Assembly (NCBI RefSeq): GCF_029894425.1
Contig: NZ_JARXYJ010000001.1
Coordinates: 7,026,501-7,090,500, forward strand
Source: Streptomyces sp. SAI-127
Lineage (GTDB): Bacteria; Actinomycetota; Actinomycetes; Streptomycetales; Streptomycetaceae
Length of the DNA: 64,000 nt
Direction of reading: 5' to 3'
The position numbers and the translations under genes are program-made. The number at the start of each line of letters is the position of its first letter. Position 1 is the first letter of the stretch. Positions 1 to 64,000 of this stretch are shown one piece after another. The notes beneath the pieces are model-generated. The model was given only the letters and a program-made list of their open reading frames with translations. It searched no databases and had not been told where the DNA came from.

Positions 1-966
1 ACCGTCGTCCGCTACGACAAGCTGCTGCTGGCGACGGGCGCGGAGCCGCGCCGGCTGGACATCCCGGGGACCGATCTCGCGGGCGTCCATCACCTGCGCC
101 GCCTCGCCCACGCCGAGCGCCTCAAGGGTGTCCTGGCCACCCTGGGCAGGGACAACGGTCACCTTGTGATCGCCGGCGCCGGCTGGATCGGCCTGGAGGT
201 CGCGGCGGCGGCCCGGGAGTACGGCGCCGAGGTCACCGTCGTCGAGCCCCTGTCGACCCCCCTGTACTCGGTCCTCGGCCCCGAGCTCGGCAACCTCTTC
301 GCCGAGCTGCACCGCGAGCGTGGTGTCCGCTTCCACTTCGGGGCCAGACTGACGGAGATCGTCGGGCAGGACGGCATGGTCCTCGCGGCCCGTACCGACG
401 ACGGCGAGGAGCATCCCGCGCACGACGTCCTCGCGGCGGTCGGCGCGGCCCCCCGCGTCGCTCTCGCGGAGGCGGCCGGGCTCGAACTGGCGGACCGGGC
501 GCACGGCGGCGGTGTCGCCGTGGACGCACAACTGCGCACCTCCGACCCGGACATCTACGCGGCGGGCGACGTGGCCTCCTTCCACCACGCCCTCTTCGGC
601 AACCGGCTGCGGGTCGAGCACTGGGCCAACGCGCTCAACGGCGGCCCTGCGGCGGCGCGAGCGATGCTGGGCCGCCAGGTGACGTACGACCGGGTGCCCT
701 ACTTCTTCTCCGACCAGTACGACCTGGGAATGGAGTACAGCGGCTGGGCACCCCCGGGCTCGTACGACGAAGTGGTGATCCGGGGAGACGCCGGGAAGCG
801 GGAGTTCATCGCCTTCTGGGTGAAGCAGGGCCGTGTGCTGGCCGGGATGAACGTCAACGTGTGGGACGTCACAGAGCCGATTCAGGGACTGATCCGATCC
901 AGGGCTCAGGTGGACACGGAGGCACTGGCGGACCCGCACGTTCCCCTCGTCAGCCTCGTCCCGTAG
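1..966 (+). CDS. FAD-dependent pyridine nucleotide-disulphide oxidoreductase (3' part)
   Basis: The reading frame is open from base 1, so the gene starts before the window and about 320 residues are visible. It looks like a ferredoxin/rubredoxin reductase-type flavoprotein that moves electrons from NAD(P)H to a redox partner through FAD. The visible part has an ATGAEPR segment closing the first FAD-binding region, the NAD(P)-binding glycine motif IAGAGWIGLE, and the second FAD motif DIYAAGDVA, followed by a C-terminal reductase dimerisation-like domain. It ends with TAG at 966, 29 bases before dnaG. The electron acceptor cannot be told from the sequence. The family call is firm and the substrate is open. 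Confidence 0.85.
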   Translation, partial: TVVRYDKLLLATGAEPRRLDIPGTDLAGVHHLRRLAHAERLKGVLATLGRDNGHLVIAGAGWIGLEVAAAAREYGAEVTVVEPLSTPLYSVLGPELGNLFAELHRERGVRFHFGARLTEIVGQDGMVLAARTDDGEEHPAHDVLAAVGAAPRVALAEAAGLELADRAHGGGVAVDAQLRTSDPDIYAAGDVASFHHALFGNRLRVEHWANALNGGPAAARAMLGRQVTYDRVPYFFSDQYDLGMEYSGWAPPGSYDEVVIRGDAGKREFIAFWVKQGRVLAGMNVNVWDVTEPIQGLIRSRAQVDTEALADPHVPLVSLVP

Positions 967-995
967 GTGTCAGTACCTCCCCGTAGACTTCACGC

Positions 996-2903
996 GTGGC
1001 AGGACGGATCAACGACGAGGACGTGAAGGCGGTACGGGACGCGGTCCCGATCGACGCCGTGGTGTCCGAGTACCTCCAGCTGCGCAACGCGGGCGGTGGC
1101 AACCTCAAGGGCCTGTGTCCCTTCCACGACGAGAAGTCGCCGTCCTTCCAGGTCAGTCCGAGCAAGGGCCTCTTCCACTGCTTCGGCTGCCAGGAGGGCG
1201 GCGACACCATCACATTCGTGATGAAGGTCGACCACCTCTCCTTCTCCGAGGCGGTCGAGCGCCTGGCGGGCCAGGCCGGCATCACCCTGCGGTACGAGGA
1301 GGGCGGCTACAACCCCTCCCACCAGCGCGGCGAGCGCATCCGCCTGGTCGAGGCCCACAAGATCGCCGCCGACTGGTACATGGAGCAGCTGGCCACCGGC
1401 CCGGAGGCCGACACCGGCCGCCAGTTCCTCGCCGAGCGCGGCTTCGACCAGGCCGCCGCCGCGCACTTCTCCGTCGGCTACAGCCCCCAGGGCTGGGACC
1501 ACCTCACCCGCTTCCTGCGCGGCAAGGGCTTCACCGACAAGGAGCTCCTGCTCTCCGGTCTCTCCCAGGAAGGCCGCCGCGGCCCCATCGACCGCTTCCG
1601 CGGCCGTCTGATGTGGCCCATCCGCGACATCGGCGGAGACGTCGTCGGCTTCGGCGCACGCAAGCTCTACGAGGCGGACAACGGCCCCAAGTACCTCAAC
1701 ACGCCCGACACGGCGATCTACCGGAAGTCCCAGGTCCTCTACGGCATCGACCTCGCGAAGAAGGACATCGCCAAGGCGTCCCGCGCGGTCGTCGTCGAGG
1801 GCTACACCGACGTCATGGCCTGCCACCTCGCCGGCGTGACGACCGCGATCGCGACCTGCGGCACGGCCTTCGGCGGCGACCACATCAAGATCCTGCGCCG
1901 GCTGCTGATGGACAACGGCTCGGCCCGCGTGATCTTCACCTTCGACGGCGACGCGGCCGGCCAGAAAGCGGCCCTGCGCGCCTTCGAGGACGACCAGAAG
2001 TTCGCAGCCGAGACCTACATCGCGATCGCCCCCGACGGCATGGACCCCTGCGAGCTGCGCCTCGCCAAGGGCGACGAGGCGGTCGCCGACCTGGCCGAAC
2101 CCCGCACCCCGCTCTTCGAGTTCGCGCTGCGCCAGATCGTCGTCCGCTACGACCTCGACACCCCCGCCGGCCGCGCCGCGGCCCTCGACGAGGCCGCCCC
2201 GATCGTCGCCCGCATCAAGAACAGCGGCGCCCAGCACGAGGTCGCCGTCCAGCTCGCCGGCATGCTCGGCATCCTCGACACCCAGTTCGTGGTCAAGAGG
2301 GTGGCCCAGCTGGCCCGTTGGTCCCGCGACCGCGGCGGCAGGGGCCCGGCCCCCTCGGGACGCGGCCCGCAGCAGCCGTCGTACGACGGAGCCCACCGCC
2401 CCGCCGTCTCCGGCCCCGCCCTGACCCTGCGCAACCCCGTCTACGCCACCGAGCGCGAGCTGCTCAAGCTCGCCCTGCAGCGCCCCGAGCTGGTCTCCCC
2501 GGCCTTCGACGCGTACGGCATCGACGAGTTCACCGCCCCGCCCTACGCCGCCGTACGCCAGGCCATCATGGACGCGGGCGGCGCGGAGTACGGCGTCCAG
2601 GACTCCCAGGACTACCTCGTCCGGGTCCGCGAGGCCGCCCCCGATGACGCGGTCCGCGCCATGGTCACGGAGCTGGCCGTCGAGGCGATCATGCGGCGCA
2701 CGGTCGACGAGAACTACGCCGGCGAACAGCTCGTCACGGTCCGCCGCCGCGCCGTCGACCGCCGCATCCAGGAGATCCAGGGCACCCTGATCCGCCTCGG
2801 CTCCGGCGGCGACCCGGCCCACCTGGCCGCCGTACAGAACGAGGTGTGGGTACTCCAGCAGTACGGCCAGGCACTGCGGGAGCGCGGCGCGGCCGCTCTC
2901 TAG
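996..2903 (+). CDS. dnaG: DNA primase DnaG
   Basis: DnaG makes the RNA primers for DNA replication. The 635-aa length is normal for actinobacteria. An N-terminal CHC2 zinc finger is visible (CPFH near residue 41, CFGC near 64). The TOPRIM core follows, with VVEGYTDVMA carrying the catalytic glutamate and the metal-binding FTFDGDAAG segment. The C-terminal third is a helical, helicase-binding type region after a Pro/Gly-rich linker near residues 450-475. A GTG start is chosen because it gives the expected N-terminus (AGRINDEDVKAVR). It sits just upstream of a sigma-factor gene in the same direction, an arrangement also known in other Streptomyces. The large opposite-strand frame across this gene is a codon-bias shadow. 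Confidence 0.97.
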   Translation: MAGRINDEDVKAVRDAVPIDAVVSEYLQLRNAGGGNLKGLCPFHDEKSPSFQVSPSKGLFHCFGCQEGGDTITFVMKVDHLSFSEAVERLAGQAGITLRYEEGGYNPSHQRGERIRLVEAHKIAADWYMEQLATGPEADTGRQFLAERGFDQAAAAHFSVGYSPQGWDHLTRFLRGKGFTDKELLLSGLSQEGRRGPIDRFRGRLMWPIRDIGGDVVGFGARKLYEADNGPKYLNTPDTAIYRKSQVLYGIDLAKKDIAKASRAVVVEGYTDVMACHLAGVTTAIATCGTAFGGDHIKILRRLLMDNGSARVIFTFDGDAAGQKAALRAFEDDQKFAAETYIAIAPDGMDPCELRLAKGDEAVADLAEPRTPLFEFALRQIVVRYDLDTPAGRAAALDEAAPIVARIKNSGAQHEVAVQLAGMLGILDTQFVVKRVAQLARWSRDRGGRGPAPSGRGPQQPSYDGAHRPAVSGPALTLRNPVYATERELLKLALQRPELVSPAFDAYGIDEFTAPPYAAVRQAIMDAGGAEYGVQDSQDYLVRVREAAPDDAVRAMVTELAVEAIMRRTVDENYAGEQLVTVRRRAVDRRIQEIQGTLIRLGSGGDPAHLAAVQNEVWVLQQYGQALRERGAAAL

Positions 2904-3213
2904 CGCCGGTTCCCGTACGCCTTTCAAGTGGTTTCACGGCCGTTGGCCCGCGTACTCGTAAGGCAAAGTAACCAGGCGGTCACGGACCGGACTCAAAAAG
3001 TCCCCGCACGCCCCTCGTGGCGGCGATGTGTCGTACTCCACACTGGGTCCGGTGCCTGAGTCCTCGGAGCGCGGCCGATCCGCCCCCAGCGGGTCCCAGA
3101 CCCCCGCGGTTCCGCTCATCGCGTACGGGACGGACAGCGGCGAGGCCGCCGACTCCGCCCCCGAAGTACCGCTGCCGCACTCCATGGCAGCGATCATCCT
3201 GGAGGTCGCCCCC

Positions 3214-4341
3214 GTGCAGACCCAGACCCTGACACAGACCGAGAACGGTACGGACGACACGACAGAGCAGGACGCCGAGACCGACGTACTCGTCGCGGTG
3301 CCCCCGCAGAGCCGTGTCGCGCACCACCCCGAGGCGGAGCCGGACACCCCGCCCGCGGAAGCCCTCGACAACGTGGAGACCGAGCCGGTCGAACCGCCCG
3401 AGCCGCCCCGCGCCCGCGCCGACACCGGCGGCCCGTCCTCGGACCTGTTCCGCCAGTACCTGCGGGAGATCGGCCGCATCCCGCTGCTCACCGCGGCCGA
3501 GGAGGTCGACCTCGCCCGCCGGGTCGAGGCCGGCCTGTTCGCCGAGGAGAAACTGAGCAACGCCCCCGACCTGGACAGCCAGTTGGCGCTCGACCTGGAT
3601 CGTCTGGTCGTGCTGGGCCGCATGGCCAAGCGCCGCCTCATCGAGGCGAACCTGCGTCTCGTCGTGTCCGTCGCGAAACGGTACGTCGGCCGCGGCCTGA
3701 CCATGCTCGACCTGGTTCAGGAGGGAAACCTGGGCCTGATCCGGGCCGTCGAGAAGTTCGACTACGCCCGCGGCTACAAGTTCTCCACCTACGCCACCTG
3801 GTGGATCCGCCAGGCCATGTCCCGGGCCCTCGCCGACCAGGCCCGGACGATCCGAGTCCCGGTCCACGTCGTCGAGTTGATCAACCGGGTCGTGCGCGTC
3901 CAACGCCGCATGCTCCAGGAGCGCGGCTACGAACCGACCCCGGAAGAGGTCGCGGCCCACCTCGACCTCGCCCCCGAACGCGTCAGCGAGGTCCTGCGCC
4001 TGGCCCAGGAACCGGTGTCGTTGCACGCGCCGGTCGGCGAGGAGGACGACGTGGCCCTCGGCGACCTCATCGAGGACGGCGACGCCGCCTCGCCGGTCGA
4101 GTCGGCGGCGTTCCTGCTGCTCAGGGAGCACCTGGAGGCGGTGCTGTCGACCCTGGGCGAACGTGAGCGCAAGGTCGTCCAACTCCGGTACGGCCTGGCC
4201 GACGGGCGGCCGCGCACACTGGAGGAGATCGGCCGCATCTTCGGCGTGACGCGGGAGCGGATACGGCAGATCGAGTCCAAGACGCTGAACAAGCTGCGGG
4301 ATCACGCTTTTGCGGATCAGCTCCGGGGCTACCTGGACTGA
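3214..4341 (+). CDS. hrdA: Group-2 RNA polymerase sigma factor, HrdA-like
   Basis: This is a sigma-70 family factor of the principal-sigma-like Hrd group. Regions seen in order are: region 1.2 ([16 protein letters not shown]), region 2 with the core-binding and -10 recognition helices ([16 protein letters not shown] and [14 protein letters not shown]), region 3, and region 4.2 with the -35 helix-turn-helix ([18 protein letters not shown]). The N-terminus is short and acidic, without the long region 1.1 of HrdB, so a non-essential group-2 factor fits better. The GTG at 3214 is preceded by GGAGG at 3201-3205 with 8 bases spacing, giving 375 aa. In-frame starts at 3028 and 3184 would lengthen it but lack a clear ribosome site. 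The hrdA name is inferred from the dnaG and ABC-exporter neighbours. Confidence 0.85.
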
Positions 4342-4344
4342 GGA

Positions 4345-4372
4345 AAGGGGGCCGTTTCGCCACGGCCCCCTT
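4345..4372. terminator. Bidirectional intrinsic terminator
   Basis: A perfect 11-bp stem (AAGGGGGCCGT / ACGGCCCCCTT) with the loop TTCGCC lies between the convergent ends of the sigma gene and the ABC exporter operon. It is placed to stop transcription from both sides. Confidence 0.8.
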
Positions 4373-4375
4373 CAG

Positions 4376-6304
4376 CTAGTCCACCTCGGCCACCGCCTGC
4401 GCGAACTGTGCCGTGTACAGCCGCGCGTACGCCCCGTCCGCCGCCAACAGGTCCGTGTGCGTGCCCTGTTCGACGATCGAGCCGTTCTCCATCACCAGGA
4501 TGGTGTCCGCGTCCCGGATCGTCGAGAGGCGGTGGGCGATGACGAACGACGTGCGGCCGTGGGCCAGTTTCGCCATCGCCTTCTGGATCAGGACCTCCGT
4601 GCGGGTGTCCACCGACGAGGTGGCCTCGTCCAGCACCAGGATCACCGGGTCCGACAGGAACGCCCGGGCGATGGTGATGAGCTGCTTCTCACCCGCGCTC
4701 ACCCCGCTGCCCTCGTCGTCGATCACGGTGTCGTAGCCGTCGGGGAGGGTCCGGATGAACCGGTCCGCGTGGGCCGCCCGGGCCGCCTCCTCGATCTCGC
4801 CGCGGGTGACCTCGCGCGAGGCGCCGTACGCGATGTTCTCCGCGATCGTGCCGCCGAAGAGCCAGGTGTCCTGGAGCACCATGCCGATCCCGGCGCGCAG
4901 GTCGTCCCGGGACATGCGGGCGATGTCCACGCCGTCGAGGGTGATCCGCCCGCCCGAGACGTCGTAGAACCGCATGAGCAGGTTGACCAGGGTGGTCTTT
5001 CCGGCTCCCGTCGGACCGACGATCGCGACCGTGTGTCCCGGTTCGACCTTCAGCGAGAGGTCCTCGATGAGCGGCTTCTCGGGGTCGTAGCGGAAGGAGA
5101 CATGCTCCAGAGCGACCCGCCCGCGCAGTTCCTCGGGCCTCGCGCTCGACACCGGATCCGCCTCCTGCTCCTCCGCGTCCAGGAGTTCGAAGATCCGCTC
5201 GGCCGAGGCGACACCCGACTGCACGAGGTTCGCCATCGACGCGACCTGCGTGAGCGGCATCGAGAACTGCCGGGAGTACTGGATGAAGGCCTGCACGTCA
5301 CCGATGGACAGCGAGCCGGACGCGACCCGCAGCCCGCCGACGACCGCCACCAGCACGTAGTTGAGGTTCGAGACGAACATCATCAGCGGCTGCATGACCC
5401 CGCTGTTGAACTGCGCCTTGAACCCGGCCTCGTACAGCGCGTCGTTCTGCTCGGCGAACTGCGCGGCCGACTCGTCCTGGCGGCCGAACACCTTCACCAG
5501 GGTGTGCCCGGTGTACATCTCCTCGATGTGGGCGTTGAGCTTGCCCGTGGTGCGCCACTGCTGCACGAAGTGCGGCTGCGAGCGCTTGCCCACGCGCGTG
5601 GCGACGACGAACGACAGCGGCACGGTGACCAGCGCGACCAGGGCCAGCAGCCAGGACACCCAGAACATCATCGCGAGCACACCGATGATGGTGAGCAGCG
5701 AGTTGATGAGCTGGCCCATCGACTGCTGGAGGGTCTGGCCGATGTTGTCGATGTCGTTGGTGGCCCGGGACAGGACCTCGCCGCGCTGGCGCTTGTCGAA
5801 GTACGACAGCGGCAGCCGCGACAGCTTCGTCTGCACGTCCTCGCGCATCCGGAACATCGTGCGGTTGACGGTCCGGTTGACCAGCCGCGTCGCCACCGCC
5901 ATCAGCAGCCCCGCGATGAGGAACACCCCGACCGCGAACAGCAGCACATGCCCTACGGCGGTGAAGTCGATGCCCTCGCCGGGCGTGAAGTCGGTGCTGC
6001 GGAGCATGTCGGCGACCTGACCTTCGCCGCGTTCCCGCATCGACGCGAGGACCTCCGCCTTGCTGGCGCCGGAGGGCATCTGCCGTCCGATGATGCCCGC
6101 GAAGACCAGGTCGGTGGCCTCGCCGAGGATCTTCGGCCCGACCACGTTGAGGCCGACGCTCAGCACGACGCAGAACAACATCGCGTAGAGCGTCAGCCGC
6201 TCCGGCTTGAACTGGGCGAGCAGCCGCCTGCCGGACACCTTGAAGTCGATCGACCGGTTCTCGGGACCGGTGCCGGCCATCATGCGCCCCATGGGCCCGG
6301 CCAT
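4376..6304 (-). CDS. ABC exporter half-transporter (membrane domain fused to ATPase), subunit 2
   Basis: This is a 642-aa type IV ABC exporter chain with an N-terminal six-helix membrane domain (about residues 35-360) and a C-terminal nucleotide-binding domain. Walker A (GPTGAGKTTL), a slightly unusual signature (GVSAGEKQL), Walker B with the catalytic glutamate (VILVLDEATSS) and the H-loop (AHRLS) are all present. Its ATG overlaps the TGA of the upstream half-transporter (ATGA), so the two are translationally coupled and should form a heterodimer in the plasma membrane. The exported compound (drug, lipid or peptide) cannot be read from the sequence. Confidence 0.93.
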   Translation of the reverse strand: MAGPMGRMMAGTGPENRSIDFKVSGRRLLAQFKPERLTLYAMLFCVVLSVGLNVVGPKILGEATDLVFAGIIGRQMPSGASKAEVLASMRERGEGQVADMLRSTDFTPGEGIDFTAVGHVLLFAVGVFLIAGLLMAVATRLVNRTVNRTMFRMREDVQTKLSRLPLSYFDKRQRGEVLSRATNDIDNIGQTLQQSMGQLINSLLTIIGVLAMMFWVSWLLALVALVTVPLSFVVATRVGKRSQPHFVQQWRTTGKLNAHIEEMYTGHTLVKVFGRQDESAAQFAEQNDALYEAGFKAQFNSGVMQPLMMFVSNLNYVLVAVVGGLRVASGSLSIGDVQAFIQYSRQFSMPLTQVASMANLVQSGVASAERIFELLDAEEQEADPVSSARPEELRGRVALEHVSFRYDPEKPLIEDLSLKVEPGHTVAIVGPTGAGKTTLVNLLMRFYDVSGGRITLDGVDIARMSRDDLRAGIGMVLQDTWLFGGTIAENIAYGASREVTRGEIEEAARAAHADRFIRTLPDGYDTVIDDEGSGVSAGEKQLITIARAFLSDPVILVLDEATSSVDTRTEVLIQKAMAKLAHGRTSFVIAHRLSTIRDADTILVMENGSIVEQGTHTDLLAADGAYARLYTAQFAQAVAEVD

Positions 6305-8037
6305 CAGGCAGCCTCCGCTTCCGTGAGCTGGGAGAGCACGATCTCCCGGTAGGTCTCGTTGTCCGCCATCAGCTCGCGGTGGGTACCAGTGCCGACGACC
6401 CGGCCCTCGTCGAGGACGACGATCCGGTCGGCGTCGCGGATGGTGGCCACCCGCTGCGCGACGATCACGACGGTCGCCTCCGAGGTCTCCTCGGCGAGCG
6501 CCGCGCGAAGGGCCGCGTCGGTCGCGTAGTCGAGGGCGGAGAAGGAGTCGTCGAAGAGGTAGATCTCCGGCCGCTGCACGAGCGTGCGCGCGATGGCGAG
6601 CCGCTGCCGCTGACCACCGGAGACGTTGGTGCCGCCCTGCGCGATGGGGGAGTCAAGGCCGTTCTCCAGCCCGGAGACGAAGTCCTTGGCCTGCGCCACC
6701 TCCAGCGCGTGCCACAGCTCCTCGTCCGTGGCGTCCGGGTTGCCGTAGCGAAGGTTCGTGGCGACCGTGCCCGCGAAGAGATACGGCTTCTGCGGCACGA
6801 GCCCCACGGTCTTGGCCAGCAGCACGGGGTCGACCTCGGCGACGGCCACCCCGTCGACGAGCACCTCGCCGTCGGTCGCGTCGAACAGCCGGGGAACCAG
6901 CCCGAGCAGCGTGGACTTGCCGCTGCCGGTCGAGCCGATCACGGCGGTCACTTCGCCGGGCCGGGCCACCAGGTCGATCGACTTGAGCACCGGCTCCTCG
7001 GCGCCCGGGTAGCGGAAGCCCGCGCCCCGGATCTCCAGATGCCCGTGCCGCCGCAGCTCGCGGACGGGGGCCAGGGGAGGCACCACGCTGGAGGAGGTGT
7101 CGAGGACCTCCTGGACGCGCTCGGCGCACACCTCCGCGCGCGGCACCATCATGAACATGAAGGTGGCCATCATCACGGACATGACGATCTGCATCAGATA
7201 GGCGAGGAACGCGGTCAGATCACCGATCTGCATCCCGCCGCTGTCGATCCGGTGGGCACCGAACCACACCACCGCGATCGAGGACAGGTTCACCGTCGTC
7301 ATGACCACGGGGAACATCAGCGCGAGCAGGTTGCCGGTCTTGAGGGAGATCTCCGTCAGGTCGCTGTTCGCCTTCCGGAAACGGTCCTCCTCGTACGCGT
7401 CGCGCACGAACGCCCGGATGACCCGGTTGCCGGTGATCTGCTCGCGCAGCACCCGGTTCACCGTGTCGAGACGCACCTGCATGGACCGGAACAGGGGCCG
7501 CAGCCGCCGTACGATCAACGTCACGCAGATGCCCAGCGTCGGCACCACGGCCACCAGCACCCCGGACAGCGGCACGTCCAGGCCGAGCGCCAGCACGATG
7601 CCGCCCACGCACATGATGGGCGCCGACACCAGCAGCGTGAACGTCATCAGGGCCAGCATCTGGACCTGCTGCACGTCATTGGTCGTACGGGTGATCAGCG
7701 TGGGCGCCCCGAACTGGCCGACCTCGCGCGCCGAGAACGACTGCACCCGGTCGAAGACCGCCGCCCGCAGGTCCCGGCCGAGCGCGGAGGCGGTCCGGGC
7801 GCCGTAGAACACGGCCCCGATGTTGCACACCACCTGCGCCAGCGAGATGCCGATCATCACGGCGCCGTAGCTCAGGATGTAACCGGTGTCTCCGTTCACG
7901 ACGCCGTGGTCGATGATGTCCGCGTTCAGCGTGGGCAGGTAGAGGGTGGCGCAGGTCTGCAGGAACTGCAGCAGCACCAGGATGGTGATGGCTTTCTTGT
8001 AGGGCCTGAGATAGGTCCGCAGAAGTCGTATGAGCAC
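6304..8037 (-). CDS. ABC exporter half-transporter, subunit 1 with degenerate ATPase site
   Basis: The 577-aa partner of the downstream half-transporter has the same fold: an N-terminal membrane domain and a C-terminal ATPase. Walker A (GSTGSGKST) and the signature (VSGGQRQR) are canonical. Walker B reads YLFDDSFSALD, so the catalytic glutamate is replaced by Asp. The H-loop reads IVAQRVAT, with Gln in place of His. These two changes are the standard marks of the degenerate site in heterodimeric ABC exporters of the LmrCD/TM287-288 kind. The start is GTG at 8037. It is the first gene of a two-gene operon that ends at the bidirectional terminator next to the sigma gene. Confidence 0.93.
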   Translation of the reverse strand: MLIRLLRTYLRPYKKAITILVLLQFLQTCATLYLPTLNADIIDHGVVNGDTGYILSYGAVMIGISLAQVVCNIGAVFYGARTASALGRDLRAAVFDRVQSFSAREVGQFGAPTLITRTTNDVQQVQMLALMTFTLLVSAPIMCVGGIVLALGLDVPLSGVLVAVVPTLGICVTLIVRRLRPLFRSMQVRLDTVNRVLREQITGNRVIRAFVRDAYEEDRFRKANSDLTEISLKTGNLLALMFPVVMTTVNLSSIAVVWFGAHRIDSGGMQIGDLTAFLAYLMQIVMSVMMATFMFMMVPRAEVCAERVQEVLDTSSSVVPPLAPVRELRRHGHLEIRGAGFRYPGAEEPVLKSIDLVARPGEVTAVIGSTGSGKSTLLGLVPRLFDATDGEVLVDGVAVAEVDPVLLAKTVGLVPQKPYLFAGTVATNLRYGNPDATDEELWHALEVAQAKDFVSGLENGLDSPIAQGGTNVSGGQRQRLAIARTLVQRPEIYLFDDSFSALDYATDAALRAALAEETSEATVVIVAQRVATIRDADRIVVLDEGRVVGTGTHRELMADNETYREIVLSQLTEAEAA

Positions 8038-8206
8038 GCTACGTCTCTCGGAGTCGGCGACGGGGCGGGTGGTTGCCCCTGGCCCCTATCGTCGAACACT
8101 CCACCCGTGTTACCTCAACCGATTAAGCCGACAGCAGTGCTTCGTACGGCCTTCCGGGTCCTCGTGGGCCCGGACTCCTACCGGACTCTTACGTTCCGCG
8201 ACTTGC

Positions 8207-9649
8207 CTACCGGAACGCGCCCGGGTAGGTCTGCTCCCGCACGGACACGTACTGCTGCCGCACCGCCTGCCCCACCGCCAGCTCCTCGCCGGGCTCCAGA
8301 ACCTGCGCGGCCGGGCCCTGCCACATCGGCGGGGTACGCGGATCGAGCGTGCCCTGCGAGACCCCGAGCGCCCAGGCCGCCTGCCGGGCGGCACCGATCG
8401 CCGCGTAGTCCGCGGGCTGCGGCACGACGACCTGCGCGCCGAACAGCGCGGGCGCGGCGGCCTGTACGGCGGACAGCTCGGCGGCGGCTCCCAGCAGGAA
8501 GACCCGCCGCACCTCGACACCGCGGCCGCGCAGCACGTCGAGCGCGTCGGCGAGCCCGCACAGCATGCCCTCGAACGCGGCCCGCGCCAGGTGCTCCGGC
8601 TTCATCGACTCCCGCCGCAGCCCGCTCAGCGTCCCCGCGGTGTGCGGCAGGTTCGGCGTCCGCTCACCTTCCAGATAGGGCAGCAGTACGAGCCCGTGGG
8701 CCCCCGGCGTCGACTTCATCGCCAGCTCGGACAGGCTCTCCAGGTCGTTCAGCCCGAGCATCTCGGCGGCCCCGCGCAGGGTCCGTACGGCGTTCAGGGT
8801 GGTGACGACGGGCAGGTGCATGCCGGTCGCGTCGGCCAGGGAGGTGATCATCCCGCTGTTGTCGACGAGGGCCTCGGGGTGCACGGCCATCACGGACCCG
8901 GAGGCGCCCAGCGACACCACGGCGTCGCCGAGACCGATCCCGAGACCGAAGGCGGCGGCCATGGTCTCACCGGTCCCGGCGGAGATCAGCAGCCCCTCCG
9001 GGGTCGTACCGGCCGCGTCCGAGGGCCCGATCACCTCGGGGAGCATCGCCTGGTGACCCAGGGCCAGTTCGACAAGGTCGGAGCGGTAGGCGCCGGTGGC
9101 CGCGGACCAGTAGCCGGTGCCGGAGGCGCCGCCGCGGTCGGTGGTCCTCCTGACCGGCCGGCCGAGGAGCTGCCACACCAGCCAGTCGTGCGCCTGGAGG
9201 AGCACGGCGGTGCGCAGAGCGGCGTCGGGCTCGGTCTTGTTCAGCCAGCGCAGTTTGGTGACGGGCTGCGCCGCCTGCGGCACACACCCCACCGCCTGGG
9301 CCCACGCCTCGCGCCCGCCGAGCGCGTCGACGAGGTCGGCCGCGGCGACCTGCGCGCGCTTGTCGCCGCCGGCCATGGCGGGACGGACGGTGTTGCCCTG
9401 GGCGTCGAGGGGCACGACGGCGTTCTGCTGCGACGACACGCCGATGGCCTGCACGCCCTCGAGGAGACCGCCGCCGGCGGCTTCACCGAGGGAGAGGAGC
9501 CACGCCTGGGGATCGACGTCGGATGCGCGGCCGCCGCCCTCCACCGGGTGCGGGGCATACCCCTGCTTGAGCACGGCACCGGTGTCTGCGTCGCAGACGA
9601 CGATGCGAGTGAAATCGGGTGAGCTGTCCAACCCGGCGACTATCCCCAT
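8207..9649 (-). CDS. xylB: FGGY-family carbohydrate kinase, xylulokinase-like
   Basis: This 480-aa sugar kinase has the two-lobed FGGY/actin fold. The N-terminal GLDSSPDFTRIVV segment is the first phosphate-binding loop. IGVSSQQN and a later glycine-rich SLGASGSV segment mark the sugar and ATP sites, and the C-terminal FGGY-type region contains FLLGAAAELSAVQ and AAIGAARQAAWALG. Xylulokinase is the closest recognised family and would phosphorylate D-xylulose for the pentose phosphate pathway. It stands alone, with no xylose isomerase or transporter beside it, so the substrate is not proven by context. The first conserved loop has SSPDF where classical XylB has a Thr/Ser-Lys pattern, which leaves room for another pentulose. 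Confidence 0.85.
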   Translation of the reverse strand: MGIVAGLDSSPDFTRIVVCDADTGAVLKQGYAPHPVEGGGRASDVDPQAWLLSLGEAAGGGLLEGVQAIGVSSQQNAVVPLDAQGNTVRPAMAGGDKRAQVAAADLVDALGGREAWAQAVGCVPQAAQPVTKLRWLNKTEPDAALRTAVLLQAHDWLVWQLLGRPVRRTTDRGGASGTGYWSAATGAYRSDLVELALGHQAMLPEVIGPSDAAGTTPEGLLISAGTGETMAAAFGLGIGLGDAVVSLGASGSVMAVHPEALVDNSGMITSLADATGMHLPVVTTLNAVRTLRGAAEMLGLNDLESLSELAMKSTPGAHGLVLLPYLEGERTPNLPHTAGTLSGLRRESMKPEHLARAAFEGMLCGLADALDVLRGRGVEVRRVFLLGAAAELSAVQAAAPALFGAQVVVPQPADYAAIGAARQAAWALGVSQGTLDPRTPPMWQGPAAQVLEPGEELAVGQAVRQQYVSVREQTYPGAFR

Positions 9650-9735
9650 GGCGCAAATTCTATGGGCGTAGCGTCGTGGCGGCGCGCACGGATTCGCGGG
9701 CCCGGAACCGTCACGACCGGTCGTGTCCTGCGACG

Positions 9736-9765
9736 GAGCCGCGGGGCGCCATGGCCCCGCGGCTC
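9736..9765 (-). terminator. Intrinsic terminator after the YtxH gene
   Basis: A perfect 12-bp GC stem (GAGCCGCGGGGC / GCCCCGCGGCTC) with a six-base loop lies 26 bases past the stop of the small YtxH gene and before the xylulokinase start. Confidence 0.65.
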
Positions 9766-9790
9766 TGGGTGGTATGCGTCACTGTCGGCT

Positions 9791-10096
9791 TCAAGTGCTG
9801 CTGGTGCCCCAGTCGTCCTCCGGCGCACCGTTCGTGTTGCGGTCCCGGAGCGAGCGCACCCGCTGGGTCACGGACTCCGGGACCCGGTCGCCGACCTTGT
9901 CGCTGACCGCGTGGTAGGCCTTGCCGGCGAACTGGCGGCCCTGCTGGGCCGCCGTCTCCGCGGTGTTGCGGACGGCGGGGTTCTGGGAAACCTGGCGGGC
10001 GGACTTCTTCAGCTGTTCGTAGCGCTCGCGCCCGGCACGGGTGCCCAGCACGTAACCCAGAGTCAGTCCGACCACGAACGTGAGCTTGTAGCGCAT
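9791..10096 (-). CDS. YtxH domain-containing small protein
   Basis: This 101-aa protein begins MRYKLTFVVGLTLGYVLGTRAG, a short N-terminal hydrophobic or glycine-zipper helix typical of YtxH proteins. A charged, helical, repeat-poor tail follows (RERYEQLKKSARQVSQ). It is probably an inner-membrane-anchored stress protein, though the family has no defined biochemical activity. The ATG at 10096 is chosen over an upstream start because AAGGGTGG lies just before it and it opens directly with the hydrophobic helix. It is transcribed away from the tRNA cluster. Confidence 0.82.
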   Translation of the reverse strand: MRYKLTFVVGLTLGYVLGTRAGRERYEQLKKSARQVSQNPAVRNTAETAAQQGRQFAGKAYHAVSDKVGDRVPESVTQRVRSLRDRNTNGAPEDDWGTSST

Positions 10097-10256
10097 GGCG
10101 GCCACCCTTCTCCCTTGTGTAGGTCTCCGGTGCGATGTCGGTGTCGGGGGAACCGATTGGCGGAGCACCCCCCTGCTTGCGCTAATGTATGTGTCGCAGC
10201 GAGCGCCCGCCCCCTGGCGAATACCCAGGGAGGTACGTTCGATGCAAACGAGGCGA

Positions 10257-10329
10257 TCCTCCGTAGCTCAATTGGCAGAGCAGCCGGCTGTTAACCGGCA
10301 GGTTACTGGTTCGAGTCCAGTCGGGGGAG
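10257..10329 (+). tRNA. tRNA-Asn (GTT), copy 1
   Basis: The 73-nt cloverleaf has the acceptor stem TCCTCCG/CGGGGGA with one T-G pair. The D-arm is TAGCTCAATTGGCAGAGCA, the anticodon loop is CTGTTAA with GTT, and the T-loop is TTCGAGTC. The CCA is not encoded. Confidence 0.97.
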
Positions 10330-10335
10330 CTTCGA

Positions 10336-10408
10336 TCTTCCGTAGCTCAATTGGCAGAGCAGCCGGCTGTTAACCGGCAGGTTACTGGTTCGAGTCCAGT
10401 CGGGAGAG
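10336..10408 (+). tRNA. tRNA-Asn (GTT), copy 2
   Basis: This is a second tRNA-Asn six bases after the first. The body is identical and the acceptor stem differs by a compensating or wobble change (TCTTCCG/CGGGAGA). It looks like a tandem duplication in which the acceptor stem has drifted while keeping its pairing. Confidence 0.97.
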
Positions 10409-10418
10409 CAGGAAGAAG

Positions 10419-10442
10419 GAGGACCCCGATGGGGTCCTTTTT
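10419..10442 (+). terminator. Intrinsic terminator of the tRNA-Asn pair
   Basis: The stem GGACCCC/GGGGTCC has a GAT loop and is followed by TTTTT. The U-tract makes it an unusually canonical terminator for this GC-rich genome. Confidence 0.85.
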
Positions 10443-10576
10443 CATGTCCGCCGCAACCGTGCAGGTCACGGCGTAGTCCTCAAGGGCAGGCGAAGTCGCC
10501 CCTGCGAGGCAGGAGATCGTATGAGCGGCTATGCTGCGGCAGACGGCGCGCACGCATGTACGCGACACGCCGCTAT

Positions 10577-10650
10577 GGGGCGGTAGCTCAGCCGGTTAGA
10601 GCAGCGGACTCATAATCCGTCGGCCGTGGGTTCGAGTCCCACCCGCCCCA
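10577..10650 (+). tRNA. tRNA with CAT anticodon (elongator Met, or Ile2)
   Basis: The 74-nt cloverleaf has the acceptor stem GGGGCGG/CCGCCCC with discriminator A, the anticodon loop CTCATAA and the T-arm GTGGGTTCGAGTCCCAC. CAT can mean elongator Met or, after lysidine modification, Ile2; the sequence alone does not settle which. Its 3' 45 bases recur at 17509 and 26477, so it is the chromosomal attachment site of the integrated elements that follow. It remains intact. Confidence 0.93.
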
Positions 10651-10651
10651 C
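10606..10651 (+). repeat. att repeat 1, inside the tRNA
   Basis: A 46-bp core runs from GGACTCATAATCC through the end of the tRNA plus one base (CCCCAC). It is identical to the copies at 17509-17554 and 26477-26522. It covers the anticodon and T-arms, the usual target of tyrosine integrases. Confidence 0.9.
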
Positions 10652-11171
10652 TGTGCAGGCTTCTGACCTGCGGAAACGTTCATTTTTGGGTGTCGGATCG
10701 TCAACTTCGCCTGAACGGACTGAATCCGCTGCTCGCGAGTTCGGCCTCGTTGTCGGTGTCGGTAGTGCGGATGCCGCTGACCTGCGCGGATGTTCCAGTT
10801 CGCAGCGGTTGAACTTGCGGTACATGGCTCCTGCGGCTGGGTGGGCACTGGATTCTGGACGCTGGCTGGACGCAGGGAAACCGGAAGTGGCCGCTCCGGT
10901 GCTGAGTCATCCACTCTGCCCAGGGGTGTAGCGGAGTCGGCGCGGTGTGGTGGCAACTGGCCTCGCCTGGATCGTGCCGTTGCCGACGTGGCCGGTCGGA
11001 GTAGGGGAGAAACGGCCCGTACTGAAAACGGCCCCAGATCGCACCACGGAGTCGCCCCCCGTGCCTCACGGTTTCGGTGGGGCATGTAAGCCGAGGGTTG
11101 CCGGCGTGCCCCGTTCGGTTGCTCTGACTACGGACTGCCGGAAGCTGACCTTGTTCGGGTGACAGGTGTGG
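10652..11171. other. Right-hand arm of att 1 and non-coding DNA
   Basis: No gene is seen here. The stretch aligns with the sequence to the right of att 2 and att 3. Shared pieces are TGACCTGCGGAAACGT, GGACTGAATCCGCTGCTCG and GGACGCTGGCTGGACGC. TGGACG occurs at 10856-10861 and 10867-10872, 11 bases apart, the same spacing as in the other arms. It is read as a diverged integrase arm-site region. Confidence 0.65.
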
Positions 11172-11480
11172 TCACGCGGCCTGGAGGGCCGGTGTGGTCG
11201 TGACGGTCTCGAATATGGCGACCGCGTCGTCCAGCACGGTGGAGTCCAGCGCCCGGCGGTGCTTGCCCTTGAGGACGCCGGTGGCCTTCACGACCTCGCG
11301 CACGGCCTCGAAGATTGCGGTTGGGGCGGGCGGAACGGGCCAGCCGGCGGCGGAAGTAGGCCAGCAGTGACGGATCGAACGCCGTGTCGTGAAGGCCCAG
11401 CCCACATCCTGCCTTCCACCGCAGATCGCACCGCAGTTCCTGGGCCGTCTCGAAGTCCGATAGTCCCGCTCCGCCCGAAC
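11172..11480 (-). pseudogene. IS1182-type transposase fragment, frameshifted
   Basis: The minus strand shows the N-terminal part of an IS1182-family DDE transposase in two frames. The upstream frame reads FDPSLLAYFRRRLARS and the next reads IFEAVREVVKATGVLKGK followed by RRALDSTVLDDAVA. The switch falls near 11310. Only about 100 residues remain of a protein normally near 500, and no terminal inverted repeats were recognised. It is a dead remnant within the first island block. Confidence 0.75.
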
Positions 11481-11534
11481 GCGTTACTCCAGGCAATCGC
11501 GCACCAAGTTGTTAGCCCGGCGAAGGGAGGCGGT

Positions 11535-12295
11535 TCACTCCTGGCCGCCGAAGACGTTTTGGTCCCAGTCGATGACCGAGCCGGTCACCACACCGCTGCG
11601 GTCGGAGAACAGGAAGGCGACGAAGTCGGCGATCTCGTCGACCTGTCCGAGTTTGCCCATGGGCTGGGATGCGGCGGCCTTCTCCCGCCAGTCGTCCCCC
11701 GCGCCGTGGAAGGCTCGCTGGGTCGCGTCCTCGCCCTCGGTGTCCGTCCAGCCGATGTTGAGGCCGTTGACGCGGATGCGGTCCCAGCGGTGGGCGTGGG
11801 CGGCGTTGCGGGTCAGTCCGGCCAGCCCGGCCTTGGCCGCGGAGTAGGGGCCAAGTAGGGCGGTCCGCCATGGGCGCAGTTGGAGCCGATGTTGACGATG
11901 GTGCCCGGCGCTAGGCGGGCCTTCATGTCGGCCACTGCTGCCTGCATTGCGAAGAAGGGCGCCCGCAGGTTGATCGCCATGTGTTGGTCGAACAGCTCCG
12001 GCGTGGTGTCCAGGAGCGAGCCGCGTGACGTCAGCCCGGCCGCGTTGACCAGGCAGTCGACGCGGCCGCGTGCGTCCACGGTCCGTGCGGCGGAGGCGCC
12101 TGCCTGCGCCGGATCGGCGAGGTCCGCCTGCACGAAAAGCGCACCCGTGTCCGCGGCGAGCTTCTCGCCCACCTCGACCCGGCGGCCGGTGAAGACGACG
12201 GTCGCGCCCTCCCTCACAGCAGCCCGCACGATGCCGGCCCCGACGCCCTGGCTGCCACCGTTGACCAGAACGATCTTGTCCTGAAGAAGTGCCAT
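11535..12295 (-). pseudogene. Short-chain dehydrogenase/reductase, frameshifted
   Basis: This would be a classical NAD(P)-dependent SDR of about 250 aa. The first frame holds the cofactor motif GGSQGVGAG, the NAAG segment and IVNIGSN. The catalytic pair lies in another frame (PYSAAKAGLAGLTRN), followed by the C-terminal part FVAFLFSDRSGVVTGSVIDW. The frames change near 11850-11880, between the Ser and Tyr of the active site, so no complete enzyme can be made unless this is a sequencing error. It lies 16 bases after the PhyH gene and would form an operon with it. Confidence 0.8.
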
Positions 12296-12311
12296 GAATG
12301 CTGTGACCCTT

Positions 12312-13490
12312 TCAGCCGCGGCGGCGCTCGGCGCCGGCCTGCAGTTCCTGGCGAAGTCGGTCGCGGGTCCAGCCCTCGGTTACGGCTTGCCAGACGGTGT
12401 CAGCCTGGGAGGGCGGTGCGAGACCTCCGACCGGGGGGTCGAGGTCCAGGTTGGTGGGGAAGGGGTAGCCGTCAGCAGTGGCGGCGACCACGCGGCGAAG
12501 CCAGTCCTGCGAAACCCCCTCGGCCTTGCGGCGCAGCAGCACCGGGAAGAGCGCGTTCGCCATCGCCTCGCGGTCCACTGTCTCCATGGCGCGGCCGAAT
12601 GCGGAGGAGATCTGCAGCAGGTTGGCCATGCGCCGGATGGCGTTCGAGCGGTTGTGTCCGGCGGCGTGGAAGAGCGCGGGGTTGAAGAAGGCCGCATCGC
12701 CCTTGGCCAAGGGGAGCTGGACATGGTGGGCGTCGAAGTACTCGACGAACTGCGGGAGTCGCCAGGCGAGGTAGCCGGGTTCGTACTTCTGCGAGTGCGG
12801 CAGGTAGAGCGTCGGTCCGGACTCGACGGGCATGTCGCAGTGGGCGACGGCGCCCTGGAGGGTGAGCACGGGCGACAGGCGGTGGACATGCGCCGGATAG
12901 GCCGCAGCGCGTTCCTGGGTGAGGAAACCGAGGTGGTAGTCGCGGTGCACGCTTTGCGCGGCGCCGCCCGGGTTGACGACGTTGACCTGGGAGGTCACCT
13001 GGTAGGCAGGGCCCAGCCAGGCCTCGGAGATCAGCGCCAGCATGTCGTTGGCGTAGTAGTCGGCGAACACCTCGGGGGACCGTACGGCCACCTTGTCCAG
13101 TGCATTCCAGACCCGGTCGTTGGCGCCCGGCTTGGCGAAGTGATCGCCGCGGGCGGTGCCGCCAGCGCGCTCCTCCTCAATCAGCGCGGTGAAGGCCTCG
13201 GAAGCCCGGTCCACGACCGTCGCATCGGGGAAGGCGCCCTTGAGGACCACGATGCCGGGTCCGTCGAGGAGCGCCCGGATCAGCTCGGTCTGTACCTCGC
13301 GTCGGCCGTCGGCGGTGGCCGTAAGGCTACGGAGCCGGTCGCTGTCGTAGAGGGGAACATTCTGCTCAACTCGCTCGGCCAGAGGGTGGTCGGCCGGGTC
13401 GGTGTCCTGCTCGACGAGCAAGCGGAACGCGTCGAGATCGCAGTCGTCCTCGGTCAGCCAAGTCCGTGATCGCGCAGCGGTGAGGGACAT
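12312..13490 (-). CDS. Phytanoyl-CoA dioxygenase (PhyH) family oxygenase
   Basis: This 392-aa protein looks like an Fe(II)/2-oxoglutarate-dependent oxygenase of the PhyH family. The iron-binding HxD motif is in QSVHRDYHLGF. The distal histidine is probably in FFNPALFHAAGHNRSN, and the basic residue that would hold 2-oxoglutarate is just after it. A PhyH enzyme next to an SDR and a divergent LacI regulator suggests hydroxylation then oxidation of a small organic substrate, which cannot be named. It begins at ATG 13490 and shares a 109-bp promoter region with the LacI gene. Confidence 0.82.
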   Translation of the reverse strand: MSLTAARSRTWLTEDDCDLDAFRLLVEQDTDPADHPLAERVEQNVPLYDSDRLRSLTATADGRREVQTELIRALLDGPGIVVLKGAFPDATVVDRASEAFTALIEEERAGGTARGDHFAKPGANDRVWNALDKVAVRSPEVFADYYANDMLALISEAWLGPAYQVTSQVNVVNPGGAAQSVHRDYHLGFLTQERAAAYPAHVHRLSPVLTLQGAVAHCDMPVESGPTLYLPHSQKYEPGYLAWRLPQFVEYFDAHHVQLPLAKGDAAFFNPALFHAAGHNRSNAIRRMANLLQISSAFGRAMETVDREAMANALFPVLLRRKAEGVSQDWLRRVVAATADGYPFPTNLDLDPPVGGLAPPSQADTVWQAVTEGWTRDRLRQELQAGAERRRG

Positions 13491-13599
13491 GCGGGGTCCT
13501 TTCGCGGTGCCTGCATTTCTGCCAGTCTTGAGGGATCACGCCCATCAATCAATCCTCTGAAATAAATCAAAAGTCCATCATCGTCTTCAGGGAACCGTC

Positions 13600-14622
13600 A
13601 TGCGCCACCCCTACCCCATCAGGGAAATCGCCCGGCAGGCCGGACTGAGCACCGCGACGGTCGACCGGGTCCTCAACAACCGGGGCAGCGTCACCGAAAG
13701 CACGACCAGGGAAGTGCATCAAGCGATCAAAGACCTGGACCGTCAGCAGACCCAGGTCCGCATCGGGGGCCACACCTTCATGATCGACATCGTGATGCAG
13801 GCACCAGAGCGGTTCTCCGCCGCCGTACGCGAGGCACTCGAGGCCGAAATGCCTGCCCTGCACCCCGCCGTCGTCCGCTCACGTTTCCACTTCCGCGAGA
13901 CCTGCCCGCCCGACGAGATGACCGGCATCCTCGACAAGATCGCCAAGCGTGGCACGCAGGGCGTGATCCTCAAGGCTCCCGACGTGCCTGAGGTCGCCGC
14001 CGCCGTAGGGCGACTGTCCGCGGCCGGCATCCCTGTGGTCACCCTGGTGACAGACCTTCCCCACAGCGCGCGCCTGGCCTACGTCGGCATCGACAACCGC
14101 GCGGCAGGCGCCACCGCCGCCTACCTCCTCGAACAGTGGCTCGGCGACCGCCCCGGCAATGTGCTCACCACCATCAGCCGGGGCTCCTTCCGAGGCGAGG
14201 AGGAACGCGAAATGGGATTCCGCAGCGCGATGCGCCTCGCGCAGCCCAGACGTTCTCTCGTGGAGGTCACCGACAGCGACGGTCTGGACGCCACCCAGCG
14301 CGACCTGGTGCTCGAGGCTCTCAAGCGTGACGAGGACATCGTCGCGGTCTACTCGATGGGAGGGGGCAACTTCGCCACGCTGGACGCCTTCGACGCGCTG
14401 GGCAGGCCGTGTGCCGTCTTCATCGCCCACGATCTCGATCACGACAACATCAGTCTCCTGCGCGAGCGCCGCCTCTCTGCGGTGCTCCACCACGACCTGC
14501 CCCAGGACGTCCGCCGCGCTTGCCAGACCATCATGCGCGCCCACAAGGCACTGCCGGACGACGGCCAGCCCCCGCCCTCGGCGATCCAGGTGGTCACGCC
14601 GCTCAACCTGCCGCCCGTGTGA
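13600..14622 (+). CDS. LacI-family transcriptional regulator
   Basis: This 340-aa regulator has the N-terminal helix-turn-helix of LacI proteins (IREIARQAGLSTATVDRVLNN) and a periplasmic-binding-protein-like ligand domain with the subdomain features VILKAPDVP, VTLVTDLPHS and YVGIDNRAAG. It is divergent from the PhyH/SDR pair, so it most likely controls that pair in response to a sugar-like or polyol ligand. The spacer between them is the only AT-rich stretch nearby (around 13540-13590), but no clean palindromic operator was found. AGGGAA precedes the ATG. Confidence 0.88.
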   Translation: MRHPYPIREIARQAGLSTATVDRVLNNRGSVTESTTREVHQAIKDLDRQQTQVRIGGHTFMIDIVMQAPERFSAAVREALEAEMPALHPAVVRSRFHFRETCPPDEMTGILDKIAKRGTQGVILKAPDVPEVAAAVGRLSAAGIPVVTLVTDLPHSARLAYVGIDNRAAGATAAYLLEQWLGDRPGNVLTTISRGSFRGEEEREMGFRSAMRLAQPRRSLVEVTDSDGLDATQRDLVLEALKRDEDIVAVYSMGGGNFATLDAFDALGRPCAVFIAHDLDHDNISLLRERRLSAVLHHDLPQDVRRACQTIMRAHKALPDDGQPPPSAIQVVTPLNLPPV

Positions 14623-15083
14623 CGGCCGCATCGTTCCTCGGATGAAACCGCTGGCGCCGCCAGAACTCGGTAGTGGGTGCCACGGAGCCCTGCGCAGTTC
14701 GCGGCGGCCCGGCTGCCATGCGGCAAGGGCCTCGGGGTCGTCGAAGACCATCACAGTGGCCGTCACACCGAAGCGCGTATCCGTGAGTGAGCAGCCTTCA
14801 GGCTGTCAGGGCAACGTCACTGGTGAATGAGGTGTGTGGGCTGTCCGGCGACAGCCGTACAGACGCGGTCTGAGGTCTTCATAGCGCAGCCGGGGCAGTG
14901 GGCGGCGGAGCAGGTGGTGGCGCGGCAGCGTGCCAGTGAGGCCGGTAAGCGGGCTCGACCTCACCAAGGGCATTCGGTCGCCAGTGTCAGGGAGGGACAG
15001 TCGGTCGATCTACAACACCACGGTGGCTTGGAAGAGTTGGACGACAGCCTCCGACACATGTGTTGGGGACGGGCCTTGTCCGG
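14623..15083. other. Gap without a recognised gene
   Basis: No convincing gene is present. A short inverted repeat (CAGCC-TTCA-GGCTG, 14789-14802) could end transcription from the LacI side. Small frames on both strands do not match a family I know. The stretch joins the PhyH/LacI block to the decayed pca block. Confidence 0.5.
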
Positions 15084-15699
<616 letters not shown>

Positions 15700-15703
<4 letters not shown>

Positions 15704-16900
15704 AGAACGTCTACATCGTCGACGCGGTCCGCACACCGGTCGGCCGCTACAACGGCGGCCTCTCCTCGGTGCGCCCGGACGACCTGGGAGCCCACGCGAT
15801 CCGTGAACTGCTCGGCCGTACACCCGACTTGGACCCGGCCCGGATCGAGGACGTCTACTTCGGCAACGCCAACGGCGCCGGCGAGGAGAACCGCAACGTC
15901 GGCCGTATGGCCGCGCTGCTGGCCGGACTGCTGACCAGCGTGCCCGGCGTGACGGTCAACCGCCTGTGCGCCTCCGGCCTCGAAGCCGTGATCCAGGCGG
16001 CCCGCGCGATCGCTCTCGGGGACGCCTCCTCGCCGTGGCCGGTGGCGTGGGGTCCATGACGCGGGCGCCGTACGTGCTGCCCAAGTCCGACAAGCCCTTC
16101 CCCGCCGCCCACACCGACCTGTACTCGACCACGCTGGGCTGGTGCATGGTCAACCCGCGGATGGAACCGCAGTGGACGATCCCGCTCGGCGAGTCGGCCG
16201 AGCTGATCGCCGAAAAGCACAAGATCACGCGTGAGCAGCAGGACGAGTTCGCGCTGGCCAGTCACCGCAAGGCGGCCGAGGCCCAGGAAGCGGGGCTGTT
16301 CGACGCCGAGCTCGCGCCGGTGCCGGTCCCGCAGCGCAAGGGCGAGCCGGTCTTGTTCGGTGCCGACGAATGTGTACGGGCGGATGCCTCACTGGAGGCG
16401 ATGGCGAAGCTCAAAGCCGTCGTTCCGCAAGGACGCCGGCACGGTCACCCCAGGCAACGCCTCACCTCTCAACGATGGGGCCGCCGCCCTGCTGCTCGTC
16501 GACGACGACGGCCTTGCCGCGACCGGTCGCGAGCCGCTGGCCCGGATCTCCGCGACCGGGGTCAACGCCCTCGACCCGCACTACTTCGGGCTCGCCCCCG
16601 TGGAGGCCGTCAACCGGGCACTCGCCAAGGCGGGCAAGGGATTTGACGATCTGTCAGTACTGGAACTGAACGAGGCCTTCGCCGCCCAGGTGCTCGGCTG
16701 CGTGGCCGAGTTGCCCGAGTTCGAGCCGGCGATCCTCAACCCGCAGGGCGGCGCGATCGCGCTGGGCCACCCGCTGGGTGCCTACGGCCCACCTGGCCGG
16801 CACGGTCGCCCATCAACTCGCCCGCAGGGGCGGCGGGGTGGGCGTGGCCACGCTGTGCATCGGAGTGGGCCAGGGTCTCGCTCTCGTCCTCGAACGTTAA
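15700..16900 (+). pseudogene. pcaF: 3-oxoadipyl-CoA thiolase, multiply frameshifted
   Basis: This is a thiolase of about 400 aa spread over several frames. The first frame runs from KNVYIVDAVRTPVGRYNGGL to the active-site cysteine segment VNRLCASGLEAVIQAARA. A second frame holds SMTRAPYVLPKSDKP and HKITREQQDEFALASH. A third holds LNDGAAALLLVDDDG, LELNEAFAAQVLG and GGAIALGHPLGA. A fourth gives the end, VATLCIGVGQGLALVLER and TAA. At least three indels separate the parts (about 16040, 16430 and 16785). Thiolase would cleave 3-oxoadipyl-CoA to succinyl-CoA and acetyl-CoA. The gene is inactive. Confidence 0.88.
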
Positions 16901-16918
16901 CGAAACGCAGGAAGCCTC

Positions 16919-17100
16919 ATGACTCTCACCCAGCACGACATCGACCAGGAGATCGCCGCCGAGCACGCCGCCTACGAGAAGCGGCTCGCCGACGGCGCCC
17001 CCGTCGAGCACCAGCCCCGCCGGGACTAAGCGCCCTACCGTTCCTCGGTGCTGCGGCACCCGAAGCAGCCGCCGATCACCATCGAGGGCCCGTCGCCCCA
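16919..17100 (+). pseudogene. pcaH: Protocatechuate 3,4-dioxygenase beta subunit, stop and deletion
   Basis: Eighteen bases after the thiolase remnant, an ATG opens TLTQHDIDQEIAAEHAAYEK, which matches the start of actinobacterial PcaH. Codon 37, expected to be Tyr before APYRSSVLRHPKQPP, reads TAA (17027-17029). The sequence remains PcaH-like for about 20 more codons, then departs near 17085. The order pcaJ-pcaF-pcaH is the usual order in Streptomyces pca operons. PcaH would open the ring of protocatechuate with its PcaG partner, which is missing. The bases up to 17231 include a plus-strand tail (DALLPIGPDRPLDVDVRLAA) from an unidentified gene. Confidence 0.75.
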
Positions 17101-17231
17101 AGGCTCCGGCCTGCGCCGCGCTTCTCTCCCGGCTGACCGACGCCCTCCTTCCGATCGGCCCCGACCGCCCGCTGGACGTGGACGTACGCCTGGCAGCCGA
17201 ACTGCTCGACCGGGTGTCAGGTGAGGTCTGA

Positions 17232-17508
17232 ATCTCTCCGCTCAATGCATGGGTCTCGGCGCTTTGAGCGGGGTTGCTCGCGGGTGCACAGGATTGCGGT
17301 CGCTGCGCGTCCGAAGGGCAATCCGCTGGGCATGGTTGTGTGACTCCGGCCTCCAGCTGGGGAAAGGAACGCGTTCTGGACGCAGGTTGGACACAAGGAT
17401 CGGAAAAGACTGACAAGGACTGAGGAGGGGTGAGGTGCCAAACCCCTTCTGAGCTGGGAAAACTGCCAAGATTGGCATTGATCGGCAAGGGTCGCCAAGA
17501 TCCTCAAA
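17232..17508. other. Left-hand arm of att 2
   Basis: No gene is seen. From about 17372 to 17508 it is nearly identical to 26340-26476, the left side of att 3. Shared pieces are GTTCTGGACGCAGGTTGGAC, GGGGTGAGGTGCCAAA and GATTGGCATTGAT. TGGACG at 17377 and TGGACA at 17388 are 11 bases apart. This is the other arm of the recombination site. Confidence 0.75.
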
Positions 17509-17554
17509 GGACTCATAATCCGTCGGCCGTGGGTTCGAGTCCCACCCGCCCCAC
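17509..17554 (+). repeat. att repeat 2 (tRNA 3' end without a tRNA)
   Basis: A 46-bp exact copy of the 3' part of the CAT tRNA. The 5' half of a tRNA is absent, so this is an attachment-site footprint, not a gene. It has an arm on each side, as expected at the junction of two tandem elements. Confidence 0.9.
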
Positions 17555-17790
17555 CATGCACCCCTGTGACCTGCGGAAACGTCTCATCTGGGGTGCGGAT
17601 TCAGGGCGTTGGTCCATGGGGCTGAATCCGCTGCTCGTGAGTTCGACTCCGCTGCCATCAGCGTTAGTTGAGGTCGCTCTGACCTGCGCAGACGTGTCGG
17701 CCCACGGCTGGAGGATGGCGTCGTGGGTGGGCTGTGCGAGCGTCTGGACGTCACATCTGGACGCTGGCTGGACGCGAGGATCCGGAAGTG
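17555..17790. other. Right-hand arm of att 2
   Basis: Nearly identical to 26520-26715 except for a deletion there of about 45 bases after the att core. TGGACG occurs three times in direct order at 17745, 17758 and 17769 (spacings 13 and 11), a regular array expected for arm-type integrase binding. Confidence 0.75.
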
Positions 17791-18849
17791 GTGCCCAGGG
17801 ACCTTCGAGTGGGCGGGCCTGCCGGGTCGGCGGGGCACGGACGCAGTCCGAATGGCGTGCGGTCCGAATTGGGAGGCGAAAACAGCCCGTACTGGAAACG
17901 GCCCAGAGAGGACCGACAGGCGGGGCGGGAGCGGCCGGGCTGCGCGGCTCCCGCACATACAGCCGCCGGTCTTCCTGCTCATCCCCTTCCTCCCGGGGCA
18001 GCGACGCCTCCCGCTGAGGCGAGACGTGGTCCGCTGCCCAGGGCCGCCGAGCGCGTGCTGCTGGTGATCGCCGACGACGTGACGTGGCTCGACAAGGCCG
18101 ACGCGGCCGTCGTCGGGTTCGTCGTACGGCGTGTCACGGACGCTCCGATGTCGAGCACGACCTTGCCCGACAGCGCGGCGGCGGGAAAGCTCCCGATAGG
18201 GAGCCGGCGGGATGCTCACCACGACCCGGTCACCGGCGTGGGCCGCCTCCTCGGGTGTCGCGGCGCGGGCTCGCCGGCCGAGCTCGGCCAGCGTCTGGGG
18301 ACCGCGGGATGTGGACAGTAGGACGTCGGCCGACGGCGATCGCGAGCCGGGCGAGCTTCGTGACGAACGACGGCCTGCTGCGCCCCGATCTCACCGCCGA
18401 GGATCTGGTTCTGTTTCAGCGGCTCCCTGAGCCAGGTCGCCCTGACGACCGGCGACAGTCACCCGGGCCAGGGGCGCCGCCTCCTGCGCATCTCCCTCGA
18501 CCGCCTCAGCCAGCCGCAACACCGCACCCCTACGAGTCTCGGTGACAGGGAGTACAACTCTCACCGCAGCGGGCGCTGTTCGCGCGAAGACGCCGGATCA
18601 AGAAGAGGAGACCGACCTCTTGCGCGAGGTCGCTGGCTCCGTTCGCCGACGATCCGGCCGTCAGCCAGCTAGGAGAAGTTCACGGCCTGCACCGGGATCT
18701 TGTTCCCGAAGTGTCACCTGCTGACCACCAGGTGACCGCCACTCGCCGGGCGCTTCGTCGGATCCCAGGAAACGATGGGAGACGTCACCGCTCGCAACCA
18801 GCCACGACACGCCGCGCGAAACACCCGAACCGCGCTGGAAGGACATGTC
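17791..18849. other. Decayed DNA with regulator fragments
   Basis: No intact gene is seen in about 1 kb. Short stretches look like broken genes. A LAL/LuxR-type ATPase piece lies at 18046-18145. A TetR-like piece (NDGLLRPDLTAEDLVLFQ) lies around 18362-18415. A minus-strand stretch around 18170-18300 (HAGDRVVVSIPPAP) is unassigned. Frames change often, which fits a graveyard between the att arm and the carboxylesterase. Confidence 0.5.
18046..18145 (+). pseudogene. LuxR/LAL-type ATPase fragment
   Basis: The stretch VLLVIADDVTWLDKADAAVV then GFVVRRV resembles the Walker B region of large LuxR (LAL) regulators. Nothing before or after in frame belongs to that family, so only about 30 codons survive. 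Confidence 0.5.
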
Positions 18850-20286
18850 ATGACCGCGACCGCGCCCAAGGCTCCGACTGCACCAGGGGTGCGGTCCTGG
18901 TGGGGGATCCCGTACGCCACCGCCGAGCGGTACCGTCGCCCCGTGGTCGCGGATTTCGATCCGGAACGCCCCTATGACCGCAAGGGCGTTGTCTCTGTCC
19001 AGCCCGACAGCGGCGATTGGCTCGAAGCGGACAGCGGGATGGGCGAGGACTGCCTGAACCTGAACGTGTGGGCTCCCGAGCAGCCGGCCGACAAGACGCT
19101 CCCGGTGACCGTGTACATCCACGGCGGCGGATTCGAGTTCGGCGCGAACACCCAGATCACCTCGAACGCCGCCGGTCTCGCCGCGTCCGGGCGCGTGGTG
19201 AGCGTGTCCGTCAACTACCGGCTCGGCGCCCTGGGCGCGCTCTCGCTCTCCCAGTACGGCGGGCGGCTCGCCGAGGCCAGCAACCTCTTCCTGCAGGACA
19301 TCATCGCCGCGCTGACCTGGGTCAAGCGGAACATCGCCCACTTCGGCGGCGACCCCGACAACGTCACCGTCTACGGCCATAGCGCTGGCGCCTACTCCAC
19401 CTTCGGGCTGCTCGGAGCTGCCTCCGCCGACGGCCTGTACCGGCGCCTGGCCGGGTTCTCCGGCGGGCCCGCCCGCAGCATCCCGGCCTGGTGGGCCGAG
19501 GAGCTCGCGCACCTGTTCGTCACCGAACTCGGCGTGGCGGACAACCCGGAGAAGCTGCTCGACCTCGACGCGGTCTCCCTGAGGGACGCCCTGCGCAAGG
19601 TCGCCCCGACGGACCTCGGAGTCCGCGGCGGGGTGGACAACAAGGCCACCGGCGTCGTCCTGGACATCGGGCAGCCCGGCGCGGTGGTGCACGCCCATCC
19701 CATGGACGTCCTGGCCTCGGGCGCGCACCGCGATGTCGACGTGCTGCTGAGCATGGCGAGTGACGACATGGGGTGGTGGGTGGCGAACGACCTCGAACGG
19801 TTCGACCCGCACACCCTCGACGGCGTCGTCGACGAGGTCGCGGGGTGGCGTATTTCCCGCTCCCGTGCGCAGAAGATCGTCGACGTCTACGACCAGGGCG
19901 GCCGTACCCCGGTCGAGGTCCGCGCCGCGGTCATGGCGGACTACCTCTTCGCGCTCCCGGCCGCCCGCGGCGCCCTGGCGCACGCCGCCGCGGGCGGCAA
20001 CGCCCAACTCCTGATGATCGGGCCCGCCGAGGGCGCGCCCGCCGTGCACGGCAGCGAGATGTACGCCCTCGTCGGGCAGGAACAGCCGGGCCGCAGCGCC
20101 GAACAGGCCGAGCGTGACACACGGATCCGCGACATCGTGCTCGACTTCGCCACCGGCGAGCAGTCCCGTCTGTGGCCCGCCGTCACGGACGAACCCACCT
20201 CGGGAAGCGTCGGCAACCCGCCCTTCGAGGCCACCGCCCACTACCAGCAGGCCCTCGGCCTGTGGGAGGGCATCGACCGCCCCTGA
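18850..20286 (+). CDS. Type B carboxylesterase
   Basis: This 478-aa alpha/beta hydrolase belongs to the carboxylesterase/para-nitrobenzyl esterase family. It shows the early GEDCLNLNVWAPE segment, the oxyanion-hole glycines in YIHGGGFEFGA and the nucleophile elbow VYGHSAGAYS. A late HGSEMYALVG stretch is the likely position of the catalytic histidine. No signal peptide is present, so it should act in the cytoplasm on ester substrates. ATG 18850 is chosen because GGAAGGA lies just before it; a longer frame to 18775 lacks a ribosome site. It is the first intact gene of block 2. Confidence 0.87.
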   Translation: MTATAPKAPTAPGVRSWWGIPYATAERYRRPVVADFDPERPYDRKGVVSVQPDSGDWLEADSGMGEDCLNLNVWAPEQPADKTLPVTVYIHGGGFEFGANTQITSNAAGLAASGRVVSVSVNYRLGALGALSLSQYGGRLAEASNLFLQDIIAALTWVKRNIAHFGGDPDNVTVYGHSAGAYSTFGLLGAASADGLYRRLAGFSGGPARSIPAWWAEELAHLFVTELGVADNPEKLLDLDAVSLRDALRKVAPTDLGVRGGVDNKATGVVLDIGQPGAVVHAHPMDVLASGAHRDVDVLLSMASDDMGWWVANDLERFDPHTLDGVVDEVAGWRISRSRAQKIVDVYDQGGRTPVEVRAAVMADYLFALPAARGALAHAAAGGNAQLLMIGPAEGAPAVHGSEMYALVGQEQPGRSAEQAERDTRIRDIVLDFATGEQSRLWPAVTDEPTSGSVGNPPFEATAHYQQALGLWEGIDRP

Positions 20287-20414
20287 CGGTCGTCGGGCGA
20301 TCCCGAGATGCGCAACGGCGCAGGGTCACCACTGACTGATGACCCGGGCACCTGTGCCTGGAGCCCGGCTCCGCCTTCACATTCCCGGCAGACGAACACA
20401 ACAAGGAGCTCGGC

Positions 20415-21438
20415 ATGAGCCAACCGACAGCAACCGGCGGCGCCGCAACGGCGACGATGCGGGCCGTCGTCGTCACCCGGCCCGGCGGCCTCGACGCACT
20501 GGAGATCGAGGACGTGCCGGTGCCCGTCCGCAAGCCCGGCTGGGTGCGGATCAAGGTGAAGGCGTTCGGCGTCAACGAGTCCGAGGTAACCACCCGCAAG
20601 GGTGAGTCGGACGCGGTGGTCACCTACCCGCGCGTGCCCGGCATCGAGGGCGTCGGCGTGGTCGACGAGGCCGACGAGGACAGCGGGCTGCGGCCAGGAC
20701 AGCAGGTGGCCACGATGATGGGCGGCATGGGCCGCTCGTACGACGGCGCGTACGCCCAGTACGTCACCGTCCCCGCCGGGCAGGTCATCCCGTTCGAGAC
20801 CAGCCTGCCGTGGGACGTCGTCGGCGCGCTGCCCGAGATGTTCCAGACCGCTTACGGATCCCTGACCCGCGGCCTGGACCTCAAAGCCGGGCAGACGCTG
20901 CTGATCCGCGGCGGCACCTCCACGGTCGGGCTGAGCGCGGCCACCATCGCGAAGGACCTCGGCGCCACCGTCATCTCCACCACCCGCAGCCCCGGCCCGG
21001 GCCGGGGAACTGCGGGCCGCGGGCGTCGACCACCCCCTCGTCGACAACGGCACCCTCGCCGACCAGGTGCGCGAGCTGATCCCAGACGGCGTCGACGCCG
21101 CCCTGGAACTGGTCGGCTGCTCGGTCCTCCCCGACACCCTCCGCACCGTCCGTCGGCACGGCACCGTCTGCTTCACCGGAGCCCTGGCAGGCCAGTGGTC
21201 CATCCCGGACTTCACCCCGTTCATGATCCCCTTCGGGGTACGCCTGACCTCCTACGGCGGTCAGGCCAGCGACCTCCCGGCCGACGTCTTCGCCCACCAG
21301 CTCCAGGCCATCGCCGCCGGACGCCTCAACGTCCCGGTCGCGAAGGTCTACCACGGCCTGGAACAAGTCCGAGACGCCCAGGCCGACCTCGAATCCGGTA
21401 CCACGCCGGGCAAGCACGTCGTCGTCCTGGACGACTGA
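20415..21438 (+). pseudogene. Zinc-binding-dehydrogenase-like quinone oxidoreductase, frameshifted
   Basis: This is a medium-chain dehydrogenase/quinone oxidoreductase of about 340 aa split into two frames. The first half has the GroES-like domain (VKAFGVNESEVTTRKGE, RVPGIEGVGVVDEA) and the start of the cofactor domain (LLIRGGTSTVGLSAATIAK). The second half, ELRAAGVDHPLVDNG through HVVVLDD, is in another frame. The shift falls in a GGCCCGGGCCGGGG run near 20995, so a sequencing error is possible. GGAGCT precedes the ATG. It lacks the zinc ligands, as quinone oxidoreductases do. Confidence 0.82.
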
Positions 21439-21505
21439 AAGAAACACATCCCCTGGTTCGCCGACAGGCACCGGCTGGGGCATGCACAAAGAAAGGGAGG
21501 ACGCC

Positions 21506-21937
21506 GTGGGCGTCAACAAGGAAGAAGTCAGCAAGACCCTCATCGAGCTGGAGAAGTCGTACAACGAACGCTTCAGCGTCGGCGACCCGGGCGGCTACCT
21601 GGACGGCTTCGCGGACGAGGTGAGCTACTTCGACCCGATCCTCGAGAACATCGTCGTCGGCAAGGAGAAGACCGTCGCGTGGCTGTCGTCCATCTACTCC
21701 AACCCGCACATCGTGCGCAGCGAGTACCTCAACCCGACGGTCCACGTCGGCGACAGCGGCGACTTCGCCGTCCTGGCTTACAACCTGAAGACCTACGTGC
21801 TCGACGAGGACGGCAACGAGAAGCAGCGGCGCGCCTGGAACGCCACGCACGGCTACCGGCTCATCGACGGCCAGTGGCTCATTGTGCACTCCAACTGGGC
21901 GTTCTCCCAGACCGTGACCGAAAGGACCGCCTCCTGA
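21506..21937 (+). CDS. SnoaL/NTF2-like protein
   Basis: This 143-aa protein of the NTF2/SnoaL-like (DUF4440) fold starts with a long helix (SKTLIELEKSYNERFSVGD). Strands typical of a cone-shaped barrel follow, and it ends GYRLIDGQWLIVHSNWAFSQ. Such proteins are small-molecule isomerases or cyclases, or ligand carriers; no active-site pair is certain here. GTG 21506 is preferred over ATG 21482 because AAAGGGAGG ends five bases before it. A damaged second copy of its C-terminal end lies at 22496-22585. Confidence 0.8.
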   Translation: MGVNKEEVSKTLIELEKSYNERFSVGDPGGYLDGFADEVSYFDPILENIVVGKEKTVAWLSSIYSNPHIVRSEYLNPTVHVGDSGDFAVLAYNLKTYVLDEDGNEKQRRAWNATHGYRLIDGQWLIVHSNWAFSQTVTERTAS

Positions 21938-22103
21938 CCGCGGCGCAGCCTGTGGTCCCCAGCCTGACCGGGTTCCTCCGGCATGGCGAGCGGGGCCGCC
22001 TGTGCCGCCGGCATCCGGCCAGTGGTCGTCCCAGCCGCACCGATCAGCTCCGAGACACGCCCCGCGACACCAGCGCACCCGAATGACCGAACGTCAGGAT
22101 CCC

Positions 22104-22511
22104 ATGATCACCGACACCGCAACCGACGCCTACAGCTCCTTCACCGTGACCGACCTGGAATCGACCCGCACCTTCTACCGCGACGTACTCGGGCTGCAAG
22201 TCGAAGACCGGGACGCCATGCTCACCATCCGCCTCCCCGGCGGTGCGAGCACCGTCGCGTACGCCTCCCGCAACCATCAACCAGCACGATTCACCATCCT
22301 CAACATCGTCGTCCCTGACCTCCCCAGTACTGTCGCGGACCTCACCCGACGCGGCGTGGATTTCGAGCACTATGAGGGAGTGCAGATCGACTCAGACGGG
22401 ATCTACCGCGCCAACGGCCCCTGGTTCGCCTGGTTCACCGACCCCTCCGGCAACGTTCTTGCCGTCTGCGAACGCGACCTCCGCACGGCCGGCGCGAGGC
22501 GTACCGGCTGA
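22104..22511 (+). CDS. VOC-family (glyoxalase-like) protein
   Basis: This protein of about 135 aa has the paired beta-alpha-beta-beta-beta units of the vicinal oxygen chelate fold. The first unit runs from SFTVTDLESTRTFYRDVLGL. The second ends in WFAWFTDPSGNVLAVCE, which carries the usual C-terminal metal-ligand glutamate. The role may be metal-dependent modification or binding of a small molecule. AGGA lies before ATG 22104; ATG 22083 is an alternative. The last dozen residues run into DNA that, in another frame, encodes an SnoaL C-terminus, so the normal 3' end may be replaced. Confidence 0.78.
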   Translation: MITDTATDAYSSFTVTDLESTRTFYRDVLGLQVEDRDAMLTIRLPGGASTVAYASRNHQPARFTILNIVVPDLPSTVADLTRRGVDFEHYEGVQIDSDGIYRANGPWFAWFTDPSGNVLAVCERDLRTAGARRTG

Positions 22512-22585
22512 TCGACGGCGAGTGGCACGTCGGGCACTCCCACTGGGCGTTCACGCCGACCGCGAAGGCGGCCGTCTCCTCCTGA
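22496..22585 (+). pseudogene. SnoaL-like C-terminal fragment
   Basis: In a frame different from the VOC gene that it overlaps, the sequence reads EAYRLIDGEWHVGHSHWAFT and ends TGA. This parallels YRLIDGQWLIVHSNWAFS at the end of the intact SnoaL-like gene. It is the stump of a second, diverged copy. Confidence 0.7.
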
Positions 22586-22612
22586 CGGGCAAGGCGCCTG
22601 TGCCGCGTTGCG

Positions 22613-23548
22613 TCACGCGTCGGTCCTCGCCTCGCGGGTGGCGAAGGCGGCCGGGGTGAGACCGGTGCGGTCGCGGAAGAAGCGGCCGAAGTTCGCGGGG
22701 TCGGTGAAGCCGAGGTGGGCGGCCACCGTCCGGGCGTCCCATCGGGCACCTCCCAGCAGGCGCCGGGCTTCGAGGAGGCGGCGTTCGTCGATGAGTTCAC
22801 GTACCCCCTTGCCGGTGGCGTCCCGGGCGGCGCGGCTGAGGGTGCGGACCGAGCAGTCGAGCAGCTCGGCGTAGTCCGCGGCTTGGTGCAGCTCCCGGAA
22901 GTGCAGTTCCAGGGCGTCCAGGAAGCGCACGTACCGGTCGATGCGGCCCGTGTCGGCCGTGGCTGTGGCGATGGGGGTGATGCCCGGGGAGTTGGTCAGG
23001 CGCAGCAGCAGCGATTCGAGCAGGCTGCGGCGCAGGGCGTGGTGGATGTCGAGGGGGCGGCGCCCGAGTGCGCGGTGTTCGTCCAGGAGCTGGAGCGCCG
23101 TCTGCTGGAGCCAGGCGGCGTCATCGGCTTGCGGGCTCAGCACGGCCGGGGCGTCGTGCGCGGTGAGCGGGGCCAGCAGACGGGCGATGTCGGGCCGCAG
23201 TACATCTGGTTCGAACAGGACGAACGGGCCGCGGGCGGAGCCGGGCGGATGAAAGCACAGCGTGTGTCCGGGACGCACCCAGAGCCACTGGCCGGGGGCG
23301 ACGGTCCGCGTGACGTGGTCGACGTCGTGCAGCAGCTCGCCCTCGGTGACCGCGATGAGGTAGTGGAAGGTGGCGCGGACCGGACGGGGCGGGCTCCATG
23401 GCCAGTCGGCGTGCTGGGCGAAGAAGTCCTCGATGGTGTTCACCTCGAGGCCGTACGGAGTACCGACCGGGGGCTGGAAACCGTACAGCGGAACCGCGGC
23501 CGGTTCAGCCCGTCCGCTTGGGCTGGGGTGTCGCTTGTCGACCATCAT
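22613..23548 (-). CDS. AraC-family transcriptional regulator
   Basis: This 311-aa regulator has an N-terminal cupin-like sensing domain (VTRTVAPGQWLWVRPGHTLC) and a C-terminal double helix-turn-helix. The first helix-turn-helix is around YAELLDCSVRTLSRAARDAT and the second around DARTVAAHLGFTDPANFGRF, with the FFRDRTGLTPAAF signature. It is convergent with the esterase/VOC group and may control it or the YjbR pair. The start is ATG 23548. A short inverted repeat just upstream could be an autoregulatory site. Confidence 0.9.
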   Translation of the reverse strand: MMVDKRHPSPSGRAEPAAVPLYGFQPPVGTPYGLEVNTIEDFFAQHADWPWSPPRPVRATFHYLIAVTEGELLHDVDHVTRTVAPGQWLWVRPGHTLCFHPPGSARGPFVLFEPDVLRPDIARLLAPLTAHDAPAVLSPQADDAAWLQQTALQLLDEHRALGRRPLDIHHALRRSLLESLLLRLTNSPGITPIATATADTGRIDRYVRFLDALELHFRELHQAADYAELLDCSVRTLSRAARDATGKGVRELIDERRLLEARRLLGGARWDARTVAAHLGFTDPANFGRFFRDRTGLTPAAFATREARTDA

Positions 23549-23553
23549 GTGTC

Positions 23554-23567
23554 CGCAGTTTACTGCG
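23554..23567. promoter_or_regulatory. Inverted repeat upstream of the AraC gene
   Basis: CGCAG-TTTA-CTGCG is a perfect 5-bp dyad five bases from the AraC start and inside the divergent spacer to the YjbR gene. It could be an operator; this is position-based inference only. Confidence 0.35.
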
Positions 23568-23675
23568 CCTTATACCGGTTTCGGGGAGAGAGTGGGAGGT
23601 GCCGCCACGACCGTGCGGCGCGCCACTCGCGTCATGGGGTGCCCAGCCCGCGCTCACCCGATGAAGGAAACGTTC

Positions 23676-24071
23676 ATGAACGGAACGGCCCTGCACAAGA
23701 CCGCCGCCGCCTGCGCCGAGGAGCTTCCCGGAGCTCGGCTGGAGCATCCCTTCGGTGACGACTGGGAGGTCTTCAAGGTACGCGGCAGGGTGTTCATGCT
23801 GATGACCGAAGTCCCGGGGCGTCCCGTCGTGATCCTCAAGGCGGACCCCGGCGAGGCCGAGGCCCTGCGGGAGCAGTACAGCCACATCACCCCCGGCTAC
23901 CACATGAACAAGAAGCACTGGATCACCCTGGAGAGCGGAGAAGGCGTCGACAAGGAGCTCATCAGGGAACTCGTCACCGACTCCTACCGGCTCGTCGTCG
24001 CCCACCTGCCCAAGGCTGAGCGGCCCGTCGACCCGCACACCTACGGCGCCGGCGCACGGGCGGCCCGATGA
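23676..24071 (+). CDS. MmcQ/YjbR-family protein, copy 1
   Basis: This 131-aa YjbR-like (CyaY-fold) protein has the family features LEHPFGDDWEVFKVRGRVF, ILKADPGEAEALREQY and the ending HMNKKHWITLESG. The family is described as DNA-binding or MmcQ-like, but its function is poorly established. ATG 23676 has GAAGGAAA six bases upstream; ATG 23661 is less likely. Its stop overlaps the ATG of a second YjbR gene (ATGA). Confidence 0.85.
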   Translation: MNGTALHKTAAACAEELPGARLEHPFGDDWEVFKVRGRVFMLMTEVPGRPVVILKADPGEAEALREQYSHITPGYHMNKKHWITLESGEGVDKELIRELVTDSYRLVVAHLPKAERPVDPHTYGAGARAAR

Positions 24072-24436
24072 GCGCGGCCGGTGACCGGCTCCAGGACACC
24101 GCCCGCCAGGCGGCCCTGGCCCTCCCCGACGTCAGCCACGGATACCCCTTCACCCCGGGACTCGACGTGTACAAGGTCGCGGGCAAGGTCTTCCTGATCG
24201 TCACCGACGATCCGGACGAGCAGATCATCACGGTCAAGTGCGAACCCGAACACGCCCGCGCGCACGTACGCGACTACGCCTCGATCACACCGGGCCGCTA
24301 CCTCGACAAACGCCACTGGATCTCGCTCGGGCCAGGACCCGGCATCACCGAGCGACTGGTCACCGACACGGTCGAAAATTCCTACGACCTGGTCGCCGAG
24401 CGGCTGCCGCGACGCGACCGCCCCGGTGCCCGATGA
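24068..24436 (+). CDS. MmcQ/YjbR-family protein, copy 2
   Basis: This 122-aa paralogue of the preceding gene follows the same pattern: VSHGYPFTPGLDVYKVAGKV, VKCEPEHARAHVRDY, RYLDKRHWISLG. The two are only moderately alike, so the duplication is old or they came as a pair. ATGA coupling implies equal expression and perhaps a heterodimer. Confidence 0.85.
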   Translation: MSAAGDRLQDTARQAALALPDVSHGYPFTPGLDVYKVAGKVFLIVTDDPDEQIITVKCEPEHARAHVRDYASITPGRYLDKRHWISLGPGPGITERLVTDTVENSYDLVAERLPRRDRPGAR

Positions 24437-24536
24437 ACGCCGCGAGCTTTCCCACGAGCGGCTGAGCCGACGCCTGTCAGTGCCCTGTGCACGGCTCGCC
24501 ACGTCCGCACACGCCCGCCTGCGACCCGAGAGACCG

Positions 24537-25256
24537 ATGGAACCGACCGAAGCGACCCTGCCGCTCTTCGACGAGGAGCCCGCCCGGCCCCTCGCCGACC
24601 GCCTGCGCCCCACCCGGCTGGAAGATGTCGTCGGGCAGGACCACCTCCTGGCCCTGGACGCCCCGCTGGGCCGCATGGTCGCCCAGCAGCGCCTCAGCTC
24701 CGCCATCCTGTGGGGCCCGCCCGGCGTCGGGAAGACCACCATCGCCCGGCTCCTCGCGGACGCCGGCAACCTGGCCTTCGAACCGGTGTCCGCCACCTTC
24801 TCCAGCGTGGCCGACCTGCGCAAGGTCTTCGCCACCGCACGAAGCCGACGCGGCATCGGCCAGGGCACCCTGCTGTTCGTCGACGAGATCCACCGCTTCA
24901 ACCGCGCCCAGCAGGACAGCTTCCTGCCCTACGTCGAGGACGGCACGGTCACCCTGATCGGCGCCACCACGGAGAACCCGAGCTTCGAACTCAACGGTGC
25001 CCTCCTGTCCCGCACCCAGGTCCTCGTCCTCAAACGTCTCGACGAAGCCGCGCTGTCCACGCTCCTCGACCGCGCCGAGCAGCTCACCGGCCACCGCCTG
25101 CCCCTGGACGACGACGCCCGCAGCGCCCTGATCGCCATGGCGGACGGCGACGGCCGCTACCTCCTCAACATGGCCGATCAGATCCAAGCCCTCCCGGACA
25201 CCGAAACCACCCTGGACACCGCCGGGCTCGGCGATGAGACCTACGTCCTCGGCTGA
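24537..25256 (+). pseudogene. rarA: Truncated RarA/MgsA AAA ATPase
   Basis: The first 230 residues are a good RarA-type replication-recombination ATPase: RPTRLEDVVGQDHLL, Walker A WGPPGVGKTTIARLLADAG, Walker B LLFVDEIHRFNRAQQD, sensor 1 IGATTENPSFELNGALLSR and a lid region ending NMADQIQALPD. RarA proteins are normally about 430-450 aa, and the tetramerising MgsA C-terminal half is missing. The frame ends in GDETYVLG plus stop, which is identical to the tail of the nearby HigA-type gene. The gene has been cut and joined to another gene's 3' end. A chromosomal full-length copy probably exists elsewhere. Confidence 0.85.
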
Positions 25257-25262
25257 TCCGAT
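25228..25262 (+). repeat. 35-bp direct repeat, copy A
   Basis: TCGGCGATGAGACCTACGTC and the next 15 bases match 26121-26155 at 34 of 35 positions. It supplies the last codons of the truncated rarA. Confidence 0.85.
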
Positions 25263-25436
25263 TGACGCGCTGCGGCCCAGGTCCATGCATGGTCCGGTGG
25301 ACAAAATCGCCTTTTGGCGTTGGGGATGATGCCTCCATCCTCTTGGCTGACCGGGCCGGGCCGGGTCCCACGCCTGCCATTATGACGCCAGTGGTGTATG
25401 CTACCAGTGTAATAAATTGCAGGTGGGGGCAGGTGC
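25263..25436. promoter_or_regulatory. Promoter region of the HigBA-type pair
   Basis: This is the most AT-rich stretch near the pair. It has a TATGCT-type -10 candidate at 25397 and the partial dyad GGTGTATGCTACC just upstream of the toxin gene, a plausible site for antitoxin autoregulation. Confidence 0.35.
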
Positions 25437-25814
25437 ATGGCTTGGGAGATCGTCGTGGTCGAGCCGGCTCTTTCGTGGCTTCACGGACTGCGCCGCACTG
25501 ACCGCGACACGCTGATTCAGGTCAGCCAGGCTGTCACTGCTCTTCAGGAGGAAGGACCCGCGCTGGGCCGGCCCCTGGTGGACACGATCAAGGGATCAGT
25601 GCTGCCGAACCTCAAGGAGCTCCGGCCCGGCTCGGCAGGGGCCACGGAAGTGCGGTTGCTGTTCGTGTTCGACCCGAACCGCCAGGCCGTGATCCTGGTC
25701 GGCGGTGACAATGCGGGCAACTGGTCCGGCTGGTACCGCGTCGCGGTGCCCCAAGCGGAGCAGGCATACGCGGAGCATCTGAAGCGAATCGATGGAGAGG
25801 ACGGGGCACGATGA
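25437..25814 (+). CDS. RelE/HigB-type toxin (Gp49-like)
   Basis: This 125-aa protein resembles HigB/Gp49-like (DUF891) ribosome-dependent mRNA interferases. It shows EIVVVEPALSWLHGLRRTD, then GRPLVDTIKGSVLPNLKELR and the core strand EVRLLFVFDPNRQAVILVGG. The C-terminal helix with YAEHLKRI is typical. It precedes and overlaps an XRE antitoxin gene by ATGA, the toxin-first order of HigBA modules. Such pairs stabilise integrated elements, in keeping with its place at the right end of block 2. Confidence 0.85.
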   Translation: MAWEIVVVEPALSWLHGLRRTDRDTLIQVSQAVTALQEEGPALGRPLVDTIKGSVLPNLKELRPGSAGATEVRLLFVFDPNRQAVILVGGDNAGNWSGWYRVAVPQAEQAYAEHLKRIDGEDGAR

Positions 25815-26149
25815 CTGATCACCTCAAGGACCCGCAGGCCGTCTCCTGGGGAGACCTGGCCGAGGATTTCGCCTTCACCGATGCCGAAAAGGACCAGATC
25901 CAGAAGGGGGTGCAGGCGATGGTCCTGGCCTCCCGTGTGCACCGCCTCGCCGAGTTGCGGAAGCGGCAGCACACCACACAGGTCCAGGTTGCCGAAGCCA
26001 TGGGCGTCACCCAGGCCCGCGTCTCACGCATCGAGAAGGGGCAACTGGAGCGCAGTGAGGTCGACACCCTCGCTGCCTACGTCAAGGCGCTCGGCGGCAA
26101 GCTGAAGATCGTCGCTGACTTCGGCGATGAGACCTACGTCCTCGGCTGA
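25811..26149 (+). CDS. XRE-family HigA-type antitoxin
   Basis: This 112-aa protein has a helix-turn-helix (TQVQVAEAMGVTQARVSRIE) followed by KGQLERSEVDTLAAYVKALG. It would bind the partner toxin and repress its own promoter. ATGA overlap with the toxin gene couples translation. Its last eight residues (GDETYVLG) and the bases after the stop are duplicated at the end of the truncated rarA. Confidence 0.88.
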   Translation: MTDHLKDPQAVSWGDLAEDFAFTDAEKDQIQKGVQAMVLASRVHRLAELRKRQHTTQVQVAEAMGVTQARVSRIEKGQLERSEVDTLAAYVKALGGKLKIVADFGDETYVLG

Positions 26150-26155
26150 CCCGAT
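26121..26155 (+). repeat. 35-bp direct repeat, copy B
   Basis: This is the native position, in frame with the antitoxin gene; copy A ends the truncated rarA at 25228-25262. Confidence 0.85.
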
Positions 26156-26476
26156 AGACAGACTGAGTCCAGGATCATGCGCAGCCCGGCAGACGAACTC
26201 GTCAGGGACAATGCTCCACCTGGGTCAAGGGGTGGAGCATCATCTCGTCGGTAAGGAAATCCGCTGCGCATGGTTTCGAGACCCTCTCACCAACTGGGGA
26301 GAGCGTCCTTGAACCAGGTGTGCGTGCCCATCGGGGCCCGGTTCTGGACGCAGGTTGGACACAAGGATCGGAGAAGGCTGACAAGGGCTGAGAAGGGGTG
26401 AGGTGCCAAATCCCTTCTGAGCTGGGAAGACGGCCAAGATTGGCATTGATTGACAAGGGTCGCCGAGATCCTCAAA
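26156..26476. other. Left-hand arm of att 3
   Basis: No gene is seen. From about 26340 it matches the left arm of att 2 almost base for base, including TGGACG at 26345 and TGGACA at 26356. Confidence 0.75.
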
Positions 26477-26522
26477 GGACTCATAATCCGTCGGCCGTGG
26501 GTTCGAGTCCCACCCGCCCCAC
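26477..26522 (+). repeat. att repeat 3
   Basis: Third exact 46-bp copy of the tRNA 3' end. It closes block 2 and has arms on both sides. Confidence 0.9.
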
Positions 26523-26822
26523 CATGCACCCCTGTCCATGGGGCTGAATCCGCTGCTCGTGAGTTCGACTCCGTTGCCATCAGCGTTAGCTGAGGTAACT
26601 GTGACCTGCGCAGACGTAGCAGCCCACGGCTGGAGGATGGCGTCGTGGGTGGGCTGTGCGAGCGTCTGGACGTCACATCTGGACGCTGGCTGGACGCGAG
26701 GATCCGGAAGTGGTGTCGCCCGTGACCCCTGGGTGTCGGGAGACGGCCCAGGCCACAGGGGGCTGACCGCCAGGCGGCCGGGTCGGTCAGAGACCTCGGT
26801 GCCCGTCGGCATTGCGCGAGCT
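26523..26822. other. Right-hand arm of att 3
   Basis: Up to 26715 it is nearly identical to the right arm of att 2, with TGGACG at 26667, 26680 and 26691. No gene is seen. The presence of this arm on the outer side suggests that a third element once followed or still follows. Confidence 0.7.
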
Positions 26823-27236
26823 CTACTGCCTGAGGTCGATCGTGCGGACCGGCTGCCCTGTCGTTCGGGCGATGGTTTCGAAGTCGCGGTCGTAGTGGAG
26901 CAGAGTGAGTCCCGCTTCTTCCGCGGCTGCGGCCACCAGGAGGTCCACGGGGCCCGCGCTGCGGTGTTCTCCCTTGGTGGTCAACTGTTCCTGGATGACG
27001 CGGGAGCGGCGGTAGACACCGTCGGGCATGGGGCACCAGGCGTAGTGGGCGGCGAGGGCCGCCTTCAAGCGGGCGCGGTCCGCGGCCGAACGGGCCGAGT
27101 AGAGGACTTCCAGTTCGGTGATGTCGCAGATCGCGACGAGGCCGGCGGCGACCCTGTCGTCCCACTCGGCCGTGTTCTGGCGGAGCAGGACGCGGGCAAG
27201 GGCGGAGGTGTCGATGAGGTAGTCGGCGACTGTCAC
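26823..27236 (-). CDS. VapC-like PIN-domain toxin
   Basis: This 137-aa PIN-domain ribonuclease toxin has the first catalytic Asp in DYLIDTSALARVLL, an acidic residue in ICDITELEVLYSAR and later Asp residues in GPVDLLVAAAAEEAG and LHYDRDF. Its GTG overlaps the antitoxin stop (GTGA). VapC toxins cut tRNA or rRNA when the antitoxin is lost. It belongs to the region beyond att 3 and may mark another mobile segment. Confidence 0.87.
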   Translation of the reverse strand: MTVADYLIDTSALARVLLRQNTAEWDDRVAAGLVAICDITELEVLYSARSAADRARLKAALAAHYAWCPMPDGVYRRSRVIQEQLTTKGEHRSAGPVDLLVAAAAEEAGLTLLHYDRDFETIARTTGQPVRTIDLRQ

Positions 27237-27508
27237 CCGTGCGCTCCGGTGTCGCGGTCATAGTCCGCCGCGCCCGCGCCCGCGCCCGCGCTCGTGGGGC
27301 GGTATGTGCTCTTGTCCAGGAGTAGGTCGATGTCCAGAGCGCCCTCGGCCACCAGTTCGCGGGCCTCGTCGAGTGCTCGCAAACGCCGGTAGCGGGCCGT
27401 GACTTCCCGCAGAGCGGTGTTGATGGTGTCGCGTTTGGTGGAGGTGCCGAGCTCTCTGGCAGCTGCTTCCAGTGCCTCGTCGTCGAGATCGATGACCGTC
27501 CGACTCAT
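27233..27508 (-). CDS. VapB-like antitoxin
   Basis: This 91-aa antitoxin has an N-terminal ribbon-helix-helix type region (MSRTVIDLDDEALEAAAREL) and a C-terminal toxin-binding tail with an alanine/glycine run. ATG 27508 is chosen because GGAGGAGG lies nine bases upstream. It should bind both VapC and the TGTATC operator upstream. Confidence 0.85.
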   Translation of the reverse strand: MSRTVIDLDDEALEAAARELGTSTKRDTINTALREVTARYRRLRALDEARELVAEGALDIDLLLDKSTYRPTSAGAGAGAADYDRDTGAHG

Positions 27509-27528
27509 GGTGGCCTCCTCCACTCGGG

Positions 27529-27556
27529 TGTATCAGGCCGAGTGTATCACGATACA
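27529..27556. promoter_or_regulatory. Probable VapB operator
   Basis: TGTATC-AC-GATACA (27543-27556) is an inverted repeat, preceded by a further TGTATC half-site at 27529-27534. It lies 20-50 bases upstream of the antitoxin start, as expected for autoregulation. Confidence 0.55.
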
Positions 27557-28183
27557 AGATCTTTTATATATTCCAGGGTGTGGGTTCGCCACCGTTCGTG
27601 TGGGCCAGGACTGGCCGATCGGCGGGGAGTGGACACCGGACAGGCCCTCGCGGATTGAGGCGATATTCCCCAGGACGTGGCGGAGGGCTCGTCGCCGCGT
27701 GTCTCGGGATCGAAGTCCGGATGCTCAGAGGGGGCCAGACGGTTCTCATGTCAGGATCTGTGAGCGTCGGATGTGACGGGCCTCTTCGTGGGCGCCGATG
27801 CGATCAAGGGCCCGGCTGACTTGAGTTCGAAGCTGTCCGGGTTTGCCGCCGGTCCGCCAGTCCAGCAGGAGCAGTCCCGTTGCAGCGATTCTCAGGATGG
27901 GGCCGTCCTCCTGCCGGCGCCCGTCCGTGTCCAGGGGCGCGTCGACCGTGCGGTCGGCGGGGTTGGCCCGGCGCTCGCATCCTGGTCTCGCCCGTGGACC
28001 TCATCGCCGAGAGCGGGCAGCGCGTTTCCGCGCGCCGAAACGACGGCGGAGGAGATCGCGGCGGCCGGGCGGCGATGGCACATACGTACATGGACTGCGT
28101 ACTCCTACCGACGTGTCCCTGACACGCGTGCCGTTTTCTTGCATTCATGACGACACCGAGCGTGAAAGCGCAGATACCGAAGT
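27557..28183. other. Decayed intergenic DNA
   Basis: There is an AT-rich patch at 27557-27575, then GC-rich DNA without an intact gene. On the minus strand, ILRIAATGLLLLDWRTGGKP then QVSRALDRIGAHEEARHIRR ends at a TGA at 27751-27753. It looks like the C-terminal end of a broken protein that I cannot assign. Confidence 0.4.
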
Positions 28184-29223
28184 GTGTCTGGCCGGCGTTG
28201 GCGGGGGTTATGGGTCCTGGCCGTGCTGTCGCTGCTGATCGCCGGGGCGCATCTGCTGTGTGGCGTTCTCGCGGGCCGGCGGTCGCACGGGATATTTGTC
28301 ACGGTCATCGTCATCGAGGCGCCGAGCCTGCTGAGCGGTGTGCCGGGCCTGCTTCAGGGAGGCGGCGTCTCGGTTCTCCCGGGCATCGCCTTCGCCCTCG
28401 CCGTGCTGCGGGGCTTCAGCACCGTGGAAGCCAGGAGGGTTCTTCGAACGCCCATGGCACCTCCCCTTCCGGGGATCCGTCCGAGAGCGCGACGGGGGTG
28501 TCCGAGTCGCCGAGCCCTTCGCCGACCCCCTCTCTCACTCCGCCGTATCCGACCGGGGCGTCCGGCTGCCACGACAACAAGGGGTGGTCGGCCGAGGAAT
28601 TCAGGGACTGGGTCCGGCTCGTCGTCGACACGCCCAAGGAGAACTACGGGGGCGACGGGCTGAGGGCCGCCAGCCTGTTGGGGTACAACGGACCGCATTG
28701 CTGGAAGATCACCGTGCAGGTCGAGTTCTGGAAACTGGTGTACGGAGTCGCGAACGGCGCCGACGGCGAACGGCTCTCGGACGGGACTCGACCCGACTGT
28801 CCTTTCGACGTCCGCCGGGCGAAGCGCGCCGAACTCCACGCGGACGCGAGCGTCGAGCAGAAGATTGCCCTGCCCGCGTCCCTCTGCGCGCCGGACCGCA
28901 ACCCCTGCGGGGGTGCCCTCCTCTCGATCACCGTGGGCAAGCCGCTGACCAGCAAGGAACTGCCCAAGGAGGTCGAGGCCCGCGGCGGAGAGGGCCTCTG
29001 GGGTCGCGCCACTGCGGACTTCCGGTCGCAGTGGGTCGCCGGCCACGAACTGTCCCAGCCCTTGGCGCCGCAGGTGTGCAGTTCGGACGGCAAGCCCACC
29101 GCCGACCCGGCCGATGTACCCACACCGGGCTCCCAGCCGACGGACCTTTGGCCGACGGACCTCTACCCGACGCCCGACCACAGCTTCGACATCGACGACG
29201 TCCTCCGCTCTCCCGCGCCCTGA
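28184..29223 (+). pseudogene. Membrane-anchored hypothetical protein, probably frameshifted
   Basis: Two frames appear to belong together. The first, from GTG 28184, has three hydrophobic segments (LAVLSLLIAGAHLLCGVLA, GIFVTVIVIEAPSLL, VLPGIAFALAVL) and fades near 28430. The second frame takes over with a Ser/Pro/Thr linker (SESPSPSPTPSLTPPYP) and a soluble domain with four cysteines (GCHDNKGW, HCWKI, DCPFD, SLCAP). It ends at TGA 29223. The soluble part would lie outside the membrane. No family was recognised. It could also be two overlapping genes, but the second frame has no start near the switch. Confidence 0.5.
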
Positions 29224-29330
29224 GCCCCTTCCGCGGGATCCGGGCCGGCACCGACCTCTTCACCACATCAACGGGACCTGCCACAAGGCCGGTTCGGCAG
29301 GGCCATCCGACCTCACCTTGGGGGAATCAC

Positions 29331-30188
29331 ATGCGTATACACACTGCGGCCACCGTCCTTTCCGGCGCCGTCGTATTCTCGGCGCTCGTTCTTCCGGGCG
29401 CCGCCCAGGCAGCGGAGCACCCTGGGGCGGCGACGGATCTCAGAGTCTTCGCCTCGCAGAGCGTCCGGCCGCAGGACGCGCTGGGCGGCACCACATTCAA
29501 GAACGGAGTCGTCAACAAGGGCAAGGACATCGTTCTCGGCGTCACGGGCAAGAAGGCCGTTCCCGTCACGTTCACCGCCTTCGACGCGGAAGGCGTAGCC
29601 ATCACCCAGGCGTTTCTGTGGCAGGGCACCGACAGTTCGAGCACGGACACCATCACCGGCGGCCTGGAGTCGGACGACTACCCCGTCTGCACGGAGACGC
29701 CGGTCCAGGACGGCTACAGCTACAGCTGCAGGACGGTCTTCACCATCGACCCCGCGGTCGCCTTCAAGGACGGCAACGGCACCGCGGGGACCTGGAAACT
29801 CTTCCTGGGCGCCTACGACCTCTACGCGAACGCCAGTTACGACGACGACGTCGCCAGGACCAAGATCAAGCGTGCCGCCAAGCTGACCGCCAACGCCTCC
29901 CCCGAGCCGGTGAAGAAGGGCAAGACCATCACGGTCACCGGCAAACTGAGCCGCGCCAACTGGACCACGGGCAAGTACGCGGGATACACGAACCAGCCGG
30001 TGCAGTTGCAGTTCCGCAAGAAGGGCAGCAACACCTACACCACCCTCAAGACGGTCAAGACCAGCAGCACCGGCACCTTGAGCACCACCACCAAGGCCGG
30101 CTCCGACGGCTATTACCGCTTCGTGTTCGCCGGCACCACCACGACCGGTTCCGCGACGGCGCCCGGCGACTTCGTCGACGTCAGGTAG
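29331..30188 (+). CDS. Secreted hypothetical protein with Ig-like C-terminal half
   Basis: This 285-aa protein begins with a clear Sec signal (RIHTAATVLSGAVVFSALVL, cleavage after AAQA). The first half is an unassigned domain with two cysteines. The second half (KKGKTITVTGKLSRANWTT, VQLQFRKKGSNTYTTLKTVK, GYYRFVFAGTTTTG) is a beta-sandwich like those repeated in Streptomyces exported proteins. GGGGGA lies before ATG 29331. It may bind the cell surface or a polymer. It shares orientation with the preceding broken gene but has its own start region. Confidence 0.75.
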   Translation: MRIHTAATVLSGAVVFSALVLPGAAQAAEHPGAATDLRVFASQSVRPQDALGGTTFKNGVVNKGKDIVLGVTGKKAVPVTFTAFDAEGVAITQAFLWQGTDSSSTDTITGGLESDDYPVCTETPVQDGYSYSCRTVFTIDPAVAFKDGNGTAGTWKLFLGAYDLYANASYDDDVARTKIKRAAKLTANASPEPVKKGKTITVTGKLSRANWTTGKYAGYTNQPVQLQFRKKGSNTYTTLKTVKTSSTGTLSTTTKAGSDGYYRFVFAGTTTTGSATAPGDFVDVR

Positions 30189-30264
30189 GCAGCTTCCCGG
30201 CCGAGACCGCGGTGGCTGGTTCGCAGAGGCTCACCGGTCACCGCCGAGGGCACCTGGACCAGGC

Positions 30265-30500
30265 TCAGTCCTGCTCCGCGCGGGCGTCCCCGGAACGGCT
30301 CCCGGTGCGGCGGCGGGCCATCAGCGTGGCCAGGTCGGTACGTGAGGAGACCCCGGTCTTGCGGAAAGCGCGGGAGACGTGGGTCTCTACGGTGCGCCGG
30401 CTGACGTAGAGCCGGTCCGCGATGGCCTGGCTGGTGAGCCCGTGCGCCACCAGTTCGGCTATCTCCGGTTCCCGGGCGCTCGGGGTGGCCGACCGCTGGT
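30265..30500 (-). pseudogene. LuxR-type DNA-binding fragment
   Basis: The minus strand encodes a good LuxR helix-turn-helix (EIAELVAHGLTSQAIADRLY and VSRRTVETHVSRAFRKTGVS) ending in RAEQD and stop. In frame upstream there is no recognisable regulator domain, so only the C-terminal end of a larger regulator remains. Confidence 0.65.
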
Positions 30501-30977
30501 GAGTTCGGCGCGGTCCGGGGAACCGTACGGAACCTCGGAGCCGCCACCGGGCGGACGGATGGCGTCGGCGAGGCCGACCATCATTCCGCTGCCCCCCGCC
30601 TCGGCGAACGCGCCCCCTGAGCCGGGCGCGCGTGCCGCCCCGGCCATCCGGGCTGTACCTGGCACGGGAAGCGACATGATTACAGCGCCGGCGTTCCATG
30701 ACGAGGCACTACGCGCAGGGTCTCGTCGCCGCGATCCGGCTCTGGCTGCGCCCGGTTTGTCCGGCTGACGGTGCCGTCCGTCGGCGGAGACTGGGCGAGC
30801 CCGGCGTTGACGGCGTGATGCCGGGCGCCGGACGGCGGCGCACCGCGACCGGTCCACGATGCTGAACGGCGGCGCCGCCGTCTCGCCCGAGGTCCCCGAC
30901 ACCGAACCGGACCCCAGACAACGCACCGAGACGGGCGGGCGCGGCCATCTGCTTTGGGGAGCAGAAGGTGCTTGCTG
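30501..30977. other. Gap without a recognised gene
   Basis: About 480 bases separate the LuxR remnant from the TetR gene. Frames on both strands lack family features. It probably contains debris of the same LuxR gene. Confidence 0.4.
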
Positions 30978-31610
30978 CTAAGGGTGCCGGTCACCTACGG
31001 CAGGATCGCCCAGCAGATCCTCCAGGCCCGCCGACATCCCGGCCAGGAGATCACGCCGCGGGTCGATGAGCCACTGGAGTTGGAGGCCGTCCCACATCGC
31101 GACAAGGGCCGCCGCGATCAGCTCGGGGTGCCTGCGGTTCGAGATGCGACCCAGATCCTGGTCCCTGCGTACCGCGGTCGTGAAAGCGGTGACGACCCGC
31201 TCGTACCTGTCACGGAACCACTCGTGCGCCGGGTGGTCGGGGGCCGAGGCCTCCGCGGCCATCAAGGCGAGGAGGCGCAGCATCTCCTGCCTTTCCAGGT
31301 TGCGGCGGATGTACCGCAGGACCGCGTAGGCCACACCCTTTCCCCGGCTGTCCGCCTCGAAGGAGTCGATGCTCGCGGAGTCCGCGTTCTCGAGGACGGC
31401 CACGAGGAGCGCGCTCTTGCTCGGAAAGTGGTGCACGACGCTGGTCAGGCTGAGGTCGAGCTGCTTGGCGATCTCCCGCAGGGACCCTCCGCGGTAACCG
31501 CGAGCAGCGAACACGGCGGTCGCCGAGGCGACGATCTCGACCCTGCGCTGTGCGCTCTTGGCATACGGGCCTCGGCGAGTGGCCGGTCGGGCCGCCGTCT
31601 TCTCGGTCAT
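30978..31610 (-). CDS. TetR-family regulator, probable glucuronide repressor
   Basis: This 210-aa protein has the N-terminal TetR helix-turn-helix (AARGYRGGSLREIAKQLDLS followed by LTSVVHHFPSKSALLVAV) and an alpha-helical ligand-binding C-terminus. It is divergent from a sugar-binding lipoprotein gene that heads an operon ending in beta-glucuronidase. The E. coli uidA repressor is also a TetR protein, so a role as local repressor is likely but inferred. ATG 31610 follows a GGGGGT ribosome site. Confidence 0.85.
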   Translation of the reverse strand: MTEKTAARPATRRGPYAKSAQRRVEIVASATAVFAARGYRGGSLREIAKQLDLSLTSVVHHFPSKSALLVAVLENADSASIDSFEADSRGKGVAYAVLRYIRRNLERQEMLRLLALMAAEASAPDHPAHEWFRDRYERVVTAFTTAVRRDQDLGRISNRRHPELIAAALVAMWDGLQLQWLIDPRRDLLAGMSAGLEDLLGDPAVGDRHP

Positions 31611-31785
31611 ACCCCCAACCCTAAGCGGGCGGTGCGGGGCGGTGTCCGGCCGATAATCCGCCAACATCGCGCCTGCCGAAAGTGTGGCACCTGTTCGGTT
31701 TTCGCTGTACGGTCTCGCTGACCCACACCACGACGTGCGGTGGAGCCGCTGACGCATCCACCGGGTGGAGAGGAGACGGACAAGG

Positions 31786-33078
31786 ATGTCCACCTCGCAT
31801 TTGTCGAAAGCGATCATCGGCGGCCTGGCCGCCGCACTGGTTCTGGCCGGTTGCGGCCGGTCCGACACACAAGGCAGCGGGGGCGCCAAGGGCGCTCCCA
31901 TCAGCGACTCACCCGCCAAGGGCGAGATCAACGTCTGGGCCATGGGCACCGAGGGCGAGCGCCTGCCCGAGTTGGCCGCGCGCTTCCGGAAGGCCAACCC
32001 GGACGCGAAAGTGAAGGTCACGGCCATCCCGTGGCAGGACTACGCCAAGAAGGTCGAAACGGCGATCGCCTCCCAGGACACGCCGGACGCCACGCTCGTC
32101 GGATCCGCCGACCTGACGAACTTCGCCTCGACGGGCGGACTCGAGCAGGTGCCCGCCGACCTCGTCGACACCTCTTCCTTCTACCGGGGCGCCGCTCAGA
32201 GCACCACCTACGACGGTGGCACGTACGGCGTCCCCTGGTATGTGGACACCCGCGTCCTCTTCTACCGCAAGGACCTGGCACAGGCTGCCGGAGTCTCCGC
32301 GCCGAAGACCTGGAAGGAGTACGGCCCGTTCCTCAAGGCCCTCCAGAAGGAGGGAGCGAAGTGGGGCCTGGCGCTGCCCACCGGCGTGGCGGCGAGCTGG
32401 CAGGGCGTGCTGCCCTTCATGTGGCAGGCCGGCGCGCGTCTCATGAACGAGAACAGCACCGAGTTCACCTTCGACACACCCGAGGCGCTCGAGGGGCTGG
32501 AGTACTACCAGTCGTTCTTCACGTCGCAGACCGCGACCCGCAACGGGGCTGTGAGTCTGGGGGAGATCGAGCCGCAGTTCGTCGCCGGTTCCACCGCCGC
32601 ACTCGTCTCGGGCCCCTGGGAAACGGCACTGCTGAAGGGGGCGGGAGGAGCGGACTTCGTCAAGGACAAGGTGGGGGTCGCCACGCTCCCGAAGGGAGCG
32701 ACGTCCAACGCCAGCTTCATCGGGGGAGGGCACTGGGCGGTGTTCAAGAACGCGAAGAACCGCGACGGTGCCTGGAAGCTCATCCGGTGGCTCTCCCGGC
32801 CCGACATCCAGCAGGACTGGTACGAACAGTCCGGAGACCTTCCCGCCGTGCAGGCGGCCTGGGATGAGGGGAAGCTCAAGGCGGACCCGACGCTGGCCGT
32901 CTTCCGATCCCAGCTCCGGACCGCACTGCCCGGCCCGACCGTCACCACCTGGAAGCAGATCTCAGCGGTCCTCGATGCCGAGATCGAGAAGGTGGCCAAG
33001 GGAGTCTCGTCACCGAAGGCGGCCCTGGAACGGATCCAGGCGAAAGCGTCCGCGATCGGAACGGGGCAGCCCCGATGA
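31786..33078 (+). CDS. ABC sugar importer, solute-binding lipoprotein
   Basis: This 430-aa extracellular binding protein of family 1 is anchored by a lipobox (LVLAGCGRSD). The fold markers INVWAMGTEGERLPELAARF, VPWYVDTRVLFYRKDLA and WQGVLPFMWQAG are typical of oligosaccharide-binding proteins. It delivers substrate to the two permeases that follow. No ATPase is encoded here; Streptomyces importers of this class share MsiK. The cargo is probably a beta-glucuronide, inferred from the downstream hydrolase. ATG 31786 has AAGG only two bases before it; GTG 31765 is an alternative. Confidence 0.9.
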   Translation: MSTSHLSKAIIGGLAAALVLAGCGRSDTQGSGGAKGAPISDSPAKGEINVWAMGTEGERLPELAARFRKANPDAKVKVTAIPWQDYAKKVETAIASQDTPDATLVGSADLTNFASTGGLEQVPADLVDTSSFYRGAAQSTTYDGGTYGVPWYVDTRVLFYRKDLAQAAGVSAPKTWKEYGPFLKALQKEGAKWGLALPTGVAASWQGVLPFMWQAGARLMNENSTEFTFDTPEALEGLEYYQSFFTSQTATRNGAVSLGEIEPQFVAGSTAALVSGPWETALLKGAGGADFVKDKVGVATLPKGATSNASFIGGGHWAVFKNAKNRDGAWKLIRWLSRPDIQQDWYEQSGDLPAVQAAWDEGKLKADPTLAVFRSQLRTALPGPTVTTWKQISAVLDAEIEKVAKGVSSPKAALERIQAKASAIGTGQPR

Positions 33079-34028
33079 CCACGGCCACCTCCCTGCGACC
33101 CGCACATGAGATGTCCTCCACCGGGCAGCCGACCCCACCGTCGAGGCGCGGTTCGGGACGCCTGCGGCGCACAGTGGTCGCCTGGGCCTTCTGCTCACCC
33201 TTCGTCCTGCTGTTCGCCACGTTCGGTATCTGGCCGGTCTTCTCGTCACTGTCGATGAGCGTCACCGACATCACCAGCAGGGACGTGCGGACGCCCTTCA
33301 GCGTCAACTTCGTCGGTCTGGAGAACTACACCGCGCTCTTCGACGATCCCACCTTCGTCCGCGCCGCCTTGAACACGCTCTACTTCGTCGCGGTGGGCAT
33401 TCCCCTGACGATGGTGCTCTCCCTCGGCGTCGCCGTCGCACTCAACTCCGGGATCCAGCGCGCGAAGGGCTTCTTCCGGGTCGCCTACTTCGCCCCGGTC
33501 GTGACGAGCATCGTGGCGGTGGCGGTCGTGTGGAGGTACCTCTACAAGCCCGACGGGATGATCAACTCGGCCCTGTCCGTCGTGGGAATCTCCGGTCCGG
33601 ACTGGCTGAACGATCCCAACTGGTCCATGCCCGCCCTCATACTGATGGCGGTCTGGCGGCACTTCGGCATCCCCATGGTGATCTTCCTGGCGGGACTGCA
33701 GTCGATACCGCCCGAACTGCACGAGGCGGCCGTCGTGGACGGCGCGTCCCGCTGGCGGGCCTTCCGCAGTGTGACCCTGCCACTGCTCCGGCCCACCACG
33801 CTGGTGGTCGCCATCCTGCTCAGCATCAGCTACCTCCAGTTCTTCGAGGAACCGTTCGTCATGACGAGCGGCGGCCCCTTGGACAGCACGACGTCGATCA
33901 GCTACTACGCCTACCAGCAATTCGGCTTCGGCAACTACGGACTGGCATCGGCCGCGTCCTATGTGCTGGTCACCGCGATCGCCCTACTGAGCCTTCTTCA
34001 GTTCCGCATCTTCCGAGCGAGGGCCTGA
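33075..34028 (+). CDS. ABC sugar importer, permease 1 (MalF-like)
   Basis: This 317-aa permease has about six membrane helices, starting with VVAWAFCSPFVLLFATFGIW. The EAA coupling loop reads ELHEAAVVDGASRWRAFRSV, followed by TLPLLRPT. Its ATG overlaps the binding-protein stop (ATGA). It forms the channel with the next gene product. Confidence 0.92.
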   Translation: MTTATSLRPAHEMSSTGQPTPPSRRGSGRLRRTVVAWAFCSPFVLLFATFGIWPVFSSLSMSVTDITSRDVRTPFSVNFVGLENYTALFDDPTFVRAALNTLYFVAVGIPLTMVLSLGVAVALNSGIQRAKGFFRVAYFAPVVTSIVAVAVVWRYLYKPDGMINSALSVVGISGPDWLNDPNWSMPALILMAVWRHFGIPMVIFLAGLQSIPPELHEAAVVDGASRWRAFRSVTLPLLRPTTLVVAILLSISYLQFFEEPFVMTSGGPLDSTTSISYYAYQQFGFGNYGLASAASYVLVTAIALLSLLQFRIFRARA

Positions 34029-34029
34029 C

Positions 34030-34905
34030 ATGACCGCCACCACCACAACGACGGGACCAGCCTTCCGGGACCGGCGCCCGTCCCGGCGAGTCCCCACCGC
34101 TCGTCTCGTTCTCTACGGCGCCCTCGTGCTCGGACTGCTGGCGACGCTGGCGCCTTTCGCCTGGATGTTCCTCGGCTCGGTGAAACCGACGGGCGAGATC
34201 GTCGCCCATCCGAGCTCCTGGCTTCCCCGGTCCCCGACCTTCGCCAATTTCGAAGACCTGCTGTCGAAGCAGAACTTCGGACTGTACTTCCTGAACAGCA
34301 CAGTCGTCGCGGTGGCTTGTGTGCTGGGCAACCTGCTGTTCTGCTCGATGGCCGGATACGCCTTCGCGAAGATCGAGTTCGCGGGGAAACGTCTGCTCTT
34401 CGGCCTCGTCCTCACCATGCTGATCATCCCCGGCGTCACCACCTTCGTCCCGCTGTTCGTGCTCGTCAGCAACATGGGCCTGGGCAACTCCTACCTCGGG
34501 CTCATCCTGCCCTTCCTCGTGACACCGTTCGGCGTGTTCATCATGCGGCAGTTCATCCGGGACATCCCGGACGCCCTCGTCGAGGCGGCGCGCCTCGACG
34601 GTGCGGGCGAATCCCGGATCTTCCTCAAAGTGATCCTGCCGTTGACACGGCCGGCGCTGGCGACACTGGCGATCCTCACGTTCCTCGCGCAGTGGAACAA
34701 CTTCCTGTGGCCGCTCGTCATCGCGCAGACCGAGGACCACTACACGCTGCCCGTCGCCCTCGCCCTCTTCTCCACGGGAGCCAACGGCACCAACTACGGC
34801 CTGCTGCTGGCCGGGGCGGTCACGGTCGTCACGCCGATCATCCTGCTCTTCCTCGCCCTGCAACGGCACTTCATCCAGGGCATCGCCAACACCGGCATCA
34901 AATAG
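34030..34905 (+). CDS. ABC sugar importer, permease 2 (MalG-like)
   Basis: This 291-aa permease has an N-terminal helix (LVLYGALVLGLLATLAPFAW) and the EAA loop ALVEAARLDGAGESRIFLKV followed by ILPLTRPA. It begins one base after the stop of permease 1. With its partner and a shared ATPase it would import the substrate of the binding protein. Confidence 0.92.
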   Translation: MTATTTTTGPAFRDRRPSRRVPTARLVLYGALVLGLLATLAPFAWMFLGSVKPTGEIVAHPSSWLPRSPTFANFEDLLSKQNFGLYFLNSTVVAVACVLGNLLFCSMAGYAFAKIEFAGKRLLFGLVLTMLIIPGVTTFVPLFVLVSNMGLGNSYLGLILPFLVTPFGVFIMRQFIRDIPDALVEAARLDGAGESRIFLKVILPLTRPALATLAILTFLAQWNNFLWPLVIAQTEDHYTLPVALALFSTGANGTNYGLLLAGAVTVVTPIILLFLALQRHFIQGIANTGIK

Positions 34906-34980
34906 CCCTCTTCCGACCGCCGCGGACCTGCCTCCTCGACCACCGAGTCGACACGCGCACAACGAACAGGAGAACCAACC

Positions 34981-36786
34981 ATGCTTCGTCCCCAGGACGG
35001 CCCCACTCGTGAACGCCGCTCTCTCGGCGGCCTGTGGAGCTTCCGCCTGGACGCGGAGGGTGCCGGCCGTGCCGAGGGGTGGTGGCGCTCGCAGCTCGCG
35101 GGCGCAGTGGACATCCCCGTGCCGGCCAGCTACAACGACATCTTCCCGGACACGACCGTCCGTGACCATGTCGGCGACGTCTGGTACCAGACGCAGGTAT
35201 GGGTTCCCGCCGGGTGGGCGGGGGCGCGGACGGTACTCCGCTTCGACTCCGCGACGCATCGCGCCACGGCCTGGGTCAACGATGTCGAGGTCGTTCGGCA
35301 CGAAGGCGGCTACACCCCCTTCGAGGCCGACGTCACGGCGCACCTGCGGCCGGGTGCCGAGAACCGTGTCACCGTCGTCGTCAACAACGAGCTGACCTGG
35401 GAGTCGATACCCCCCGGCCGAGTGGAGGAACGCGAAGACGGCCGCCGGGTGCAGCGCTACTTCCACGACTTCTTCAACTACGCGGGACTGCACCGGCCCG
35501 TGTGGCTGTACACCACGCCCCTCGTCCACATCACCGACCTCACCGTGACCGCCGACCTGGAGGACACGACCGGCCTCGTCGCCTACCGCGTGGACAGCAC
35601 CGCACAAGCCGAAGAGCACGTCGTACGTGTCTCGCTGCGCGACGCGTCCGGGGCCGAGGTCCAGGCCGCCACCGGAGCGGTGGGGACCCTCAGGATCGCC
35701 GACGTGCACCCTTGGGCGCCCGGAGACGGCTATCTGTACGAACTCGAGGCCACGGTGTGGAGCATCTCCGGCGACCTCGTCGACAGTTACCGGCAGTCCG
35801 TGGGCGTGCGCACGGTGGAGGTACGGGGCAAGGAATTCCTGATCAACGGAACCCCCTTCTACTTCAAGGGCTTCGGCAAACACGAGGACGCCGCGGTGCG
35901 CGGCAGGGCTCACGACGACACCCTGATGGTGCATGACTTCGCCCTGCTGGAGTGGACCGGCGCGAACTCTTTCCGCACCTCGCACTATCCCTATGCCGAG
36001 GAGGTGCTGGACTACGCGGACCGACAGGGTGTGGTGGTCATCGACGAGACGGCGGCCGTCGGCCTGAACCTGAACATCGCGGGAGGTGTCTTCGGCTCCG
36101 GCCGGAAGGTGCCCACGTTCTCGCCCGACACCGTGGGTGAGAGCACCCTTCGCACGCACCTGCAGGCGGTGAGGGAGCTAGTGGAGCGCGACAAGAACCA
36201 TCCGAGTGTCGTGCTGTGGTCCATCGCCAACGAGCCGGACAACGTCCAGCCCGAGGCGCGCGACTACTTCGCACCACTGGCGGCCGAGGCACGCCGGCTG
36301 GATCCCTCACGTCCCGTCGCCTACGTCAACGCGCTCATGGGGAAACCGGACGAGTGCGTGGTCACCGACCTGTTCGACGTCGTGCTCCTCAACCGTTACT
36401 ACGGCTGGTACTTCGGCCCCGACGACCTGGCGGCGGCCGAGACCGAGCTCGAGGCGGAACTGCGGCAGTGGGCCGAGAGCGACAAGCCCATCGTCATCAC
36501 CGAGTACGGATCGGACGCCTACCCCGGACTGCGTGGCGTCGTACCCAGCCCGTGGACCGAGGAGTACCAGACCGAACTGCTCGACGTGTATCACCGGGTG
36601 TTCGACCGTGTCGACGCGGTCGTCGGCGAGCAGGTGTGGAACTTCGCCGACTTCGCCACAGCGCCCGGTGTCTTCCGCGTCGACGGCAACAAGAAGGGGG
36701 TGTTCACCCGCGAACGTCGGCCGAAGAGCGCGGCGTTCAGTCTGCGCGCCCGCTGGCGGAAGGCCGACTTCGACTCGACGGACTGA
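34981..36786 (+). CDS. uidA: Beta-glucuronidase (GH2)
   Basis: This 601-aa enzyme is close in length to E. coli GUS (603 aa). The domains are an N-terminal sugar-binding sandwich (VGDVWYQTQVWVPAGW, HRATAWVNDVEVVRHEGGYT), an Ig-like domain, and a TIM barrel from about residue 280 (FYFKGFGKHEDAAVRGRAHD). The acid/base glutamate is in VVLWSIANEPDN and the nucleophile in PIVITEYGSDAYPG. KHED in the barrel and the NKKGVFTR ending (the N-x-K motif that reads the glucuronate carboxylate) support glucuronide specificity. There is no signal peptide, so it acts inside the cell after import. AGGAG precedes the ATG. Confidence 0.93.
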   Translation: MLRPQDGPTRERRSLGGLWSFRLDAEGAGRAEGWWRSQLAGAVDIPVPASYNDIFPDTTVRDHVGDVWYQTQVWVPAGWAGARTVLRFDSATHRATAWVNDVEVVRHEGGYTPFEADVTAHLRPGAENRVTVVVNNELTWESIPPGRVEEREDGRRVQRYFHDFFNYAGLHRPVWLYTTPLVHITDLTVTADLEDTTGLVAYRVDSTAQAEEHVVRVSLRDASGAEVQAATGAVGTLRIADVHPWAPGDGYLYELEATVWSISGDLVDSYRQSVGVRTVEVRGKEFLINGTPFYFKGFGKHEDAAVRGRAHDDTLMVHDFALLEWTGANSFRTSHYPYAEEVLDYADRQGVVVIDETAAVGLNLNIAGGVFGSGRKVPTFSPDTVGESTLRTHLQAVRELVERDKNHPSVVLWSIANEPDNVQPEARDYFAPLAAEARRLDPSRPVAYVNALMGKPDECVVTDLFDVVLLNRYYGWYFGPDDLAAAETELEAELRQWAESDKPIVITEYGSDAYPGLRGVVPSPWTEEYQTELLDVYHRVFDRVDAVVGEQVWNFADFATAPGVFRVDGNKKGVFTRERRPKSAAFSLRARWRKADFDSTD

Positions 36787-36808
36787 CGACCCGGCTGGCT
36801 CATTGCAT

Positions 36809-37867
36809 TCAGAGCATGATGAGCAGACGCGTCTTCGGCTTGAGTTTCCTGTTCACCGAACGGCTCTGTACGTACACCTCCAACTTGGGGTTGTTCCCCG
36901 CCTTCACGGAGACGGTCCCCTGGACATCCGTACCGAACAAAAGGCTGCGTGCCGCGTCGCCCGTATAGGCGCGGTCGGTGTCCTTCTCGACCACGATGAC
37001 TTCCTTGTTCTGCTGAACCTGAGCCCGGGCGCCCAGCTGGTAGTAACAGGAGCCACGTTCGTACGTCACGCCCGGATGTGAGTTGACGAAGGAGCGGATT
37101 TCGACCTCCTTGTCGACTTTCAGGAGCCGGTATTTGTCGGCCGGAATCGGTTCGAGGTTCGCCCGCACGTCGTCGACCGATATGTCCTGGCCGACAGCGA
37201 ACAAGTTCTTCGTGCCGCGCACTCCCTGCTCTCGCCCGCGAAGGAAGCTGGTGGCGGCAGCGCGCACGGTGCCGATCGCCTCCTCCACGCCCTTCTGGGA
37301 GTCCGCGTCCCAGATGGCGATGTTGCCGGCCGGGAAACCGTAGTTCTGGGCGGTGCGCTTGGCCAGGGAGTTCGGCACGAGGATCGCGGAGGTCCAGTGG
37401 CCCGGAAGCCCGCGCATCTTCGCCGTGATCCTGTCGAGCCAGGGGCCGAGGATGGCCATGTCGCCGTCGTGCCGCCTGTCGCCGCCGGAGGCGTTCTCCT
37501 CACCGTCCGTGACGACGATCTGGAGGAAGCTGTGCTCGCCGTATTCCTCCCAGATATGGCCCAGGTCGTCCAGGGACTTCAGAGAAGCCTCGATGAGGGC
37601 CGTAGCACCATTGTTGACCTGGTACAGGCCCCGCATGGACGGCAGATGCTTCACGTCCATGTCCCAGACCAGGTTCTCCACCCTGTGATCGAAGGAATAG
37701 AGGCTGATCCGTGTCTCGTGGCCGAGGCTGTCCGACTCCGCTTTCAGCCCCGCCACGAACTCGTCCACGACTCGAATGAGTTGACTCTGGTGCGGACGCA
37801 TCGAACCCGAACAGTCCACTACCAGCGCGACGTGATTCACCTTGTGCTGGATCTTGTTTGCGGACAC
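36809..37867 (-). CDS. Stand-alone VWA-domain protein
   Basis: This 352-aa protein begins directly with a von Willebrand factor A domain. The metal-ion-dependent adhesion site DCSGS is at residues 18-22, the Thr in NNGATALIEA and the Asp in IVVTDGEEN. The last 100 residues form a separate beta-rich domain (YERGSCYYQLGARAQVQQNK, SVNRKLKPKTRLLIML) of unknown role. There is no signal or membrane segment. GTG 37867 is chosen because GGAGGGGGAG precedes it. It shares no operon with an ATPase or protease, which makes it odd among bacterial VWA genes. Its function is unknown. Confidence 0.78.
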   Translation of the reverse strand: MSANKIQHKVNHVALVVDCSGSMRPHQSQLIRVVDEFVAGLKAESDSLGHETRISLYSFDHRVENLVWDMDVKHLPSMRGLYQVNNGATALIEASLKSLDDLGHIWEEYGEHSFLQIVVTDGEENASGGDRRHDGDMAILGPWLDRITAKMRGLPGHWTSAILVPNSLAKRTAQNYGFPAGNIAIWDADSQKGVEEAIGTVRAAATSFLRGREQGVRGTKNLFAVGQDISVDDVRANLEPIPADKYRLLKVDKEVEIRSFVNSHPGVTYERGSCYYQLGARAQVQQNKEVIVVEKDTDRAYTGDAARSLLFGTDVQGTVSVKAGNNPKLEVYVQSRSVNRKLKPKTRLLIML

Positions 37868-37910
37868 GTTTGTGCTCCCCCTCCGAGGCTCCCCGAATGA
37901 TGTCTTCATT

Positions 37911-38894
37911 TTATGAGGAGGCACTGACAACGGCGTTGACGCGAACCAGCGCTTCGTGTCGTTCGAGGACAAGGCGTGCCGTGGCGGCCATGGCCTCGTC
38001 GACCATCTCGCCTCGGAACGCCACCGCGCCCGTCCCCTCCCGCTGTGCCGCCTCGACCGCCGCGATCAGCTCTGCGCAGCGGGTGAGTTCGTCGGGGCCG
38101 GGGGAGAACACCTCGTTGATCACGGGGACATGGGACGGGTGGATCGCCGTCATTCCCTCGTAGCCGAGGGAGCGGTTCTGTTCGGCGAAGGAGCGCAGCC
38201 CCGGCAGGTCGGTGACGCGCGTCCACAACCCGCTGACCGGGTGCGGCACTCCGGCTGCCCTGGCGTCCAGCAGGACGCGGGAACGCAGAGACAGCGTTTC
38301 GGTTCCCTCGGGGCTCCAGCGGTAGCCGACGGCGCGTTCCACGTCGCCTCCGGGGGCGGTGAGTGCGCCCAGGTAGGCGATGCGTGCGGCGGCTCGGGCG
38401 ATGTCGTAGGCCTCGCGCAGGCCACGGGCCGTCTCCAGCAGGGGCAGCAGGGCGACCCGCCCCGGCGGCAGGCCCTGTTCCTGTTCGCACCAGCCCAGCA
38501 GCCGGTCGGCCAGCTTCACGTCCTGGGCCGAGCGGACCTTGGGGAGCACGATGCCGGCGAGACCGGGCCGTACGACCGCCCGCAGTTCCTCGGCCCCCGC
38601 CCAGCCATCCAGTGGGTTGACGCGGACGAAGAGGGCCATCCGTCCCGCCTGCTCGGCCGGTTCGGTGGCGGCCTGTGCGAGGGCGTCCGTTACCTGTGCA
38701 CGGGCGACGAGCTTGCCGGGGGCGGGCACCGCGTCCTCCAGGTCGAGGATCGCCGCGTCGGCGCCCGCCGCCCGGGCCTTGGGCAGCCAGCCGGTTCTGT
38801 TGCCGGGGACGAAGAGCAGGGAGCGCAGCGGAGGCCGGTCGACCGCTGCCGCGTCCGCCTCGGCAAGCCGCTCCGAGGACGCCTCAGATGACAT
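37911..38894 (-). CDS. HpcH/HpaI aldolase - CitE-family lyase
   Basis: This protein of about 327 aa resembles the beta subunit of citrate lyase and relatives that cleave or form beta-hydroxyacyl-CoA (citramalyl-, malyl-CoA). Markers are LRSLLFVPGNRTGWLPKARA, DAAILDLEDAVPAPGK (metal-binding Glu/Asp), LFVRVNPLDG, the LPLLETARGL motif and EGMTAIHPSHVPVIN. Its ATG lies inside the end of the CoA-transferase gene (11-base overlap), so the two work together: CoA is put on a dicarboxylic acid, then the C-C bond is cleaved. The actual acid is not known. Confidence 0.88.
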   Translation of the reverse strand: MSSEASSERLAEADAAAVDRPPLRSLLFVPGNRTGWLPKARAAGADAAILDLEDAVPAPGKLVARAQVTDALAQAATEPAEQAGRMALFVRVNPLDGWAGAEELRAVVRPGLAGIVLPKVRSAQDVKLADRLLGWCEQEQGLPPGRVALLPLLETARGLREAYDIARAAARIAYLGALTAPGGDVERAVGYRWSPEGTETLSLRSRVLLDARAAGVPHPVSGLWTRVTDLPGLRSFAEQNRSLGYEGMTAIHPSHVPVINEVFSPGPDELTRCAELIAAVEAAQREGTGAVAFRGEMVDEAMAATARLVLERHEALVRVNAVVSASS

Positions 38895-40101
38895 CGCTCT
38901 TCTCCAGGTCGGCCAGCTCGTCCGCACTGAGTCCGAGCCACTGCCCGTAGACGAGGTGGTTGTCCTGCCCGAGGGCGGGCCCCGTCCGCCAGACCCGGCC
39001 GGGCCGCTGCCGGAAGTGCGGGATCACCGCCTGCATACGCACCGGACCGAGGTCGGGGTCGTCGACGGTGACGATGTCCTCGCGTTCGGCGTACACGGGG
39101 TCGGCGGCGATGTCGGCGGCGTCGAACACCCGTGAGGCCACGACTTCGGCACGGGCGAACTCCTCCAGGCACTGGCCGGTGCCGCGCTCCGCCACCCAGT
39201 TCCGCAGGCCCTCGTCCAACTCTTCGCGCCGGGCGTGCTGTTGCCGCGCTGTGGCGAACTCCTCCTCGGGGAGTCCCAGCAGGCAGGCGATGTTGCGGAC
39301 CGAGCGCAGCGTCGCGGAGGTCACCGTGATCCACTCGCCGTCGCGGGAGCGGTAGGTGTTGATCACGGCCGCCGGGGCGACCGCCAGCTGGTTGCCGGAA
39401 CGTTCGGGAACGCGGCCCAACTGGTCGTGGACGATGACCTGCCACTCGACGAGACGGAACAGGGACTCGAAGAGGGCGAGATCGATCCACTCGCCGTCGA
39501 AGCCGGGATCGTGGTCACGGCGGTGCAGGGCGGCGAGGACGGCGTAGGCGCCCATCAGGCCGGTCACGGCATCACCGTGGGAGAAGCCGGTGTGGACGGG
39601 CGGGCCGTCGGGAAACCCGGTCAGGTGGACGACTCCGCTGCGCGCCTCCCCCATCTTGCCGAAGCCGGGGGCGTCCGCCTGCGACGAGGTGGCGCCGAAT
39701 CCGGAGATCTGCAGGAGTACGGCCCGGGGGTTGATCCGGTGCACGGAGTCCCAGTCGAGTCCCCAGTCGCGCAGGCGTCCGGCGCGCAGGGTGACGATGA
39801 CGACGTCCGCCCAGGCGACGAGTCGGCGGGCCACGGCCCGGCCGGCCTCGCGGTGCAGGTCGAGGGTGACCGAGCGCTTGTTGCGGCCGGCGACCTTGAA
39901 CCACAGCGGGACACCGTCACGTTGGGGCCCCATGGCGCGGGCCGCGTCTCCGACGCCGGGGGGCTCCACGTGTACGACGTCGGCCCCTTGGTCGGCGAGC
40001 ATCGAACCCGCCAGCGGCCCGGCCACCACATGGGCGAACTCGACCACTTTCAGTCCGCGCAACTGCCCGCGTCCGCTGGTGCTCTGCTCGTCCTCCGACA
40101 C
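38884..40101 (-). CDS. Class III CoA-transferase (CaiB/BaiF family)
   Basis: This 405-aa protein has the family opening LKVVEFAHVVAGPLAGSMLA, the phrase ADVVHVEPPGVGD and a GFSHGDAVTGLMGAYAVLAA segment carrying the expected catalytic Asp. Class III enzymes move CoA between carboxylic acids through an aspartyl-CoA anhydride. It heads the operon with the CitE-type lyase. The LysR-type inverted repeat 86-100 bases upstream of its GTG start suggests joint control with the transporter gene across the locus. Confidence 0.9.
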   Translation of the reverse strand: MSEDEQSTSGRGQLRGLKVVEFAHVVAGPLAGSMLADQGADVVHVEPPGVGDAARAMGPQRDGVPLWFKVAGRNKRSVTLDLHREAGRAVARRLVAWADVVIVTLRAGRLRDWGLDWDSVHRINPRAVLLQISGFGATSSQADAPGFGKMGEARSGVVHLTGFPDGPPVHTGFSHGDAVTGLMGAYAVLAALHRRDHDPGFDGEWIDLALFESLFRLVEWQVIVHDQLGRVPERSGNQLAVAPAAVINTYRSRDGEWITVTSATLRSVRNIACLLGLPEEEFATARQQHARREELDEGLRNWVAERGTGQCLEEFARAEVVASRVFDAADIAADPVYAEREDIVTVDDPDLGPVRMQAVIPHFRQRPGRVWRTGPALGQDNHLVYGQWLGLSADELADLEKSDVI

Positions 40102-40186
40102 CGGTGTGCTCCCTCGCCCTGCTGTTCGGGTCTTCAGACTGCAGGAGCGGAGAAATGCTTGTCGAGCAACAGAAGACCATCAATCA

Positions 40187-40201
40187 ATGCGAAGAACGCA
40201 T
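40187..40201. promoter_or_regulatory. LysR-type operator 1
   Basis: ATGCG-AAGAA-CGCAT, a T-N11-A inverted repeat upstream of the CoA-transferase operon. The same arms occur at 41186-41200. Confidence 0.65.
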
Positions 40202-40224
40202 GAATCGCCGAACGACCGGGGCCT

Positions 40225-41151
40225 TCACGCCCACGAAACGCCGGGCGGGAGAGGGCGGTCCTGGAGACGGAACTCTTCAAGCGTCTCCAGGAACCGCTGC
40301 GTCACGACCGGGAGCGTTCGACGGGCGCGCAGCGCGATGTCCAGCCGCCGGTCCACGACGGGGTCCACCAGAGGACGGCAGACGATGCGTCCGGAGCCCA
40401 TCAGCGGGAGCACGAGGGCGGGCATCGCCGACACTCCGAGGCCGGCGGTCACCAGTCCGCCCACGGTCGCGATACTGCCCGCCTCGGCCGCCGGTGCCGC
40501 GTGCGCGTCGATCTGGGCGAACGCCGCATCGGTGAGCCGGCGCACGCTCGAGTCGCGCCCGACGGCCAGGAACGGCTGACGGGCCAGGTCGTCCCAGGCG
40601 ACTTCGTGGCGCTCGGCGAGCGGGTGGCCTTCCGGCAGCACCGCGACGAAGCGGTCCCTGACCAGGGGGCGGTGCTCCAACTGCTCGGGCGGGTCCCCGA
40701 CGGTGGTGATCGCGAAATCGGCGTCACCGGACAGGACCCGGTCCAGTACCAGCCGCTCCAGCCCGTCGAGGAGGCGTACCGCCACCTGCGGCCGCCGCTC
40801 ACGGAAGTCGGAGATCACCTGCGGCAGGAGCACCGCGGCGACCGACGGGAGGGTGGCCACGGCGACCGTTCCCGACTCGCCGAGCAGGAATCGCCTGAGT
40901 TCCTTCATGCCCGCACGGTGAGCGGTGACGATCTGCTCGGCGATACGCAGGGCCTCGACGCCCGCGGCGGTCAACTGCACATTGCGGGTGTCCCGTTCGA
41001 GGAGTTGGACGCCCAACTGCCGTTCCAGGTCCGCGACGGCGCGGCTGAGTGAGGACTGGGACACGTGCATCTCCGCGGCGGCCGCGGTGAAGCTCGCGGC
41101 CCGGGCGACGGCCGTGTACGCCGTCAGTTGTCGCAGGGTGGTGGCCTCCAT
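40225..41151 (-). CDS. LysR-family transcriptional regulator
   Basis: This 308-aa regulator has an N-terminal winged helix (TLRQLTAYTAVARAASFTAA and MHVSQSSLSRAVADLERQLG) and a C-terminal effector domain (VAVATLPSVAAVLLPQVISD, DFAITTVGD). It sits between the CoA-transferase/lyase operon and the divergent CitMHS transporter. Identical inverted repeats occur on both outer sides, so it most likely activates both in response to a carboxylic acid. ATG 41151 gives the canonical N-terminus; the much longer open frame upstream is a shadow of the transporter gene. Confidence 0.92.
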   Translation of the reverse strand: MEATTLRQLTAYTAVARAASFTAAAAEMHVSQSSLSRAVADLERQLGVQLLERDTRNVQLTAAGVEALRIAEQIVTAHRAGMKELRRFLLGESGTVAVATLPSVAAVLLPQVISDFRERRPQVAVRLLDGLERLVLDRVLSGDADFAITTVGDPPEQLEHRPLVRDRFVAVLPEGHPLAERHEVAWDDLARQPFLAVGRDSSVRRLTDAAFAQIDAHAAPAAEAGSIATVGGLVTAGLGVSAMPALVLPLMGSGRIVCRPLVDPVVDRRLDIALRARRTLPVVTQRFLETLEEFRLQDRPLPPGVSWA

Positions 41152-41185
41152 GGCCGACGAGCATAGGGCGCGACCGCGTGCATTG

Positions 41186-41200
41186 ATGCGCTTATCGCAT
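41186..41200. promoter_or_regulatory. LysR-type operator 2
   Basis: ATGCG-CTTAT-CGCAT, a T-N11-A inverted repeat 35 bases from the LysR start and 131 bases from the CitMHS start, in the divergent promoter region. Confidence 0.7.
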
Positions 41201-41331
41201 GGACAGATCTCCGTTTGATGCTGGACACCGATCCGGTGGTGCTCCGAAACTCTCGCGTAACACCTCGGCTTGCCCTCGCCCGACTCCGCCCACCGCCGCC
41301 GAGGGCCGTCCCCGAGAAAGCGAGCGCCGCC

Positions 41332-42765
41332 ATGCTGGCAGCCCTGGGCTTCGCCACGATCACCGTCCTCCTGCTGGTCACCATGACCAAACGCGCCTCG
41401 GTGCTGGTCGCTCTGATCCTGCTTCCGGTGCTGGCGGCGCTCATCGGCGGCTTTGCGAGCGATCTGGGCGAGTTGACTCTCGGTGGGCTGTCCAAGGTGG
41501 CCCCCACCGGCATCATGATCGCCTTCGCGGTCCTGTACTTCAGCCTGATGGTGGACGCCGGGCTCTTCGACCCCCTGATCCGCGCTCTGTTGCGCGCGGC
41601 GCGGGGCGACCCGTTGCGGATCACCGTCGCCACGGCCGTCCTCACGCTGTGCGTGGCCCTGGACGGCGACGGTGCCTCCACCTTCCTCATCACCGTCTCC
41701 GCGCTGCTGCCGGTCTACAAGAGGCTCGGCATGAACCCTCTGGTGCTGTCCGGCGTGGTCTGCCTGGGCGCGGGTGTGATGAACATGGTCCCCTGGGGTG
41801 GTCCGACCGTACGGGCCATGGCGGCGCTGAAGCTGGACAGTTCCGAGGTCTTCAACCCCGTGCTGCCCGCGATGGGCTTCGGCGTCGCCTGGGTGCTGGT
41901 GGCCTCGTACCTGCTCGGTCGCCGGGAGCGCAACCGTCTCGGCGCGCTGTCCCCACCGGTTCCGGCCACGGACGTGCCCCAGGGAGAGGACAAGCGGGAC
42001 GCCCGTGAACCCGCCGCTTCCACGGCTGCCGCGGCAGCCGAGCCGAGCCGGCAGGCCACTGCCACGACGGCCGACGGGCAGGAGCCGCAGGCCATCCGAT
42101 CCCCCGGGGACGGCCCAGGCGCCGTCCGGGTCCCGCCGCCGCCGCGGACCTGGCTGAACATCTTCAATCTCCTGCTCACCATCACCCTCGTGGTCTGCCT
42201 GATCCAGGAAGTGCTGCCGCTTCCGGTGCTGTTCGTCCTCGGGTTCGCGATCGCCGTGCTGGTCAACCACCCCACCTGGGAGCAGCAGCAGGCGCTGCTC
42301 GACAAGCACGCCAAGAGCGTGGTCCTGGTCACCACGATGATTTTCGCGGCCGGCGTCCTCACCGGGATCCTCAGCGGCACCAAGATGATCGACGAGATGG
42401 CCGAGGCCTTCGTCTCCGTCGTCCCCGACTCTCTCGGGTCTCACCTGCCCGTCGCGGTGGCCGTCACGGGCATGCCGCTGAGTCTCGTCTTCACCCCGGA
42501 CGCCTACTACTTCGGGGTACTGCCCGTGCTCGCCGAGACCGCGAACGGTTTCGGCACGGACCCGGCCGAGGTCGCCCGGGCCGCCATCCTCGGCCAGATG
42601 ACCACGGGCTTCCCGCTCAGTCCGCTCACCGCGTCCACGTTCATCCTGGTCGGCATGAGCGGTGTGTCACTCGGCGAACACCAGCGCTTCATCTTCCGCT
42701 GGGCCTTCGCCACCACCCTCGTCATGACCGCCGGAGCCCTGGTGACCGGCGCCTTCTCCCTGTGA
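41332..42765 (+). CDS. CitMHS-family carboxylate:cation symporter
   Basis: This 477-aa membrane protein has about 11-12 hydrophobic helices in two halves, separated by a cytoplasmic Ala/Pro-rich loop around residues 205-270. Family marks are ALDGDGASTFLITVSALLPV, VMNMVPWGGPTVRAMAALK and FTPDAYYFGVLPVLAE. CitMHS carriers take up metal-citrate or related acids with protons. ATG 41332 opens with the first helix and has GAGAAAG upstream. It supplies the likely substrate for the CoA-transferase and CitE-type lyase. Confidence 0.9.
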   Translation: MLAALGFATITVLLLVTMTKRASVLVALILLPVLAALIGGFASDLGELTLGGLSKVAPTGIMIAFAVLYFSLMVDAGLFDPLIRALLRAARGDPLRITVATAVLTLCVALDGDGASTFLITVSALLPVYKRLGMNPLVLSGVVCLGAGVMNMVPWGGPTVRAMAALKLDSSEVFNPVLPAMGFGVAWVLVASYLLGRRERNRLGALSPPVPATDVPQGEDKRDAREPAASTAAAAAEPSRQATATTADGQEPQAIRSPGDGPGAVRVPPPPRTWLNIFNLLLTITLVVCLIQEVLPLPVLFVLGFAIAVLVNHPTWEQQQALLDKHAKSVVLVTTMIFAAGVLTGILSGTKMIDEMAEAFVSVVPDSLGSHLPVAVAVTGMPLSLVFTPDAYYFGVLPVLAETANGFGTDPAEVARAAILGQMTTGFPLSPLTASTFILVGMSGVSLGEHQRFIFRWAFATTLVMTAGALVTGAFSL

Positions 42766-42782
42766 CCGGAGCCACGTACAGA

Positions 42783-42801
42783 GGCACCCGACCCGGGTGC
42801 C
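42783..42801 (+). terminator. Hairpin after the CitMHS gene
   Basis: GGCACCC-GACCC-GGGTGCC, a 7-bp perfect stem 17 bases after the stop. It lacks a T-tract, so termination is only probable. Confidence 0.5.
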
Positions 42802-42824
42802 CCCACCGACTGAGAAGAGGACCC

Positions 42825-44219
42825 ATGAGACGGATCGCCAGACGCACGGTGCTCGCCGCCACCGCGGGTGCGGTCACAACGCCGGCCGTGAGCACGGCGA
42901 CCGCCGCGGCCGCCGACCGGTCGGCGGTCCCGGCCGAGGGACGACAAGCGGCCTCCGGACTCAGTCCGGTCCTGCGGACGGACCTCGTCACGCGGGTGAC
43001 GCCGAGGAACAACTGGCTGGTGGCGGCCGTCGCGGTCCAGTACGCGCACCGCATCGACTTACGCGGTGCGGTGATCCCGCCCTCCGCCTTCGAGGTGAAG
43101 GCCACCGTGGGCGGGCAGACCGCGGCTCGCACGGTGACCAGGGTCTACTCCAACACCGCCGCCGAAGTGGACGACCGCTCTCACCCCGGCCGGCCGGGGG
43201 AGCACCTGATCGTGGAACTCGACCCGAACGACTCCAACGCGCGGGCCGCAGGCACCGACCCCCTTCCGCTCGACCGTGCGTACGCCGTCAGACAGGTGGC
43301 GGACGTACGCACCCCTGGAGGCGAAACGGTACTCAGGGCCGGTCCGTTCACGTACCGGAACGACGACGTCATCACTCCCGTGGTCGACGACTTCACCGCC
43401 GGTTCCTTCACCGACTCCGCGGGTTTCGAAATGGACTTCCGGCTGTACCGGCCCGCGGACTTCGTACGGAACCCTCGGACGCGCACGCGCTACCCCCTTG
43501 TCGTCACCCTGCACGGCGGTGGCGAAGTCGCGGACAACAACATGACCCAGCTCACTTCCAACCGGGTCGCGGTCACGTTCGCGAAACCGGAACGACAGCG
43601 CCGTGACCCCGCGTTCGTCCTCTCTCCGCAGATCCCCCTGCCCCGTCCCATGGACGGACCCGACGGCACGGACTGGACCGACGCCAAGGTCCAGGCCGCT
43701 CTGATCGAACTCATCGACACCTTCGTGAGCGAGCACTCGCGAGTGGTGGACACGGACCGGCTCTATCTCGTCGGACTGTCCTCAGGCGGTCGCGGTATCT
43801 ACAGCCTGCTGTCGAAGCGCCCCGACGTGTTCGCGGCCGCCCTGCCCACGGCCGGCTGGGGCGACCCGGCCGTCATGGAAAAGATCACGCACATCCCGAT
43901 CTGGGCCGACCACTCCGTCGACGACCCGGTCGTCCCCTACCGGGAGGGCCGGTTCGGCAAGCCCGGCACCTGGACCCTGATGAACGCCCTGGAGGCCTCC
44001 GGCGCACGGGTCAGCCGGGGGGAGTGGGCCAACGATCTGCCGAAGGCCCAGTTCGAGGCCCGGTCCCGGGCGCTCCTGCGGCAGGCCCGGGCCGCGCGCA
44101 GCCACGTGCTGTTCACGAGCTACACGGCCGGAACGACACCGCTGAACCCACACCTCGCATGGGCCCAGACATATGAGAACGACGTGGTCATCGACTGGCT
44201 CTTCGAACAGTCCCGCTAG
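42825..44219 (+). CDS. Tat-exported esterase (PHB-depolymerase/S9-like alpha/beta hydrolase)
   Basis: This 464-aa protein has a twin-arginine signal (RRIARRTVLAATAG, cleavage near TATAAAA). An N-terminal beta domain of about 170 residues (LRTDLVTRVTPRNNWLV) is followed by an alpha/beta hydrolase. The hydrolase shows the oxyanion region PLVVTLHGGGEVADN, the nucleophile elbow LVGLSSGGRG, the acid in IWADHSVDDPVVPY and a likely catalytic His in NPHLAW near the end. This pattern is seen in predicted peptidase/esterase proteins that act on polymers or acetylated sugars. AGAGG precedes the ATG. Confidence 0.85.
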   Translation: MRRIARRTVLAATAGAVTTPAVSTATAAAADRSAVPAEGRQAASGLSPVLRTDLVTRVTPRNNWLVAAVAVQYAHRIDLRGAVIPPSAFEVKATVGGQTAARTVTRVYSNTAAEVDDRSHPGRPGEHLIVELDPNDSNARAAGTDPLPLDRAYAVRQVADVRTPGGETVLRAGPFTYRNDDVITPVVDDFTAGSFTDSAGFEMDFRLYRPADFVRNPRTRTRYPLVVTLHGGGEVADNNMTQLTSNRVAVTFAKPERQRRDPAFVLSPQIPLPRPMDGPDGTDWTDAKVQAALIELIDTFVSEHSRVVDTDRLYLVGLSSGGRGIYSLLSKRPDVFAAALPTAGWGDPAVMEKITHIPIWADHSVDDPVVPYREGRFGKPGTWTLMNALEASGARVSRGEWANDLPKAQFEARSRALLRQARAARSHVLFTSYTAGTTPLNPHLAWAQTYENDVVIDWLFEQSR

Positions 44220-44273
44220 CCGGCCCCTCGCTGTCCGGTCACCGCGCTCTCCCCGCCATCCGGAGGTAGATCA

Positions 44274-45605
44274 ATGCGTTCATCCAGCCGCTCAACCGAC
44301 ACGACCGTGCCGTTAAGGACCCGGCCCCGGGCCATGACGGCACTCATCGCACTGGCCACCGCCATCGGCTTGGCGCTGACCCTGCTGACAGCCGCCCCGC
44401 CCGCGACCGCCGCCGCCGACCTGCTGTCCCAGGGCAGGCCCGCGACCTCATCGTCCACCGAGAACGCGGCCACCCCCGCGTCGGCGGCGGTGGACGGCAA
44501 CACCCGCACGCGCTGGTCGAGTACCTTCAGCGATCCGCAGTGGCTGGGAGTCGATCTGGGCTCCACCTTCACCATCAGCCGAGTGGAGCTGCGCTGGGAG
44601 GCCGCGTACGCCCGCGCGTTCCAGATCCAGACCTCCGACAACGGCACCACGTGGACCACCGTCTACTCGACCACGACAAGCACCGGTGGCCTTCAGACCC
44701 TCGACGTGAACGCCAACGGCCGGTACGTCCGCGTCCACGGAACCCAGCGGGGCACCGCCTACGGCTACTCGCTGTGGGAGTTCCAGGTGTACGGCTCCGG
44801 TGGCGGCACCCCTCCGGGCAACGGGATCCCGGACCCGACGACCGCCTCCCTGGAGGCCGCCAACGGGCCGCTGACCACGGCCGGTTACACTGTTCCCAGT
44901 CCGAACGGGTACGGCTCCGGCACGGTCACGTACCCGACGGCCGGTGGCCCGTACCCGGGCGTCGTCCTGATGCCGGGCTATCAGGGCACACAGCAGAACC
45001 TGCAGTGGCTCGCACCGCGCCTCGCTTCCTGGGGCTTCGTCGTCATCAACGTGGGAACCAACACCCTCACCGACGATCCCGGCTCGCGTGGCCGCCAGAT
45101 CACCGCCGCCGGCACACAGTTGCTCGCGCTCGGCACCGCCCCCGGCAACCCGCTGTCGGGGAAGCTCAACGGCACGCTCGGCGCGGTCGGTCACTCGATG
45201 GGCGGAGGTGGCGTCATGGCTGCCCTCCGGGACGACCCGCGCTTCCGGGCAGGTGTGCCGACGGCCCCGTACTACCCGAACATGAACTTCTCCTCAGTCA
45301 CCGAGCCCACGTTCTTCCTGACCTGTCAGAGCGACCCCGTCGCCCACGGCAACAGTTACGCGGTGCCCTGGTACAACTCCATGTCCCAGTCCGAGAAGCT
45401 GTACATCGAGGTTCCGGGCGACCATCTCTGCCCGATGACGGACTACGGCAACAAGGCCAAGCAGGGCAAGTGGATCGTGTCGTTCCTCAGCCTCTGGCTG
45501 CGTGCCGACACCCGCTTCGGCCCGTTCCTGTGCGGTCCGGTACGCGACGGCGACAAGAACGACGCCTCCCTGGTCACGCGCTGGATGGACACCTGCCCGT
45601 TCTGA
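44274..45605 (+). CDS. F5/8-C (CBM32-like) domain fused to a cutinase/polyester-hydrolase-like lipase
   Basis: This 443-aa exported protein has a Sec signal (ALATAIGLALTLLTAAPPAT). Residues 50-180 form a discoidin or F5/8 type C domain (ASAAVDGNTRTRWSSTFSDP, WLGVDLGSTFTISRVELRW). A short Gly/Pro linker leads to a hydrolase like actinobacterial cutinases. Its features are the aromatic loop MPGYQGTQQNLQWL, the segment DDPGSRGRQITAAGTQLL, the nucleophile AVGHSMGGGG, the acid in FLTCQSDPVAHG and the His in VPGDHLCPM. Cysteines near the C-terminus could form the usual terminal disulphide. The likely substrate is cutin or another polyester or lipid. GGAGG lies eight bases before the ATG. Confidence 0.87.
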   Translation: MRSSSRSTDTTVPLRTRPRAMTALIALATAIGLALTLLTAAPPATAAADLLSQGRPATSSSTENAATPASAAVDGNTRTRWSSTFSDPQWLGVDLGSTFTISRVELRWEAAYARAFQIQTSDNGTTWTTVYSTTTSTGGLQTLDVNANGRYVRVHGTQRGTAYGYSLWEFQVYGSGGGTPPGNGIPDPTTASLEAANGPLTTAGYTVPSPNGYGSGTVTYPTAGGPYPGVVLMPGYQGTQQNLQWLAPRLASWGFVVINVGTNTLTDDPGSRGRQITAAGTQLLALGTAPGNPLSGKLNGTLGAVGHSMGGGGVMAALRDDPRFRAGVPTAPYYPNMNFSSVTEPTFFLTCQSDPVAHGNSYAVPWYNSMSQSEKLYIEVPGDHLCPMTDYGNKAKQGKWIVSFLSLWLRADTRFGPFLCGPVRDGDKNDASLVTRWMDTCPF

Positions 45606-45686
45606 GCGACCTCGCGAGGTGGCCGTGCCGAGACCGTGGCGACCGGAGACGTCGCCCGACCAGCGCACTGTTCGGAAATGGCCCTT

Positions 45687-46859
45687 TCAGATCCTGTGGG
45701 CTGCGAAGGCGAGGAACTGGGTCACCTGGCGTGCGGCGAAGTTGTCGTCGGAGACCAGGACGACGGTGCGGCGGCCGTCGGGGAGGCGAGGGCCGAGGGT
45801 GATGCCCTCGACGTTGTCGACCCGGGGCAGTCCGGGGACGTCGGACAGGTCGGTCACGAGCGTCTTGCGGACCGGCTGGACGCGTTGTGCGGATGGGTCG
45901 GTGAGGGAATCGCGGCCGAGGACGTCGGTGGCGCCGTGGAGGTCGACCAGGTAGATGCGGGCCTTCCAGTTGTTGTCGCTGTAGATCGAGGCGCGTTCGA
46001 GGACCAGGAAGCGGTCGTGGTCGAGGGCCACGATGTCGCTGACGCCGTTGGTGTCGGTGCTGCCTGCGGGCGGCGTGGCGAACAGCGGTTCCAGGGGGTA
46101 GGCGTACTGGACCAGCGGCTGTCCGGTGCGTGCGTCGTGGACCGTGATGCGGGTGAGCGCGCCGTGCTCGGGGGTGGGGTCGTCGCCGTCCTGATAGAGG
46201 GGGTCCTCCATGGCGGTGACGATCCGCCGGCCGTCCGGGGTGAAGGTGACTCCTTCGAGGGTCTGGTTCTTGCGGGGGCCGAACTCCTGGGAGTTCATGT
46301 GCAGTTGCGGAGGCAGCGGGACCTGGCCGGTGTAGGTGCCGGTCGTGGTGGCGCGGCGGATCCAGGGGTCGCCGAGAAGGGCGGGTCCGTCGGACGGGAC
46401 GATGCGCTCGCCCTCGCTCGTCCAGGCCAGGGTGCCGTCGCGCGGATCAACGGCGATGCCCTCCGGGTCGGGTGCGACGGTGGAGGTGGCGGTCGAGGTG
46501 GGTGGGAAGGTGGTGCCGTCCGGGCGGAGCCAGGGATGGGTGCCGGTGAGTGCGACGCCCTTGAGGGTGCCGTCGGCGAACTCGACGTGAGCGGTGTAGA
46601 AGCGGGCGGGGCCGGTCTGCGAGCGGTCGTCGCTGATCACGTAGTACGTGCCGGTTCTGGCGTCGTAGCTGATCGCGGACAACCCGCCGACGGTGGTGCC
46701 CTGGAAGGCCATGGCGTTGGGCAGCTCCCGCGCACCGAGGAAGTCCAGGCGTACGGAACTGTCCTGGGCGGCGGCGGCCGGGGTGCCGATGAGGGCGGGG
46801 AGGGAGGCAAGCACGACTGCGGTGGCGATGATCCGGGCGCGGGCGGCGCGGATGCGCAT
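45687..46859 (-). CDS. Exported esterase-like phytase-family protein
   Basis: This 390-aa protein has a signal peptide (IIATAVVLASLPALIGTPAA) and a beta-propeller of the esterase-like phytase type. Visible blades include GGLSAISYDARTGTYYVISD, PEGIAVDPRDGTLAWTSEGE, LEGVTFTPDGRRIVTAMEDP and VDNVEGITLGPRLPDGRRTV. Phosphatase or phytase activity is assumed for the family but not shown. ATG 46859 opens with the signal. The open frame extends upstream through the G-rich tandem repeat, but that extension is compositional and is not included. Confidence 0.87.
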   Translation of the reverse strand: MRIRAARARIIATAVVLASLPALIGTPAAAAQDSSVRLDFLGARELPNAMAFQGTTVGGLSAISYDARTGTYYVISDDRSQTGPARFYTAHVEFADGTLKGVALTGTHPWLRPDGTTFPPTSTATSTVAPDPEGIAVDPRDGTLAWTSEGERIVPSDGPALLGDPWIRRATTTGTYTGQVPLPPQLHMNSQEFGPRKNQTLEGVTFTPDGRRIVTAMEDPLYQDGDDPTPEHGALTRITVHDARTGQPLVQYAYPLEPLFATPPAGSTDTNGVSDIVALDHDRFLVLERASIYSDNNWKARIYLVDLHGATDVLGRDSLTDPSAQRVQPVRKTLVTDLSDVPGLPRVDNVEGITLGPRLPDGRRTVVLVSDDNFAARQVTQFLAFAAHRI

Positions 46860-46899
46860 GGGGTCTCCAAGGAGGGCGGGGCGGGTAGTTGAGGGATTC

Positions 46900-47536
46900 G
46901 GCGGTGGGTGAAGTCGCGGGCGGCGCGGATCCTTATGGGGAGCACCTGGCTGTGCACGGGCGGCGGCGGGATGTCGAGGTTGTGGAGGCTCTGGGCGCGG
47001 GCGGAGTCGCAGGTGGCGCGGAGGCCTATGTGGTTTCCCGGATGGGTGGGTGGGGTGGGTGGTGCGGTGGGGACCGTGTGGCTGTGTCCGGGCGGGGGCG
47101 GGATGTCGTGGTTGCCGGGCTGGGCGGCGAAGGTCTCGGTGGGGGTGGCGTGGGGGCCTATGTGGTTTCCCGGATGGGTGGGTGGGGTGGGTGGTGCGGT
47201 GGGGACCGTGTGGCTGTGCACGGGCGGGGGCGGGATGTCGTGGTTGTCGGGCTGGGCGGCGAAGGTCTCGGTGGGGGTGGCGTCGGGGGTGGCGTGGAGG
47301 CCTGTGTGGTTTCCCAGGTGGGCGGGACGGGGCGGGTGGTGCTGTGGGGTCCACGTGGTTGTGCACAGGCGGCGGCCTATGTGGTTTCCAAGGTGGGCGG
47401 GGCGGGTCGTGCCGTGGGGACCACCTGGCTGTGTACGGGCGGCGGCGGGATGGTGACTTTGCCGGGCTGGACGGCGGCGGTCTCGGCGGTGGTGGGGGCG
47501 CGGGTGGCGTGGAGGTTTACGTGGTTTCCAGCGAGG
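46900..47536. repeat. G-rich degenerate tandem repeat (about 132-144 bp units)
   Basis: A block marked by the motif TGGTTTCC recurs at 47031, 47163, 47307, 47382 and 47522. The first spacing is 132 bases, the next 144 and the last 140, with one short unit of 75. Each unit also carries GGGCGG-type G runs, GGGATGTCGTGGTTG and GGGGACCGTGTGGCTGTG. Runs such as GGGTGGGTGGGGTGGGTGG on the plus strand could form G-quadruplexes. The last copy overlaps the stop codon of the permease gene (LETT plus stop), so the array appears to have grown from that gene's 3' end. No protein-coding role is claimed. Confidence 0.8.
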
Positions 47537-48470
47537 GCGGTGACACAGGAGCCGCAGCGGTGCGTGCGGCGCGGCTGCGGCGCCAGGCGAAGTACGCGAG
47601 GGCCAGCAGGGTGAAGACGTACGGGATCGCGGAGACCAGCTGGGAGGGGATGTCGAGGTTGCCGAGCTGGACGGCGAGGGCCTCGGCGGTGCCGAAGCCG
47701 AGGGCGGCGAGGAACACGCCCCAGGGGCGCAGGGCGCCGAGGAAGACGGCGGCCAGGGCGATGTAGCCGCGGCCGGCGGTCATGCCGGTGACGAAGAAGG
47801 ACACGGCGCCCATGCTCAGGAACACCCCGGCCGCACCGGCCAGCGCGCCGCTGAGCGCGAGGGCGCGGAACTGGACCCGGTGGACGTGGATGCCGACCGA
47901 GCGGGCCGCCTCGGGATGCTCGCCGACCGCGCGCAGATGGAAGCCGAACCGGGCCCGGTACAGCAGCCAGGCGACCGCCGGGGTGGCGGCGAGGGCGGCC
48001 CAGGTGAGCACGTTCTGCCCGCTCAGTACCGCGCCGAGACCGGGGACGTCCTCGATCAGCGGCAGCCGGACCGAGGGCAGCGCGCCGCTGTGCAGCCGGC
48101 TGGTCCCGCCCTTGTCGCCGAGGAGCGCGTACACGGTGTACGCGGTCGCGCCCGCCGCCAGGAGGTTGAGGCCGATGCCCGCGATGATGGCGTCCGCACC
48201 CAGATACAGATGCAGTACGCCGAGCAGCAGCGCGAGGAGTGCGCCGGCGGCGATCCCGCAGACCGCTCCGGCCCAGACCGAGCCGCTGTACCCGGCGACC
48301 AGCGCACCGGTGCACGCCGCCGACAGCATCGAGCCCTCCATGGCGATGTTGGGCACCCCGGCCCGCTCGGCCAGGAGACCGCCGAGGGCGGCGAGGACGT
48401 ACGGCGTCGACACCCCGAGGATCGCAGCGAGGAATCCGGTGCTGAGCACTACGTCGAGGACGGGACCCAT
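47517..48470 (-). CDS. Nucleoside ABC importer, permease 2 (YufQ/NupC-like)
   Basis: This 317-aa permease of the branched-chain/ribose type (BPD_transp_2) has about nine hydrophobic helices. LAERAGVPNIAMEGSMLSAA is the family signature after the first helices, and AVGEHPEAARSVGIHVHRVQ is the coupling region. Its ATG overlaps the stop of permease 1 (ATGA). Together with permease 1, the ATPase and the BMP lipoprotein it makes a nucleoside importer. The final codons overlap the G-rich repeat array. Confidence 0.9.
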   Translation of the reverse strand: MGPVLDVVLSTGFLAAILGVSTPYVLAALGGLLAERAGVPNIAMEGSMLSAACTGALVAGYSGSVWAGAVCGIAAGALLALLLGVLHLYLGADAIIAGIGLNLLAAGATAYTVYALLGDKGGTSRLHSGALPSVRLPLIEDVPGLGAVLSGQNVLTWAALAATPAVAWLLYRARFGFHLRAVGEHPEAARSVGIHVHRVQFRALALSGALAGAAGVFLSMGAVSFFVTGMTAGRGYIALAAVFLGALRPWGVFLAALGFGTAEALAVQLGNLDIPSQLVSAIPYVFTLLALAYFAWRRSRAARTAAAPVSPPSLETT

Positions 48471-49603
48471 CAGCGGGCCTCCCTTCGGGCGAGGTACCGC
48501 TTGACGAGTTCGGGCAGCGCCCGCGCTGTCACGAGCAGCACGATCACCGCCTGGATGATGGTCACGGCCTCGGAGCCGACGTCGGTCTGCTGCTCCATCA
48601 CGTCGCCGCCGACCCGCAGATACGAGTAGAGGAGTGCGGCCGCGACCACCCCGACCGGGTTGTTGCGGCCCAGCAGGGCGACGACGATGCCCTCGAACGC
48701 CAGGCCGCCGGCCATGTCGGGCTGGAGCCCGCCGTAGATCCCGAGCGCGAGGTGCGCTCCGGCGAGGCCGGCCAGCGCGCCGCCGATGACGAAGCTCCAC
48801 TCGATGGTGCGCGGGACGTCGAGGCCGCCGTACCGGGCGAAGTCCGGGTTGGAACCGGTGATCCGGATGCGGTAGCCGAGCGGTGTCCTGGCGAGCAGGA
48901 ACCAGACGGCCGCGGCCACCGCGAGCATGCCGAACAGGCCGATGTTCGCCTGGTCCAGGGGGACGCCGAAGAAGTCGGACAGGAGCGGCAGCGCCGAGTC
49001 GGGGCGTACCGGGGCGGACTGTACGGCGCTGCTGTCGGGTGCCTTGAGATGGTCGGTGAGGAGATAGTCGAAGACCCGTACGACGACCGCGTTCAGCATC
49101 AGCGTGGCGACGATCTCGTTCGCGCCGAGGCGGGCCTTCATCACCCCCGGTACCGCGCCCAGCGAGGCCCCGGCGAGGGCGGCGGCGCCCAGCGGGACCA
49201 GGACGGCGGCGACGGGCGGCAGGTGGAGGTTGATCGCCACCAGGGCGCTCGCCAGGGCACCGGCGTAGACCTGGCCCTCCGCGCCGAGGCTGATCTGCCG
49301 GGCCCGGAAGGGGATCGCGACAGACAGGCCGAGCAGCGCCAGGGTGGTCGCGTCGGCGAGCCAGCGGCCGATCCGGGGAGTGCGCTCCAGCGGGCCGGTG
49401 AGCAGGGCGTTCAGTGCGCCGGTGGCGTCCTTGCCGGTGGCCAGGACGACCAGGAAGGCGATGAGGACGGCCACGGCGACGGTCAGCACCGTCATCGTCA
49501 GCTCGACGGCCACCGTACGGCGCCGGCTCGCCAGGAACTCCCGGCGGCCCTGCGTCTCGGGCCGCCGCTGTTCCTCCGCCGCCGGTTCCAGGGTCGAGGT
49601 CAT
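48470..49603 (-). CDS. Nucleoside ABC importer, permease 1 (YufP/NupB-like)
   Basis: This 377-aa permease has a short cytoplasmic N-terminus, then helices beginning VAVELTMTVLTVAVAVLIAF. The family segment FRARQISLGAEGQVYAGALA and the coupling region ITGSNPDFARYGGLDVPRTI are clear. ATGA overlaps occur on both sides, tying it to the ATPase gene and permease 2. Confidence 0.92.
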   Translation of the reverse strand: MTSTLEPAAEEQRRPETQGRREFLASRRRTVAVELTMTVLTVAVAVLIAFLVVLATGKDATGALNALLTGPLERTPRIGRWLADATTLALLGLSVAIPFRARQISLGAEGQVYAGALASALVAINLHLPPVAAVLVPLGAAALAGASLGAVPGVMKARLGANEIVATLMLNAVVVRVFDYLLTDHLKAPDSSAVQSAPVRPDSALPLLSDFFGVPLDQANIGLFGMLAVAAAVWFLLARTPLGYRIRITGSNPDFARYGGLDVPRTIEWSFVIGGALAGLAGAHLALGIYGGLQPDMAGGLAFEGIVVALLGRNNPVGVVAAALLYSYLRVGGDVMEQQTDVGSEAVTIIQAVIVLLVTARALPELVKRYLARREAR

Positions 49604-51180
49604 CGGACACCCGCCGTGATCCGCTCGTCCGGGTGCCGCTCGACACCGAGCATGTACAGGCCGGTGGCCTCCTCGGTGAGTCCGGCCGGGTCGTCGAAAC
49701 GGGCGACGAGACGGCCGTCCTTGATCACCAGCAACCGGTCGGAGAGCGCGAGGAGTTCACCGAGGTCGGCGGAGACCAGCAGCACCGCCGCGCCCGCGTC
49801 ACGGGCTTCGAGGAGCCGCTCGTACATGAAGTGCATGGCGCCGATGTCGACGCCCCGGGTCAGCTGCGCGGCCAGCAACAGGCGTGGCCGGGCGGACAGT
49901 TCGCGGGCGACGACCACCTTCTGGAGGTTGCCGCCGGACAGCGCTCCGGCCGTCGCGTCGGGGTGCGGGGCACGGATCTCGTAACGGCCGATCAGGTCCT
50001 CGGCGAGCTCGCGGATGCGACGGGTGCGCAGGATGCCGCGGCGGGCGACGGGGGGCCGGTCGTGACGGTCGACGATCAGGTTGTCGGCGAGGGAGCGGTC
50101 CAGGGCCGCCCCGTTGGTCAGCCGGTCCTCGGGCACGTGGGCGACGCCGGCCCGGCGCCGGCCCGCCGCGTCCAGGTGGGTGACGTCGGTGTCGTCCACG
50201 GTGACCGAGCCCGCGGTGGGGCGGCGCAGTCCGGCGAGGAGTTCGACCAGTTCCGTCTGGCCGTTGCCCTCGACGCCCGCGAGACCGACGATCTCACCGG
50301 CCGCGATGTCGAGGGACACGCCGTGCACCGCCGGGCCCGCGAGTGAGCGCACCCGCAGCACGCACCGCCCGGGCCGCGCCGGGGGTTTCGGCACGTCCAG
50401 GGACATCTCCCGGCCGACCATCATGGTCGCCAGCTGCGCGGGCGTCGCGTCCTCGGTGCGTACCGTGCCGATCACCGACCCGGCGCGCATGACGGTGACC
50501 CGGTCGCTGATCTCCCGTACCTCCTTGAGCTTGTGCGAGATGAACAGCACGGTCATGCCCGAGTCACGCAGCCTGCGGACCGCCGTGAAGAGGTCGGTCG
50601 TCTCCTGGGGGGTGAGCACGGCGGTGGGCTCGTCCAGGATCAGGATGCGGGCGCCGCGGTGCAGGGCCTTGAGGATCTCGGCGCGCTGGCGCATCCCCAC
50701 GGACACCGCGTCGACCCTGGCCTCCGGGTCGACGGCGAGCCCCGCCTCCTCGGCCAGCGCGGCGGTGCGTTCGGCGGCGGCCGCGCGGTCGACGCGGCCC
50801 GCCCGGCCGGGCTCGACGCCGAGGACGACGTTCTCGGCGATGGTGAACGACGGGACCAGCATGAGGTTCTGGTGGACCATGCCCACGCCCAGGGCGATGG
50901 CGTCCTGCGGTCCGGCGAACCTGACCCGCCGTCCGTGTACGGCGATCTGCCCGGCCGACGGCTGCTCAAGTCCGTACAGCAGCTTCATCAGGGTGGACTT
51001 GCCGGCGCCGTTCTGGCCGACGATCGCCCTGATCTCGCCGCCGGGGACCACCAGGTCGACGTCGCTGACGGCGCGGGTGCCGTTGGGGTAGGTCTTGCCG
51101 AGGCCCACCGCCTCCAGGGCGACAGGGGCCTTGCCGAGCGTTCCGTCCACGGTCTCGTCGGTTCTCTCCATGGGTTCCAC
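49600..51180 (-). CDS. Nucleoside ABC importer, double ATPase (YufO/NupA-like)
   Basis: This protein of about 526 aa has two ATPase domains, as in ribose/nucleoside importers. The first has Walker A VGQNGAGKSTLMK and Walker B RILILDEPTAVL. The second has a GVEGNGQTELVE Walker-A-like loop, a LSGGNLQKVVVARELS signature and a degenerate Walker B (LLLAAQLTRGVDIG, no DEP), which is normal for this group. GTG 51180 is favoured by GAGGA six bases upstream; ATG 51171 is the alternative. It is the second gene of the BMP-led operon. Confidence 0.92.
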   Translation of the reverse strand: MEPMERTDETVDGTLGKAPVALEAVGLGKTYPNGTRAVSDVDLVVPGGEIRAIVGQNGAGKSTLMKLLYGLEQPSAGQIAVHGRRVRFAGPQDAIALGVGMVHQNLMLVPSFTIAENVVLGVEPGRAGRVDRAAAAERTAALAEEAGLAVDPEARVDAVSVGMRQRAEILKALHRGARILILDEPTAVLTPQETTDLFTAVRRLRDSGMTVLFISHKLKEVREISDRVTVMRAGSVIGTVRTEDATPAQLATMMVGREMSLDVPKPPARPGRCVLRVRSLAGPAVHGVSLDIAAGEIVGLAGVEGNGQTELVELLAGLRRPTAGSVTVDDTDVTHLDAAGRRRAGVAHVPEDRLTNGAALDRSLADNLIVDRHDRPPVARRGILRTRRIRELAEDLIGRYEIRAPHPDATAGALSGGNLQKVVVARELSARPRLLLAAQLTRGVDIGAMHFMYERLLEARDAGAAVLLVSADLGELLALSDRLLVIKDGRLVARFDDPAGLTEEATGLYMLGVERHPDERITAGVR

Positions 51181-51196
51181 CAGCGTTCCTCGGAGG

Positions 51197-52291
51197 TCAG
51201 AAGGCCGAAGGGACCTTGACGGCACCGGACTTGACCTTTGCGGCCTGCGCCTTGAGCTCGGCGCGCACGGCGGCCGGGACGAGCTTGTCGAAGTTGGCGT
51301 TGTCCACGTAGCCCACGCCGTCCTCGGCCAGGCCCACGGCGGCGGGCTTCCCGTAGGCCAGGGTGCCGGCCTTGTTCGCCTCGGCCGCCAGGTAGAGGGC
51401 GTTGCCGGCGTTCTTGAGGATGGAGGTGACGACGGTCTGCCGCTGGGCGGGGTCGGTCAGCGTCCTGTACTGGTCGGAGTCGACGCCGAAGGCGTACCGC
51501 TTCGTCGATACGGCCGACTCGAAGACGCCGAGGCCCGAGGACCCGGCGACGGGCCACACCAGCTCGGCTCCCTGCCCGTACATCGCCGAGGCGATCTGCT
51601 TCCCCTTGGCCGGGTCGCCGAACGGGTTGTCGCCGCCGACGTACTGCACGAGGACACCGGAGGACGGATTCCCGCCCGCCGCCTTGAAGCCCGCCTTGAA
51701 TCCGACGACGAAGTCCTCGATGACCGGGATCTTCACTCCGCCGATCACGCCCACCTTCCCGTTTCCGGTACTGCCGGGAAGAGCCTTGGCGGCCACCAGT
51801 TTGTCGGCGAGGAATCCGGCCAGATAAGCGGCCTCGTTCTGCTTGAAGGTGACGGAGTAGACGTTCGCGCACTTGTTGGAACAGCCGCTCTTGCCCGTGT
51901 AGTCGACGGATCCGTCGAAAAGCCAGAACTTCTTGTCCGGGTACTCCGGGGCCAGTTTGGAGACGAAGCCGACGGTGTCGACGGTGCCCGCGGCGAGTAC
52001 GTCGTAGTCGTCGCCGGCGGCGGCGTCCTCGAAGCCGGAGGACCACTTGGTGCGGTCGCTGCCCAACTCGACGACCTTCAGGCTGTAGCCGAGGTCCTTC
52101 TCCGTCTTCTGCAGGCCCGCGTACGCCGAGTCGAAGAAGGAACGGTCACCGAGGTTTCCGTTGATGACGAACTTGATTCTCAGCTTTCCGGATTTCCCGG
52201 ACGAGGCGGAGTCCGTGGCGGTCGAGGCGCCGCATCCGGCGAGGGTGAGGGAGAGCGCCGCGACGGCCCCCAGAATTCTGATCTTGCTCAT
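51197..52291 (-). CDS. BMP-family nucleoside-binding lipoprotein
   Basis: This 364-aa protein has a lipobox (LSLTLAGCGAS) and the basic membrane protein/PnrA fold (KFVINGNLGDRSFFDSAYAG, VLAAGTVDTVGFVSKLAPEY, VTFKQNEAAYLAGFLADKLV, GKVGVIGGVKIPVIEDF). PnrA-type proteins bind purine nucleosides, which fits the phosphorylase and deaminase genes beside it. It starts the importer operon. A perfect 12-bp LacI-type palindrome lies 63-74 bases before its start. Confidence 0.93.
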   Translation of the reverse strand: MSKIRILGAVAALSLTLAGCGASTATDSASSGKSGKLRIKFVINGNLGDRSFFDSAYAGLQKTEKDLGYSLKVVELGSDRTKWSSGFEDAAAGDDYDVLAAGTVDTVGFVSKLAPEYPDKKFWLFDGSVDYTGKSGCSNKCANVYSVTFKQNEAAYLAGFLADKLVAAKALPGSTGNGKVGVIGGVKIPVIEDFVVGFKAGFKAAGGNPSSGVLVQYVGGDNPFGDPAKGKQIASAMYGQGAELVWPVAGSSGLGVFESAVSTKRYAFGVDSDQYRTLTDPAQRQTVVTSILKNAGNALYLAAEANKAGTLAYGKPAAVGLAEDGVGYVDNANFDKLVPAAVRAELKAQAAKVKSGAVKVPSAF

Positions 52292-52353
52292 CGTCTGGAT
52301 TTTCTTTCTCTAGCGGGGACCGGTCTTTGCCATTGGCCGAAAGCTATGCAATG

Positions 52354-52365
52354 CAAAACGTTTTG
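52354..52365. promoter_or_regulatory. LacI-type operator A
   Basis: CAAAACGTTTTG, a perfect 12-bp palindrome upstream of the BMP gene, identical to the site at 56439-56450. Confidence 0.75.
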
Positions 52366-52380
52366 GCTATGGCCGTCGTG

Positions 52381-53097
52381 TTAGGAAATTGTTTCCGCGA
52401 GCAGTGCGGTGGCCGCGATGGTGACGGCGCGGTCGAAGTCCGTCTCGCGTTCGGCGGGAGTGAGCGCCTCCGCGCGGCGCACATGGTCGCTGACCGTCAG
52501 CACGGCGAGCGCCTGGCCGCCCTCGGCGGCGGCGGTCGCGTAGAGGCCCGCGGCCTCCATCTCCACGGCCAGCGTGCCGTGCGCCTCCAGCCGCTCGAAC
52601 AGCGCCGGGCGCTCCAGGTAGAAGTGGTCGGTGGTGAACACGGGCCCGACATGGATGTGCCGTCCGGTCCCGGCGGCCTGAGCGGCGGCCGCGGCCAGGC
52701 GGAAGGAGGCGGCGTGGCTCAGGTGCACCCCGTCGATACGGTGGCTGCCCATCGCGGAGTCGGTATGAGCGGCGGTGGCCACGACGACGTCCCGCAGTCC
52801 CACCGAGGGGGGTATGCCGCCCGCCGTGCCCACCCGCGCGATGCTGCGCACGCCGTAGAACCGGAACAGCTCGGTGGCGTAGATCGTGACCGATGGCATC
52901 CCCATGCCGGAGGCGAGGACGGACAGGGGCACGCCTCGGTAGGTTCCGGTGTATCCCTCGATGCCGCGCACGTCGGTGACCAGCCGGGCGTCCTGAAGGA
53001 TCGTTTCGGCGATACGGCGTGCCCGGCGCGGGTCGCCGGGCATCAGCACGTCCGGTGCGAAGTCGCCGGGGGCGGCCGAGAGGTGGGGGGTGACCAT
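52381..53097 (-). CDS. deoD: Purine nucleoside phosphorylase (DeoD/PNP-UDP family)
   Basis: This 238-aa enzyme splits nucleosides with phosphate into base and ribose-1-phosphate. Family marks are DVLMPGDPRRARRIAE (phosphate loop), LSVLASGMGMPSVTIYATEL, SIARVGTAGGIPPSVGLRDV and the base-binding VEMEAAGLYATAA. SDHV takes the place of the SDH/SDG specificity segment; together with the hexameric-type length this points to DeoD rather than uridine phosphorylase, though not decisively. Its ATG overlaps the stop of the glutamine-amidotransferase-like gene (ATGA). Confidence 0.9.
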   Translation of the reverse strand: MVTPHLSAAPGDFAPDVLMPGDPRRARRIAETILQDARLVTDVRGIEGYTGTYRGVPLSVLASGMGMPSVTIYATELFRFYGVRSIARVGTAGGIPPSVGLRDVVVATAAHTDSAMGSHRIDGVHLSHAASFRLAAAAAQAAGTGRHIHVGPVFTTDHFYLERPALFERLEAHGTLAVEMEAAGLYATAAAEGGQALAVLTVSDHVRRAEALTPAERETDFDRAVTIAATALLAETIS

Positions 53098-53858
53098 CAG
53101 GCGTCCTCCTCCACCGGGGCCTGCGCCAGCCAGCGGACCAGCCGGTCCCACAGTTCGGGGTAGCCCTTCCAGTCCAGGAACGCGGGCGGGGCCCAGTGCG
53201 GCGCCAGGTCGGACGTGAAGGCCGCCGACCTTCCCTCCCCGTAGCCGCCCACGGCCAGCAACGGATGGCCCGCGCACTCGACGAGGAGGTCCGCCCCGTC
53301 CTTCACCGTCACCTCGTTGAGGCCGAGCAGATCCGGCCAGGTCGCCTCCAGCCCGTCGACCACCTGGTGCCGGGCGACGACCCGCGGTGGGGCCCCGGCG
53401 GGGAGTTCCACCCGGTCGTCCCGGTCGTGCAGACCGACCGGCAGTGCGGCAGCCAGCGGCGTGCGCCCCCAACGGGCCTTGGCGTCGATGCCGGTGAAGG
53501 TGAGATAGCCGCCGACCATCAGCAGGCCGCCGCCGCGCTCGACGTAGGCCCGCAGCAGTTCCGTCCGGTCCGGCGTGGGCACCGAGCGGGCGAAGGTCTC
53601 CGGCGTGAGCTGGAAACTGTTGGCCCCGACGTCACTGATCACGACGACGTCGTAGGGCTTCAGGCCCTCGGCCGTGGCGGGCAGCCTGCTCGGTATCTCG
53701 TGCGCCGGGACGTACGTCACCGTGTGGCCGCGGTCGCGCAGCGCGTCGAGGAAGACCTGGGCGCCCTCGACGTACTCGGAGGTGAAGAAGGAGTCGAACC
53801 CCTTCTGATGGACGGAGTGGATGAACCAGGACTCACCCACGACGAGGACATGGGGCAT
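53097..53858 (-). CDS. Glutamine-amidotransferase-like (ThuA-like) protein
   Basis: This 253-aa protein with a class I glutamine amidotransferase-like fold starts HVLVVGESWFIHSVHQKGFD. It has YDVVVISDVGANSFQL, the nucleophile-elbow position GGGLLMVGGYLTFTGI and a late HPLLAVGGYGEGRSAAF. The elbow carries Gly in place of Cys (GGYLTF), so it is probably not an amidotransferase. It may bind or hydrolyse a sugar or nucleoside intermediate. It is first in a two-gene unit with the phosphorylase. The catalytic role is unknown. Confidence 0.8.
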   Translation of the reverse strand: MPHVLVVGESWFIHSVHQKGFDSFFTSEYVEGAQVFLDALRDRGHTVTYVPAHEIPSRLPATAEGLKPYDVVVISDVGANSFQLTPETFARSVPTPDRTELLRAYVERGGGLLMVGGYLTFTGIDAKARWGRTPLAAALPVGLHDRDDRVELPAGAPPRVVARHQVVDGLEATWPDLLGLNEVTVKDGADLLVECAGHPLLAVGGYGEGRSAAFTSDLAPHWAPPAFLDWKGYPELWDRLVRWLAQAPVEEDA

Positions 53859-53916
53859 CGCGGAACGACCTTTCAGGTGATGTGTGGTGCGTGGTGGTGG
53901 GGCGGCGGTGCCCTGT

Positions 53917-54976
53917 TCAGCGGGGCGGGCGTACGGGCGCCGTACTGGCGCGGACCTTCAGCCGGACGGGCAGGATGTGCCGGGAGGCGGGGGGCACCTC
54001 GTCCCGGTGGACGTAGCTCAGCAGCTGGGCGCCGGCCGTGCGGCCGACGTCGTAGGCGGGCTGGTGGACGGTGGTGAGGCGGGGGTGGACACGGGAGGCG
54101 ATCATGATGTCGTCGAAGCCGGCCACCGAGACGTCGTCGGGGACGCGCAGGCCCGCGTCCTCGAGGGCGGCGATCGCGCCGAGCGCCATCAGGTCGTTGG
54201 CGGCGAACACGGCGGTGAAGCGGCGCGGGCCGCCGTCCTCCAGGGCCGCGGCGACCAGGTGGTAGCCGGACCGTTCGACGAAGGCGCCCTCGACCTCGGT
54301 GACCCCCGCGTCGCCGAACGCCTCCCGGAAACCGGCGATCCGTTCCAGGCTGCTGACCAGGTCCGTCGGGCCGCTGATCGCCAGTACCCGGCGGTGGCCC
54401 AGCTCCCTCAGGTGCTGTCCGATCAGCCGGCCTCCCGCGCGGTGGTCGGCGGTGACCAGGATGGTCTGCTCCAGCAGACCGGGAACGACCTCGTCGGGCC
54501 AGGGCGATGGGGAACCGCCCGAGCAGCGACGCCAGCCGGCCCTGGGAGGGCGGCGATCCCGAGGCGTACACCATGCCGTCGATGAACCGGCCGCGCAGCA
54601 GTTCCAGATAGCGGTCCTCGCGGTCGGGGTCGAACTCCGTGTTGCACAGGATGACCCCATAGCCCAGGTCGTGGGCGGCGTCCTCGACACCCTTGGCGAG
54701 CTCGGCGAAGAACTGGTTGGTGATGTCGGGCACCAGCAGCCCTATGACGTTGGTCGAACCGGCCTGGAGATTGCGGGCCGTCGAGGCCGGCACGTAGCCG
54801 AGCCGGCTCACGACCGAGCGGACCCGGTCGGCCGTCTCCTCCGCGACCGGCCGGTTGCCGCTCAGCACGTGCGACACCGTGGTCGGGCTCACCCGGGCGG
54901 CGGCGGCCACGTCCTTGATCGACGCGGGCCGCCGCAGCCGACGGCGACCCCCGTCGTCGTCCTGCTCACGAGGCAT
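53917..54976 (-). pseudogene. LacI-family regulator, frameshifted
   Basis: This would be a LacI repressor of about 350 aa. The first frame holds the helix-turn-helix (SIKDVAAAARVSPTTVSHVL) and VIGLLVPDITNQFFAELAKG, and runs out at LGRFPIAL. The ligand-domain remainder is in the next frame: [60 protein letters not shown], and ending VRPPR with TGA at 53917-53919. One extra base near 54500 (CCCTGGCCCGACG on the minus strand) explains the break. Either the gene is dead or the base is an assembly error. It is the natural candidate to bind the two CAAAACGTTTTG sites. Confidence 0.85.
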
Positions 54977-55093
54977 GGTGCTGCACCGCCTTGCCGCGGG
55001 GGGTGCCGGGGGGCGGGTTCAGGGTGTGCAGTCGGCGGCGGCCCGCGTGCTCGTGCTGTTCACGGGTCATAGTGCTGCACCGCCCTGCCGTGC
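54963..55093 (-). repeat. Small tandem duplication at the LacI start
   Basis: On the minus strand, GGCGGTGCAGCACTATGACC (at the 3' end of the amidohydrolase gene) recurs 94 bases later as GGCGGTGCAGCACCATGCCT at the LacI start. The first copy would begin MTREQHEHAGRRRL, close to the LacI N-terminus MPREQDDDGGRRRL. A duplication of the regulator's start, now eroded, separates the genes. Confidence 0.65.
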
Positions 55094-56403
55094 GAGGTGT
55101 CGAGCAGCGCGGGCACGCGGGCCTCGATCTCGGTCAGGAGCCCCGGCAGGTCCACCGTCAGCAGCCGGCCGTCGCGTACGACGACCCGTCCGTCGACCAC
55201 GACCGTGCGCACATCGCTCGCCCGCACGCTGTAGACCAAGGCCGCCACCGGGTCGTGCACCGGCCGGCAGTGTGCTCCGCCCAGGTCGACCAGCACGATG
55301 TCCGCGGCCCGGCCCGGCTCCAGCGCGCCGATCCGGTCCCCGAGCCCGAGCGCCCGGGCCCCGCCGCGCGTGGCCAGCCGGACCGTGTCGGAGACCGACA
55401 TCCAGGTGGCGTCCCGCTCGGCCTGCTTCTGGGTCAGCGCGACCAGCCGCATCGCCTCCCACACGTCCAGCGTGTTGTGCCCGGCCGCCCCGTCCGTACC
55501 GGCCCCGACGGCGACACCGGCGTCCAGCAGGCCCCGCACCGGCGTGAGCGGACGCAGGGCGTGCTTCAGGTACACCTTCGGGCAGCAGGCCACGCCCGTA
55601 CGGTCCCGGTGCGCCGCCAGCGTCGGCAGGTCGTCCGGGACGATGCCGCACCCGTGCGCGATCAGCGCGCCCGCGTCCAGCACACCGGTCCGCTCCAGCA
55701 CCGTGATCGGCGTGATGCCACGCTTCGCCAGGCTCGACTCGGTCTGCTCCAGGTGCTCGGCGGCGTGGAGGTGGATCCGTAGGCCCAGGTCCCGGGCCAG
55801 CTCCGCGACCCGCACGAGGTCCGCGTCCTCGACGGTGTACGGCGCGTGCGGGCCCAGCGACGCGGTGACCCGCCCGTCGCCCGTGCCGTGCAGGGCGGCT
55901 GCGGTCCCGGCGCTCTCCTCGAGGGCCGCGCGGCCCTGACTGCTGAAGCAGGTCGGCGCGATGTCGGCCCGGATTCCGGTCCGTACGACGGCATCGGCGA
56001 TCCGCTCGGCGTGGAAGTAGTGGTCGGCGAACGTGGTCACCCCGCTGAGCAGCATCTCCGCACAGGCCAGCTCCGCACCGAGGCCGATGTCGGCGGGGGT
56101 GAGGTTGACCTCCATGGGCCACACCCGCTCGTTGAACCAGGCCTCCACGCTCACGTCCTCGGCGGCGCCGCGCATCAGCGTCATCGGTCCGTGCGTGTGG
56201 GCGTTCACCAGCCCGGGTACGGCGATCAGGCCCGTGCCGTCCACGGCCTCGGCCCCGGCTGAGTCCGGCCCTGAGCCCGCCGGGCCCAGCCAGGCGATCA
56301 CACCGTCCTCGACCAGGATGTCCTGGTCGGTCTCCACTCGGCAGGGGCCCTGCTCGGGCACCAGAAGCACCGAGCAGGACGTCACGATCAGTCGGCGCAT
56401 CAT
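55060..56403 (-). CDS. Amidohydrolase, nucleoside/purine deaminase-like (TRZ/ATZ family)
   Basis: This 447-aa metal-dependent hydrolase belongs to the SAH/MTA deaminase - guanine deaminase group. The HxH metal pair is in VPGLVNAHTHGPMTL. Further ligands are the His of RIHLHAAEHLEQTE, the His of ALIAHGCGI and the Asp of VGAGTDGAAGHNTLD. With BMP-type uptake and a purine phosphorylase next door, deamination of a purine nucleoside or related base is likely; the exact substrate is inferred. ATG 56403 (second ATG at 56400) has AAGGA five bases upstream. A perfect palindrome lies 36-47 bases before the start. Confidence 0.9.
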   Translation of the reverse strand: MMRRLIVTSCSVLLVPEQGPCRVETDQDILVEDGVIAWLGPAGSGPDSAGAEAVDGTGLIAVPGLVNAHTHGPMTLMRGAAEDVSVEAWFNERVWPMEVNLTPADIGLGAELACAEMLLSGVTTFADHYFHAERIADAVVRTGIRADIAPTCFSSQGRAALEESAGTAAALHGTGDGRVTASLGPHAPYTVEDADLVRVAELARDLGLRIHLHAAEHLEQTESSLAKRGITPITVLERTGVLDAGALIAHGCGIVPDDLPTLAAHRDRTGVACCPKVYLKHALRPLTPVRGLLDAGVAVGAGTDGAAGHNTLDVWEAMRLVALTQKQAERDATWMSVSDTVRLATRGGARALGLGDRIGALEPGRAADIVLVDLGGAHCRPVHDPVAALVYSVRASDVRTVVVDGRVVVRDGRLLTVDLPGLLTEIEARVPALLDTSHGRAVQHYDP

Positions 56404-56438
56404 GCGGATCCTTCCGTCCGAACCGGACGCTAAGGATC

Positions 56439-56450
56439 CAAAACGTTTTG
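56439..56450. promoter_or_regulatory. LacI-type operator B
   Basis: CAAAACGTTTTG, identical to operator A, upstream of the amidohydrolase gene. Confidence 0.75.
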
Positions 56451-56707
56451 CACAAGCCCCGGGCCGAGCTGACCGGAGCGTGCGTGGTTTCCCCTCCGCT
56501 GACACCCCGCAGGCACGATCTGTCGACGTCAGGGAGTGAGGGAGCACGCGGATTCGCGTATCCGACTGCCGGCCCTGCATTCCCGCCAGTTTCCGCGCGC
56601 GGCGTGGTTGAGGAAGTGCCCGGGCGTGCCGCTGTCGAAGACGACGACCTGAACCTGTTCGTCCGGGTGACCTTGCAACCCGTCCGCACGCGCGGGCCCC
56701 CCGGCCC

Positions 56708-59686
56708 TCAGCGTGACGCGTGCTCACTTCCGTCACGTTCGCCCAGCTCGGTGAGGGCGCGGTCGAGGGTCTCGGTGAAGAAGTCGACGGCGGTGGAGTC
56801 GATGCACAGCGGCGGCTTGATCTTGAGGATGTTGAGGTGGTCGCCGGTGGGCTGGACGATGACGCCGAGTTCGAGCATGCGGTCGCAGAGCTCGCTCGTC
56901 TCCTCCGTCGCCGGTTCCAAGGTGGCGCGGTCGCGGACCAGTTCGACGCCGAGATAGAGGCCGGAGCCGTGGACGGCGCCGATGATGTGGTGGCGGTGCG
57001 CGAGGGCGCGGAGCCTGCTCTTGAGGCGGGCGCCGTTGCGTACGGCGTTGCCCTGGAGGTCTTCGTCACGGAGGGTGTCGAGGACGGCGAGACCGGCGAC
57101 GCTGGAGACGGGGCTGCCGCCGGTCGAGGAGAAGAAGTAGCCCTGGTCGCGGTATCTGGCGGCGATGGCCTCGGAGGTGATCACGGCGCCGAGCGGGTGA
57201 CCGTTGCCCATGGCCTTCGCGACGCACACGATGTCGGGGACGACCCGCTGTTGCTCGAATCCCCAGAACCAGGTGCCCAGACGGCCGTAGCCGACCTGGA
57301 TCTCGTCGGCGACGGCCAGGCCGCCGTGGCGGCGCACCGCCTTGTACACCTGGTCCAGGTATCCGTCGGGCAGGGCGACACCGCCCGCGTTGCCGTAGTA
57401 GGGCTCGCTGATGAAGGCGCCGGGCGGCCGGCCGTCCGCGGCGAGGTCGTCGATGACCCGGACGGCCTCGGGCGCGTACGCGGAGGCCTTCTCGCCGCGG
57501 TGGCGTCCCCGGTAGGAGTTGGGTGAGTCCAGCGTGTGAACCCAACTCGGCCGGGTGGCGAGGGCGTTGGGGTTGTCGGCGACCGACGTCGAGACGGCGT
57601 CGGAGGCGTAGGTCCAGCCGTGGTACGCCTCGCGCAGGGCGAGGACGTCGGGGTGGCCGGTGGCGCCGACGGCCAGGCGGATCGCCAGGTCGACCGCTTC
57701 GGAGCCGGAGTTGACGAGGAAGACGGTGTCCAGCGGGTCGGGCAGCAGCGCGGCCAGCCGCTCGGTGAACTCGACGACGGAGGCGTAGTGGAAGCGCGAG
57801 TTGGTGTTGAGCCTGCGCAACTGCCGTGAGATCGCCTGTTCCACGCGGGGGTGTGCGTGGCCGAGGGGGGTGACGTTGTTGACCATGTCCAGGTAGGAGC
57901 GTCCGTCGGTGGACATCAGGTGGTGGCGCCAACCGCGTTCGATGCGGGGCGGGTCGTCGTAGTAGTGCTCCTGGACGGTGGCGAAGGCGGCCTCGCGTCG
58001 TGCGAGCAGGTCCGGCTGCGGCGGGGTGCCGGCGGCGGGCGAGCCGATGAGCGGGGAGGGATCGGCTGTGAGGGCGAGCCAGCCGGCGGCGTACTCGGGC
58101 CTGACCAGCGCCGGAACGGCCGGACCGTCGGGGTGCTGCAGGGAGACGTGGACGTGTGCGCCGGCGGGCAGGGAGACCAGTTGCTCGCCTGCGCGTATCG
58201 GCGTTCCCTCGGGCGGGCCGGGTCGGACGGCGTCGGTGAAGGTCAGGTGGAGCACGTGCGGCCGGCAGGTCAGTACCGCGTGGCCGGGTGCAGCGTGGAG
58301 CAACTCCCCGTCGCAGGGCGCCCGGAGGGCGGTCGGCCGCTGGAGCCAGAGGTCGACGCCGGTGGCGATCGTCGCGGGCGAGCTGTGGGACAGCGCCCTG
58401 GCCGCGCTGAGCCGTGGCTGGGCGTAGCGGGTGGCCACCGCCGCAGTTCCCTGTGCGAGGAGAGAAGCCGCGAGGCGGTCCGGGGTGCTCTCCTCCATCC
58501 AGGCTCCGTGGTCCATCGTGTCGGCCTCGGTGGAGAGGTCGAGTACGGCGACATCGGTGAGAGCCGGCTCTGCCACCAGGGGTTCGACCGGCGGCCGGGC
58601 GGGGGCTCGGCGCTCGGCCAGGCCGAGGGTCTCCGTGACGAGGCCGGTCATCACCGCGCACGGCACGGCGGTGGCCTGCTCGAAGATCCGCCACTCCTGG
58701 TCGAGGTTGGCGTGCACGTAGGCGTTGTCCGCGTCGACCGCGGCCTGGTGCCGCCCGCTCACGACGAGGGTGGCGGCCCGGAGCACGGTGAGCGGCCACA
58801 GGGCCGCCGCCTCCTCGGCGGACAGCGGGCGGACTTTGTGGAAGGCGCGGACGGCAGCCAGCACGTGGTGCGGTTCCATGCCGTCGTGGTGCAGTATCGA
58901 GGACAGGGTCACCGCGAGTTCGCACACCGCCCAACTCGCCGTCACGTCCCCGAAGTCGATGATCCCGTCGGGCAGGGGGAGACGGCTGTCGGGTGAGCGG
59001 ACCAGGTTGTCGTCGGTGAGGTCCAGGTGCACGGCCTGCCGCGGGAGTCGGTCGCCGACCTTCCCCACCTCTGTCCACGCCTCGGCCGTCGCCGCCAGGA
59101 CAGCGGTGCGGCGCGCCGCTTCCGGTATGTGCTCCACAAGCAGGTCCACGACGCGGTCGGCGTACCGCAGATCCCACTGCAGCACACGCTCAAGCCCGGG
59201 GTGACGAAAGGTACGCAGCGCGGTGCTGACGCGGCCGGCGACGCGGCCCATGGCGGCGACCGTGCGCGGGGAGAGGTGGCGTGGCCCCGACAGGGTCCCG
59301 CCGTGCAGATAGCGCAGCAACCGCGCCGTGGCAGGTCCGCCGTCGGTGGGGACGGTGGCGGTCTGCGCGGCGCCGTCCGGTGTACGCAGGACCGTGGCCA
59401 GGCGCAGGTCCCGGTGTGCGGCGGCGATCAGGTCGGCGGCGGTGTCCTGGGCGTCGATCTCGGTGGCGCCGAACGCCGGGTTCGCGATCTTGAGGACCGC
59501 CGTGGGCGTTCCGTCGTCCTGACGCAGCAGGAAGTTGGCGTCCTGCTGGCTGCCCAGCGACTCGGCACGCGCGGCGATTCCGAAGCTCTCGGCGGCGATG
59601 CGCCGGGCCTGGTCCGGTGTCACCTCAGGGGCGGCGAGGGCCTCGCGTGCGAAGAAGTCGACGGTGCGCGGCTGATGGTGCGTCAT
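56708..59686 (-). CDS. Kinase-like / M23-like / class III aminotransferase fusion protein
   Basis: This 992-aa fusion has three parts. Residues 1-340 are an aminoglycoside-phosphotransferase-like (choline/homoserine-kinase type) domain with QAVHLDLTDDNLVRSPDSRL and GIIDFGDVTASWAVCELAVT, the HxDxxxDN and IDFGD motifs. Residues about 380-550 resemble the beta-barrel of M23-type proteins without its metal ligands. Residues 560-992 are a class III PLP aminotransferase with VNSGSEAVDLAIRLA, VADEIQVGYGRLGTWFWGFE and the PLP lysine in VCVAKAMGNGHPLG. Related fusions are known and are often linked to amino-alcohol or phospho-amine use. The Lrp gene next to it probably controls it. Confidence 0.9.
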   Translation of the reverse strand: MTHHQPRTVDFFAREALAAPEVTPDQARRIAAESFGIAARAESLGSQQDANFLLRQDDGTPTAVLKIANPAFGATEIDAQDTAADLIAAAHRDLRLATVLRTPDGAAQTATVPTDGGPATARLLRYLHGGTLSGPRHLSPRTVAAMGRVAGRVSTALRTFRHPGLERVLQWDLRYADRVVDLLVEHIPEAARRTAVLAATAEAWTEVGKVGDRLPRQAVHLDLTDDNLVRSPDSRLPLPDGIIDFGDVTASWAVCELAVTLSSILHHDGMEPHHVLAAVRAFHKVRPLSAEEAAALWPLTVLRAATLVVSGRHQAAVDADNAYVHANLDQEWRIFEQATAVPCAVMTGLVTETLGLAERRAPARPPVEPLVAEPALTDVAVLDLSTEADTMDHGAWMEESTPDRLAASLLAQGTAAVATRYAQPRLSAARALSHSSPATIATGVDLWLQRPTALRAPCDGELLHAAPGHAVLTCRPHVLHLTFTDAVRPGPPEGTPIRAGEQLVSLPAGAHVHVSLQHPDGPAVPALVRPEYAAGWLALTADPSPLIGSPAAGTPPQPDLLARREAAFATVQEHYYDDPPRIERGWRHHLMSTDGRSYLDMVNNVTPLGHAHPRVEQAISRQLRRLNTNSRFHYASVVEFTERLAALLPDPLDTVFLVNSGSEAVDLAIRLAVGATGHPDVLALREAYHGWTYASDAVSTSVADNPNALATRPSWVHTLDSPNSYRGRHRGEKASAYAPEAVRVIDDLAADGRPPGAFISEPYYGNAGGVALPDGYLDQVYKAVRRHGGLAVADEIQVGYGRLGTWFWGFEQQRVVPDIVCVAKAMGNGHPLGAVITSEAIAARYRDQGYFFSSTGGSPVSSVAGLAVLDTLRDEDLQGNAVRNGARLKSRLRALAHRHHIIGAVHGSGLYLGVELVRDRATLEPATEETSELCDRMLELGVIVQPTGDHLNILKIKPPLCIDSTAVDFFTETLDRALTELGERDGSEHASR

Positions 59687-59844
59687 GGCGTCTGTCCTCG
59701 GCTGTCGGTGAGGGAGGGTGTGGTGGAGTGGCCGGGACTGTGCGCAGGTGACGGGGCGCTAGGTGTACGGGCCTGGTCGGACCATGTGGCTCGCCCGAGC
59801 AGTGGAGGACGAGCGCGCCCCGAGCGACGTGAGCAGGGCGCTGC

Positions 59845-60294
59845 TCAGCCGACGTTCCAGAGGAACCGATGGGTGTGAATCCCGAAGTAGGGGAAGCTCT
59901 CCACCGTGGTCACGCCCTCGATGGGACGCACGACGTCGTTGACGAAGTCCAGCAGGTCACGCGGATGCCGGCAGACGGCCTCGGCGAACAGGTCGAAGGT
60001 GCCGGCCGTCAGGACGGCGTAGACGACCTCGTCGTGGCGTGAGAGTTCGTCGGCCACCGCTCGCGGATCGCCGTCGACGCCGAGCCCGAGGAGGGCCATG
60101 GCCTGCCCGCCCATGGCCATCGGGTCGGTGACGCCGACGACCTGCACCGCCTTGGTGTCGATCAGCCGCTGCAACCGTTGCCGGGCGGCCGACGCCGACA
60201 GGCCGACCTTCGGGCCGAGATCGGCGTAGGGGATGCGGCCGTCGGTCTGCAGCTCGCGCAGGATGGCCCGATCGATGTCGTCCAGGACATTCAC
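59845..60294 (-). CDS. Lrp/AsnC-family regulator
   Basis: This regulator of about 149 aa has the N-terminal helix-turn-helix (LDDIDRAILRELQTDGRIPY and GPKVGLSASAARQRLQRL) and a RAM-type ligand domain (AMALLGLGVDGDPRAVADEL, YAVLTAGTFDLFAEAVC). It precedes the fusion aminotransferase gene in the same direction, which suggests control of amine or amino-acid breakdown. The start is uncertain. GTG 60294 overlaps its ribosome site and ATG 60321 lacks one. Confidence 0.85.
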   Translation of the reverse strand: MNVLDDIDRAILRELQTDGRIPYADLGPKVGLSASAARQRLQRLIDTKAVQVVGVTDPMAMGGQAMALLGLGVDGDPRAVADELSRHDEVVYAVLTAGTFDLFAEAVCRHPRDLLDFVNDVVRPIEGVTTVESFPYFGIHTHRFLWNVG

Positions 60295-60414
60295 CTCCCA
60301 GGTGCGCGAACAGCTAAGCATGCGAGCGATTCACGCGCAATACACTCGCATCGCCTTCGATTCGATCGCCATGAAACGTGAATCGAGCGCTCCGATCCTG
60401 GTTGCACGGGGCTC

Positions 60415-60566
60415 GGTCGCGGCCACGTCTCCGGAAGACCGTGTCCGCCATCGGCCACGAGTACCGATCCGGTGACGAACGACGCCGATTCGTGCGCCAG
60501 AAACATGGCACAAGCCGCGATCTCGTCCGGTGTGGCACTGCGCCCGATCGGGCCGGCTGCGGCGGC
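60415..60566 (-). pseudogene. SDR C-terminal fragment
   Basis: The minus strand reads GRSATPDEIAACAMFLAHES followed by VTGSVLVADGGHGLPE, the last third of a short-chain dehydrogenase. No start or Rossmann motif remains upstream. The rest of 60567-60789 shows no gene. Confidence 0.65.
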
Positions 60567-60789
60567 GCTGCCTCGACGTGAAGGGGCCGCTTCCGGCTGC
60601 CCCCAATCGGCATCAATTAGTCAGGTAGTCGTAGCGTCGACGTATCTCCTACGCAGGGCAGGGCGGGACCCGGGGGGTGTCTGTACGTCCCGTCGCCGTG
60701 GCCGGGGCCCGGGCGAGTGCCGCCGGGCGCGCGCTGATTACTTCGCAGCTCGACGGGTTCGTTGTGGAAGCCGGGGCGCTACCTCGGGC

Positions 60790-62058
60790 TCAAGAGCGGT
60801 CTTCTCGGTGGCCTGCGGGATTCGCGCTGGGCAGCGTGTCGTGAGGGACGTCCACCGCGGTGGTGGAGCGGCCGCGGGTGTCGGCGGCCGGAGCGATGAG
60901 GGTGGCGGAGGCGACGAACGCCAGAACCACCACCATGGCCGAGCGCAGCCCGTAGTGGTCGCCCAGGAACCCGAGGGCGGGCGGCCCCACGAGAAAGGCG
61001 ACGTAGCCGATGATGGCGACCAGTGAGACGCGGGCGGTCTGGTCGGGGCCTGAGTCGCCCGCCGCCGACAGGGCCACCGGGAAGCCGAGGGAGGCCCCAA
61101 GTCCCCAGAAGAGCACGGCTGTTGCCGCGACCACAGCGTTGTCGGAGAAGATGACCAAGAGAAGCCCGACGGCACCGGAGACGGCACTCGCGCGCACGAC
61201 GGCGGCCCGCCCGAAACGACCGAGGAAGTATGTGCCGCTGAAGCGTCCCAGGGTCATCGCCGCCGCGAACCCCACATAGACGAGCGAGCCCATCGCGGCG
61301 TCGAGGCCGTGGCCGTCGACCATGAGCAGCGGCAGCCAGTCGTTGGCGGCGCCCTCGGCCAGCGCCATGGCCAGCACGATGGCGCCGATGAGCAGCAGCT
61401 TCCGGTCCTTCCACACCTGCGGCCGGGGCCGTTGCGCCGGACCAGGACCGGGACCGGAAACCGGCGTCGACGGCGCGGCGCTGATGCCGATACCGACGGG
61501 AACGGCACGCATCGCGCGGACCAGGATCCCCGTGGCGACGAGCGCGACCACGGCCAGATGCCAGGAGACGGGGACGTCGGCGGCGGTGGCCGCCATTCCG
61601 GCCGACCCCCCGATGACCGTCCCCAGGCTGAAGCAGCCGTGCAGCGTGGGCAGCACCGCGGTCCCGGTGATGCGCTCCACGTCGGCGCCGTCCACGTTGA
61701 CCGCCACCTCGCCGCCGCCCATGCCCGCGCCGAACAGGCACAGCCCCGCGGTGACCAGCGGTGCCGACGGCACGGCGCTGCCCGCACCGATGACGGCCGT
61801 GCCCACGATGATCAGGAGAGTGCCGAGCGCGATGACCGGCCGGGTGCCGAACCGGGACACGAAACGGCCGGAACACAGGATGCCGATCATGGAACCGACG
61901 GACAGGCCGAACAGGACGAGACCCATCTGACCGGTGGACAGGCCCAGTTGATCGCGGACATCCGGGGTGCGCGTGACCCAGGACGACAGGGCGATGCCAG
62001 GAAGAAAGAACAGGAGGAACAGGGCCTGACGGCGTCGGCGTACGGCGCGGTCTGTCAA
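60790..62058 (-). CDS. MFS transporter
   Basis: This 422-aa carrier has 12 predicted helices in two six-helix bundles. The first half has ALFLLFFLPGIALSSWVTRT and the MFS loop SGRFVSRFGTRPVIALGTLL. The halves are joined by a Pro-rich cytoplasmic loop (STPVSGPGPGPAQRPRPQVW). It resembles YbjJ/FucP-like members with the SLGTVIGG segment. It is divergent from a TetR gene, the usual layout of a repressed exporter. The substrate is unknown. Confidence 0.88.
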   Translation of the reverse strand: MTDRAVRRRRQALFLLFFLPGIALSSWVTRTPDVRDQLGLSTGQMGLVLFGLSVGSMIGILCSGRFVSRFGTRPVIALGTLLIIVGTAVIGAGSAVPSAPLVTAGLCLFGAGMGGGEVAVNVDGADVERITGTAVLPTLHGCFSLGTVIGGSAGMAATAADVPVSWHLAVVALVATGILVRAMRAVPVGIGISAAPSTPVSGPGPGPAQRPRPQVWKDRKLLLIGAIVLAMALAEGAANDWLPLLMVDGHGLDAAMGSLVYVGFAAAMTLGRFSGTYFLGRFGRAAVVRASAVSGAVGLLLVIFSDNAVVAATAVLFWGLGASLGFPVALSAAGDSGPDQTARVSLVAIIGYVAFLVGPPALGFLGDHYGLRSAMVVVLAFVASATLIAPAADTRGRSTTAVDVPHDTLPSANPAGHREDRS

Positions 62059-62229
62059 GGAGGAGCTCCGCTGGGTTCGGAGGATGGGATCACATGATCG
62101 ACATTCAGGTCACGAACGTATCAAATATATCTATAGTTGCAACACTGGAGAATCAATTAATGGGGTACCCGTAGCGCTCGCGTATCCTCTAAAAGGGACC
62201 CCGGGTAGCGAACCAGACAGGAGACAGAC
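62059..62229. promoter_or_regulatory. Divergent AT-rich promoter region of the MFS and TetR genes
   Basis: The core, 62115-62162 (TATCAAATATATCTATAGTT), is the most AT-rich stretch of the right half of the window. It should hold both promoters and the TetR site. No perfect palindrome was found. Confidence 0.5.
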
Positions 62230-62808
62230 ATGGGCCGAGCACTGCGGGCAGATGCCGAGCGCAGTGTGCGCGCGATTCTGGAGGCGGCCGAGCGGGTCCT
62301 CGCCCAGGACGCCGGCGCTTCCATGGAGCAGATCGCCGAGGCGGCGGGGCTGACGAGGATCACCGTTCACCGCCGGTTCGCGAACCGGCAGGCACTGCTG
62401 GAGGCGCTCGCGGTCTCCGCGAAGCAGCAGATCATCGACGCGATCGAGGAAGCCCGGCCCGCTGCCGCTCCCGCTCTGGTGGCGCTGTACCGGGTGACCG
62501 CGAACGTCCTGCGGGTCAAGGACACCTGGCGCTTCACCCTCAGCCACTCCACGCCCCACACCGCCGCAGCGGCCGCCCTCTGGGAGGAGATCGACACCCG
62601 CACCGTCGAACTCCTGAACCGGGTGCAGCGGGAGGGGCTGCTCGCCCCGGACGCGGACCTGGACTGGACGCGGCAGGTGTACTACGCCCTCCTCGGCGAA
62701 GCCCTCGACAGGCCCGGTGCCGATCAGGATCCGGCCGCGCGGGACCCGGACGCGCTGGCCGCACTCGTCATCGACACCCTGCTGCACGGCGCAGGACCGC
62801 GAGGCTGA
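62230..62808 (+). CDS. TetR-family regulator
   Basis: This 192-aa protein has the helix-turn-helix SMEQIAEAAGLTRITVHRRF and an alpha-helical C-terminus. AGGAGA precedes the ATG by six bases. Its divergent MFS neighbour is the likely target, with the transported compound as the likely inducer. Confidence 0.9.
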   Translation: MGRALRADAERSVRAILEAAERVLAQDAGASMEQIAEAAGLTRITVHRRFANRQALLEALAVSAKQQIIDAIEEARPAAAPALVALYRVTANVLRVKDTWRFTLSHSTPHTAAAAALWEEIDTRTVELLNRVQREGLLAPDADLDWTRQVYYALLGEALDRPGADQDPAARDPDALAALVIDTLLHGAGPRG

Positions 62809-62942
62809 CCTGCGCTGATGCGCTGACCCTGGGCAGTGACCATCACGGTGTCAGACGCTGACCCGCGGAAGAACCCGGGTTCGGGCGAAGCCGCCCAGCC
62901 AGGCAGCGGACGGCTTCGGTGTGCGTGTGAAGGTGTGTCCTC

Positions 62943-63122
62943 GCGCCAGCGGTGATAGCTGTCGCAGGCATCACCGCTGGGTTCCGGGAGGGTGCTGTCC
63001 TCTTCGTGCTCCCGGTGCCACCAGTCACTGCCCACGTTGTTGCCCTCGATCTGGTGGGCGGCGGTGGAGGCTCCCCACAGGAAGCCGTCGGGGAAGGGGC
63101 GACCGCCGGAAGTCGACTTCAT
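62943..63122 (-). pseudogene. GH1 beta-glucosidase, N-terminal fragment
   Basis: From ATG 63122 the minus strand reads FPDGFLWGASTAAHQIEGNN and SDWWHREHEEDS, then GDACDSYHRW, the start of a family 1 glycosidase. After about 60 residues the match ends near 62943. A complete enzyme is about 450 aa. The gene begins 12 bases after the GH32 stop and was once part of that operon. Confidence 0.8.
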
Positions 63123-63133
63123 GGCTGTGCCTT

Positions 63134-64000
63134 TCAGGTCGGTACCGGTCCGGGCCAGATGGCCGAGGCGTCGTCGCGGCCGGGGTCGGGCAGGTGGACC
63201 GGACGGACGGTGAGGGTGCGGGTGCATCCTTCCGTCACCGCCGTCCAGGGGGCGGGGTGACCCGAGTAGCACAGGCTGGTCAGGACGAAGGCGCCGTCGG
63301 CGTACACCTCGACGTACTCACCGATGGTGAGGATGCGCAGGGTGGCGGCGGGCTCGGTCAGGTCGGACTCGGCGAGCCTCCTGCCCTCGGGGCCGGTGAC
63401 CCAGAGGTTCTTGCCGTCGCACCCGACGGCCAGGGCGGGCCGGCCGTCGTCTCCGGTCCGCAGGGTGATCTCGATCCGCCCCGAGACGTCCACGTCGCCG
63501 ACCGCGTGCAGCACGGGCTCCTCCGTCTCCTCGCCCAGCCAGCCGTCCAGGCCCGGCCACCACTCCAGTCGGGGCGCCGAATCCTCCGGCACCACAAGGG
63601 ACTTGGGCTGCGCGAGCATCCCCCGGCAGCGCTCGCCGGAGTCGGTGAGGCCGACGCGGCGTGGGGTGGTGTGCAGCACGACACGTGAGCCGTCGGGAGC
63701 GGCGATGACCCGGGGAGCGTACGAGCCGGTCGGGCCCAGCGGACCGCGGCGGGTCCAGGGACCGCGCAGCCGGGGCGCCGTCCATGCCTCGAAGCCGCGC
63801 GTCGCGCCGATGGAACCGAGCAGCAACCAGCTGCCGTCGTCCAGGCGTTCCAGGACCGGGCACTCCAACTCGTCCACGTCGCCCGGTGAGATGAGCGGGG
63901 GCTGCACGGTCCAGTGCTCCAGGTCGTCCGACGTCGCCCACGCCACACAGCCGCTGACCTCGACCGGCAGGGAGGCGTCGGCTGCGCAGATCACCATGAC
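63134..64000 (-). CDS. GH32-like glycoside hydrolase (3' part)
   Basis: The 5' end lies beyond the window; about 288 residues are visible. CVAWATSDDLEHWTVQPPLI and the ECP motif in DELECPVLERLDDGSWLLLG are typical of GH32 fructosidases, where the Glu of ECP is the acid/base. The C-terminal part (SGRIEITLRTGDDGRPALAV, YVEVYADGAFVLTSLCYSGH) is the beta-sandwich of that family. It should act on fructose-containing or related saccharides. A truncated GH1 gene follows it. Confidence 0.82.
   Translation of the reverse strand, partial: VMVICAADASLPVEVSGCVAWATSDDLEHWTVQPPLISPGDVDELECPVLERLDDGSWLLLGSIGATRGFEAWTAPRLRGPWTRRGPLGPTGSYAPRVIAAPDGSRVVLHTTPRRVGLTDSGERCRGMLAQPKSLVVPEDSAPRLEWWPGLDGWLGEETEEPVLHAVGDVDVSGRIEITLRTGDDGRPALAVGCDGKNLWVTGPEGRRLAESDLTEPAATLRILTIGEYVEVYADGAFVLTSLCYSGHPAPWTAVTEGCTRTLTVRPVHLPDPGRDDASAIWPGPVPT

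Follow-up and report, generated by a model that had tools for sequence, protein, structure and literature searches.

Results

Two complete islands and part of a third adjoin a tRNA-Met gene

The window analysed here, a 64,000-bp stretch of the Streptomyces sp. SAI-127 genome, contains a tRNA-Met (CAT) gene at 10577-10651 on the plus strand (ARAGORN), which is the target of integration and stays whole. The 46-bp 3' part of this gene occurs three times exactly in the window, each time on the plus strand: within the tRNA gene itself (10606-10651), at 17509-17554 and at 26477-26522. An exact search confirmed these three copies, which the first-pass annotation had reported, and the measured core-to-core spacings of 6903 and 8968 bp agree with its blocks of 6.9 and 9.0 kb. 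By chance, no match to the 46-mer is expected in the window (0 in 100 shuffles), and no fourth copy was found there at up to three mismatches. Across the whole 10.7-Mb genome, the only three matches that cover the core at more than 90% identity are the copies in the window; the remaining matches are either short chance matches or stretches of about 60 bp at 74-86% identity, which are probably other tRNA genes.

The likeness between copies 2 and 3 extends beyond the core, with about 135 bp leftward (P arm) and about 190-240 bp rightward (P' arm) alike at 95-96%. The claim that both blocks keep both att arms therefore holds more strongly than it was made. Since copy 3 is followed by another P' arm, the island DNA extends to about 27.97 kb and does not end at 26522 as first annotated; the P' arm and a VapBC module follow copy 3, and synteny with the two closest relatives restarts at the right island border (27971-28218). 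What had been described as an array of two blocks is a tandem of two complete islands followed by a third that retains its left part. Islands 1 and 2 carry flanking attL and attR sites (cores plus paired arms), and the third is without a right end.

Island 1 (10652-17508) begins with a P' arm on the plus strand (10652-10890) that resembles 17555-17793 at 86% and 71% over two pieces and carries at +203 an arm-type site of the CTGGAC class, an 11-bp-period repeat (10854-10878, plus strand). By Pfam, its cargo comprises an SDR piece (11813-12295), a PhyH dioxygenase (12312-13490), a LacI-type regulator (13600-14622), a CoA-transferase piece (15284-15703) and a thiolase across two frames (15163-16646), and it closes with a P arm on the plus strand (17373-17508; arm site 17375-17399). 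Island 2 (17555-26476) has its P' arm at 17555-17793 (plus strand; arm site 17756-17780) and its P arm at 26341-26476 (plus strand; arm site 26343-26367). Between them lie, again by Pfam, a carboxylesterase (18775-20286), an alcohol dehydrogenase across two frames (20415-21438), a SnoaL-like protein (21482-21937), a glyoxalase-fold protein (22002-22511), an AraC-type regulator (22613-23548), two YjbR proteins (23370-24436), a RarA-like AAA ATPase piece (24426-25256) and, adjoining the right end, a probable toxin-antitoxin pair (Gp49/HigB-like and HTH/HigA-like; 25437-26149, plus strand). The third island has a P' arm that is 46 bp shorter (26523-26715, plus strand; arm site 26678-26702), followed on the minus strand by VapC (26823-27236) and VapB (27233-27523), both assigned by Pfam. 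A decayed core-like stretch is visible near 17625-17650, inside the left end of island 2.

The islands and their host lack a cognate integrase

Pfam was searched with 20 ORFs from the region of 11.1 to 27.5 kb, and PHROGs with ten of these. Among the 20, no match to integrase, excisionase, relaxase, FtsK/Tra or phage structural families was found (a small excisionase could escape), in agreement with the earlier statement that neither block shows an integrase, excisionase or tra gene. Likewise, the tested ORFs gave no AICE modules (Int, Rep, FtsK-type Tra) by Pfam, and no capsid or packaging family and no phage structural or lysis gene by Pfam and PHROGs. The phage-related matches in the islands are a Gp49-like toxin, HTH proteins, an esterase, a DNA-binding family and a clamp-loader family. 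The window as a whole yielded no integrase gene, and the five PF00589, two PF07508 and two PF00239 matches of the genome all lie outside it. The integrase family that uses this core in other genomes (see below) is absent from the host genome (best match E 1e-4), so that the proposed search for an integrase beside the same core elsewhere in this genome came back negative. These results are based on a family profile and tblastn searches; a regular-expression search for tyrosine integrases in the stretches examined gave only matches that, judged by eye, resemble out-of-frame noise.

Relatives carry other fillings between similar ends

Among 357 genus genomes scored, the two nearest match the window at 96% identity across 2445 bp of the tRNA flank, and the space between the chromosomal borders that they share with it is filled differently, with about 19 and 21 kb. 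Differently filled sites at this tRNA, which the first-pass annotation had proposed looking for, thus exist, and the 16 kb is not common to all relatives. Parts of the array recur elsewhere: the toxin-antitoxin region of island 2 is shared at 85% with the right end of the island in genome G295, and the VapBC module is also found in islands of G125 (92.8%), G274, G157, G351 and G252. G192 and G238 have 7.0 kb of cargo in common that is alike at 94.4%, vs 81.9% over a 773-bp flank. G351 resembles island 2 at 88.5-94% and its flank at 85.5-87%, a gap so small that it does not prove transfer. The start of the third island is 86% identical to G140 where the flank is 96% identical, and was therefore not simply inherited. 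The PhyH-LacI pair of island 1 is found in 151 of 382 genus genomes at E<=1e-150, and its best other match, in G274, lies on a different contig from the tRNA-Met array of that genome; the cargo of island 1 is ordinary accessory DNA with little bearing on mobility. Across genomes, the island units compared measure 1.4-11.2 kb, and similar ends enclose other cargo in other genomes. By these comparisons, the islands appear to be a lineage that is widespread in Streptomyces.

Two integrases of the cognate family lie in temperate phages

The cognate integrase family is present in other genomes beside the same tRNA-Met core. In G225 the integrase, which is of the AGGGGCC class, lies 129 bp past the core, and in G181 it adjoins a core with a P arm. 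Among the best 30 genus loci of the family, the core is found at 16, at 14 of them with the tRNA body. Nineteen named loci were found with the CTGGAC-class integrase: 15 adjoin a core together with the tRNA body, two adjoin a core that lacks it, and two show no core. CTGGAC is the arm class of the window, and it matches integrases of S. pseudovenezuelae (strain GGS1), S. xylophagus (strain NRRL B-12029) and two further species. The integrase-bearing element of G011 has PHROGs matches to terminase (6e-106), portal, tail, endolysin and ParB, and that of G225 is mostly colinear with it. The two measure 90.6 or 97.3 kb, and in neither was an extra core found between the two ends. In these two cases (G011 annotated, G225 compared with G011), the integrase-bearing element is a temperate phage. 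An earlier reading of the partner of about 90-100 kb as an ICE was rejected after the phage matches in G011; other integrase-bearing elements could be ICEs. Integrase fragments lie beside cores in G227 and G140, indicating that decay does occur. When the 421-bp att site with its arms was searched against phage and plasmid collections, no record covered 80% of the query, and in the 30 of 86 phage records listed and all 34 plasmid records the match comprised the core plus at most some tens of bases.

Arm sites are paired and vary with the integrase N-terminus

Island ends carry tandem arm sites of 11-bp period in several sequence classes, placed in complete islands at about +203 bp (left) and about -134 bp (right), and the same classes recur at the ends of integrase-bearing elements. 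Left and right arm sites agree at 7 or more of 8 bases in 19 of 24 elements, against a shuffled mean of 7.7 (0/20000 shuffles as good), for elements chosen by hand and shuffles that leave relatedness in place. The agreement persists for islands alone (15/20; 7/20000 shuffles as good) and with the window left out (13/18; 19/20000). Arm sites were read at fixed distances, except that the left arm of G011_C2 came from automatic repeat finding, a procedure that chose wrong repeats for many right ends. The five pairs scoring below 7 are those of G295, G253, G227, G011_C2 and G108. By eye, the G108 arms look CGGGAC on both sides despite this score, and the G351 pair, which scores 7, looks mixed.

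Arm sequence correlates with the N-terminal domain of the integrase (rho 0.66, 0/2000 permutations, n=13). Weaker correlations also hold for the core-binding part (rho 0.33, 17/2000) and the catalytic part (rho 0.40, 4/2000) of the same 13, so that some of the signal reflects shared ancestry. The named integrase set groups likewise by arm class. In all four arrays that hold an integrase-bearing element (G225, G252, G261 and G011), the arm class of this element is unlike that of the neighbouring island, so that no helper was seen next to an island of matching class. Island-type left ends form one group, with 534 of 666 island pairs similar vs 35 of 629 island-phage pairs.

Discussion

Origin and probable movement of the islands

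Because the island ends match the attachment sites of phages that insert into the same gene in relatives, the islands probably owe their movement to enzymes borrowed from phages. We consider it reasonably probable that they represent a genus-wide lineage of cargo islands without integrase, moved by matching phage integrases, although the movement itself is inferred. When a phage whose integrase shares the arm class of an island infects or resides in the cell, this integrase, with a putative excisionase, would recombine the island ends in trans, so that the island could leave, enter or travel joined to the phage. Passage between cells might occur by joint excision with the prophage, packaging in situ or transduction. 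As the host genome is without a cognate integrase, the present array is likely still until a matching phage arrives. A more far-reaching version appeals to us only tentatively: that this lineage is long-lived, that short arm-site codes set which phage moves which island, that cargo can exchange its ends for those of a different code, and that tRNA-Met arrays serve as a phage-worked cassette store.

Former prophages or other elements could instead have shrunk by deletion at the tRNA, leaving ends by chance and nothing mobile. The broken cargo genes of both islands, the lack of a cognate integrase in the host and the integrase fragments in G227 and G140 all fit such frozen remnants, but we regard them as unlikely, given that the tested ORFs include no phage structural gene, the left ends are mostly unlike phage-type left ends, the arm pairs are still matched, the closest relatives differ in content and the G192/G238 cargo is more alike than its flank. 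The first-pass annotation had proposed cis-mobilisable elements (CIMEs; Pavlovic 2004, Bellanger 2011, cited in PMC5704250) that accreted side by side and might be mobilised by an integrase from elsewhere. Much of this survives, in that the islands lie side by side, their ends are kept and a matching integrase family exists; derivation from, and mobilisation by, an ICE or AICE at tRNA-Met is less easily upheld. The anatomy agrees with the definition in PMC5704250 (retained att sites, with loss of the genes for integration and transfer), and CIME-ICE accretion is known in Streptomyces from TR1/TR2 (PMC8369830). However, both integrase-bearing elements examined are phages, no relaxase or Tra gene was found among the block ORFs tested and the left ends of the islands group separately from phage-type left ends, so that we hold this origin to be improbable, although other integrase-bearing elements at tRNA-Met could belong to ICEs.

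Two further explanations seem to us very improbable. Repeats produced by homologous exchange or by duplicating an att segment, rather than by site-specific insertion, would account for the 95-96% likeness of copies 2 and 3 over about 375-420 bp, but the two islands have no other long repeat in common, and similar ends enclose other cargo elsewhere. An integron-like array run by a resident chromosomal recombinase is equally hard to credit: tandem cargo units do lie between repeated sites with no enzyme found within, but what repeats is the 3' part of a tRNA, with long arms in pairs, and the genome has only five PF00589 matches, all outside the window, and a best match of E 1e-4 to the cognate family.

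Comparison with known systems

In most known phage satellites an integrase is encoded along with regulators or packaging genes, whereas no integrase, regulator or packaging gene of this kind was detected in the island blocks. The islands too would depend on a phage, as do PICI, PICMI and P4-like satellites and Mulch/Flayer in Streptomyces (PMC10690885). With CIMEs they share flanking att sites, the absence of detected integration and transfer genes and tandem accretion at one gene (PMC5704250); they differ in that, in the cases examined, a temperate phage seems to be their helper, and in a left-end architecture of their own with several arm classes side by side. The toxicogenic region TR1/TR2 of Streptomyces scabiei is likewise an island called a CIME; it adjoins a helper element and has an att site in its interior, but there the helper is an ICE and the site aviX1 (PMC8369830), whereas the present site is tRNA-Met with a core of 46 bp, and the integrase is of phage type. 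CALINs, integron cassette arrays without an integrase, similarly are cargo arrays worked in trans by the integrase of another element (PMC11389934), but the island sites are tRNA cores, the repeat being the tRNA 3' part, with phage-type paired arms and not attC. The putative attP of cyanophage P-SS2 matches a Prochlorococcus tRNA-Met island with repeated partial tRNA copies (PMC2784084); IS elements are prominent there, in contrast to our array, and paired arm classes or an island lineage do not appear to be part of that description. No description of this island set was found in the literature searched, which lay outside subscription journals.

Recombinase-less islands beside tRNA genes are easily dismissed as dead. 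In this case the sequence itself points to candidate enzymes, and the phage integrase that should move a given island can be predicted from the arm sites, making mobilisation in trans directly testable. If this reading is true, the islands would provide matched pairs of integrase and arm for the study of arm-site reading by tyrosine integrases, and phages would help to move metabolic gene sets among Streptomyces.

A tRNA-Met gene followed by islands without an integrase

The tRNA-Met(CAT) gene lies at 10577-10651, and its 46-bp 3' part (the core, copy 1 at 10606) is repeated exactly at 17509 and 26477 (copies 2 and 3), with no copy in any shuffle of the window. No further such copy occurs in the whole 10.72-Mb genome. 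The window and genome searches thus bear out the three-copy repeat of the first-pass annotation, which had read the array as integrase-less, cis-mobilisable elements (CIMEs). Its account of blocks without an integrase is likewise upheld, as no integrase, transfer or phage structural genes were found among 20 island ORFs tested and whole-genome family searches for integrases and serine recombinases gave no match in the window.

By Pfam, island 1 (10652-17508) carries a PhyH dioxygenase, a LacI regulator and pieces of a CoA-transferase and a thiolase, while island 2 (17555-26476) carries an esterase, an alcohol dehydrogenase, an AraC regulator, YjbR, a RarA-like piece and a toxin-antitoxin-like pair. 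This cargo is ordinary. The thiolase and the alcohol dehydrogenase each occupy two frames. The PhyH-LacI pair of island 1 has a 75% identical counterpart elsewhere in this genome (G000:C1:1784900-1787134). Two tandem tRNA-Asn genes just upstream of tRNA-Met (10257-10409) show nothing unusual. A 50-bp repeat (86%) occurs at 25228-25277 and 26121-26170, within which the RarA-like and HigA-like ORFs both end in the peptide GDETYVLG; related stretches lie near the right ends of islands in two other genus genomes (G261 and G192), and the repeat may mark a junction between nested pieces of right ends.

Copies 2 and 3 are alike at 95-96% in both their left flanks (17373-17508 and 26341-26476), the right end (P) of the preceding island, and their right flanks (17555-17793 and 26523-26715), the left end (P') of the following one. 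P' follows copy 3 as well, and VapBC comes next, marking the start of a third island whose right end is missing. Islands in G125 (92.8%), G274 and G157 start with the same P'-VapBC left end, and VapBC is present in islands of G351 and G252.

Arm sites pair within elements and follow the integrase N-terminus

Element ends carry arm sites, an 8-base repeat with an 11-bp period, located ~203 bp from the core at island left ends, ~102 bp at left ends of elements bearing an integrase gene beside the core, and ~134 bp before the core at right ends. The classes, named by eye, are CTGGAC (window), TGGGAC, AGGGGCC, TGAGGCC and GGGGAC. Among 24 hand-picked elements (20 islands and four integrase-bearing, of which G252 and G261 are unannotated), left and right arms agree at at least 7 of 8 bases in 19 (shuffled mean 7.7; 0/20000 as high). 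The pairing persists for islands alone (15/20; 7/20000 shuffles) and without the window (13/18; 19/20000), in shuffles that leave relatedness among elements in place. Falling short are G295, G011_C2, G253, G227 and, on score, G108, while G351 reaches the threshold and is mixed by eye. The right end of G295 is that of island 2 (85%) and G351 resembles island 2 joined to the VapBC element; both may be fusions, which would likely explain their arm mismatch or mixture.

Across 13 integrases, arm sequence correlates more strongly with the N-terminal 75 residues (rho 0.66, 0/2000 permutations) than with the core-binding (0.33, 17/2000) or catalytic (0.40, 4/2000) parts. Another 19 named loci, collected later and all Streptomyces, have the core in 17 and a clear tandem arm in 16 of these 17; they agree with arm sequence following the N-terminus, and are partly dependent (L201 is G011's own locus, and the N-termini of L205 and L214 are those of L149 and L148). 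The TCTGGAC loci (L201, L202, L203 and L211) include all three with a readable N-terminus resembling that of G011, and by sequence the window's arms are assigned to the CTGGAC class of these four.

Related integrases lie beside the same core, in two cases within prophages

A tblastn search with two integrase queries over 61 fetched stretches and the window placed the family in four stretches. The gene is intact in G225, at 129 bp from the tRNA core, and in G181, where it adjoins a core with a P arm; in G227 and G140 there are fragments. Relatives pass E<=1e-60 in 126/392 genus genomes, and many are distant. The core is nearby in 16 of the 30 best loci (L141-L170), with the tRNA body in 14, and is absent near the other 14, including the close relatives L142 and L154. 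An integrase beside the same core elsewhere in this genome, as the first-pass annotation had envisaged, was not found; the genome holds no member of the family (best E 1e-4).

The distance from first to next core is 90.6 kb in G225 and 97.3 kb in G011, with no core between the two ends in the fetched pieces; in G252 and G261, match positions alone put a core with P arm roughly 90-100 kb away. The G011 element encodes ParB, a terminase large subunit (phrog_38, 6e-106), portal, tail and endolysin, and the G225 element is largely colinear with it. The G011 integrase is identical to that of an S. pseudovenezuelae GGS1 record, which, with the Streptomyces origin of all 19 named loci, points to Streptomyces as the genus compared. 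In the phage collection the closest record, Streptomyces phage TurkishDelight (93.6 kb), carries an integrase of 36.5% identity. In G011 the CTGGAC-class prophage (L171 / L201, G011:C2 ~426 kb) occupies a core copy that has 1 mismatch and lacks the tRNA body; the tRNA-Met flank itself is matched on a different contig of that genome. Elsewhere, G117 (L183, G117:C1:5678500-5690000) may hold tandem prophages: one integrase of the family lies near tRNA-Met, and another, ~98 kb away, adjoins an additional copy of the core.

Island left ends group apart from phage left ends

Left ends were typed by arm distance as island-type (37) or phage-type (17), a few of them probably wrongly. Over the 245 bp immediately right of the core, 534/666 island pairs and 44/136 phage pairs are similar, against only 35/629 island-phage pairs. 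A decayed core-like stretch (matched by at most 50 of 1000 shuffles) occurs in 22/37 island-type versus 1/17 phage-type ends; in the window, shuffles as good per 1000 number 0 at copy 2, 1 at copy 3 and 51 at copy 1. The island end looks as though it had incorporated an old att site. With island left ends grouping apart and the decayed core commoner there, the islands do not resemble phages minus their middle. Islands of G192 (L061:3467-11906) and G238 (L059:3392-11266) share a 7.0-kb interior at 94.4%, versus 81.9% over a 773-bp flank. Their arm classes differ at both ends while each end pair is still matched, indicating that cargo and ends can part.

Proposed mobilisation, and refilling of the site

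We observe the anatomy, the paired arms, integrases positioned at the same site and differing fillings, and infer the recombination reactions and the route between cells. A phage integrase of matching class would recombine core sites held between matching arms, the island leaving or entering while a matching phage is present; alternatively, the island would leave jointly with a neighbouring prophage. The next island is of a different arm class in 4/4 arrays with an integrase-bearing element, which, with the helper-free present host, counts against an easy mechanism. As in CIMEs and CALINs, the islands would be moved by another element's enzyme. The CIME reading stands in the structural part of the definition, as given in PMC5704250, and finds no ICE link in the two helpers examined (G011 and G225). 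CIME-ICE accretion is known in Streptomyces (TR1/TR2, PMC8369830). Phage satellites usually have their own integrase and packaging genes, neither of which was found in the islands' tested ORFs, and by these features that assignment is rejected. No description of these islands turned up in the literature searched, chiefly at title and listing level.

A 421-bp core-and-arms query matches 389/392 genus genomes, mostly via the tRNA itself. The best E is <=1e-20 in 77/391 other genomes (tallied from the table), the weakest extending only ~15 bp past the core, and <=1e-30 in 54 of those 77; with two candidates scored per genome, copy numbers are floors. Far from the tRNA, and ~0.43 Mb short of one end of a 10.5-Mb contig, G140 has a second att copy (L114, G140:C2:10066000-10085500) with a P arm, a left end of island type and a small remnant of an integrase.

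Of the 392 genus genomes, 357 were scored at the tRNA flank, and the closest relatives among these are G140 and G291 (96% over 2445 bp). Chromosome synteny with them resumes at 27971 and ~28212-28218, and their tRNA-Met sites hold fillings of ~19.2 and ~21.4 kb. That of G140 includes another, 3.2-kb island, and its VapBC end reaches only 86%; that of G291 has no stretch matching the window at the listed lengths (200-250 bp or more). The differently filled sites foreseen by the first reading are thus present in both, and indicate refilling of the site after the divergence of these strains. Tandem arrays with one common integrase are said, in PMC3218068, to be unstable, which would fit such refilling at the tRNA-Met site.
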